A stretch of DNA of 35,491 nt from Streptomyces coryli (GTDB lineage: Bacteria > Actinomycetota > Actinomycetes > Streptomycetales > Streptomycetaceae), in NCBI RefSeq assembly GCF_011044975.1, contig NZ_JAAKZV010000062.1, positions 1-35,491 of the forward strand. The letters are read 5' to 3'. Each line of letters starts with the position of its first letter. Position 1 is the stretch's first letter. The notes beneath the pieces were generated by a model that made no database searches, was not told the origin of the DNA, and worked only from the letters and a program-made list of their open reading frames with translations. Below, piece after piece: positions 1-35,491 of this stretch. Made by a program: the position numbers and the translations under genes.

Positions 1-29
1 GTTGGGGGAAGGAGAGGTGGGCTCGGGGC

Positions 30-355
30 TCAGGGGGTGGCGCATGCCTCGGCGATGGACAGGCTGTTCTCGTAGAGGTGGTGGCGGGTGATGCGGCCGT
101 CCTCGACGATGAGGTGTCGATGGAGGCGCGTGCGGCCTCGGCCACCGTGTGCGCGGCCAGCTCCCTGACCTGGGCGGCGTATTCGGCCCCGGTGGAGTGC
201 GGCCGGATCCATGGGACGACGGGATTCTCGGCAAGCAGCCAGTCGACGTGGTCCGCGAAGAGCTCCTCGAGCCGCTCGACATCCTGGACGACGTGACTCC
301 TCAGGCCGATCTCGCTGACGCCGACTACGCTGCCGTAGTCACGAAGCCTGGTCGA
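30..355 (-). pseudogene. Broken SnoaL-like / NTF2-fold protein gene
   Basis: On the minus strand one frame reads a SnoaL-like middle section (DVERLEELFADHVDWLL, then ENPVVPWIRP, then VRELAAHTVAEAARA). The typical C-terminus of the same family (HLIVEDGRITRHHLYEN, ending SIAEACATP and a stop at 30-32) lies in a different frame. The switch falls near 115-125, where roughly 25-40 residues expected between the two blocks are missing. The first frame runs back to an in-frame stop near 356-358 without an ATG, GTG or TTG, so the N-terminus is lost too. This looks like the remnant of a small polyketide-cyclase-like or ketosteroid-isomerase-like protein with an internal deletion plus frameshift. Family assignment is from recalled SnoaL patterns. 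A sequencing error could explain the frame change but not the missing middle. Confidence 0.5.
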
Positions 356-374
356 TTACGTCAGGGGTAACGGC

Positions 375-824
375 GTGACTGCCTCGATGAACTGGCCGGT
401 CTCGGTCAAGGCCGTGGCCCTGGATGCCCAAGAGCGCGTGCTCCTGCTGCAGAACGAACGGGAGGAATGGGAGCTACCCGGCGGCCGTCTGGAGCCCTCC
501 GACCCCACCCCAGAAGCCGCCCTGGAACGCGAGCTGCAGGAGGAGACCGGCTGGACCGTCAAAGCCGGCCCACTGCTGGACGTGTGGCTCTACCAGCCCT
601 TGCCGCACGCGCTTCCCGACCGCCGCGTGCTCATCGTCACCTATGGGTGCGTCGCGCTCACCCCCGAGGCGACACCCGTAATCAGCCACGAACACAAGCA
701 GATCGGCCTCTTCACGCCCGAGGAGGTGGCCACCCTCCGCCTGCCAGACGGCTACAAACGCTCAATCGCCACCTGGTGCCACCCGGCAGCGGAACGTGCC
801 CAGCCGCCCCCACTCCCCCCGTAG
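375..824 (+). CDS. NUDIX hydrolase
   Basis: A 149-residue single-domain protein with a complete Nudix box: GGRLEP near residues 36-41, then the REL-QEETGW helix, fitting the G-x5-E-x7-RE-x-EE-x-G pattern for Mg2+ binding and cleavage of nucleoside diphosphates linked to a moiety X. The N-terminal strand (VSVKAVALDAQERVLLLQNE) and the tryptophan before the box are typical. The substrate cannot be read from sequence; ADP-ribose, 8-oxo-dGTP or an NDP-sugar are all possible. The start is the GTG at 375; an in-frame ATG at 387 (MNWPVSVKAV) is an equally good choice and starts closer to the conserved strand. The gene converges on bkdH, with a 98-nt gap holding a truncated palindromic repeat. Confidence 0.85.
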   Translation: MTASMNWPVSVKAVALDAQERVLLLQNEREEWELPGGRLEPSDPTPEAALERELQEETGWTVKAGPLLDVWLYQPLPHALPDRRVLIVTYGCVALTPEATPVISHEHKQIGLFTPEEVATLRLPDGYKRSIATWCHPAAERAQPPPLPP

Positions 825-841
825 AAAGCCTCCCGTTTCCC

Positions 842-895
842 GCACCGGGCCAGGCGCAGGACGGCGACGCGGCCGTCACCATCCGATGCCAAGCC
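842..895 (+). repeat. Truncated copy of a dispersed palindromic element
   Basis: This 54-nt stretch between the convergent NUDIX and bkdH genes aligns with 35285-35339 at the other end of the window. The last 35 nt (861-895 against 35305-35339) differ at two positions. The final 21 nt (875-895) are also a perfect reverse complement of 35360-35380. Here only one arm is present; at the right end the two arms form a large hairpin. It is non-coding and its function is unknown. Confidence 0.7.
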
Positions 896-922
896 ATCCG
901 CCGCCGCCCCGACCCGAAGGCG

Positions 923-2316
923 TCACAACTCCCGCAACAACACCGCCGGCTGCTCCACACAATCAGCCACAAACCGCAAGAAGGAGCCCGCCGTCCCCCC
1001 ATCACACACCCGGTGATCAAAGCTGAACGACAGCTGCACCACATGCCGCACCGCCAGCTCACCCCCATGCACCCACGGCTTCTCGACTATCCGGCCGACG
1101 CCGAGCATCCCCGCCTCGGGATGATTGAGGATCGGCGTGGAGCCGTCGACGCCGAAGACGCCGTAGTTGTTCAGCGTGAAGGTGCCTCCCGTGAGGTCCG
1201 AGGGAGAGAGCCGCCCGGCGCGCGCCGCCTCCGTCAGGCGGGCGAGTTCGGCGCTGAGTTGGGCGGCGCTGAGGGTGTGCGCGTCCCGTACCACCGGCAC
1301 GATGAGCCCGCGGTCGGTCTGCGCCGCGAAGCCGAGGTGTACGGCCGGGAGCCGGACTATCTCGCGGGCCTCGGCGTCCACCGTGGCGTTCAGCTCCGGA
1401 TGGCGGGCGAGCGCGGCGGTGGTGATCCGGCCGAGCAGCGCGAGCAGCGACACCTTCTCGCCGCCGGCGGCGTTCATCGCCCGGCGCGCGGCGAGCAGTT
1501 CGGTGGCATCGGCGTCCACCCAGCAAGTGGCATCGGGGATCTCGCGCCGACTGCGGCTGAGTTTGTCGGCAGTCGCACCGCGGATGCCGCGAAGCGGTAT
1601 GCGCTCCTCGGCAAGCTGCGGTTGCCGCCGCGCTACGGAGGCAGCATCCGGCACGGAGGCAGCATGCCGCACGTGACCAACCTGCTCAGCCGCAGCGGAC
1701 ACCGCCCGCTCCACATCGGCACGGAGTATGAGCCCACCCGGCCCGGAGCCCACCATCGCGGCAAGATCCAGCCCATGCTCGCGGGCCAACCGCCGCACGA
1801 GCGGCGAGATGACAGGGATAGGCCCAACAGCCCTGCCACTACGGTCGGCGCCCGCGTCCCGTACAGGCGTCACCGGGCGAGGAGGCGCGTCCACTCCTGA
1901 CGCCTCACCACCCGCCCGCACCCCCGGCATCGCGGCACCATTCCGTCGCCGACGCCGCCCCGCAGGAGCGCTCGTGCCATAGCCCACGAGCACATTCCCC
2001 GAGCCCTCATCCTCCGCGGCAGCCACCGCAGCCGCCCCGGCGGCAGACCCACTAGACCCGACAGGCCCATCACCAGCCACCGCCACCGAAACCAACGGCG
2101 CCCCCACCGGCACCTCCGTCCCCGGCTCCCCATGCGTCGCCGTAACAACGCCCGCATACGGGCAAGGGACCTCCACCGCCGCCTTGGCGGTCTCGACTTC
2201 CACCACCACCTGGTCGACCGCGACCGCATCCCCCGCCGACACCAGCCACCGAATAATCTCGGCCTCCGTCAGCCCCTCACCGAGGTCCGGCAGCGCGAAC
2301 TCCCGTACCTCCGCCA

Positions 2317-2317
<1 letters not shown>
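923..2317 (-). CDS. bkdH: Branched-chain 2-oxoacid dehydrogenase E2 (dihydrolipoyl acyltransferase)
   Basis: A 464-residue E2 acyltransferase that moves the acyl group from E1-bound thiamine diphosphate to CoA through a swinging lipoyl arm. Residues 1-80 are one lipoyl domain with the lipoylated lysine K45 in EVETAKA. About 90 residues of Ala/Gly/Pro-rich linker follow, then a peripheral-subunit-binding domain (PVISPLVRRLAREHG, about 168-206) that docks E1 or E3. The C-terminal catalytic domain ends in the hallmark DHRVCDGG, with H435 and D439 as acyltransferase residues. Its ATG shares one base with the bkdG stop, so the genes are translationally coupled. No E3 gene is nearby, so dihydrolipoamide dehydrogenase must come from elsewhere. 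Branched-chain specificity rests on gene order and the neighbouring bkdR; a phenylpyruvate or acetoin role is not excluded. Confidence 0.92.
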
Positions 2318-3371
<1,054 letters not shown>

Positions 3372-3375
<4 letters not shown>

Positions 3376-4529
3376 GCCTGCTCCCCCTCCGCCGCAGCCT
3401 GCGAGTCCTGCGCGGCCTGCAGCTCTTCCCGCAACTGCGCCCGCTGCTCGCGCAGCTGGGGCGTCGGCTCCGCGTATACGTGCTCGAAGAGCTCCATCGG
3501 GTCCAGCACCGCGTCCGCGTGCATCCGCTCGCGCATATCCGCCGCGAGCTTCTCCGCCGCCTCCGACGCCGCCTGCGCGGTCTCGTCGTCCAGCAGGCCG
3601 CGGGCCGTCAGCTCCTGCTCCACCAGGGCGATCGGGTCGTGGCCGCGCCACGTGGTGACCTCGTCGTCGGTGCGATAGCGGGTCGCGTCGTCGGCGTTGG
3701 TGTGGGCGTCCAGGCGGTACGTGATCGCCTCGATCAGCGTCGGGCCGTGGCCCGAGCGGGCCCGCTCGATCGCGCTGCCCAGGACCTCCAGCACCGCGGC
3801 CACGTCATTGCCGTCGACCAGGCGTCCCGGCATCCCGTAACCGACCGCCTTGTGCGCCAGGGACGGCGCCGCGGTCTGCTTCTCCAGCGGTACGGATATC
3901 GCGAAGCCGTTGTTCTGGACGAAGAAGACGACCGGGGCCTGCCAGACGGCGGCGAAGTTCAGCGCCTCGTGGAAGTCGCCCTCGCTGGTGCCGCCGTCGC
4001 CGACCATGGCGAGGGCGACCACGTCGTCGCCCTTGAGGCGGGCGGCGTGCGCGAGGCCGACAGCATGCGGCAGCTGGGTGGCCAGCGGCGTGCAAAGGGG
4101 CGCTATCCGCGAGGTCTTGGGGTCGTACCCGCTGTGCCAGTCGCCGCGCAGCAGCGTCAGCGCCGCGACCGGGTCGAGGCCGCGGGCCACGGCGGCGAGG
4201 GTGTCGCGATAGCTCGGGAACAGCCAGTCCTGCTCCGCGAGCACGCGGGCGGCGGCGATCTCGCAGGCCTCCTGCCCGGTGGTGGAAGGATAGACGGCGA
4301 GGCGGCCCTGGCGGGTGAGCGCGGTGGCCTGTTCGTTGTACCGCCGGCCGCGGATCAGGTCGACATGCAGCTCCTTGAGCAGGTCCGCGTCGACCGACGC
4401 GGCCGCCGGGGTGCCGAGCACGCGATACGGCTCGGCGTCGGGCAGCAGCGGGCCCGGGTCCATGCGCGGCTGCCAGGCCGGGGGCGGGGCCGGGTGATAC
4501 GCGCGGCCGTGAGCGGCGAGGACCGTCAT
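3372..4529 (-). CDS. bkdF: Branched-chain 2-oxoacid dehydrogenase E1 alpha
   Basis: A 385-residue E1 alpha subunit that binds thiamine diphosphate and decarboxylates the 2-oxoacid. The cofactor motif GDGGTSEGDFHEALNF...QNN spans residues 177-207. Other family landmarks are YPSTTGQEACEIAA (about 80-93), FPSYRDTLAAVARG (about 104-117) and the loop TYRLDAHTNADDATRYR, equivalent to the region phosphorylated in mitochondrial enzymes. The ATG at 4529 follows an excellent ribosome site, AAGGAGGTGG, 5 nt upstream. The longer open frame reaching 4766 would run into the divergent bkdR gene and has no family match. First gene of bkdFGH. A PaaR-type palindrome (4561-4574) sits in its leader and a DnaA box overlaps the likely -35 element. 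Confidence 0.93.
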
Positions 4530-4560
4530 GACGTCCACCTCCTTGTGGGTCTCCTCACCT

Positions 4561-4574
4561 ACCGATTGTTCGGT
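4561..4574. promoter_or_regulatory. PaaR-type palindromic operator in the bkdF leader
   Basis: ACCGATTGTTCGGT is a near-perfect inverted repeat (ACCGA / TCGGT arms). It differs by one base from 11407-11420 (ACCGATCATTCGGT, after a C/T and G/A step in the centre) or by one base from the paaA site read on the minus strand (ACCGATCGTTCGGT). It lies 32 nt upstream of the bkdF ATG and just downstream of a weak minus-strand promoter guess (TTGTCC at 4612-4617, 18-nt spacer, TAGCCA at 4588-4593), a position suited to repression. The binding protein is inferred to be the TetR product encoded at 10788-11390. Confidence 0.6.
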
Positions 4575-4607
4575 CGAGGGCACATTTTGGCTACCGTCAC
4601 CGATGGC

Positions 4608-4631
4608 CTGTGGACAAACGGTTCTCCACAG
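4608..4631. promoter_or_regulatory. Pair of inverted DnaA-box-like 9-mers between bkdF and bkdR
   Basis: TGTGGACAA at 4609-4617 is the exact reverse complement of TTGTCCACA, the preferred DnaA box of Streptomyces. Four bases on, TTCTCCACA at 4622-4630 is a one-mismatch box in the opposite orientation. Together they make the inverted repeat CTGTGGA / TCCACAG (4608-4614, 4625-4631). The TTGTCC part may also serve as the bkdF -35 hexamer. The repeat could instead be the BkdR (Lrp-type) operator. Confidence 0.45.
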
Positions 4632-4675
4632 ACTGGAATGGATGCCGGACGTCCATGCAGGGGAGGTGGTAAAGC

Positions 4676-5209
4676 GTGGCCGACGAACAGATGGCAGAAC
4701 TCCCGGCCGACCGGCCACAACCCGCGCCGCAGCCCGGACCACAACCCGGACCGCACCCCCGCCCACCGCGCCCGCTGGACGACATCGACCGCGCGATCAT
4801 CCGCCTGCTCCGCGCCGACGGCCGCGCCTCGATCCGCTCGGTCGCCGAGCAGGTCCACGTCTCGCGCGCAAACGCCTACGCCCGGATCAACAGACTCCTC
4901 GACGACGGCGTGATCCGCGGCTTCACCGCCCGCGTCGACCAGGAGCGGGCGGGCCAGGGCACATCCGCGTACATAACTCTCAAAATCGTGCAGAACACCT
5001 GGCGCTCGGTCCGCGAGCAGCTCGAGCGGCTGCCCGGCGCCGCCCACATCGCCCTCGTCGGCGGCGACTTCGACGTGCTGCTGCTGGTCCACACCTCCGA
5101 CAACCGCGCCCTGCGTGACCTGGTCCTCACCAGAATCCAGGCCATCCCGGAGGTGCTGTCGACCCGTACGCTGCTGGTCTTCGAGGAAACAGATCTACAG
5201 GAGAACTGA
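4676..5209 (+). CDS. bkdR: Lrp/AsnC-family regulator of the bkd operon
   Basis: A 177-residue Lrp/AsnC regulator. After a proline-rich N-terminal extension of about 33 residues containing tandem QPGP units, a winged helix-turn-helix runs from LDDIDRAIIRLLRADGRAS through VSRANAYARINRLLDDGVI (about 34-80). It is followed by the RAM ligand-binding domain (YITLKIV onward, ending LLVFEETDL). The GTG at 4676 is preceded by GGGAGGTGG at 7 nt. Divergent orientation to bkdF is the arrangement known for BkdR next to bkdFGH in other streptomycetes, where it controls branched-chain amino acid breakdown and so precursor supply for fatty acids and polyketides. Its stop overlaps the next start by one base, so the VOC gene is co-translated. 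Confidence 0.88.
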   Translation: MADEQMAELPADRPQPAPQPGPQPGPHPRPPRPLDDIDRAIIRLLRADGRASIRSVAEQVHVSRANAYARINRLLDDGVIRGFTARVDQERAGQGTSAYITLKIVQNTWRSVREQLERLPGAAHIALVGGDFDVLLLVHTSDNRALRDLVLTRIQAIPEVLSTRTLLVFEETDLQEN

Positions 5210-5604
5210 TGACAGAAGACCGCTGGCCGTTCATCCACCACATCGGCGTCTTCGTCTCGGACTACGACGCGAGCCTGCGCTTCTACTCGGCGGCCCTGGA
5301 GCCGCTGGGCGTCATCGCCGCCGGCGAGGCCGAGGGCGGCGTGGAGTTCTGGGAGAAGGACCGGGACACCCCGTCCATCGGCATCGCCCCGGTGCAGGGC
5401 GACGACCCGGTCACCCGCGGGGTGCACATCGGCTTCACCGCCGCCGACCGGGCGGCCGTGGACGCTTTTTACGAGGCGGCGCTGGCGGCGGGCGGCGTAT
5501 CGCGGCACGCGCCGCGGCTGTGGCCCGACTACCGCGCCTACTGCGCTTTCGTGAGCGACCCCGACGGCAACAACATCGAGGCGCTGCACAAGGAGACGAC
5601 CTAG
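5209..5604 (+). CDS. VOC-superfamily (glyoxalase / dioxygenase fold) protein
   Basis: A 131-residue single-domain vicinal-oxygen-chelate protein. It has paired beta-alpha-beta-beta-beta modules: HHIGVFVSDYDASLRFYSAAL at the N-terminus with a likely metal-ligand His, GVHIGFTA in the middle, and FVSDPDGNNIEALHKE at the C-terminus with the usual last-strand glutamate. These three residues fit the metal triad of glyoxalase I, dioxygenases and fosfomycin-resistance-type enzymes. The ATG shares one base with the bkdR stop (TGATG), indicating translational coupling. The substrate is unknown. Co-expression with bkdR may hint at a role in 2-oxoacid or acyl-CoA metabolism, but that is speculation. Confidence 0.85.
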   Translation: MTEDRWPFIHHIGVFVSDYDASLRFYSAALEPLGVIAAGEAEGGVEFWEKDRDTPSIGIAPVQGDDPVTRGVHIGFTAADRAAVDAFYEAALAAGGVSRHAPRLWPDYRAYCAFVSDPDGNNIEALHKETT

Positions 5605-5632
5605 GCCAGGTAAGGAGACGGCCCAGGCCGGT
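5590..5632 (+). repeat. Short imperfect tandem duplication
   Basis: Two adjacent units of 22 and 21 nt, both beginning AAGGAGACG and containing AGGCC, at 5590-5611 and 5612-5632. They differ at about three positions plus one indel. The first unit spans the stop codon of the VOC gene; the second ends just before the desA promoter. Probably a replication-slippage product. Confidence 0.6.
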
Positions 5633-5643
5633 TGAAGTAGGAC

Positions 5644-5676
5644 GGGTTACTAAGGTTAGGCTTACCTAAGTAACCC
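5644..5676. promoter_or_regulatory. Iron box (DmdR/IdeR operator) and desA promoter
   Basis: TAAGGTTAGGCTTACCTAA at 5651-5669 closely matches the actinobacterial iron box TTAGGTTAGGCTCACCTAA bound by iron-loaded DmdR/IdeR. The similarity extends into a 33-bp imperfect palindrome with GGGTTACT and AGTAACCC outer arms. A plausible promoter has TTGAAG at 5632-5637 and TAGGCT at 5657-5662, so the repressor would cover the -10 region. This explains iron-repressed control of desABCD, whose first ATG lies 33 nt downstream of the box. Confidence 0.9.
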
Positions 5677-5702
5677 GCCCTACGTCGTGAGGACACGCCT
5701 CC

Positions 5703-7190
5703 ATGAGGTCCCCCCACCTGCTCAACGACCGAACTGCCGAGGACTACCGCCGTACGGTCTCCGCAGGCGTCGAGCGCGTCGCCGCCCGACTGGCCCATGT
5801 CGACCGCCCGTTCACCGGAGTCTCGCCCCCAGATCTCGCCCCGCTGGTCGACGCCGTCGACCTGGAGCGGCCGCTGCCCGACGCCGCCGACGCGCTCGCC
5901 GAGCTGGACCGGCTCTATCTGCGCGACGCCGTCTACTTCCACCACCCCCGCTACCTCGCCCACCTCAACTGCCCGGTCGTCATCCCGGCCGTCCTCGGCG
6001 AGGCCGTGCTCTCCGCCGTCAACTCCTCCCTCGACACATGGGACCAGAGCGCCGGCGGCACCCTCATCGAGCGCCGCCTGATCGACTGGACCGCCGAGCG
6101 GATCGGCCTCGGCCCCGGCGCCGACGGCGTCTTCACCTCCGGCGGCTCCCAGTCCAACCTCCAGGCCCTGCTGCTCGCCCGCGACGAGGCCTGCGACGCG
6201 GTCCGTAAGGAAGAAGGCGCCGAGCTGCGCACCGCCGAGATCCTGCCCCGGCTGCGCATCCTCGCCTCCGCGGACGGCCACTTCTCCGTACGCAAAGCCG
6301 CCGCCGTCCTCGGCCTCGGCTACGAGGCGGTGATCCAGGTGCCGTGCGACGAGCACCGGCGGATGCAGCCCGCGGCGCTCGCCGCCGAACTGGCCCGGCT
6401 GCAGCGCGAGGGCCTGGTGCCGATGGCCGTCGCCGCCACCGCCGGCACCACCGACTTCGGCAGCATCGACCCGCTGCCGCAGATCGCCGGGCTCTGCGCC
6501 GGGTACGGCGTCTGGCTGCACGTGGACGCCGCGTACGGCTGCGGGCTGCTGGTCTCGGACCGGCGCCGGCACCTCCTGGACGGCATCGAACGGGCCGACT
6601 CGGTGACCGTCGACTACCACAAGTCCTTCTTCCAGCCGGTCAGTTCGTCCGCCGTCCTGGTCCGCGACCGGGCCACCCTGCGGCACGCTACGTACCACGC
6701 GGACTACCTCAATCCGGAGCGGATGGCCGCCGAGCAGATCCCCAATCAGGTCGACAAATCGCTCCAGACCACCCGCCGCTTCGACGCGCTCAAGCTCTGG
6801 CTGACGCTGCGCATCATGGGCGCCGACGGCATCGGCGAGCTCTTCGACGAGGTCTGCGACCGCGCCGCCCACGGCTGGCGGCTGCTGGCGTCCGACCCGC
6901 GCTTCGAGGTCGTCGTCGAGCCGCAGCTCTCCACCCTCGTCTTCCGTTACGTGCCCGAGGACGAGGCCGCGCCCCCCGAACTCGCCGACGCCGCCAATCT
7001 GCACGCCCGGCAGGCGCTCGCCGCCGCCGGCACCGCCGTCGTGGCCGGCACCAAGGTCGACGGCCGCGACCACCTGAAGTTCACCGTGCTCAACCCCGCG
7101 ACCAGCCTCGACGACATCGCCGCCGTCCTGGACCTGATCGCCGAGCACGCCTCCGCCTATGTGGGAGAAGCCCTTGTCCGCGCAGCCTGA
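5703..7190 (+). CDS. desA: DesA, PLP-dependent lysine decarboxylase of desferrioxamine synthesis
   Basis: A 495-residue group II pyridoxal-phosphate decarboxylase (fold type I) that converts L-lysine to cadaverine, the first step to desferrioxamines E and B. Seen in sequence: [17 protein letters not shown] (about 144-160), which holds the phosphate; HVDAAYGCG with D275 pairing to the pyridine nitrogen; and [17 protein letters not shown] with the Schiff-base lysine K307. The N-terminal [20 protein letters not shown] and [10 protein letters not shown] are family signatures. ATG at 5703 is preceded by a GTGAGGA ribosome site. First gene of desABCD; its end overlaps the start of desB. Identity as DesA rests on the complete operon and iron box as well as on similarity to diaminobutyrate/glutamate decarboxylases. 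Confidence 0.93.
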
Positions 7191-8448
7191 GCCCCGGATC
7201 CACGACTTCGTCGCCATCGGCCTGGGCCCCTTCAACCTGGGCCTGGCCTGCCTGACCGCCCCGCTGGACGACCTCGACGGCGTCTTCCTGGAGCGCAAGC
7301 CGGACTTCGACTGGCACTCCGGGATGTTCATCGAGGGCAGCCATCTGCAGACGCCGTTCATGTCGGACCTGGTCACCCTCGCCGACCCGACGTCGCCGTA
7401 CAGCTTCCTCAACTACCTCAAGCAGACCGGCCGGCTCTATCCCTTCTACATCCGGGAGAGCTTCTATCCGCTGCGCGAGGAGTACAACGACTACTGCCGC
7501 TGGGCCGCCGCCCAGCTGCCGAACATCCGCTTCGGCCAGGAGGTGGCGTCGGTCTCGTACGACGAACGTGTCTACTCCGTCCGTACTCAGGATGCGGTGC
7601 ACCGGGGCCGGCGGCTCGTTCTCGGCACCGGCACCCCGCCATACATCCCGGAGCCCTGCCGCGGCCTCGGCGGCGATCTGCTCCACAACGGCCGCTATCT
7701 GCACCACAAGGAGGCGCTGCAGGCCAAGGAGTCGATCACGATCGTCGGCAGCGGGCAGAGCGCCGCCGAGATCTATTACGACCTGCTGCAGGACATCGAC
7801 GGCCGCGGCTACCGGCTGAACTGGGTCACCCGCTCCCCGCGCTTCTTCCCGCTGGAGTACACCAAGCTGACGCTGGAGATGACCTCGCCGGAGTACATCG
7901 ACTACTTCCACGCGCTGCCCGCGCCGGACCGCGAGCGGCTCGGTGCCGCGCAGAAGCAGCTCTACAAGGGCATCAACTCCGAGCTGATCGACGGCATCTT
8001 CGACCTGCTGTACGCGAAGTCCCGGCGCGGCCCGGTGCCGACCCGGCTGCTCACCAACACCGCGCTGGTCTCGGCGTCGTACGAGAACGGGGCCTACACG
8101 CTCGGGCTGCGGCACGAGGAGCAGGGCCGGGACTTCGAGCTGGCGACCGAGGGGCTCGTGCTGGCCACCGGATACAGCTATCAGGAGCCGGAGTTCCTGG
8201 CCGGGGTGCGGGACCGGATCGCGCGCGACGACCGCGGCCGCTTCGCCGTCTCCCGCGACTACGCCATCGACCGCGCCGGCTCGGAGATCTACGTGCAGAA
8301 CGCCGAGCTGCACACCCACGGCTTCGCCGCCCCCGACCTCGGCATGGCCGCGTACCGGAACTCCTGCCTGATCCGGGAGCTCACCGGTCGCGAGGTCTAT
8401 CCGATCGAGAAGTCCATCGCTTTCCAGGAGTTCGGAGCGCCGGCATGA
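7174..8448 (+). CDS. desB: DesB, FAD-dependent cadaverine N-monooxygenase
   Basis: A 424-residue flavoprotein N-hydroxylase of the lysine/ornithine N-oxygenase family (relatives of IucD and PvdA) that makes N-hydroxycadaverine. The N-terminal FAD motif is [19 protein letters not shown]; the NADPH motif is [18 protein letters not shown] near the middle; the C-terminal FATGY-type motif reads [27 protein letters not shown] and [10 protein letters not shown] match family signatures. Start: the TTG at 7174 has GGAG at 7164-7167, a good spacing, and desD in this operon also uses TTG. The alternative ATG at 7159 has no visible ribosome site and would add MWEKP. Either choice overlaps desA. The stop overlaps desC (ATGA). 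Confidence 0.92.
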
Positions 8449-8993
8449 ATCTCTCCCTGCGCACCCTCGACCCCGCCGCCGACGCCGCGCTGCTGCACCG
8501 CTGGGTCACGCACCCCAAGGCCGCCTTCTGGCTGATGCAGGGGGCGAGTGTCGCGGACGTCGAGAAGGAGTACGCCCGCATCGCCGCCGACCCGTACCAC
8601 GACGCCTTCGTCGGCCTCGCCGACGGCGAGCCCGCCTTCCTCGTCGAGCGCTACGACCCCGCGCACCGCGAGCTGGACGGTGTCTACGCGGCCGAACCGG
8701 GCGATACCGGCATGCACTTCCTCACCGCGCCCGCCGGCCGCCCGGTGCACGGCTTCACCCGGGCCGTGATCACGCACGTCATGGAGTGGCTCTTCGCCGA
8801 CCCGGCGGTGCGCCGCGTCGTCGTCGAGCCCGATGCCCGTAACACCGCCGTGCACCGACTCAATGAGGCCGTCGGCTTCACCGTCGAGCGCACCGTCCGC
8901 CTGCCCGCCAAGGACGCGCTGCTGAGCTTCTGCACGCGGGAGCAGTTCGAGGCCGCCGCCACCGGCCCCGCCGTACGAGGAGCAATACGTTGA
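8445..8993 (+). CDS. desC: DesC, acyl-CoA N-acyltransferase (GNAT / AlcB type)
   Basis: A 182-residue GNAT-fold acyltransferase of the AlcB/RhbD siderophore branch. It acylates N-hydroxycadaverine with acetyl- or succinyl-CoA to form the hydroxamates. Family landmarks are the N-terminal [67 protein letters not shown], a [15 protein letters not shown] helix and [19 protein letters not shown], the acetyl-CoA-binding end of the fold. The start ATG overlaps the desB stop by four bases and has GGAG at 8434-8437. The stop overlaps the desD TTG start. Tight coupling suggests fixed stoichiometry. Confidence 0.92.
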
Positions 8994-10750
8994 GCACCGA
9001 TCACCTCACCCCCGACCGCTGGGCCCGGGCGACGCGCGAGCTGCTCGCCAAGGCGCTCGGCGAGTTCGCCCATGAGCGGCTGCTGACGCCTATGGCGCTC
9101 GAAGACGGGGCGTACGAGATACGCGCCGCCGACGGCACCGCCTACCGCTTCACCGCCCGCCGCCACGCCCTGGACCACTGGCGCGTCGACCCCGCGTCCG
9201 TGACCCGCCTCCGGGACGGCGCCGAACTGCCGCTGGACGCCCTGGCGTTCTTCACCGAGCTCCGCGACGAGCTGGGGCTGAGCGATACGGTCCTCCCGGT
9301 CTATCTGGAGGAGGTCACCTCCACGCTCGCCAGCGCGGCGTACAAGCTGGCCAAGCCGGAGCTGACCGCGGCGGAGCTGGCCGCCGCCGGCTTCCAGGAG
9401 ATCGAGGCCGGCATGACCGAGGGCCATCCCTGCTTCGTCGCCACCAACGGCCGGCTCGGTCTCGGCGTCGCCGACTTCCGGGCCTACGCGCCCGAGACCG
9501 GGTCGCCCGTCCGCCTGATCTGGCTCGCCGCCCACCGCGACCGCGCCGCCTTCGCGCACACCGCCGGGCTCGACCACGACACGCTCATGCGCGCCGAGCT
9601 GGGCGCGGCGGCTCTGGCCCGCTTCGACGAGCGGCTGCGGGCGCTCGGCCTGGATCCGGCGGACTACCTGCTGCTGCCTGTGCACCCCTGGCAGTGGGAG
9701 CACAAGCTCGCGGTCACCTTCGCCGGGGAGGTCGCCGCGCGGCGTCTGGTGTACCTCGGCGAGAGCGAGGACGCGTACCAGGCGCAGCAGTCGATCCGCA
9801 CCTTCTTCAACACCAGCCGCCCGGACCGGCATTACGTGAAGACCGCGCTCTCCGTCCTCAACATGGGCTTCATGCGCGGCCTGTCCGCCGCCTATATGGA
9901 GGCGACCCCGGCCATCAACGACTGGCTCGCCGGTGTGGTCGAGAAGGACGAGGTGCTGCGGGCCACCGGGCTGGAGATCATCCGCGAGCGGGCGGCGATC
10001 GGCTACCGGCACGCGGGGTACGAGGCGGCCACGGCCAAGGGCTCCCCGTATCGCAAGATGCTCGCCGCGCTGTGGCGGGAGAGCCCGGTGCCGGGGCTCG
10101 CGCCCGGCGAACGGCTGTCCACCATGGCGGCGCTGCTGCACACCGACCGGTCGCAGCGGCCGCTGGCGGCCGAGCTGATCGCGGGCTCCGGGCTGGAGCC
10201 GCGGGCGTGGCTGCGGCGCTATCTGGATGCCTATCTCGTGCCGCTGCTGCACTGCTTCTACGCGTACGGCCTGGTGTTCATGCCGCACGGCGAGAACGTG
10301 ATCCTGGTCCTGGACGAGGACGGGGCGGTGCGGCGCGCGCTCTTCAAGGACATCGCCGAGGAGATCGCGGTGATGGATCCGGATCTGCCGCTGCCGCCGG
10401 AGGTGGAGCGCATCCGGGCCGAGGTGCCGGAGGAGATGCAGCTGCTGTCGGTCTTCACCGATGTCTTCGACTGCTTCTTCCGCTTCCTCGCACCGCTGCT
10501 GGATGAGGCGGGTGTGCTGGACGCCGGGGACTTCTGGGCGGAGGTCGCGGCGTGTGCGCGCGATTACCAGGACGCCCATCCGGAGCTGCGGGAGCGGTTC
10601 GCGCGGCATGACCTCTTCGCGGCGGAGTTCCAGCTGTCCTGTCTGAACCGGCTGCAGCTGCGCAACAACGAGCAGATGGTCGATCTGGAGGATCCGGCCG
10701 GGGCGCTCCAGATGGCGGGGCGGCTGGTCAATCCGCTCGCCGGTCGGTAG
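8990..10750 (+). CDS. desD: DesD, NIS siderophore synthetase (IucA/IucC family)
   Basis: A 586-residue NRPS-independent siderophore synthetase that uses ATP to join N-hydroxy-N-succinylcadaverine units and close the ring to desferrioxamine E. Landmarks: EGHPCFVATNGRLGLG (about 144-159) in the ATP-binding half, LLLPVHPWQWEHKL with HPWQWEH at 232-238, SIRTFFNTSRPDRHYVKTALSVLN, and MPHGENVILVL in the ferric-reductase-like C-terminal half. The start is TTG at 8990 with GAGGAG just upstream and a four-base TTGA overlap with desC; the length is normal for DesD. Last gene of the operon, followed by a perfect 14-bp inverted repeat that serves as a shared terminator with the converging tetR gene. No siderophore exporter or desEF uptake and release genes are adjacent. 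Confidence 0.94.
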   Translation: MSTDHLTPDRWARATRELLAKALGEFAHERLLTPMALEDGAYEIRAADGTAYRFTARRHALDHWRVDPASVTRLRDGAELPLDALAFFTELRDELGLSDTVLPVYLEEVTSTLASAAYKLAKPELTAAELAAAGFQEIEAGMTEGHPCFVATNGRLGLGVADFRAYAPETGSPVRLIWLAAHRDRAAFAHTAGLDHDTLMRAELGAAALARFDERLRALGLDPADYLLLPVHPWQWEHKLAVTFAGEVAARRLVYLGESEDAYQAQQSIRTFFNTSRPDRHYVKTALSVLNMGFMRGLSAAYMEATPAINDWLAGVVEKDEVLRATGLEIIRERAAIGYRHAGYEAATAKGSPYRKMLAALWRESPVPGLAPGERLSTMAALLHTDRSQRPLAAELIAGSGLEPRAWLRRYLDAYLVPLLHCFYAYGLVFMPHGENVILVLDEDGAVRRALFKDIAEEIAVMDPDLPLPPEVERIRAEVPEEMQLLSVFTDVFDCFFRFLAPLLDEAGVLDAGDFWAEVAACARDYQDAHPELRERFARHDLFAAEFQLSCLNRLQLRNNEQMVDLEDPAGALQMAGRLVNPLAGR

Positions 10751-10766
10751 CGCCCGGCGGGGCTTT

Positions 10767-10815
10767 GGCTTTCGCGGGGCGAGCGGGCTACGGCGTCCGC
10801 AGCCCCGCGAAAGCC
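10767..10815. terminator. Bidirectional terminator-like hairpin between desD and tetR
   Basis: GGCTTTCGCGGGGC at 10767-10780 pairs perfectly with GCCCCGCGAAAGCC at 10802-10815, with a 21-nt loop. The right arm lies inside the last codons of the converging tetR gene (stop at 10788-10790), and the left arm begins 16 nt after the desD stop. There is no T-run, as is usual in high-GC actinomycetes. Confidence 0.7.
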
Positions 10816-11390
10816 ATCCGCACCACGGACTCCGCGACCTCGCCGTTCGCGGCGGCGCCGTGTGCCTGGGGGCGGTACCACTCGGCGATGGAGTTGATCA
10901 TGCCGAAGAGGAGGCGGGTGGCCAGGCGGACCTCCACGTCGGCGCGGATGTCGCCGTCGGCCGCCGCCTGCTTGAGGAGGTCGGCGACGCGGTGGTCGAA
11001 CTCGCGGCGGCGCTCCATCGCCCAGCGCTCGGTGTCCGTATTGCCGCGGACCCGCAGGAGGAGGGTGACGTACGGCAGCTCCGCCATCAGCACCTCGGTG
11101 GTGCGGCGGGTGACGTATTCGAGGCGGTCGACCGCTTTGCCCTCTTTCGCGCCGTCCTCGTCCAGGACGCCGAAGAGGCCGTCGAGGGCGCGGCTTATGG
11201 CGCGGCGGAGCAGCTCTTCCTTGCTGCGTACGTGGTGGTAGATGGAGGACTTGGAGATGCCGGCGGCCTTCGACAGGTGCTCCATCGAGGTGCCGTCGTA
11301 GCCGCGCTCGATGAAGACGCCGACGGCTACGGCGAGGAGGGACTCGGGTGTGTAGGTGTCCCTCTTGGTGGTCCCGGTCAAGTTATCCAC
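10788..11390 (-). CDS. TetR-family repressor, probable PaaR of phenylacetate catabolism
   Basis: A 200-residue TetR-family regulator. The N-terminal helix-turn-helix covers LLAVAVGVFIERGYDGTSMEHLSKAAGISKSSIYHHVRSKEELL (about 18-61). The rest is the variable ligand-binding domain, containing FDHRVADLLKQAAADGDIRADVEVRLATRLLFGMINSIAEWY. It starts with GTG at 11390 behind AGAGGGG, and the start codon lies inside a DnaA-box 9-mer. It is divergent from paaN, and the 14-base palindrome between them recurs upstream of paaA and bkdF, so I infer that it represses those genes and responds to phenylacetyl-CoA, as PaaR does in other actinobacteria. It is not likely to regulate desABCD, which it faces tail to tail and which has its own iron box. 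Confidence 0.82.
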   Translation of the reverse strand: MDNLTGTTKRDTYTPESLLAVAVGVFIERGYDGTSMEHLSKAAGISKSSIYHHVRSKEELLRRAISRALDGLFGVLDEDGAKEGKAVDRLEYVTRRTTEVLMAELPYVTLLLRVRGNTDTERWAMERRREFDHRVADLLKQAAADGDIRADVEVRLATRLLFGMINSIAEWYRPQAHGAAANGEVAESVVRMAFAGLRTP

Positions 11391-11391
11391 A
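11383..11391 (+). promoter_or_regulatory. Perfect DnaA box
   Basis: TTATCCACA, the classical bacterial DnaA box, overlaps the GTG start codon of the tetR gene on the other strand. One of three perfect TT(A/G)TCCACA 9-mers in the window. Two lie between genes and this one lies at a gene start. Confidence 0.4.
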
Positions 11392-11398
11392 GCCCCTC

Positions 11399-11426
11399 TT
11401 GTCCCGACCGATCATTCGGTTACTGT
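11399..11426 (+). promoter_or_regulatory. paaN promoter with embedded PaaR-type operator
   Basis: A promoter reading toward paaN can be drawn as TTGTCC (11399-11404), a 16-nt spacer and TACTGT (11421-11426). The palindrome ACCGATCATTCGGT (11407-11420) fills the spacer exactly, so a bound repressor would block RNA polymerase. The same site is 16 nt upstream of the tetR start and could give autoregulation. Promoter hexamers are eye-read and uncertain; the palindrome itself is plain. Confidence 0.65.
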
Positions 11427-11489
11427 AATCGAGACCGCAGGCCACGCCCAGCTCAACGGTGAGCTGGCTGCCAGGAGGGGATGGTCCGC

Positions 11490-13175
11490 ATGACCGCCGC
11501 GCTCAAGCCCGACATGCTGCAGACCCGGCATCGCGCCACGCTGGACCGCGCGCTGGAGGCGATTCGCACGCGGGAGTTCTGGTCCCCGCACCCCGAGCAC
11601 CCGAAGGCGTACGGCGAGACCGCGGGCGCGGACGGCAAGGCCGCCTTCGAGGCGCTGCTCGGCGGCCGCTTCGAGCTCGACCAGCCGGGGACGGACGGCT
11701 ATACGGGCCCGACCGAGACCTCGCCGTACGGGATCGAGCTGGGCGTCGACTATCCGCACGCCGATCCCGACGTGCTGCTCCCGGCCATGCGCGCGGCGAT
11801 GCCCGCCTGGCGGGACGCCGGGCCCGAGACCCGGGCGCTGGTGTGTCTGGAGGTCCTGTCCCGGATCTCCGCGCGCACGCATGAGTTCGCGCATGCCGTC
11901 ATGCACACCAGCGGGCAGGCCTTCATGATGGCGCTGCAGGCGGGCGGGCCGCATGCGCAGGACCGCGGGCTCGAGGCGGTGGCGTATGCCTATGCCGAAC
12001 AGACCCGGGTGCCCGGGCAGGCCTCCTGGTCGAAGCCGCAGGGCAAGCGCGATCCGCTGGAGCTGTCCAAGTCCTTCACCGCGGTGCCGCGCGGCATCGG
12101 GCTGGTGGTGGGGTGCAACACCTTCCCGACCTGGAATGGCTATCCGGGGCTCTTCGCCTCGCTGGCCACGGGCAATGCGGTGCTGGTCAAGCCGCATCCG
12201 CGGGCGGTGCTGCCGCTGGCGATGACGGTCAAGGCCGCGCGTGAGGTGCTGACCGAGGCGGGCTTCGACCCGAATCTGATCGCGCTGGCCGCAGAGCGGC
12301 CGGGCGAGGGGCTCGCCAAGACCCTGGCCACCCGGCCCGAGGTGCGGATCATCGACTACACCGGATCGACCGCCTTCGGCGACTGGCTGGAGGCCAACGC
12401 CCGCCAGGCGCAGGTCTATACGGAGAAGGCCGGCGTGAACACGGTCGTCATCGACTCCACCGACGACTATGCGGGGATGCTGGGCAACCTCGCCTTCTCC
12501 CTCTCGCTCTACAGCGGCCAGATGTGCACCACTCCGCAGAACCTCCTCATCTCACGGGAGGGCATCGCCACCGACGCGGGCCACAAGGCGTACGACGATG
12601 TGGTGTCCGACCTCGCGGCCGCCGTCGGCAAGCTGCTCGGCGACGACGCACGGGCGGCGGCGCTGCTGGGGGCGCTCGTGAACCCCGGCGTGAAGGAGCG
12701 GCTGGAGGCCGCGCCCGGCCTCGGTGAAGTGGCGCTGGCCTCGCGGGCGGTGGCGCATCCGGAGTTCTCCGGGGCCACGGTCCGTACGCCGGTGATCGTC
12801 AAGCTCGACGGCGCCAAGCCGGACGCGGAAGCCGCGTATATGTCGGAGTGCTTCGGGCCGGTGGCGTTCGCGGTGGCCGTGGACTCGACGGCCGATGCGG
12901 TGGAGCTGCTGCGCCGGACGATCCGCGAAAAGGGCGCGATGACCGTCGGCGGCTACACCACCTCCCCCGAGGTGGAGCAGCAGATAGAGACGGCCTGCCT
13001 GGAAGAGCCGGCGCAGCTGTCGCTGAATCTGACGGGCGGGGTGTACGTGAACCAGACCGCGGCCTTCTCCGACTTCCACGGCTCGGGTGGCAACCCCGCC
13101 GCCAACGCGGCGCTGTGCGACCCGGCGTTCGTGGCCAACCGCTTCCGGACGGTGGAGGTCAGGCGACAGGCCTGA
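11490..13175 (+). CDS. paaN: PaaN-type aldehyde dehydrogenase of phenylacetate degradation
   Basis: A 561-residue aldehyde dehydrogenase-fold protein of the PaaN group. It has the N-terminal signature REFWSPHPEHPKAYGE, the active-site loop VVGCNTFPTWNGYPG (N216 of TWN), VYTEKAGVNTVVID with the general-base glutamate E312, and LYSGQMCTTPQ with the nucleophile C346. The C-terminus (LNLTGGVYVNQTAAFSDFHGSGGNPAA) is the usual closing segment. In the paa pathway this enzyme oxidises the aldehyde formed after opening of the oxepin-CoA ring. Here it lacks the fused hydratase domain found in PaaZ, so another protein would have to open the ring. Start: ATG at 11490 has AGGAGGGG at a proper distance; the ATG at 11481 is only 2 nt from that site. 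Divergent from tetR and far from paaABCDE. Confidence 0.88.
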   Translation: MTAALKPDMLQTRHRATLDRALEAIRTREFWSPHPEHPKAYGETAGADGKAAFEALLGGRFELDQPGTDGYTGPTETSPYGIELGVDYPHADPDVLLPAMRAAMPAWRDAGPETRALVCLEVLSRISARTHEFAHAVMHTSGQAFMMALQAGGPHAQDRGLEAVAYAYAEQTRVPGQASWSKPQGKRDPLELSKSFTAVPRGIGLVVGCNTFPTWNGYPGLFASLATGNAVLVKPHPRAVLPLAMTVKAAREVLTEAGFDPNLIALAAERPGEGLAKTLATRPEVRIIDYTGSTAFGDWLEANARQAQVYTEKAGVNTVVIDSTDDYAGMLGNLAFSLSLYSGQMCTTPQNLLISREGIATDAGHKAYDDVVSDLAAAVGKLLGDDARAAALLGALVNPGVKERLEAAPGLGEVALASRAVAHPEFSGATVRTPVIVKLDGAKPDAEAAYMSECFGPVAFAVAVDSTADAVELLRRTIREKGAMTVGGYTTSPEVEQQIETACLEEPAQLSLNLTGGVYVNQTAAFSDFHGSGGNPAANAALCDPAFVANRFRTVEVRRQA

Positions 13176-13183
13176 CCTCCACC
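13151..13183. terminator. Bidirectional terminator overlapping the paaN stop
   Basis: GGTGGAGGTCAGG (13151-13163) pairs perfectly with CCTGACCTCCACC (13171-13183); an extra C-G closes a 14-bp stem with a 5-nt loop. The right arm contains the paaN stop codon (13173-13175). The converging sugar permease gene ends 28 nt further on, so the hairpin can end both transcripts. Confidence 0.8.
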
Positions 13184-13210
13184 CCCGGGGCAGGCGGCGG
13201 GTGGTGAGGG

Positions 13211-14443
13211 CTACCTCCCCGCCCGCCGCTTGTTCCAGATGTCGAAGCCGACGGCCGCGAGCAGCACCAGGCCCTTGATGACCTGCTGGTAGTCGGTGCC
13301 GATGCCGACCAGCGACATGCCGTTGTTCAGGACGCCGAGGACCAGGCCGCCGATCACGGCGCCCATCACGGTGCCGACGCCGCCGCTCATCGACGCGCCG
13401 CCGATGAACGACGCGGCGATGGCCTCGAGTTCGAAGTTCAGGCCGGCCTGCGGGGTGCCCGCGTTCAGCCGGGCCGCGTAGACGCAGCCGGCGAGCGCGG
13501 CCAGGACGCCCATGTTGACGAAGACGAGGAAGGTGACGCGCTTGTCCTTGACGCCGGAGAGCTTCGCGGCCGCCTTGTTGCCGCCCATGGCGTACACATG
13601 CCGGCCGAGCACCGCGTTGCGCATGACGTAGCCGAGGGCGATCAGCAGGCCGCCCACGATCAGCATCACGACGGGCACGCCGTGGAAGCTGGCGAGGGTG
13701 AGCGTGAAGGCGACGACGGCGGCGGTGATCGCCACGCACTTGGCCACCCACAGCCCGGTGGGCAGGACCTCGAGCTCGTACTGGACCTGCCGCCGGCGGT
13801 CGCTCCACTCGCGCAGCAGCAGGAAGACGACCGCGATCGCGCCGAGCACCAGCGTGGGGTTGTGGTACTGGGTGTACGGGCCCATCTCCGGGATGAAGCC
13901 CTTGGCGATGTTCTGGAAGCCCTCGGGGAAGGGCGCGAGTGACTGGCCCTCCAGCACGATCTGGGTCAGTCCGCGGAAGAGCAGCATGCCGGCGAGCGTG
14001 ACGATGAAGGAGGGGATGCCGACATAGGCGATGAAGAAGCCCTGCCAGGCGCCGGCCACGGCGCCGATCAGCAGTGACAGCACCAGGGCGAGGACCCAAG
14101 GCATGTCGTGTTTGACCATCATCACCGCCGACATGGCGCCGACGAAGGCGACCAACGAGCCGACGGACAGGTCGATATGGCCGGCGATGATGACGATCAT
14201 CATGCCCATGGCCAGGATGAGGATGTAGCCGTTCTGCTGGATCAGGTTGGAGACGTTGTTCGGCAGCAGCAGCGAGCCGTCGGTCCAGATCTGGAACAGC
14301 ACGACGATGAAGGCCAGCGCGATCAGCATGCCGTACTGGCGCATGTTGGCGCGCATGCCGCGCAGCAGCACCGCGCCGGCCGAGTGCTCGCCGGCTGCGG
14401 GAGCGGGCGGAGTGTCCTTGGGGGAGGTGGTCGTGGTCGTCAT
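13211..14443 (-). CDS. Sugar ABC transporter permease (XylH / MmsB / GguB type)
   Basis: A 410-residue BPD-transporter-2 family permease with about ten hydrophobic segments, starting at MLIALAFIVVLFQIWTDGSLLL. Typical features are NLIQQNGYILILAMGMMIVIIAGHIDLSVGS, GVPSFIVTLAGMLLFRG (here YVGIPSFIVTLAGM), GVKDKRVTFLVFVNMG and the ATPase-contacting FELEAIAASFIGGASMSGGVGTVMGAVIGG. The length is that of the longer xylose/multiple-sugar permeases rather than the 320-residue ribose type. It forms the membrane pore for the ATPase and binding protein encoded upstream. ATG at 14443 is 9 nt after the ATPase stop. Last gene of the leftward operon. Confidence 0.9.
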   Translation of the reverse strand: MTTTTTSPKDTPPAPAAGEHSAGAVLLRGMRANMRQYGMLIALAFIVVLFQIWTDGSLLLPNNVSNLIQQNGYILILAMGMMIVIIAGHIDLSVGSLVAFVGAMSAVMMVKHDMPWVLALVLSLLIGAVAGAWQGFFIAYVGIPSFIVTLAGMLLFRGLTQIVLEGQSLAPFPEGFQNIAKGFIPEMGPYTQYHNPTLVLGAIAVVFLLLREWSDRRRQVQYELEVLPTGLWVAKCVAITAAVVAFTLTLASFHGVPVVMLIVGGLLIALGYVMRNAVLGRHVYAMGGNKAAAKLSGVKDKRVTFLVFVNMGVLAALAGCVYAARLNAGTPQAGLNFELEAIAASFIGGASMSGGVGTVMGAVIGGLVLGVLNNGMSLVGIGTDYQQVIKGLVLLAAVGFDIWNKRRAGR

Positions 14444-14452
14444 GGCGCAGCC

Positions 14453-16084
14453 TCAGCTTCTGTTCATGGTCAGGTCGCGGTCCGCGGCACCGTTCATGTC
14501 GCGGGTCATCAGCCGCATCAGGGCTTCCTGGTCGGCCTCCGCGCGGTCGACCTCACCGGTCAGCCGCCCCTCGGCCATCGTGTAGATCCGGTCGCACATC
14601 CCGAGCAGTTCCTGCAGCTCGGACGAGATGAAGAGCACCGCCTTGCCCTGGGCGGCGAGCTTGTCGATGACGGCGTAGATCTCGAACTTGGCGCCGACGT
14701 CGATGCCGCGGGTGGGCTCGTCGAGGATCAGCACCTCGGGATCGGAGTGGATCCACTTGCTGAGCACGACCTTCTGCTGGTTGCCGCCGGAGAGCCGGCC
14801 GACCTCCTCGAAGACCGTGGGGGCCTTGATGTTCATGCTGCTGCGGTAGCCCTCGGCCACCGACCGCTCGTGGTGCTCGTCGACGACGCCGCGGCGGCGC
14901 ATGCCGGACAGCGACGGCAGCGAGATGTTGCGGTTGATGTCGTCGATGAGGTTGAGGCCGTACTGCTTGCGGTCCTCGGTGACATACGCGATGCCCGAGT
15001 CGACGGCCGCGGGGACCGTCTTCGTCGGCACCTCGCGGCCGCCGACCGCCACCGTCCCCGCCTCGTACTGCCCGTAGGACCGGCCGAAGACCGACATCGC
15101 CAGCTCGGTGCGGCCCGCACCCATCAGCCCGGCGACGCCGACGATCTCGCCGCGCCGGACGTTCAGCGACACGTCGTCCACCACCAGCCGGTGGTGGTCG
15201 ATGGGATGGCGCACCGTCCAGCCGCGTACGGACAGCGCCTCCTCGCCGGCGTCCTCGCCCTCGTACCGGGTCCGCTCCGGGAACCGGTGGTCGAGGTCGC
15301 GGCCGACCATGCCGCGGATGATCCGGTCCTCGCTGACCTCCGGCTCGGCGTCGGGGGTCGCGCGCACCGGCAGCGTCTCGATGGTGCGGCCGTCGCGCAG
15401 GATGGTCACCGAGTCGGCGACCCGGCGGATCTCGTTCAGCTTGTGCGAGATGATGATGCAGGCGATGCCCTGCTCGCGCAGCTGCAGGATCAGCTCGAGC
15501 AGCTTGCCGCTGTCCTCGTCGTTCAGCGCGGCCGTCGGCTCGTCGAGGATGAGCAGCTTCACCTCCTTCGACAGCGCCTTGGCGATCTCCACCAGCTGCT
15601 GCTTGCCGACGCCCAGATCGGCGACCGGCGTCGCCGGCTTCTCCCGCAGCCCGACGCGGCGCAGCAGTTCGGCGGCCCGGCGCAGGGTGCCGTTCCAGTC
15701 GACGAGGCCGCGGGCGGTCCGCTGCTCATTGCCGAGGAAGATGTTCTCGGCGATGGACAGATACGGCACCAGCGCCAGCTCCTGGTGGATGATCACGATG
15801 CCGTGCTTCTCGCTGGCCCTGATGTCCTTGAAGGCCACCTGCTCGCCGTCGAAGTGGATCTCCCCGTCGTACGAGCCGGCCGGATGCACGCCGGAGAGCA
15901 CCTTCATCAGCGTCGACTTGCCGGCGCCGTTCTCCCCGCAGATCGCGTGGATCTCCCCGGGGCGCACGGTCAGCTGGACGTCGGAGAGCGCCTTGACCCC
16001 GGGGAAGGTCTTGGTGATGCCGCGCATCTCCAGTACCGGGCGAGTCACGTCCGTGGGCCTGCTCACGTCCGTCGGCCCGGTCAC
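14453..16084 (-). CDS. Sugar ABC transporter ATPase with two nucleotide-binding domains (XylG / MmsA type)
   Basis: A 543-residue duplicated ATPase. The first domain has Walker [10 protein letters not shown] at 50-58, a signature [16 protein letters not shown] and Walker [12 protein letters not shown]. The second has the degenerate Walker [12 protein letters not shown], a full signature [15 protein letters not shown] and Walker [13 protein letters not shown]. Asymmetry of this kind is normal for ribose/xylose-type importers. The start is GTG at 16084, overlapping the stop of the binding-protein gene by four bases (GTGA). The N-terminus has an unusual TDV-rich leader ([15 protein letters not shown]) before the conserved [16 protein letters not shown]. 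Energises uptake of an unidentified pentose, hexose or derivative. Confidence 0.91.
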
Positions 16085-17196
16085 TTGAGCTGTCCCGCCG
16101 TGAAGTAGCCCTCGTCGACGAGGAGCTGGGTGTTGGACTTGTCGACCGACACCGGCTTCAGCAGATACGACGGCACGGTCTTCTTGCCGTTGTTGTAGTC
16201 CTTGGTGTTGTTGACCTCGGGCTTCTTGTCGGTCAGGACCGCGTCGCCCATCTGCACCGCCTGCTTGGCCAGCTTGCGGGTGTCCTTGAAGACCGTCTGG
16301 GTCTGCTGTCCCTTGATGATCGACTTCACCGACGCCAGCTCCGCGTCCTGCCCGGTCACCACCGGCAGCGGCTCGGCCTTGCCGCCGTAACCGGCGCTCT
16401 TCAGCGCCGAGATGATCCCGAGGGAGATCCCGTCGTACGGCGAGAGCACCGCGTCGACCTTCGCCTCGCCGTAGTGCTTGGAGATCAGGTCGTCCATCCG
16501 CTTCTGGGCGGTGCCGCCGTCCCAGCGCAGCGTGGTCGCCTGGTTCATCTTCGTCTGCTTGCTGCGGACGACCAGCTGACCGCTGTCCAGGTACGGCTTC
16601 AGCACCTTCATGGCGCCGTTCCAGAAGTACTTGGTGTTGTTGTCGTCCGGGGAGCCGGCGAAGAGCTCGACGTTGTACGAGTCGGCGGCGTCCTTGTCCG
16701 GCTCGCCGAGCTTCAGCTCGTCGACGATGTACTGCGCCTGCAGCTCGCCGACCCGCTCGTTGTCGAAGGACGCGTAGTAGTCGACGTTCTTGGTGCCCAG
16801 GATGAGACGGTCGTACGAGATCACGGGGATGCCCGCGTCCGCCGCCCGCTGCAGCACCTCGGTCAGCGCCGAGCCGTCGATCGCGGCGACGACCAGCAGC
16901 TTGCGCCCCTTGGTGATCATGTTCTCGAGCTGCGCGACCTGGTTCTCGACCTTGTCGTCGCCGTACTGCAGGTCGGTCTTGTAGCCGGCCTTCTGGAACT
17001 GCTTCGACATGTTCTTGCCGTCGGCTATCCAGCGCTCGGACGACTTGGTCGGCATCGCGATGCCGACCGTGCCGCCCTTGCCGTCGTCCGCCTTGTACCG
17101 GCTGCCGCCCTTGGCCTCCTGGCCGCAGGCGGTCAGCGAGAGGGCGAGCAGCGAGGTCAGGGCAAGTGACGTCGTTGTCAGTGCTGTTCTGCGCAT
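16081..17196 (-). CDS. Sugar-binding lipoprotein of the ABC importer (ChvE / XylF type)
   Basis: A 371-residue periplasmic-binding-protein-like lipoprotein. The signal peptide ends in the lipobox LTAC with lipidated C24. The mature part begins [19 protein letters not shown] and continues [29 protein letters not shown] and [37 protein letters not shown], the signature of ChvE/GguA multiple-sugar binders, which recognise galactose, arabinose, glucose and similar sugars. Also [26 protein letters not shown] and [35 protein letters not shown] at 17196 lies 8 nt downstream of the U32-like gene's stop, so these genes are one transcript. The neighbouring dehydratase and dehydrogenase suggest that the sugar or its acid is oxidised and dehydrated after uptake. 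Confidence 0.92.
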
Positions 17197-17204
17197 GGGG
17201 TTGG

Positions 17205-18197
17205 TCAGTTCCCTTCGAGCGAGGGTACGGGGAAGCGCCGCAGCTCTCCGGGGAGCCGCGAGCCGAGCGGGGACATGCCGCCGGCCGCGCCGTGCCGGGC
17301 CAGCAGGTCGAGGACGAGCCGCCCGCGGCGCACCCGCTCGCGCGCGGCGGCGAGGGTGACCTCGCGCACCTGCGCGCCGTACGGGTAGATGCCGGGGGAC
17401 TTGCTCAGGCCGAACTTCAGGTACAGCGGGGCGCCGCGCCGGATCAGCTCGGCGGCCTCGTACATCCGGATGTAGCCGCCGAGGTCGTCGGGCGCCTCGA
17501 TGTAGAGGTCCATCGGCGCCGCGCTCACCCGCCGGATCTCGGTGAGGTGGGCGAGGGAGAGGTCCGACGGGATGTTCAGGGAGTCGGCGCCGAGCTGCTC
17601 GAAGACCGCGTACGAGGCGGGGTTCACCGGCCCGACGAGCGCCGAGACCTTGAAGGTGGTGTCGGCGGGCAGTACGCCTTGGGCGCGCAGCTGGTGCAGC
17701 GTCCACAGCACGCCCTCGTCGGCCACGAGGAGGCATTTCACGCCGAGTTCGGTGGCCCGCAGCGCGTCCTCGACGCAGCCGGCGAGGGCGTCGTGCCCGC
17801 GGGCCCGCAGCCCGGCCCCGCCGGAGTCGGTGCGGGTCGCGGCGCCGATGTCCCAGGTGCCGCGCGGCCCCGTGAACAGGCACAGCTCGATGTCCTGCGC
17901 CGCGCAGGCGTCCACCATCTCGGTGATCTCGTCGTCGGTGAGCATCCACACGCCGCTGCCCTGGCTGATGCGGTGCACCGGCACGTCGAGCCGCCCGGCC
18001 TCCTTCAGCACGGTGGCGAGCGCCTCGGGGCCCTCGACGGAGGGTATTTCGGTGCGCCAGGTGCCGCCGTCCGGGAAGGAGTGCGGTGAGGCGTCGCCGG
18101 GATGGAGTTCGGGCGCCCGGTGGCCGATGCCGGCGAGGGCGTCGGCGCCGGGGCGGCGCGCTTCTGAAGGGTTGGAGCGGGAGGGCTGAGGGGTCAT
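17205..18197 (-). CDS. Peptidase-U32-like TIM-barrel protein of unknown role
   Basis: A 330-residue cytoplasmic protein without signal peptide. The order of segments is that of U32 proteins: [20 protein letters not shown], then [40 protein letters not shown], which resembles the U32 pattern of a retrieved object followed by a group of elements at a set position and a guiding leucine-rich helix, then [40 protein letters not shown]32 proteins include collagenase-like peptidases and RNA/ubiquinone hydroxylation factors; none fits sugar metabolism directly, so no function is given. It lies between a sugar-acid dehydratase/dehydrogenase pair and a sugar importer. ATG at 18197 follows AAGGGAA; its leader repeats a 14-base motif found before the dehydratase gene. 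Confidence 0.7.
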
Positions 18198-18208
18198 GAG
18201 CTTCCCTT

Positions 18209-18222
18209 GTTCGAGATTTCGT
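18209..18222. promoter_or_regulatory. 14-base motif upstream of the U32-like gene, shared with the dehydratase leader
   Basis: GTTCGAGATTTCGT here is identical to 20493-20506 upstream of the enolase-family gene. Both copies lie 12-21 nt before the start codon of a leftward gene and both are followed by a TTCCCTT (AAGGGAA on the coding strand) ribosome-site block. Just beyond this copy is the palindrome GTACGACGTAC (18221-18231). Candidate site for the divergent IclR regulator. Confidence 0.5.
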
Positions 18223-18255
18223 ACGACGTACGGGACGAGCGGCGCGCTGCTTCGC

Positions 18256-18279
18256 AAAACCGGCGCGCGCCGACGCGCC
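18256..18279 (-). terminator. Terminator-like hairpin after the zinc dehydrogenase gene
   Basis: On the minus strand GGCGCG and CGCGCC (18279-18274 and 18267-18262) form a short stem with a 6-nt loop, followed by GGTTTTG, a brief T-run at 18259-18256. It begins 11 nt after the dehydrogenase stop. It may separate dehydratase-dehydrogenase transcripts from the U32/importer transcript. Confidence 0.4.
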
Positions 18280-18289
18280 CCCGGGGCGC

Positions 18290-19312
18290 TCAAGGCGCCT
18301 GAGGCACCAGCAGCACCTTCCCGGTCTTCGGATCGCCACCGCCGACCAGCGCGATCGCGTCCGCGAACCGCTCCAGCGGCAGCGCGTGCGTCACCAGCGG
18401 CGCCGGGCGCAACAGCCCGGTCCCGAAGGCCCGTACCGCGTCCGTCCAGGCCGCCGAAGGGGCGCCGAAGATGCTGCGGACGGTCAGCTGGCTCAGCGAC
18501 AGATGCACCGGGTCGATGCCCTCGGCCCCGGGCGTGAACATCCCGGTCAGCACCACCCGCCCGCCCCGCCGCGCCAGCCGGCACGACGCGGCCGCGGTGC
18601 TCGGCGCGCCCGCGGTCTCCACGACCAGGTCGAAGCGGCCCTCGTACGAGCTGGCCGCGCCCGGCGCCAGCGCGGCGGTGGCCCCGAACGGCTCGGCCTG
18701 CGCGGCCCGTTCGGTGCGCGGGTCGATCACCACCAGCTCGGCGGGCGAGTACGCCGCCAGCAGCTGCGTCGCGAGCAGGCCCAGCGTCCCGGCGCCCACC
18801 ACGGCGATCCGCTCCCCTGGCCGCACCTCCGCGGCCCGTACCGCGGCGGTGCTCACCGCCGCCGGCTCCAGCAGCGCGGCCGCGCGCAGGTCGGCGTCGG
18901 CGGGCAGCAGGTGCAGCAGCCGGGCGGGCACGGTCAGATGCTCGGCGAAGCCGCCGGGCTCGGTGAACCCGGTCTCCGCGTACCCGGCGGTGCACAGGCT
19001 GGTCTCGCCGTAGCGGCAGCGCCGGCAGACACCGCAGGCGCGAAAGCCCTCGGCGACCGTCTTACGGCCCACCAGCCCCGGGTCGACGTCCTCGCCGACC
19101 GCCTCGACGATCCCGGCCCACTCATGCCCGGGCACGACGGGGTAGCGGACATACGCGGCGTCCCGGTGGCCGTCGTACACCTCCCGGTCGCTGGCGCAGA
19201 TCCCGGCCGCGGCGACCCGTACGAGCACCTCGCCGGACCGCGGCCGCGGCGTCTCGCGCTCGACCAGCCGGTGCGCGCCCGGCCGGTCGATGATGATCGC
19301 CCGGCTGCTCAC
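18290..19312 (-). CDS. Zinc-dependent medium-chain alcohol/polyol dehydrogenase
   Basis: A 340-residue MDR-family dehydrogenase. Catalytic zinc ligands are C39 (GICASD) and H63-E64 (PGHEWAG); the structural zinc lobe has C93, C96, C99 and C107 ([16 protein letters not shown]). The Rossmann domain starts at [17 protein letters not shown] and has the acidic residue of [10 protein letters not shown], favouring NAD(H). Relatives are sorbitol, threonine and L-gulonate or galactitol-type dehydrogenases. Start: GTG at 19312 overlaps the stop of the upstream dehydratase by four bases, and [11 protein letters not shown] begins the conserved fold; a longer form from inside the upstream gene is unlikely. 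Probably oxidises the hydroxyl of a sugar, sugar acid or polyol handled by this operon. Confidence 0.88.
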
Positions 19313-20472
19313 TCGGGCTTCCTCCGCTCCCATCCCTCGGCCCACAGGTCGAACCGGGCCCGCTGCTGCGGGAATTCGGCCGCCGCGTCCACGTCCAGCT
19401 CGACGCCGAGGCCCGGCGCATGGCTGATCTCGAAGCAGCCCGTCTCCGGATCGATCTGCGGGGCGCCGGAGACCACCTTCTTGATCTCCGCGTCCGCGAA
19501 GTCGTTGAAGTGCTCCAGGACCTTGAAGTTCGGGGTGCAGGCGGCGAGCTGCAGGGAAGCGGCGGTGAGCACCGAGCCGCCGACGTTGTGCGGGGCGACC
19601 AGCATGTAGTGGGTCTCGGCCGTGGCCGCCAGCTTGCGGGTCTCCAGGATGCCGCCGATGTGCCCGAGGTCGGGCTGGATGATGTCGGCGGCCTGCGACT
19701 CGAAGAGCTCGCGGAACTCGATCCGGTCGTGGATCCGCTCCCCGGTCGCCACCGGGATGTCGACCTTCGCGGCGACCTTCTCGAGGGCCTTGAGGTTCTC
19801 CGGCGGCACCGGCTCCTCCAGCCAGGCCGGGCGGAACGGTGCCATGTCCTTCGCCAGCCGGACCGCGGTCGACGGGCTGAACCGGCCGTGCATCTCCAGC
19901 ATCAGCTCGGCCTCGGGCCCGATGGCGTCCCGTACCGCCTCGATCAGCGAGACCGCGTACCGGGTCTGCTCGTAATCGAGCTCGAAGTGCCCGGTCCCGA
20001 ACGGGTCGATCTTCAGGGCGCGATAGCCGCGCGCGACGACCTCGCGGGCGGCCGCGTGGTACGCCTCGGGCGTCCGCTCCGTGGTGTACCAGCCGTTCGC
20101 GTACGCCTTGACCTGGTCCGTGGCACCCCCCGCCCGGCCGCCCAGCAGCTGCCAGACGGGGACGCCGAGCGCCTTGCCCTTGATGTCCCAGCAGGCCATC
20201 TCGATGACGGCGATGCCGGACATGACGATTTCGCCGGCCCGGCCGTAGTCGCCGTACTTCATCCGCTTTACGAGATCTTCGACCGCGAACGGGTCGGACC
20301 CGGCGATATGGTTGGCCTCAGCCTCGCGGAGGTAGCCGACGAGCGCGTCGGTGTGGCCGAGCATGCGGGTCTCGCCGACGCCGGTGAGGCCTTCGTCGGT
20401 GTGGACGAGGACGTAGGTGAGGTTGCGCCAGGGTGTCCCGACGACGTGGGTGGTGATTCCGGTGATGCGCAA
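19309..20472 (-). CDS. Enolase-superfamily sugar-acid dehydratase (mandelate racemase / galactonate dehydratase group)
   Basis: A 387-residue member of the mandelate racemase subgroup. The N-terminal capping domain contains ETRMLGHTDALVGYL and GIAVIEMACWDIKGKALGVPVWQLLGG. The barrel shows ALKIDPFG (K154), LMLEMHGRFSP (E193, H195), WLEEPVPPEN (E219/E220), VATGERI (E245), DIIQPDLGHIGGI (D268) and VAPHNVGG (H295). E193, E220 and E245 are the expected Mg2+ ligands and H295 with D268 the acid/base pair. These sit well with aldonate dehydratases such as D-galactonate dehydratase, but the sugar acid cannot be fixed. The start is TTG at 20472 behind AAGGGAA. First gene of the leftward operon, divergent from the IclR regulator. 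Confidence 0.88.
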   Translation of the reverse strand: MRITGITTHVVGTPWRNLTYVLVHTDEGLTGVGETRMLGHTDALVGYLREAEANHIAGSDPFAVEDLVKRMKYGDYGRAGEIVMSGIAVIEMACWDIKGKALGVPVWQLLGGRAGGATDQVKAYANGWYTTERTPEAYHAAAREVVARGYRALKIDPFGTGHFELDYEQTRYAVSLIEAVRDAIGPEAELMLEMHGRFSPSTAVRLAKDMAPFRPAWLEEPVPPENLKALEKVAAKVDIPVATGERIHDRIEFRELFESQAADIIQPDLGHIGGILETRKLAATAETHYMLVAPHNVGGSVLTAASLQLAACTPNFKVLEHFNDFADAEIKKVVSGAPQIDPETGCFEISHAPGLGVELDVDAAAEFPQQRARFDLWAEGWERRKPE

Positions 20473-20492
20473 GGCAGCGTTCCCTTGGGCTC

Positions 20493-20506
20493 GTTCGAGA
20501 TTTCGT
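20493..20506. promoter_or_regulatory. 14-base motif in the leader of the dehydratase gene
   Basis: GTTCGAGATTTCGT, identical to 18209-18222, 21 nt upstream of the TTG start. The inverted repeat ATTTCG-N9-CGAAAT (20500-20520) overlaps it. Its recurrence at two promoters of the same catabolic block and its position at the transcription start zone suggest a regulator site. Confidence 0.5.
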
Positions 20507-20593
20507 CATGCGTTCGAAATGCTGGCGTGACCGTAATCAGCGCACAGGGGGGTGTCAATGGTCTGCACACGGGTTAGCGTGTGTTCGTCATAC

Positions 20594-20606
20594 CGACCAT
20601 TGGTCG
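20594..20606. promoter_or_regulatory. Palindrome upstream of the IclR gene
   Basis: CGACCATTGGTCG is a 13-base inverted repeat with one central base, 30 nt upstream of the IclR ATG. It differs from the 14-base motif in front of the catabolic genes and could be an autoregulatory site. Its outer ACCGACC resembles PaaR-type arms, but the spacing differs and I do not count it among them. Confidence 0.4.
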
Positions 20607-20635
20607 AGTTCCCGAACGAGGGTGGGTGAAGGGAC

Positions 20636-21403
20636 ATGGGCCGCCTCGTCCCCGCGGTGACCAGAGCGCTGGACATACTGGAGTTGTTCCTGCAGGGCGA
20701 CGGCACGCTGTCCGCCCCCGAGATCGTGCAGAAGACCCAGCTCCCCCGCACCACGGTGCACGAGCTGGTGACCACCCTGGCCGCGCGCTCGTACCTGGTG
20801 CCCGTACCGGAGCAACAGGGGCGCTTCCGCCTGGGCGTCCGGACGTATCAGCTGGGCAGCCGCTACGCCGAGCAACTCGACCTCGCCGCCGAGGGCCAGC
20901 GGGTCGCCCGCGAGGTCGCGGACACATGCGGCGAGACGGTGCACGTGGCCGTCCTCGAGGACGCCGACGTCATATACATCGCCAAGGTCGACTCCACGCA
21001 CGCGGTGCGGATGGTCTCGGCCGCGGGCCGCCGGCTGCCCGCGCACTGCACCTCGGTGGGCAAGATGCTGCTGGCGTCGCTGCCGCCCGACGCGCTCGAA
21101 GAGCAGCTGGGCAAGGGCGAGTTGCAGCCGATGACGCCCAACAGCATCACCGACCGCGACAAGCTGCGCGCCGCCCTGCAGGACATCCGCGAGACCGGCA
21201 TCGCCGCCGAGCACCAGGAGTCCAACCCGGACGTGAGCTGCGTGGCCGCGCCGGTACGGGACCGGAGCGGGCGGGTCGTGGCCGCACTGTCGATCTCGGT
21301 GCCGGTGACGCGCTGGACGGAGCAGCGCGAGGAGGAGCTGGCGGAGCTGGCGGCGAAGGGCGCGAGCGACCTGTCGGGTCGGCTGGGGTTCCGCGGGCGT
21401 TAG
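20636..21403 (+). CDS. IclR-family transcriptional regulator
   Basis: A 255-residue IclR regulator. The winged helix-turn-helix spans AVTRALDILELFLQGDGTLSAPEIVQKTQLPRTTVHELVTTLAARSYL (about 7-55). The effector domain includes ETVHVAVLEDADVIYIAKVDS, LPAHCTSVGKMLLASLP and the usual end SCVAAPVRDRSGRVVAALSISVPVTRW, where SC-AAP is the ligand-pocket signature. ATG at 20636 follows GTGAAGGG. Divergent from the dehydratase-dehydrogenase-importer block, so it most likely controls uptake and breakdown of that sugar or sugar acid. Its stop codon overlaps that of the converging methyltransferase gene by a few bases, leaving no room for a terminator. Confidence 0.92.
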   Translation: MGRLVPAVTRALDILELFLQGDGTLSAPEIVQKTQLPRTTVHELVTTLAARSYLVPVPEQQGRFRLGVRTYQLGSRYAEQLDLAAEGQRVAREVADTCGETVHVAVLEDADVIYIAKVDSTHAVRMVSAAGRRLPAHCTSVGKMLLASLPPDALEEQLGKGELQPMTPNSITDRDKLRAALQDIRETGIAAEHQESNPDVSCVAAPVRDRSGRVVAALSISVPVTRWTEQREEELAELAAKGASDLSGRLGFRGR

Positions 21404-22113
21404 GACGGGCCCGTACCGCTCCAGTGGAAGAGGGCCATCGCGACGCTCGTGGCGAGGTTGTAGCTGGAGACCTGGGGGCGCATCGGGAGGGCCACGAGCC
21501 GGGTGGCCTTCGCGCGCAACTCGTCGGAGATGCCGTGCCGTTCGGAGCCGAAGGCGAGCAGGGCACCCTCCTGGACGGGGACCATCCGGATGTCCTCACC
21601 ATCCGGATCCAGTGCGTATACGGGCCCGTCCGGCAGCTCCCCCAGCTCCAGCCGCTCCACGGCGGTCGCGTAATGCAGCCCCGCCGCGCCCCGTACGGCA
21701 TTCGCATGCCAGGGATCGAGCGGCCCGGTCGTGACGACCCCCGCGGAGGCCATGCCCGCGGCGAGGCGGACGACCGCGCCGACATTGCCGAGATTGCGCG
21801 GCTGATCCAGGACCACGACGGGCGCGGTGCGCTCAGGACGGGTCAGCGCGTGCACGTTGGCCGCGCGGCTGCGGCGGGCGGCGAGGGCGGCCACGCCGGT
21901 GGGGTGCGCCCGGGGCGCGAGCTCGCGCAGCGCCTGCGCCGGGGCCTCGACGAGGGTCTTGGCGAGCATGTCGGCGATATCCGGGGCGAGCTCTCTGGCG
22001 AGGGCCTCGGTAGCGGCTTTGTCGGTGGTCAGCGCCGTCCGCACATCCGCCCCGAAGCGGAGCGCGTGCTTGAGCGCGTGGAAGCCGTCGAGCAGCACCA
22101 GGTCCTTGGCCAT
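21400..22113 (-). CDS. TrmH/SpoU-family RNA 2'-O-methyltransferase
   Basis: A 237-residue SPOUT methyltransferase that transfers a methyl group from S-adenosylmethionine to a ribose 2'-OH in tRNA or rRNA. The three trefoil-knot motifs are present: DQPRNLGNVGAVVRLAAG (motif 1, with the NLGN asparagine), LLAFGSERHGIS (motif 2) and VALPMRPQVSSYNLATSVAMALFHW (motif 3). The N-terminal 100 residues form a substrate-binding region containing LDGFHALKHALRFGADV. The exact RNA target is not visible. ATG at 22113; only 24 nt separate it from the end of the HTTM gene, so it may be the third gene of that leftward transcript. Confidence 0.9.
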   Translation of the reverse strand: MAKDLVLLDGFHALKHALRFGADVRTALTTDKAATEALARELAPDIADMLAKTLVEAPAQALRELAPRAHPTGVAALAARRSRAANVHALTRPERTAPVVVLDQPRNLGNVGAVVRLAAGMASAGVVTTGPLDPWHANAVRGAAGLHYATAVERLELGELPDGPVYALDPDGEDIRMVPVQEGALLAFGSERHGISDELRAKATRLVALPMRPQVSSYNLATSVAMALFHWSGTGPS

Positions 22114-22137
22114 GGCGGCCAGCTTACGAGGACGCGG

Positions 22138-23361
22138 TCACCGCAGCGGCGTCCCCGATTCCACATCGGCGGGAGCGGACTGGCGCGGGGCCTTGAGAGC
22201 GGCGGGCTCCGCCGCCCGCCGCCGCCGCCCGATGAGCCGGTCCCGCCCGGCCACCGTCCACCCGCCGATCCACATCAGGAAGACCGTCGGCAGGAACACC
22301 GCGTCCGCCGCGATCATGGCGAGCGAGAAGAACGGCAGCCCCAGGATCACGGCGATCGACGCGTGCTCGATGATCATCAACGCCAGCAGCACGTTCTTGA
22401 TCCGCCGGTTGAAGAGCGTGAACGGGAACGCCACCTGCACGATCACGGTGCCGTACGTGATGATCATGACCATCGTGCCGCTGCCGCCCAGCGTGTCCGA
22501 CAGCGCCGGCCAGGGCGTGAAGTAATCGAGGTGCAGCGGGTAGTGCAGCGCCGTGCCGTCCTGCCAGAGGGTGCCCTGCACCTTGTACCAGCCGGCGGTG
22601 GCGTACACGAAGACGACCTGGACCATGATGATCAGCAGGCCCGCGTTGTGCACCAGATTGGCGAGCTGGTCGCAGACCGTGCGCGGCTCGCCGGGCCAGA
22701 GCCGCTGCACCATCCACCAGACCGCCTGCGCCAGCCACAGCCCGTAGAAGATCAGCGCCCAGCCCCAGCTGAGATGACCGAGCAGGGTGGCGGCCAGCAG
22801 CCCGAAGCCCAGCACCGACCAGAGCCAGACGCCGACGGCGTCGCGCGGGGGCGCGTCGGGTGCGGTACGCGCCCGGCGGCGGGCGTCGAGCGACCAGACC
22901 TGGCCGCAGCGGGTGAGGACGAGATAGATCGCCACCAGGTGGATGACGTTGTCGCCGCCGTCCCCCATGAAGACGCTGCGGTTCTGCAGCGACAGCACGC
23001 CGATCATGAACAGCACGGACATCGTCCGGGTCCGCCAGCCCAGCATCAGCGCCAGGGACGCGAGCACGGCGAGCCCGTAGACGATCTCGAAGAAGGCGTC
23101 CGAGTCCGACCACATCAGCACGGTGAAGGCGTCGTTGAGCTGCAGCAGCTGCTCGGCCAGGCCCCGGCTCCAGGGCGAGTCGGGCCCGTAGAGCTCATGC
23201 CGGTGCGGGAACTCGCGCAGCAGGAACAGCAGCCAGGTCAGCGCGAAGCCGATGCGCACGACGGCGGTCTGATACGGGCCGAGGGCCTGCCGCGTCACGC
23301 GCTCGACGGCGCGGGTCACGGCGTGCTCGACGCGGGTGACGTTGGTGGCGTTGGCGCTCAC
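22138..23361 (-). CDS. HTTM-domain membrane protein (vitamin-K-dependent gamma-carboxylase-like)
   Basis: A 407-residue polytopic membrane protein of the HTTM family, distantly related to animal gamma-glutamyl carboxylase. About seven to eight hydrophobic helices are visible, beginning AVVRIGFALTWLLFLLREF. Signature segments are VLSLQNRSVFMGDGGDNVIHLVAIYLVLTRCG, VFVYATAGWYKVQGTLWQDGTALHYPLHLDYFTPWPAL and VQVAFPFTLFNRRIKNVLLALMIIEHASIAVILGLPFFSLAMIAADAVFLP. The start GTG at 23361 overlaps the stop of the DUF5819 gene by four bases and has GGGAGGGGAG before it. Its role in streptomycetes is unknown; carboxylation or a quinone reaction at the membrane is possible by analogy only. Confidence 0.85.
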   Translation of the reverse strand: MSANATNVTRVEHAVTRAVERVTRQALGPYQTAVVRIGFALTWLLFLLREFPHRHELYGPDSPWSRGLAEQLLQLNDAFTVLMWSDSDAFFEIVYGLAVLASLALMLGWRTRTMSVLFMIGVLSLQNRSVFMGDGGDNVIHLVAIYLVLTRCGQVWSLDARRRARTAPDAPPRDAVGVWLWSVLGFGLLAATLLGHLSWGWALIFYGLWLAQAVWWMVQRLWPGEPRTVCDQLANLVHNAGLLIIMVQVVFVYATAGWYKVQGTLWQDGTALHYPLHLDYFTPWPALSDTLGGSGTMVMIITYGTVIVQVAFPFTLFNRRIKNVLLALMIIEHASIAVILGLPFFSLAMIAADAVFLPTVFLMWIGGWTVAGRDRLIGRRRRAAEPAALKAPRQSAPADVESGTPLR

Positions 23362-24071
23362 TGGCCGCTCCCCTCCCAGCTGCTCCACGTCTCGCGGTCA
23401 CCCTTCTGCAGGTCCGCCGTGGTCACCTGCCACCACCCCAGCTGCCGGTACGAGGACTGGGTCGAGCGCTTGTCCGCGCTCCAGTCGGGCGCGGCCAGCG
23501 GCGTCACCTCGGCGCGCAGCTGGATGGACTGCACCTTGCCGTCGTTGAGGACGGGGCCGAAGCGCAGCATCACGATCCGCTTCAGGTACTGCTCGGAGAG
23601 CTCGCCGCGGACGCCGTTGGGGCGGTTCTTCTCGTCGTGGGAATTGATGAAGTAGTCCCAGGCGCGGCGGAGCTCGTTCTGCTCGGTGTGCGAGGGCGCC
23701 GGGTTGTGCTTGATCGCCTCGGCGTCCTGCGCGGAGAGGTTGACCCAGGGGGTCTGCTCGGTCGAGCCGTCCTTCTTCTGCACCTCGGCGCGGGCCTGGA
23801 CGTCGATGTTCTGCTGCAGCGGGTTGGGGGCGAAGAGCTTCCAGTTCTGCTCGAACTCCGGCAGCACATAGCCGTCGATGGTCTCCTTGTGCTGCTTGCT
23901 CACCGTGTTCGGCGGCGAGACGTACAGGAAGACCGTGGCCAGGTGCCATGCCGTAAAGCCGAGGACGACGGCGACGGCCAGCGCCATGAAGATCTGCGCG
24001 GGCAGCGAAAGGCGGCCCGGCGACTCCTCCGCCCCGGATATGCCGGACTCGTCCGGCGCTCGCGACTCCAT
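23358..24071 (-). CDS. DUF5819-family membrane-anchored protein
   Basis: A 237-residue protein with a short acidic cytoplasmic tail, one N-terminal membrane helix (about 24-51, [20 protein letters not shown] onward) and an extracellular domain with the family hallmark [30 protein letters not shown]. It ends in two tryptophan-rich segments ([24 protein letters not shown]). It is translationally coupled to the downstream HTTM gene, and the pairing of the two families is familiar in Streptomyces, so they probably act as one complex. Start chosen at ATG 24071; an ATG 30 nt upstream (24101, [10 protein letters not shown]) is also possible. Neither has a strong ribosome site. Function unknown. Confidence 0.82.
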
Positions 24072-24193
24072 ACCCCCGACTACCTCACAGCCTGTGGTCA
24101 TCAGCTCACTGCCGACTGACGTCGGCACGCTACCCCCCGGCGCCCCACCCGCGCAGGGCCGATCGGGACACGCTTCGATCGGGGGAGCCGACC

Positions 24194-24240
24194 TTGACAG
24201 GGTACGAGGCCGCACCCGACCATGGAACCGAACGATCGGT
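24194..24240 (+). promoter_or_regulatory. paaA promoter with PaaR-type operator
   Basis: TTGACA (24194-24199) with an 18-nt spacer leads to a weak -10 GACCAT (24218-24223). Directly after it, ACCGAACGATCGGT (24227-24240) is a palindrome that fits ACCGNNCGNNCGGT, the core I recall for PaaR operators in corynebacteria. Read on the other strand it differs by single central bases from the copies at 4561 and 11407. It ends 36 nt before the paaA start and would sit over the transcription start. Confidence 0.75.
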
Positions 24241-24276
24241 CGGTCGGGACGGCATCGGGACGGCAGGGGGCATGCG

Positions 24277-25223
<947 letters not shown>

Positions 25224-25224
<1 letters not shown>

Positions 25225-25505
25225 TGAGCGACTGGCCCCTGTGGGAGGTCTTCGTACGCAGCAGGCGCGGCCTGTCGCATGTGCACGCCGGCTCGCTGCA
25301 CGCGCCGGACGCCGCCATGGCGCTGCGGAACGCCCGCGATCTGTATACGCGGCGCCAGGAGGGCGTCTCGGTGTGGGTGGTGCCGTCGGCGGAGATCACC
25401 GCGTCGTCGCCGGACGAGCGGGACCCGTTCTTCGAGCCGGCGGCGGACAAGCCGTATCGGCATCCGACCTTCTATGAGCTGCCTGACGGGGTGAAGAATC
25501 TGTGA
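25224..25505 (+). CDS. paaB: Phenylacetyl-CoA epoxidase subunit PaaB
   Basis: A 93-residue small subunit of the epoxidase, which bridges the PaaAC heterodimers in the larger assembly. WPLWEVFVRSRRGLSHVHAGSLHAPDAAMALRNARDLYTRR is the family core, followed by VSVWVVPSAEITASSP and the end KPYRHPTFYELPDGVKNL. Length and all landmarks are normal. One-base overlap with paaA and four-base overlap with paaC. Confidence 0.95.
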
Positions 25506-26206
25506 GCGCGGCTCTGTGCCTCGGGGACGACGCGCTCGTGCTCTCGCACCGGCTCGGCGAGTGGGCCGGGCATGCGCCCGTACTGGAGGAGGAGGTCGCG
25601 CTCGCGAACATCGCGCTGGACCTGCTCGGGCAGGCGCGGGTGCTGCTGTCGCTGGAGGGGGACGAGGACGAGCTGGCCTTCCGGCGCGAGGAGCGCGCCT
25701 TCCGGAACGTCCAGCTGGTCGAGCAGCCGAACGGCGACTTCGCGCACACGATGGCGCGGCAGCTGTACTTCTCGGTGTATCAGGAGCTGCTGTACGAGCG
25801 GCTTGCTGCTGGCGAGGGGCCGTACGCGCCGCTGGCCGGGAAGGCGGTCAAGGAGGTCGCGTACCACCGGGACCACGCGGAGCACTGGACGCTGCGGCTC
25901 GGTGACGGCACGGCGGAGAGCCATGAGCGGATGCAGCGCGGTCTTGATGCGCTGTGGCGGTATACGGGTGAGCTGTTCCGGCCGGTGGAGGGGCTGGCCG
26001 AGGTCGACTGGGCGGCGCTGCACGGGGCTTGGCGCTCGCGGGTCGAGGATGTCGTCGGTCGGGCCACGCTGACGCTGCCCGAGGGGTCCGACGGGTCCGG
26101 CTGGAGCGCGGGCGGCGGGCGGCAGGGGGTTCACACCGAGCCGTTCGGGCGCATGATCGCCGAGATGCAGCATCTGCACCGCAGCCACCCGGGGGCGACA
26201 TGGTGA
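25502..26206 (+). CDS. paaC: Phenylacetyl-CoA epoxidase structural subunit PaaC
   Basis: A 234-residue ferritin-like protein that pairs with PaaA but does not carry the active di-iron centre. LVLSHRLGEWAGHAPVLEEEVALANIALDLLGQARVLL is the hallmark N-terminus, then LVEQPNGDFAHTMARQLYFSVYQELLYERL and VKEVAYHRDHAEHWTLRLGDGTAESHERMQ. The C-terminus contains GRQGVHTEPFGRMIAEMQHLHRSHPGATW. Start GTG at 25502 overlaps the paaB stop. A Gly/Ser-rich insert (SDGSGWSAGGG) lies just before the conserved end. Confidence 0.95.
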   Translation: MSAALCLGDDALVLSHRLGEWAGHAPVLEEEVALANIALDLLGQARVLLSLEGDEDELAFRREERAFRNVQLVEQPNGDFAHTMARQLYFSVYQELLYERLAAGEGPYAPLAGKAVKEVAYHRDHAEHWTLRLGDGTAESHERMQRGLDALWRYTGELFRPVEGLAEVDWAALHGAWRSRVEDVVGRATLTLPEGSDGSGWSAGGGRQGVHTEPFGRMIAEMQHLHRSHPGATW

Positions 26207-26715
26207 CGGACTCCGGGCCGACCGAGCTCGAGCAGCGGCTGCGGGAGCTCGCGGGCGGCGTCCCCGACCCCGAGCTGCCGGTGATCAGCCTGGCCGAGCT
26301 GGGCGTGCTGCGGCGGGTGCATGTGTACGGGCCCGGGCGGGTGGAGGTCGAGCTGACGCCGACGTACACCGGGTGCCCGGCGATCGAGGCGATGACCGCC
26401 GACATCCAGCACGTGCTGCGCGAGCAGGGCGGCATGGAGCAGGTGTTGGTGCGCACGGTGCTGTTCCCGGCGTGGACGACCGATGACATCACGGCGGAGG
26501 GGCGCCGGAAGCTCGCCGAGCACGGCGTGGCGCCGCCACGGGTGAGCCGTGAACCGGCGGGTCCGGTTCCGGTTGAGCTGGGCTCGATCCGGTGTCCGAA
26601 CTGCGGCTCGGGGCGTACGAAGCTGCTCTCCCGCTTCTCGTCGACCGCCTGCAAGGCGCTGCGGCGGTGCGAGGACTGCCAGGAGCCCTTCGATCACTTC
26701 AAGGAGCTGACATGA
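26200..26715 (+). CDS. paaD: PaaD, Fe-S/metal-centre maturation protein of the epoxidase
   Basis: A 171-residue protein with an N-terminal MIP18/DUF59 domain (DPELPVISLAELGVLRRV, then VELTPTYTGCPAIEAM with the conserved C59) and a C-terminal zinc-ribbon-like part with C132-x2-C135 and C157-x2-C160. PaaD is needed for epoxidase activity and is thought to mature the di-iron or Fe-S centres. Start: ATG at 26200 or GTG at 26203; the sequence ATGGTGA overlaps the paaC stop in either case. The end overlaps paaE by four bases. Confidence 0.93.
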   Translation: MVTDSGPTELEQRLRELAGGVPDPELPVISLAELGVLRRVHVYGPGRVEVELTPTYTGCPAIEAMTADIQHVLREQGGMEQVLVRTVLFPAWTTDDITAEGRRKLAEHGVAPPRVSREPAGPVPVELGSIRCPNCGSGRTKLLSRFSSTACKALRRCEDCQEPFDHFKELT

Positions 26716-27779
26716 CGGCGGCCGGCTTCCACCCGCTGAAGGTCGCCGACGTCCGGCGGCTGACGGACGACGCGGTCGCGGTCACCTTCGCGGTGCCGCC
26801 GGACCTGCGGGCCGCGTACGGCTTCGAGGCCGGGCAGCACCTGGCGCTGCGCAAGGCCGGCGAGGCGGCGGGGGCGGTCCGGCGGACGTACTCGATCTGC
26901 TCGGTGGCCTGCGCCGAACCCGCCGAACTCACCGTCGGCGTGCGGCAGGTGGCGGGCGGCGAGTTCTCGCCGTACGTCACCGGGGAGCTCGCGCCGGGGG
27001 AGACCCTGGAGGTGATGACGCCGGCCGGGCGCTTCGGGCTGCGCGGGGCGCGGACCGGGGGCGGCCACTTCGCGGCGGTGGTGGGCGGCAGCGGGATCAC
27101 GCCGGTGCTGTCGATCGCGGCGTCGCTGCTGGCCGGCGATGCGGACGCGCGGTTCACGCTGATACGGAGCGACCGGACGGCGGCGTCGGTGATGTTCCTG
27201 GACGAGGTGGCGGATCTGAAGGACCGCTATCCGGAGCGCTTCCAGCTGGTGCAGACGCTGTCGCGGGAGGAGATGCAGACCGGGCTGCCGTCGGGCCGGC
27301 TGGATGAGGAGCGCCTGACCGGGCTGCTGCCGGCGCTGCTGCCGGTGGCCGATGTGCAGGGCTGGTTCCTGTGCGGTCCGTACGGTCTTGTGCAGGGCGC
27401 GGAGCGGGCGCTGCGGGCGCTCGGGGTGAAGCGCGGGCGCATCCATGAGGAGATCTTCCACGTCGGGGAGACGGCGCCGGTGGAGCTGCCGGACGCTCCG
27501 GAGCACAGCACGGTGGCCGCCACCTTGGGGGGCAGGTCCGGGAGTTGGCCGGTGCAGGCGGGCGAGACCCTGCTGGAGGCGGTGCTGCGGAACCGCTCGG
27601 ACGCGCCGTACGCCTGCAAGGGCGGCGTGTGCGGGACATGCCGGGCGTTCCTGGTCGACGGCGAGGTGCGGATGGAACGGAACTTCGCACTGGAGCCGGA
27701 CGAGCTGGAGTCGGGCTATGTACTGGCCTGCCAGTCGCATCCGGTGACGGAGCGGGTGGAGCTGGACTTCGACAGGTAA
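26712..27779 (+). CDS. paaE: PaaE, NAD(P)H-dependent reductase of the epoxidase
   Basis: A 355-residue flavoprotein reductase passing electrons from NAD(P)H through FAD and a plant-type [2Fe-2S] cluster to PaaA. The FAD motif RRTYSICS is at 57-64 and the nucleotide motif VVGGSGITPVLSI at 123-135. GWFLCGPYGLV (217-227) closes the reductase domain. Cluster ligands are C302, C307, C310 and C340 (ACKGGVCGTCR, LAC). Last gene of the paa operon; the next gene begins 58 nt on with its own palindrome, so co-transcription with the acyl-CoA dehydrogenase is uncertain. Confidence 0.95.
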   Translation: MTAAGFHPLKVADVRRLTDDAVAVTFAVPPDLRAAYGFEAGQHLALRKAGEAAGAVRRTYSICSVACAEPAELTVGVRQVAGGEFSPYVTGELAPGETLEVMTPAGRFGLRGARTGGGHFAAVVGGSGITPVLSIAASLLAGDADARFTLIRSDRTAASVMFLDEVADLKDRYPERFQLVQTLSREEMQTGLPSGRLDEERLTGLLPALLPVADVQGWFLCGPYGLVQGAERALRALGVKRGRIHEEIFHVGETAPVELPDAPEHSTVAATLGGRSGSWPVQAGETLLEAVLRNRSDAPYACKGGVCGTCRAFLVDGEVRMERNFALEPDELESGYVLACQSHPVTERVELDFDR

Positions 27780-27810
27780 GGATCCAGTGCCGCCTGGGTC
27801 TTCCACCTTT

Positions 27811-27826
27811 GTAGAACCTGTTCTAC
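27811..27826. promoter_or_regulatory. KstR-box-like palindrome before the acyl-CoA dehydrogenase
   Basis: GTAGAACCTGTTCTAC has perfect 7-base arms around CT. Positions 27812-27825 fit TnnAACnnGTTnnA, the KstR operator of sterol catabolism in mycobacteria and rhodococci, at every fixed base. It sits between a possible -35 TTCCAC (27801-27806) and -10 TACCTT (27824-27829), 11 nt before the ATG. Confidence 0.6.
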
Positions 27827-27837
27827 CTTGCGCTGCC

Positions 27838-28932
27838 ATGGACTTCACCTTCTCCGAAGAGCAGCAGGCGGCGGCGGAAGCGGCAAAGGCCGTGTTCTCC
27901 GGCGTGAAGCCGGATGCCGTGCCCAGCCCGTCCCGCACCACCGGCCCCGTGGCCGACGACTTCGACCGCCCGCTGTGGCGCAAGCTCGCGGAGGCCGACC
28001 TGACCGGCCTCGTCCTGGACGAGCGCTACGGCGGCTCGGGCCTGGACGTCACCGCCCTCTGCCTGGTGCTGCGCGAGGCGGCCGCGCCGCTGGCCCGGGT
28101 CCCGCTGCTGGAGACCGCCGCGGCAGCGCTCGCCCTGCAGCGCTACGGCGACGACGAACTGTGCGCGGAACTGCTGCCGCAGGTGGTGCGCGGCGAGTAC
28201 GTACTGACCGCCGCCTCGGCGGGCCGCACCGGGCACGGCCCCGCCGAACTCGCCGTCACCGCCCGCCAGGACGGCGACAGCTGGGTGCTGGACGGCGTGC
28301 ACACCGCGGTGCCGTGGGCGCAGCAGGCGGACGCGATCGTGCTGCCGGCGCATGTAGGGGAGTCGGGCCGCCCGGTGCTCGCCCTGGTCCGCCGCAGCAG
28401 TGCGGGCATCACGCTCGCCGACCAGGTGACGACCACCGGCGAGCGGCTGGCGGAGGTGCGGCTTGACGCCGTACGACCGGATGCGGTGCTGGACGCGGAC
28501 GGCGCGTGGGAGTGGCTGCGCGCCGTGCTGACCGTGGGCACCTGCGCGCAGGCGCTCGGCCTCGGGCAGCGGGTGCTGGACATGACGAGCGAATACGCGG
28601 GCAAGCGCGAGCAGTTCGGGTATCCGATCGCGACCTTCCAGGCCGTGGCGGTGCAGGCGGCGGACCGCTTCATCGATCTGAAGGCGATGGAGGCCACGCT
28701 GTGGCAGGCGGTCTGGCGGCTGAAGCCCGCGGATGTGGCGGTGGCCAAGATCTGGGCGGCGGAGGGCGTGCGCCGGACCGTGCAGACGGCACAGCACCTG
28801 CACGGCGGCTTCGGCGCGGACACGGACTACGTGCTGCACCGCTACCACGCCTGGGCCAAGCAGCTGGAACTCTCGCTCGGCCCGGCCTCGGCACACGAGG
28901 AGGAGCTCGGGGAGCTGCTGGCGGCGGGGTAG
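27838..28932 (+). CDS. Acyl-CoA dehydrogenase-family protein (FadE-like)
   Basis: A 364-residue acyl-CoA dehydrogenase-fold protein. The N-terminal helical domain begins MDFTFSEEQQAAAEAAK; the middle domain is abbreviated. The C-terminal domain has the family signature KREQFGYPIATFQAV (256-270) and QHLHGGFGADTDYVLHRYHAW (319-339). It is shorter than the 385-residue classical enzymes, like the subunits of the paired alpha2beta2 dehydrogenases used on sterol side chains. A catalytic glutamate could not be assigned by eye. No ribosome site precedes the ATG at 27838, and a -10-like TACCTT lies 9-14 nt upstream, so the mRNA may be leaderless. The KstR-like palindrome argues for sterol or related catabolism rather than the paa pathway. 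Confidence 0.85.
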   Translation: MDFTFSEEQQAAAEAAKAVFSGVKPDAVPSPSRTTGPVADDFDRPLWRKLAEADLTGLVLDERYGGSGLDVTALCLVLREAAAPLARVPLLETAAAALALQRYGDDELCAELLPQVVRGEYVLTAASAGRTGHGPAELAVTARQDGDSWVLDGVHTAVPWAQQADAIVLPAHVGESGRPVLALVRRSSAGITLADQVTTTGERLAEVRLDAVRPDAVLDADGAWEWLRAVLTVGTCAQALGLGQRVLDMTSEYAGKREQFGYPIATFQAVAVQAADRFIDLKAMEATLWQAVWRLKPADVAVAKIWAAEGVRRTVQTAQHLHGGFGADTDYVLHRYHAWAKQLELSLGPASAHEEELGELLAAG

Positions 28933-28969
28933 CGGGGCTGCTGGACAGGCGGGCGGGCCGGCCGAGTTC

Positions 28970-29314
28970 CTAGAGGACCGTGCCCGGCTCGCCCTTGTCC
29001 GTGACCACCTTGCGGCCGGCGGCAGCCCAGTGCTCCATGCCGCCGGCGACGTTCACCGCGTCCAGGCCCTGCTGCGCCAGGTACATCGCGACCTGCGCGG
29101 AGCGGCCGCCGACGCGGCAGATGACATTGATGCGACCGTCCTGCGGGGCCGCCTCGGTCAGCTCGCCGAAGCGCGCGACGAACTCGCTCATCGGAATGTG
29201 CAGCGCGCCCTCGGCATGCCCCGCCTGCCACTCGTCGTCCTCGCGGACGTCCAGCAGGAAGTCGGCGTCGGTGAGGTCGTCGACGGTGACGGTGGGGACG
29301 TGGCCAAAGTTCAT
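28970..29314 (-). CDS. Single-domain rhodanese
   Basis: A 114-residue rhodanese-fold sulfurtransferase. It has FLLDVREDDEWQAGHAEGALHIPMSEF and the active-site loop ICRVGGRSAQVA with catalytic C66, which carries the persulfide. GLDAVNVAGGMEHWAAAG closes the domain. ATG at 29314 starts the fold directly; an upstream in-frame ATG (29341) adds only MRRSGSVGG. The physiological sulfur donor and acceptor are unknown. It converges on the acyl-CoA dehydrogenase gene (37 nt between stops) and follows the J-domain gene at 44 nt, perhaps as one transcript. Confidence 0.92.
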   Translation of the reverse strand: MNFGHVPTVTVDDLTDADFLLDVREDDEWQAGHAEGALHIPMSEFVARFGELTEAAPQDGRINVICRVGGRSAQVAMYLAQQGLDAVNVAGGMEHWAAAGRKVVTDKGEPGTVL

Positions 29315-29358
29315 GCCGCCGACGCTACCGGACCGGCGCACAGGCCCGCGCCCGGGCG

Positions 29359-30147
29359 CTACCCAACCAGTTCCGCCAGCCGCGCCTCGCGCTCGGAGAC
29401 CCTGGCCAGCAGCTCCTCGGCGATCTCCTCGAGCAGCTTGTCAGGGTCGTCGGGCGCCATCTTCAGCATCTGCCCGATGGCGCTGTCCTCCAGCGTGGCC
29501 GCGGCCCTGGCGAGGATCTCCTTGCGCTCCGCCAGCCACTCGAGCTTCGCGTACAGCTCCTCGCTGCGGCTCGGCTCCGCGCCGGGCGGCGGCGGTCCCG
29601 CCTCCCACTCCTCGGTGAGCGCGCGCAGCAGCTCCTCGTCGCTGTTCGCGTACGCCTGGTTGACCCGGGTGATGAACTCGCCGCGCCGCTCCCGTTCGCC
29701 CTCATCCGTGGCCAGGTCCGGGTGCGCCTTGCGGGCCAGGTCCCGGTAGAGCTTGCGGGCGGCGTCGCTGGGACGGACTCGGGGCGGCGGCTGCGCGGAC
29801 TGGTCGGTGAGCATGGCGGCGGCCTCCGGGGCGAGACCGTCGGAGTCCATCCAGCCGCCGAAGAGCTCCTCGACCGACGGCATCGGCTGTACGAGGCCGC
29901 GCAGTTGCTCCGCGCGGCGGCGGTCCTCCGGGTCACCGGAGCGGGCCGCCTCCGCCTCGGCGATCTGGGCGTCGAGCTCATCGAGGCGGCTGTACATGGG
30001 CCCCAGGCGCTGGTGGTGCAGCCGGGAGAAGTTGTCGACCTCGATGCGGAAGGTTTCGACGGCGACCTCGTACTCGATCAGGGCCTGCTCAGCAGTCCTG
30101 ACCGCGCTCTCGAGGCGGGCGGTGGGGTTCTCGGTCGCGTCGCTCAC
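29359..30147 (-). CDS. J-domain protein with flanking coiled coils
   Basis: A 262-residue soluble protein. Residues 10-85 form a long charged helical region likely to be coiled coil (EQALIEYEVAVETFRIEVDNF, LDELDAQIAEAEAARS). A J-domain follows (about 127-180) with YRDLARKAHPDLATD and the HPD motif at 142-144, then ITRVNQAYANSDEELLRALTEEWE. The C-terminal 70 residues are again helical. The J-domain suggests stimulation of a DnaK-type Hsp70, but no Gly/Phe or zinc-finger part exists, so it is not a DnaJ. GTG start at 30147 without a strong ribosome site. Client and partner unknown. Confidence 0.82.
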   Translation of the reverse strand: MSDATENPTARLESAVRTAEQALIEYEVAVETFRIEVDNFSRLHHQRLGPMYSRLDELDAQIAEAEAARSGDPEDRRRAEQLRGLVQPMPSVEELFGGWMDSDGLAPEAAAMLTDQSAQPPPRVRPSDAARKLYRDLARKAHPDLATDEGERERRGEFITRVNQAYANSDEELLRALTEEWEAGPPPPGAEPSRSEELYAKLEWLAERKEILARAAATLEDSAIGQMLKMAPDDPDKLLEEIAEELLARVSEREARLAELVG

Positions 30148-30202
30148 CTGGCCAGCGTAACGGGGTGACCGTCACGCCCGGACCGGCGTCGGGCGCGGCG
30201 GC

Positions 30203-30230
30203 GCCCTTACGCCCCCGCCCTTACGCCCCC
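30203..30230 (+). repeat. Perfect 14-bp tandem duplication at a stop codon
   Basis: The unit GCCCTTACGCCCCC occurs twice without a gap (30203-30216, 30217-30230). The right copy contains the DUF2252 stop codon (TAA on the minus strand, 30221-30223). The left copy adds a second TAA just outside the gene. Probable recent slippage. Confidence 0.75.
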
Positions 30231-31702
30231 AGCTCCGCCGGGAGCCGGCCCGCACGTATCGCATGGAGCAGCTCCGCATGGTCGGACTCCACCCCGTCCG
30301 CGTACGTCACCGCGAAGGCGGCGATCGCCTCGTCGAGGGCCTCCGACTTGCCGGCATAGCCGGATATCGCCCGCGGGTCCGCCGTGTGCGCATGGGCCCG
30401 GGCCAGCAGCGCGCCGGTCATCCGCGCATAGTCGTCTATCTGGTCGGCGGCCAGGGCGGCCGGGTCGACGCTGCCCTTGCGGTTGCGGAACTGCCGGACC
30501 TGGTACGGACGGGAGTCGATCGTCGTCCAGCCGAGCAGGTTGTCGCTGACGACCTGCATGCGCTTCTGGCCCAGGACTATGCGGCGGCCCTCATGCCCGC
30601 TGTAGTCATTCGGCAGGACCGACGCGCGGGCCTCCTTCACCTGCAGCACGAGCGGCTCGCCGCGGTGGTCAAGGAGCAGCACCACGTACGAACGCGTGCC
30701 CACGCTGCCCGTGCCCACCACGCGGAAGGCGACGTCGTGGACCGCATAGCGGGCGAGCAGCGGATGCCGGTCCTCCGGGAGGGTGCGCAGATACGCCGCC
30801 AGCGAGCCGGCCACCGCCGCCGCCTCCGCGTCCGGGATCCGGCGCAGCACCGGCGGCGCGTCCGTGAAGCGCCGGGAACCGTCCTCGAGCACCTCGGTGG
30901 CGCCCGAGGCGAATTTCGCGCTCGTATTGCGGCGTGCCTTCTCGGCGACCCGGTCCAGGGTGCCGGCCAGGTCGCGGGCGTCGGTGTGCGAGACGAGCTC
31001 CTCGTCGGCGATCGCATTCCACGCGTCGAGGACCGGCAGCTTGGCCAGCCAGCGCATCGTGCGCCGATACGCCCCCGCGGCGTCCCGGGCGGCCCCGTGG
31101 CAGGCGTCCTCGTCGGCGCCGGCCTCGCGCCCCGCGAGGACGAGCGAGGCGGCGAGGCGCTTGAGGTCCCACTCCCAGGGGCCCTGGGCGGTCTCGTCGA
31201 AGTCGTTCAGGTCGATGACCAGGCGGCCGCGGGCGTCACCGTAGAGCCCGAAGTTCGCGGCGTGCGCATCGCCGCAGAGCTGGGCGCGGATGCCGGTGTG
31301 GGGGAGGGCCGCGAGGTCGTACGCCATCAGCCCGGCCGAGCCGCGCAGGAAGGCGAACGGGGTGGCCGCCATGCGGCCCACGCGCAGCGGAACGAGGTCC
31401 GGCAGCCGCCCGGCGTTGGACGCCTCGACCGCCACCTCCACCGACGGCCGCTCGGCACCCCGCCGCGCCTGCGCATGCACCTCGCGCGGCAGCCGCTCGC
31501 GGACGGCCTTGCCTTCCCGCTTCGGTGACCGCTCGCGGCGTGGATCCGCGAAGCCGGGGACGGCTCCGCCGCGCTGGCTCGGAATGCTGACCCCGGCCTC
31601 GGCCCCTATCCCAGCCTCGGCCCCTATGCCGGCTCCGGCCCGGCCCTCTGTCGCGTCCGCTGCCACGCCTGCCGTGCCCCCGACGCCCGCTGTCGCCACC
31701 AT
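30221..31702 (-). CDS. DUF2252-family protein (kinase-like fold)
   Basis: A 493-residue DUF2252 protein. The conserved part begins near VPLRVGRMAATPFAFLRGSAGLMAYDLA and contains LCGDAHAANFGLYGDARGRLVIDLNDFDETAQGPWEWDLKRLAASLVLAGRE, whose GDAHAANF and DFD elements resemble the catalytic and metal-binding loops of aminoglycoside-phosphotransferase-like kinases. Later landmarks are VLQVKEARASVL, GQKRMQVVSDNLLGWT and YQVRQFRNRKGSVD. The first 60 residues are low-complexity, with a duplicated AGIGAE unit. ATG at 31702 has GGGAGG 5 nt upstream; ATG at 31717 is weaker. Biochemical role unknown. Confidence 0.85.
   Translation of the reverse strand: MVATAGVGGTAGVAADATEGRAGAGIGAEAGIGAEAGVSIPSQRGGAVPGFADPRRERSPKREGKAVRERLPREVHAQARRGAERPSVEVAVEASNAGRLPDLVPLRVGRMAATPFAFLRGSAGLMAYDLAALPHTGIRAQLCGDAHAANFGLYGDARGRLVIDLNDFDETAQGPWEWDLKRLAASLVLAGREAGADEDACHGAARDAAGAYRRTMRWLAKLPVLDAWNAIADEELVSHTDARDLAGTLDRVAEKARRNTSAKFASGATEVLEDGSRRFTDAPPVLRRIPDAEAAAVAGSLAAYLRTLPEDRHPLLARYAVHDVAFRVVGTGSVGTRSYVVLLLDHRGEPLVLQVKEARASVLPNDYSGHEGRRIVLGQKRMQVVSDNLLGWTTIDSRPYQVRQFRNRKGSVDPAALAADQIDDYARMTGALLARAHAHTADPRAISGYAGKSEALDEAIAAFAVTYADGVESDHAELLHAIRAGRLPAELGA
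31593..31628 (-). repeat. 18-nt tandem repeat inside the DUF2252 gene
   Basis: Two in-frame 18-nt units (31593-31610 and 31611-31628) with two differences encode a repeated six-residue AGIGAE-like unit in the low-complexity N-terminus. In-frame length suggests that copy number could vary without breaking the protein. Confidence 0.65.
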
Positions 31703-31744
31703 CGCTGCCTCCCCCATCTCGCCCCTGCCACCCACCCGATGCCG

Positions 31745-31784
31745 AAAAAGTACAGGGCCGCGCGGCGATGCCGCACGGCCCTGT
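31745..31784 (-). terminator. Intrinsic terminator of terD
   Basis: ACAGGGCCG (31752-31760) and CGGCCCTGT (31776-31784), then GCGGC (31762-31766) and GCCGC (31770-31774), make a stem of 9 plus 5 bp broken by one C/A mismatch, with a GAT loop. On the minus strand it is followed at once by CTTTTT (the A-run at 31745-31749), the best classical terminator in the window, 31 nt after the terD stop. Confidence 0.85.
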
Positions 31785-31790
31785 GGATAA
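31782..31790 (-). promoter_or_regulatory. Perfect DnaA box between terD and DUF2252 genes
   Basis: TGTGGATAA is the reverse complement of TTATCCACA. It abuts the base of the terD terminator stem (sharing three bases) and lies in the 113-nt gap between terD and the DUF2252 gene. Confidence 0.4.
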
Positions 31791-31815
31791 CTTCGGTGCA
31801 GAGGCTTCAGAGGCC

Positions 31816-32391
31816 TCAGAGGTTCACGCCGAAGTCCTGCGCGATGCCGCGCAGCCCCGACGCGTAGCCCTGGCCCACGGCGCGGAACTTCCACTCCGCG
31901 CCGTTCCGGTACAGCTCGCCGAAGACCATCGCGGTCTCGGTCGAGGCGTCCTCGCTGAGGTCGTAACGGGCGATCTCGGTGTTGTCCGCCTGGTTCACGA
32001 CGCGGATGAACGCGTTGCGCACCTGGCCGAAGCTCTGCTGCCGGGTCTCGGCGTCGTAGATCGAGACGGGAACGACGATCTTCTCGATCTCGGCCGGCAC
32101 ACCGGCGAGATTGACCTTGATCTGCTCGTCGTCGCCCTCGCCCTCACCGGTGAGGTTGTCACCGGTGTGCTCCACGGAGCCTTCGGGGGTCTTGAGGTTG
32201 TTGAAGAAGATGAAGTGCTTGTCGGAGACGACCTTGCCGTCGGCGCCGGTGCACAGCGCGCTGGCGTCGAGGTCGAAGTCCGCACCCGTGGTCGTGCGGA
32301 CGTCCCAGCCGAGGCCGACGATGACGCCGGTCAGGCCGGGGGCCTCCTTGGTCAGCGATACGTTTCCGCCCTTGGAGAGGCTGACACCCAT
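31816..32391 (-). CDS. terD: TerD-family stress protein
   Basis: A 191-residue TerD/TerE/CABP1-like protein: [58 protein letters not shown] (acidic calcium-binding loop at about 38-44), [50 protein letters not shown], and the end [26 protein letters not shown]. All are standard. TerD proteins bind Ca2+ and are linked to tellurite resistance, oxidative stress and, in Streptomyces, differentiation. ATG at 32391 follows GGGAAG. It stands alone with its own terminator. A GGGTAA at about 32440-32445 on the minus strand might be a SigB-type -10, but the -35 spacing is poor. Confidence 0.93.
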
Positions 32392-32573
32392 GTTGGCTTC
32401 CCTGCACAATCCGGCGCGGGTCACGCCTCTTGACGATCCTTTTACCCACCGGTCCAACGAGCGGATACGGGGTCGGGTTCCCCTGAATGTTGCGGCGTTC
32501 CGTCAGGTCGTGGCGTGATCACGGTGTGTTCCAATGGATGTCGGTCAGAAACCGGCAGGAACAGGAAGACACC

Positions 32574-32939
32574 ATGCCCATTCCCACGCTGCGCGCCACC
32601 GCGCGTGCGCTGCTGGGCGTGCTGGCGATCCTGTTCGCGCTGCAGGTCGGACAGGCGGTGAGCGCCTCGGCCGCGGACGCCTCCCCGGCCGCCCCTGTCG
32701 CGGTATCCGCGCAGGTCGCGGCCGCCGACGACGGTGCCGACCGGCCGGGCTGCAAGAAGTCCCAGGGTGATCCCCAGCACGCCGTCCCCGGCACCCGCGC
32801 GGGCGGCGAGCACGCCACCGCGCTGCCGGTGCCGAGCGCCGCGTCCACCGGGGCCGTAATGGCGCCGGAGCCGACGCGCGCGCAAGGGCGGGCGGTCCCG
32901 GCGCCCGTGCTGAGCCAGCTGTCGGTGCTACGGCTATAG
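32574..32939 (+). CDS. Small secreted protein of unknown function
   Basis: A 121-residue protein with a signal peptide (RATARALLGVLAILFALQVG, predicted cleavage after ASA at about residue 33). The mature part of about 88 residues is rich in Ala, Pro and Val with a single cysteine in PGCKKSQGDPQH, and no domain I recognise. ATG at 32574 has AGGAAG upstream at a fair distance. In the same direction as the following membrane protein, DsbA-like and CcdA-like genes, but separated from them by 97 nt with a hairpin. The lone cysteine would make it a possible thiol-relay client; this is only a suggestion. Confidence 0.55.
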   Translation: MPIPTLRATARALLGVLAILFALQVGQAVSASAADASPAAPVAVSAQVAAADDGADRPGCKKSQGDPQHAVPGTRAGGEHATALPVPSAASTGAVMAPEPTRAQGRAVPAPVLSQLSVLRL

Positions 32940-32961
32940 CGGGCTGCAATATGCCCTCGCA

Positions 32962-33001
32962 CCCTCTCGTACGGCGGTCCTGACCGGGCCCGGCGAGAGG
33001 G
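32962..33001. repeat. Inverted repeat between the secreted-protein gene and the thiol gene set
   Basis: CCCTCTCG (32962-32969) and CGAGAGGG (32994-33001) form an 8-bp stem; inside it CGGTC/GACCG (32975-32979, 32982-32986) makes a second small stem. No T-run follows. It could be a terminator of the upstream gene or an RNA leader structure 35 nt before the next ATG. Confidence 0.5.
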
Positions 33002-33036
33002 CCTCAGCCGACCACACCCACAGGAGCTCGCAGCCC

Positions 33037-33600
33037 ATGCGACACCGCATCCGGCTCGCCGCCCGCGCGCTCGCTCTCTGGAGCCCGCGCCGCTGGGGCG
33101 TCGCCGTAGCCGGGGCCGGCGCGACCGCGCTGGTCATCGGCTTGCCTACTGCCGTCATTCCCAGTCCCGTCTTCGGGCGGGAGATCGCCCCTGAGTGGTG
33201 GAGCTATCCGGCGCTTGGCGCTACTGCTCTGCTTGCGGGGGTGGTGCTCGCTACGTACGTGGGCACCGGCCGCTCGGATACGGACGCCGATACCAGGAGC
33301 ACCCGCGAACCCGCCTCGCGCCTCGGCGCCGCGGGCAGCGTGCTGTCCTTCCTGGCCATCGGCTGCCCCGTCTGCAACAAGCTCGTCCTCCTCGCCCTCG
33401 GCACCTCCGGCGCGGTGAGCTACTGGGCGCCACTGCAGCCGATCCTCGGCCTCGCGTCCCTCGCCCTCCTCGCCGTCGCCGCCGTGCAGCGCCTCGCGGG
33501 CGAGGTGGCCTGCCCGGCCTCTGCCCGTACTGGCCGCACCTCCCGCACCGGCCGTACCGATCGCACCGACCGCACCACCGCCGCCACCACCGGCCACTGA
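33037..33600 (+). CDS. Membrane protein with GCPVCNK dithiol motif
   Basis: A 187-residue membrane protein with about four hydrophobic helices (VAVAGAGATALVIGLPTAV, YPALGATALLAGVVLATYVG, SVLSFLAIG, LGLASLALLAVAAV). A cysteine pair C110-x2-C113 in LAIGCPVCNKLVLLALGTSGA lies at a helix start. A third cysteine (C159) follows the last helix. The C-terminal 20 residues repeat TGRT/TDRT units. The CPVCNK pattern inside the membrane and the adjoining DsbA- and CcdA-like genes suggest a thiol-disulfide partner. ATG at 33037 has AGGAG at 10 nt. Eighteen nt before the DsbA-like gene. I know no named family for it. Confidence 0.7.
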   Translation: MRHRIRLAARALALWSPRRWGVAVAGAGATALVIGLPTAVIPSPVFGREIAPEWWSYPALGATALLAGVVLATYVGTGRSDTDADTRSTREPASRLGAAGSVLSFLAIGCPVCNKLVLLALGTSGAVSYWAPLQPILGLASLALLAVAAVQRLAGEVACPASARTGRTSRTGRTDRTDRTTAATTGH

Positions 33601-33618
33601 ACCTCCGGAGCACCCCTC

Positions 33619-34380
33619 GTGATCAGCGCGAACAACCGTAAAAAGACCACCGTCATCGTCATCCTCGTCCTCATCGCCGCCCTCGCCCTCGGCTCCCTCT
33701 CCGCCCTGGCCGGCCTCGGCGGCGGGAGCGGAAGCGGCAACGACGCCGCCGCCGACGTCGACAGCGACAGCGGCTCCGGCTCGGAGGACCTCACCTCCGA
33801 GCAGAAGCAGCAGCTGCTCTCCCTGCAGCGCCGGGACGCCGGCGACCCCATGGCTATGGGCGAGAAGGACGCCCCGGTCACGCTCATCGAGTACTCGGAC
33901 TTCCAGTGCCCCTTCTGCGGCAAATTCGCCCGTGACACCAAGCCCGAGCTGGTCAAGAAGTACGTCGACAAGGGCGTGCTGCGCATCGAGTGGCGCAACT
34001 TCCCGATCTTCGGCGGTGAATCCGAGGCCTCCGCGAAGGCCGGCTGGGCGGCCGGGCAGCAGGGCCGCTTCTGGCAGTTCCATGACCTCGCGTACGGCAA
34101 GGAGCGCAAGAAGAACTCCGGTGAATTCGCTGAGGGCAAGCTGATCGCCATGGCCGAGGAGGCCGGGGTCAAGGACATCGGGAAGTTCAAGAAGGACATG
34201 GACTCCAAGGCCGCCGCGGAGGCCGTGCAGCAGGACTCCGTGGAGGGCCAGAACCTCGGCGTGACCAGTACCCCCGCCTTCCTGATCAACAGCACTCCGG
34301 TGCTCGGCGCCCAGCCCACCGAGGTCTTCACCGAGATGGTGGAGGAGGCCCGTAAGGCAGCCGAGGCCAAGAAGCAGTGA
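33619..34380 (+). CDS. DsbA-family thiol:disulfide oxidoreductase, membrane-anchored
   Basis: A 253-residue exported protein. Residues 10-32 form an N-terminal membrane anchor (TVIVILVLIAALALGSLSAL), then a Gly/Ser/Asp linker (33-56). The thioredoxin fold with inserted helical domain has the active site DFQCPFCGKF (C97, C100) and the cis-proline loop VTSTPAFLIN (P219). CPFC is a redox centre seen in actinobacterial DsbA-like proteins. WRNFPIFGGESEASAKAGWAAGQQGRFWQFHD is the typical DsbA helical region. It probably oxidises or isomerises cysteines of exported proteins. GTG start at 33619 behind CGGAG; the stop overlaps the CcdA-like start by four bases. Confidence 0.92.
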   Translation: MISANNRKKTTVIVILVLIAALALGSLSALAGLGGGSGSGNDAAADVDSDSGSGSEDLTSEQKQQLLSLQRRDAGDPMAMGEKDAPVTLIEYSDFQCPFCGKFARDTKPELVKKYVDKGVLRIEWRNFPIFGGESEASAKAGWAAGQQGRFWQFHDLAYGKERKKNSGEFAEGKLIAMAEEAGVKDIGKFKKDMDSKAAAEAVQQDSVEGQNLGVTSTPAFLINSTPVLGAQPTEVFTEMVEEARKAAEAKKQ

Positions 34381-35204
34381 CCCCCGACATCGGCTATCTC
34401 GCCGCCTTCCTCGGCGGCCTGCTCGCCCTGGTCAGTCCCTGCAGCGCGCTGCTCCTGCCGGCCTTCTTCGCGTACTCCGTGAGCGGCGCGGGCCGCCTCC
34501 TGGCCCGTACCGCGATCTTCTACGCCGGGCTGTGCACCACGCTCGTGCCGCTGGGCGTCGCCGGGTCCTTCGCCAGCAAGCTCTTCTACGGGCATCGCGA
34601 CGCCCTCATCGCCGTCGGTGGGTGGACGATCATCGCGCTGGGCGTGGCGACGATGCTCGGCTTCGGCTTCGGGTCGCGGCGGATGCAGGAAGCGGCGGGG
34701 CGGATCAGGCCTGAGTCGGCGGTGTCCGTCTACGCGCTGGGCGCCGTCTATGGCCTCGCGGGCTTCTGCGCGGGGCCGATCCTCGGGTCGGTGCTGACGG
34801 TGTCCGCGATGGGCGGGAACGCGGTCTACGGCGGCGTGCTCCTTGCCTTCTACGCCCTGGGCATGGCCGCGCCGCTGTTCGTCCTGGCGGTGGCCTGGCA
34901 CCGCTTCGACCTGGGGAAGCGGCGCTGGCTGCGTGGGCGGCCGGTCAAGATCGGCCCTCGCTTGGAGCTGCACTCGACCTCGCTGCTGTCCGGGGCCCTG
35001 TTCGTCGTCTTGGGCGTGGTCTTCCTTGCCTTCGACGGGACGAGCTCGCTGCCCGGGGGTGTCGGTGTGGAGAACGAATTCGCGCTGGAGCGCTGGGCCC
35101 GGGACGTGGGCGGGGCCGTGCCGGATGGGGCACTCATTGCGGGAGCGGCCACGCTGATACTCGCCGTCCTGGGCCTGCGGATGCGACACCGCCGTTCCAC
35201 GTGA
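34377..35204 (+). CDS. CcdA / DsbD-like transmembrane thiol transporter
   Basis: A 275-residue polytopic protein with about six helices, related to CcdA. The two intramembrane cysteines are C22 in LVSPCSALLLPAF and C131 in LAGFCAGPILGSVLTVSAMGG, both in the expected SPC-x5-LP and xPC-like positions; the second lacks the usual proline before Cys (F-C-A-G-P). Such proteins carry reducing equivalents across the membrane. Start GTG at 34377 overlaps the dsbA-like stop (GTGA). With the two preceding genes it forms a compact redox unit, but no ResB/ResC cytochrome c genes follow. Its last codons overlap a parS-like site. Confidence 0.88.
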   Translation: MTPDIGYLAAFLGGLLALVSPCSALLLPAFFAYSVSGAGRLLARTAIFYAGLCTTLVPLGVAGSFASKLFYGHRDALIAVGGWTIIALGVATMLGFGFGSRRMQEAAGRIRPESAVSVYALGAVYGLAGFCAGPILGSVLTVSAMGGNAVYGGVLLAFYALGMAAPLFVLAVAWHRFDLGKRRWLRGRPVKIGPRLELHSTSLLSGALFVVLGVVFLAFDGTSSLPGGVGVENEFALERWARDVGGAVPDGALIAGAATLILAVLGLRMRHRRST

Positions 35205-35208
35205 AACA
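35193..35208. promoter_or_regulatory. parS-like ParB-binding site
   Basis: CGTTCCACGTGAAACA matches the TGTTNCACGTGAAACA parS consensus at all fixed positions but the first. Against the Streptomyces form GTTTCACGTGAAAC it has one mismatch. It overlaps the last codons and stop of the CcdA-like gene. ParB bound here would join the segregation complex near oriC. Only this copy was found by eye. Confidence 0.75.
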
Positions 35209-35491
35209 TCCCAACTCCGCGCCGCCGCCCGGCAGACCGAGGTGCCCCGCCTCCCTCTCCCTTCCGTAGCCCGCCGATCCAATGGCACCGGGACCAGAGA
35301 GGAGACGGCGATGCGGCCGTCACCATCCGATGCCAAACCTCCCGTCCCCTGCTGGGGACGGCTTGGCATCGGATGGTGACGACAGCGCTGCCGGGTTGCG
35401 TCTGGTCTCGGTGTCGTTAGGGAGGCTGGCTACGGGAGGGAGGGGAGGCGGGGCGGCTTTGTCTGCCGGGCGGCGGTTCTGGGGGCTTGGG
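35205..35491. other. Gene-free stretch at the right end
   Basis: No convincing coding frame is seen on either strand across these 287 nt. The stretch holds the right half of the parS-like site, the palindromic element at 35285-35380 and, beyond about 35410, G-rich sequence without recognised features. Any neighbouring gene lies outside the window. Confidence 0.6.
35285..35380. repeat. Full copy of the dispersed palindromic element, a 26-bp hairpin
   Basis: An 18-nt arm at 35319-35336 pairs perfectly with 35363-35380. An inner 8-bp stem follows (CCGTCCCC at 35342-35349 with GGGGACGG at 35354-35361) and a TGCT loop; a 5-nt/1-nt bulge separates the two stems. The left flank and arm (35285-35339) match 842-895 at the other end of the window. 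It could be an exceptionally strong terminator for the CcdA-like gene or a MITE/REP-like repeat. Confidence 0.8.

Follow-up and report, generated by a model that had tools for sequence, protein, structure and literature searches.

Genes and putative operators in the window

The window, a 35,491-nt stretch of Streptomyces coryli DNA, holds the genes of a 2-oxoacid dehydrogenase complex and of phenylacetate catabolism, together with three copies of a putative operator. The features that matter here are the following.

923..2317, minus strand: bkdH, E2 acyltransferase (E2 families, under cut-off)
2317..3375, minus strand: bkdG, E1 beta (E1-beta families, under cut-off)
3372..4529, minus strand: bkdF, 2-oxoacid dehydrogenase E1 alpha (TIGR03181, 424.7 bits against a cut-off of 411.35, on the longer ORF 3372-4766)
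4561..4574, minus strand: putative PaaR-type operator at bkdF, ACCGAACAATCGGT read along bkdF transcription
4588..4617, minus strand: predicted bkdF promoter TTGTCC-18-TAGCCA, kept in an 80-sequence alignment
4676..5209, plus strand: bkdR, Lrp/AsnC-type regulator divergent from bkdF (Pfam HTH_AsnC-type and AsnC_trans_reg)
10788..11390, minus strand: paaR, encoding a TetR-family regulator that closely matches SCO3833 (PDB 2IAI)
11399..11426, plus strand: predicted paaN promoter TTGTCC-16-TACTGT, kept in an 81-sequence alignment, with the operator in its spacer
11407..11420, plus strand: putative PaaR-type operator between paaR and paaN, within the -35/-10 spacer of paaN
11481..13175, plus strand: paaN (NCBIfam TIGR02288 PaaN_2, 949.9 bits against a cut-off of 578.75)
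24194..24223, plus strand: predicted paaA promoter TTGACA-18-GACCAT, from an alignment of relatives
24227..24240, plus strand: putative PaaR-type operator at paaA, directly past the -10
24277..25224, plus strand: paaA, opening paaABCDE (Pfam PaaA_PaaC)
25170..27779, plus strand: paaB, paaC, paaD and paaE, overlapping ORFs 25170-25505, 25502-26206, within 26029-26715, and 26592-27779 (coordinates are ORF bounds and start codons are provisional)

The paaBCDE assignments are based on Pfam PaaB, PaaA_PaaC, a PaaD zinc ribbon plus FeS_assembly_P, and Fer2/FAD/NAD domains. The E1 alpha, E1 beta and E2 genes are consecutive and lie beside a divergent Lrp/AsnC-type bkdR, as expected for bkdFGH. The model TIGR03181 that the E1 alpha passes bears the name pyruvate dehydrogenase E1 alpha, and a preference of BkdFGH for branched-chain 2-oxo acids is putative, as sequence models are no sure guide to the substrate.

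ACCGA-N4-TCGGT occurs at exactly three sites in the window, at bkdF, paaN/paaR and paaA. Exact matches to ACCGANNNNTCGGT number three, compared with 0.07 expected and with no shuffle out of 100 reaching three, and the AT-type core pattern ACCGAWYRWTCGGT also matches three times (0.00 expected). An earlier note had described three promoter-linked palindromes here; its coordinates for the 14-mers are correct, and ACCGANNNNTCGGT has no exact match in the window beyond these three. All three sites have perfect 5-bp arms (ACCGA/TCGGT), but the 4-bp cores (TTGT at bkdF, TCAT at paaN and TCGT at paaA, minus strand) are not self-complementary, so the sites are not full palindromes. Once the paaA copy is flipped, the cores differ at the two central bases only, as the note had said. 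The placement of the sites at promoters, whose boxes were predicted from sequence only, agrees with alignments of relatives: the operator lies 13 nt from the predicted -10 TAGCCA at bkdF and 3 nt from GACCAT at paaA.

The wide spacing of the sites is particular to this window, in which a siderophore (desABCD-like) block separates bkdR from paaR and a sugar-ABC/ADH/enolase/IclR block lies between paaN and a SpoU-type methylase gene. Two related loci (L169 and L170) that have the window's paaN core TCAT in common with it carry all three sites inside 6.6 kb.

The TetR-family regulator and its known counterparts

The TetR-family protein at 10788-11390 has the expected fold, with Pfam TetR_N and TetR_C_24 above cut-off, and matches 2iai_A with a phmmer E value of 5.5e-91; the depositors of that SCO3833 structure labeled it a putative regulator only. 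Its gene adjoins paaN both here and in related loci, and ACCG/CGGT-type arms are found at paa promoters, including unlinked ones. These features support the identification of the protein as PaaR. At one locus (L008), paaR is preceded by a gene for a PaaH-like 3-hydroxyacyl-CoA dehydrogenase, which scores 590 bits with the PaaH model, under the cut-off of 669.4, and lies above cut-off for the broader PRK08268. A ScbR-type gamma-butyrolactone receptor was rejected as a candidate identity (NCBIfam NF041196, 60.2 bits against a cut-off of 150).

PaaR of Corynebacterium glutamicum, a TetR repressor of paa genes, recognizes an operator core of ACCGNNCGNNCGGT and is released by phenylacetyl-CoA; the arms ACCG/CGGT are alike, whereas the center of the window's bkdF core is TG, not CG. 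It is not known to have a bkd target. The closest Streptomyces counterpart is PaaR of S. pristinaespiralis (SSDG_03033; Zhao et al. 2015), a TetR regulator of paa genes for which a review tabulates the putative site AACGA-N4-TCGGT and reports repression of paa genes in vivo (PMC10933834). The portions of two reviews that cover it mention the paa cluster only (PMC10933834, PMC7089894), and the string 'bkd' has no occurrences in either. TTHA0973 of Thermus thermophilus is also a TetR regulator of paa genes, and its deficiency raises paa transcripts (PMC6651687); it differs in its operator, with the consensus AACnAACGTTnGTT, and a 2-oxoacid dehydrogenase is not mentioned in the part of that paper covered. 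We found no report of PaaR control of bkdFGH in the open-access literature, a coverage to which Zhao et al. 2015 does not belong. The regulator and its motif are already known, whereas the bkdFGH target was not found in print.

On the dehydrogenase side, bkdR adjoins bkdFGH in S. coelicolor and S. avermitilis. Titles cited in PMC10331944 indicate that both species have bkdR and a bkdFGH cluster like that of the window; they name BkdR as the regulator, and we found no published PaaR input.

Conservation and genome-wide distribution of the sites

The bkdF-type 14-mer ACCGATTGTTCGGT is present, letter for letter, in all 79 relatives' loci that reach the position; 78 of these copies lie between bkdR and bkdF, and the remaining locus (L016) stops short of bkdF. 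Upstream of paaN, a site is found in 80 of 80 loci (78 with ACCGAACGATCGGT and two with ACCGAATGTTCGGT, read on the locus strand), and upstream of paaA in all 60 loci that hold this gene, the core being CC in a single case. The bkdF site is retained in two loci (L188 and L189) where, as in the window, 2-7 kb separate paaR from bkdR, and also in a genome (G086, L113) in which paaABCDE is missing and a site precedes an acyl-CoA dehydrogenase gene instead.

Across 150 genomes of the genus, 146 contain ACCGATTGTTCGGT as a single copy each, compared with one match in total for a reversed control pattern. PaaR was detected in 147 genomes, including all 146 with the 14-mer, which is therefore present in 146/147 genomes with PaaR and 0/3 without. 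Because paaR and bkdF are adjacent in the loci examined, this co-occurrence is not independent. The three genomes lacking PaaR are no test of whether the site persists without it, since bkdF is unmatched at E <= 1e-60 in one (G009), has 39% matches only in another (G127) and a 61% match in the third (G044). In the genome with PaaR and no bkdF site (G018), PaaR is diverged (71%) and the site at paaR is kept. Separately, an extra ACCGATTGTTCGGT was noted in one genome (G280, L190), with the paa/bkd query proteins unmatched in the 11 kb covered.

In 80 aligned bkdF leaders, the AGG directly 3' of the site is invariant, as are 6 of 132 other columns. This invariance, the position of the site 3' of the predicted start region and its potential to fold into a 5-bp stem around a 4-nt loop would suit an RNA element, such as a hairpin or translational element, in place of a PaaR operator. 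We regard that reading as highly improbable: the paaN copy lies inside the predicted -35/-10 spacer and would not be transcribed from that promoter, and the spacing between the site and the bkdF start is not constant, at 55-201 bp among 53 loci and 31 bp in the window.

A tight AT-core scan of 12 relatives' genomes returned 48 matches, consisting of 12 at bkdF, 12 at paaN, 12 at paaA, 10 at paaK and two elsewhere, compared with none for its control. The paaK matches are unlinked to the main locus (PaaK on L114 scores 697 bits vs 646.3 with TIGR02155), and two of them are shared with a paaH-like gene. With only 2/48 matches elsewhere, bkdFGH is the sole recurrent non-paa target in these genomes, and the frequent occurrence at unrelated promoters that would have counted against the earlier note's proposal was not seen. 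This near-exclusiveness is partly fitted, since the AT-core form was picked after viewing the window's three cores; the paaK and distal paaA sites played no part in that choice. The loose ACCGANNNNTCGGT was discarded as a genome-wide pattern because it is too permissive, with 17-32 matches per genome in eight genomes (~2- to 11-fold over its control). A second shared element, TTDTCCACAG, is not specific (33-55 per genome in three genomes).

The excess of loose matches indicates that other such operators may exist, and bkdF has the core TTGT where paaA and paaN have TCGT; another TetR-family protein with a similar 14-mer might thus bind at bkdF. This is improbable, given that 46 of the 48 AT-core matches are at paa or bkdF promoters with no further recurrent promoter, that a private core is not unusual, paaK having one too (TCAT), and that the neighboring paaR, present in all 146 genomes with the 14-mer, encodes the obvious binder.

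The variant AACGAA(T/C)GGTCGGT, of the AACGA-N4-TCGGT form tabulated for S. pristinaespiralis, lies upstream of paaA in 16 of 20 distal paaABCDE clusters; the site is absent from the other four promoters. A single PaaR match was found in 14 of these 16 genomes. The other two (G093 and G075) encode a second PaaR-like protein, ~7 kb from distal paaA in G093, which weakens the case for action in trans there.

Among 36 outgroup genomes from more distantly related actinobacteria, including seven with a PaaR-like protein (56-66% identity), none contains the bkdF 14-mer. The arms are nonetheless found in outgroups at paaA (L183, L184, L185 and L187) and at paaK (L184 and L185), which suggests that bkdFGH was recruited in the Streptomyces lineage only. 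The recognition-helix stretch reads TKSAIYHHV in outgroups (SKSSLYHHI in L183) and SKSSIYHHV in the window.

Proposed control of bkdFGH by PaaR

Because the same site recurs letter for letter at bkdF in nearly all Streptomyces genomes examined, PaaR very probably controls bkdFGH, and would repress it until phenylacetyl-CoA relieves the repression. PaaR would bind ACCGA-N4-TCGGT at paaN/paaR, paaABCDE and the bkdF promoter, and at unlinked paaK in relatives; at bkdF, directly downstream of the -10, it would block transcription of bkdFGH. Phenylacetyl-CoA would free PaaR from DNA, so the 2-oxoacid dehydrogenase complex would be induced along with the phenylacetate genes. The sequences directly show the sites, where they lie, how well they are conserved and how nearly they are confined to these promoters in relatives; that PaaR binds there and represses, which ligand frees it and how bkdFGH responds are inferred. 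The earlier note's proposal that one PaaR-type operator brings bkdFGH under the same TetR regulator as the paa genes gains from the 79/79 loci, the 146/150 genomes and the near-exclusive distribution, and from the independent paaK and distal paaA sites, with binding and regulation predicted. Counting against PaaR control of bkdFGH, the site is missing at bkdF in G018 and in the outgroups, from four distal paaA promoters, and from bkdFGH copies adjoining distal or foreign paa clusters.

It is possible, although unlikely, that PaaR at bkdF mainly controls the divergent bkdR or merely fine-tunes bkdFGH, a reading that overlaps the main explanation on binding. The site is in the intergenic region common to bkdF and bkdR, its private core could mean weaker binding, and full repression may be costly, as bkd deletion in S. 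avermitilis left straight-chain fatty acids only (PMC10331944). Nonetheless, it is bkdF that the site adjoins in the window, 13 nt past the predicted bkdF -10 and ~100 bp from the bkdR start.

If PaaR does act as a phenylacetyl-CoA-sensing repressor at bkdF, the supply of precursors for membranes and antibiotics would be linked to aromatic catabolism across Streptomyces, SCO3833 (2IAI) would gain a regulon, and paaR deletion or phenylacetate feeding would offer a simple lever on that supply. The branched-chain dehydrogenase also feeds starters for polyketides such as avermectin. Branched fatty acids draw on the isobutyryl-, isovaleryl- and 2-methylbutyryl-CoA that it supplies (PMC10331944), and a title among the references of that paper matches the polyketide-starter role for avermectin.

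More tentatively, BkdFGH may in part be a phenylpyruvate dehydrogenase that converts phenylalanine-derived phenylpyruvate directly to phenylacetyl-CoA, the PaaABCDE substrate and probable PaaR ligand. PaaR would then govern, in a single feed-forward circuit, the two sources of phenylacetyl-CoA, PaaK and BkdFGH, as well as the enzymes that consume it. This reading draws on the adjacency of bkdFGH-type and paa genes outside the core locus and on the precedent of PglB/C, a pyruvate-dehydrogenase-like pair of S. pristinaespiralis proposed to convert phenylpyruvate to phenylacetyl-CoA (PMC7089894). A search of four genomes (G393, G044, G355 and G408) for an operator common to paa and bkd promoters gave none convincing at bkdF. 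Outside the core locus, G044 (L112) has co-directional bkdFGH then paaABCDE, G355 (L172) and G408 (L171) have second bkdFGH-type copies beside paa genes, and G393 (L134/L173) carries bkdR, bkdFGH, paaK, paaABCDE and a PaaR-like gene inside about 13.4 kb.

Operators and gene content of the window

Three exact matches to ACCGANNNNTCGGT lie within the 35,491-bp window against 0.07 expected, a count reached in none of 100 shuffles, and they are the very sites located by the earlier note. Their description as palindromes holds for the 5-bp arms, which are perfect, but not for the 4-bp cores, which are non-palindromic (TTGT at bkdF, TCAT at paaN and TCGT at paaA, minus-strand reading). The proposed gene names agreed with family-model matches (TIGR02288, Pfam), and the top match of PaaR among solved structures was SCO3833 (PDB 2IAI, E 5.5e-91), presumably from S. 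coelicolor given its SCO prefix.

Features of the window, with the basis of each assignment
4561-4574, minus strand: operator at bkdF
11407-11420, plus strand: operator at paaN/paaR
24227-24240, plus strand: operator at paaA
10788-11390, minus strand: PaaR, a TetR regulator
bkdFGH: matches to 2-oxoacid dehydrogenase E1 and E2 families
bkdR: Lrp/AsnC-type regulator
paaN: TIGR02288, well over the cut-off
paaA, B, C, D, E: Pfam
within 5209-10750: siderophore block (PLP decarboxylase, Lys/Orn monooxygenase, GNAT acyltransferase, IucA/IucC synthetase)

The bkdR-paaR interval (5209-10750) holds a glyoxalase-family gene and this desABCD-like block, together with a repeat at 5651-5669, TAAGGTTAGGCTTACCTAA, that resembles an iron box. 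From paaN to a SpoU-type methylase gene (13211-21403) there are a sugar-type ABC transporter (permease, ATPase and binding protein), a zinc alcohol dehydrogenase, a mandelate racemase/enolase-superfamily gene and an IclR regulator; unlike in the window, paaN and the methylase gene are near each other in two fetched loci (L169, L170).

Conservation of the bkdF site in Streptomyces

We compared the best 80 loci by likeness to PaaR among the matches listed (79 from Streptomyces, one from Actinacidiphila). Where these extend far enough, the gene order is paaABCDE, paaN, a PaaH-like gene in most, paaR, bkdR and bkdFGH. Among these best loci, ACCGATTGTTCGGT was exact in 79 of 80 (L003 stops short of the position) and lay between bkdR and bkdF matches in 78, the contig of L016 stopping before bkdF; an operator was found upstream of paaN in all 80 and upstream of paaA in all 60 loci holding that gene. 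No paaA was seen in 13 of 66 full-length loci (L025 is cut at the operator), and all 13 carry the bkdF site, which is also intact despite genes inserted between paaR and bkdR in the window, L188 and L189. In an alignment of 80 bkdF leaders including the window's, the 14-mer is invariant by construction, rows having been picked for holding it; the three columns directly after it are invariant too, compared with 6 of 132 columns elsewhere. A putative promoter for bkdF reads TTGTCC-18-TAGCCA, its -10 and the operator being 13 nt apart.

Across 150 evenly drawn genus genomes, the exact bkdF 14-mer occurred in 146, as a single copy each (reversed control, one match), and PaaR (E <= 1e-40) and PaaA (E <= 1e-60) in 147 each. 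The 14-mer was present in 146 of the 147 genomes with PaaR and in none of the three without, a co-occurrence weaker than it appears because the latter lack a close bkdF (G009, no match at E <= 1e-60; G127, only 39% matches; G044, a 61% match). PaaR without the 14-mer was seen in a single genome, G018, where a site stands at paaR, bkdF lacks one, and the best PaaR match (71%) is the lowest-scoring of the 147. G086, with no PaaA match, retains the bkdF and paaN sites and has a further site before an acyl-CoA dehydrogenase gene, at the place of its relatives' paaA (L113). A second exact ACCGATTGTTCGGT in G280, besides the bkdF copy, falls within an ORF encoding a STAND-type NTPase domain together with WD40 repeats (L190, 5430).

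Genome-wide specificity and lineage of the operator

The loose pattern, with fixed arms and any core, matched 17-32 times per genome in eight genomes (control 2-10). The tight pattern with an AT-type core, ACCGAWYRWTCGGT, gave 3-5 matches per genome in 12 genomes (control 0), and these 48 matches comprised 12 at bkdF, 24 at paaN and paaA (assigned by position beside PaaR and PaaA matches), 10 at unlinked paaK and two elsewhere, one each in G064 and G051. The paaK gene was initially identified by eye and confirmed in L114 (TIGR02155, 697 bits versus 646.3); a paaK site is likewise present in G002, beyond the 12. At two of the 10 paaK sites (L159 at 1983, L165 at 1980), paaK has a paaH-like neighbour (39-41% identity) and ACCGATCATTCGGT lies between the two genes; in both genomes the paaN core is the window's and paaR is immediately beside the paaN site. 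Outside the 12, G003 has an exact ACCGAACGATCGGT between WhiB and UvrD-type helicase genes (L116, 4862), either by chance or as a further target.

A second type of paaA, distal to the core locus, is represented by 33 matches at 74-79% identity, compared with 86-93% for the core-locus type. AACGAA(T/C)GGTCGGT lies within roughly 250 bp upstream in 16 of the 20 places fetched, as AACGAATGGTCGGT in 15 of the 16, and has the same AACGA-N4-TCGGT form as the putative S. pristinaespiralis PaaR site tabulated in PMC10933834. No such site was found upstream in the other four of the 20: PaaR is diverged in G018 and has no match in G044, and a core-type paaA is present as well in G146 and G147. PaaR has a single match in 14 of the 16 genomes with a distal site and two in G093 and G075. 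The second PaaR-like protein of G093 (58%; C1:155929-156495) is ~7 kb from the distal paaA (C1:163432-164334), which has AACGAACGGTCGGT at its promoter, so this paralogue could be the binder there; some distal paa clusters may have a PaaR of their own.

Beyond the genus set, a search of 296 genomes from the class gave a bkdF match at E <= 1e-110 in 95, with identity of at least 74% in 28. The genus set already included nine of these 28; PaaR (E < 1e-90) and the bkdF 14-mer were both present in all of the other 19. Of the remaining 67 genomes, 36 were examined for sites: none had the bkdF 14-mer, 10 had tight sites (1-2 each) and seven had a PaaR-like protein (47-66% identity). Tight sites lay at paaA in G370, G430 and G223 and at paaK in G370, where the paa cluster is distant from PaaR; the paaK site of G223 has a GC-richer core, as do exact-arm sites at paaA and paaR in G184, and the paaA site of G379 has one mismatch. 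The one fetched tight site of G353 had no paa match in the fetched region, and G393 had no tight site. In the seven outgroup genomes with a PaaR-like protein, no site was found beside bkdF (L145, L146, L153, L154, L155, L156, L134). bkdFGH thus appears to have been recruited in the Streptomyces lineage, onto an older paa regulon.

Predicted control and role of bkdFGH

Extension of the known PaaR regulon to an unexpected operon, bkdFGH, is a well-supported computational prediction; the sequence claims behind the original proposal are right, and its biology is probably right. In open-access literature we found nothing with PaaR and bkdR together (Zhao et al. 2015, on Streptomyces PaaR, may mention it), nothing joining bkdF, Streptomyces and phenylacetate, no mention of SCO3833 and, in titles and abstract openings, none linking PaaR to bkd.

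PaaR would bind its operators as a TetR dimer, and the sites just past the -10 (bkdF, paaA) or in the spacer (paaN) would be repressor positions. Phenylacetyl-CoA would release it, as it does PaaR of C. glutamicum. The cores differ yet are constant, with TTGT at bkdF, TCGT at paaA and most paaN, and TCAT at paaK (also at paaN of the window, G054 and G111), which suggests tuned affinities.

Control of bkdFGH by PaaR could mean either a coupling of branched-chain and aromatic catabolism in the cell or direct conversion of phenylpyruvate to phenylacetyl-CoA by BkdFGH itself. In favour of direct conversion, paa genes lie in three (L134, L140, L144) of the 39 bkdF regions fetched with identity under 74% (L118-L156, 3.4-19.9 kb); two of the three are second copies from genomes of Streptomyces type (G408, G355). 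In G044, inspected on account of its missing 14-mer, bkdFGH also precedes a co-directional paaABCDE, with a bkdH-paaA gap of ~0.9 kb (L112). However, the PaaR motif is absent from all these paa-adjacent bkd promoters, and bkd deletion in S. avermitilis is described as abolishing branched fatty acids (PMC10331944), which favours branched-chain substrates. The pyruvate-dehydrogenase-like PglB/C has been proposed to convert phenylpyruvate to phenylacetyl-CoA in S. pristinaespiralis (PMC7089894).

A further element, TT(A/G/T)TCCACA, stands upstream of the operators, with window copies at 4609-4617 (minus strand) and 11383-11391 (plus strand). Among the best 80 loci listed (L001-L080), it was found at bkdF in 78 of 79, at paaN in 78 of 80 and at paaA in 58 of 62, with inverted copies too at bkdF in 54. 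Its letters are those of a DnaA box. With 33-55 copies of TTDTCCACAG per genome in three genomes, compared with 1-4 for the control, the element may be recognised by a broader-acting regulator, candidates including BkdR and DnaA.
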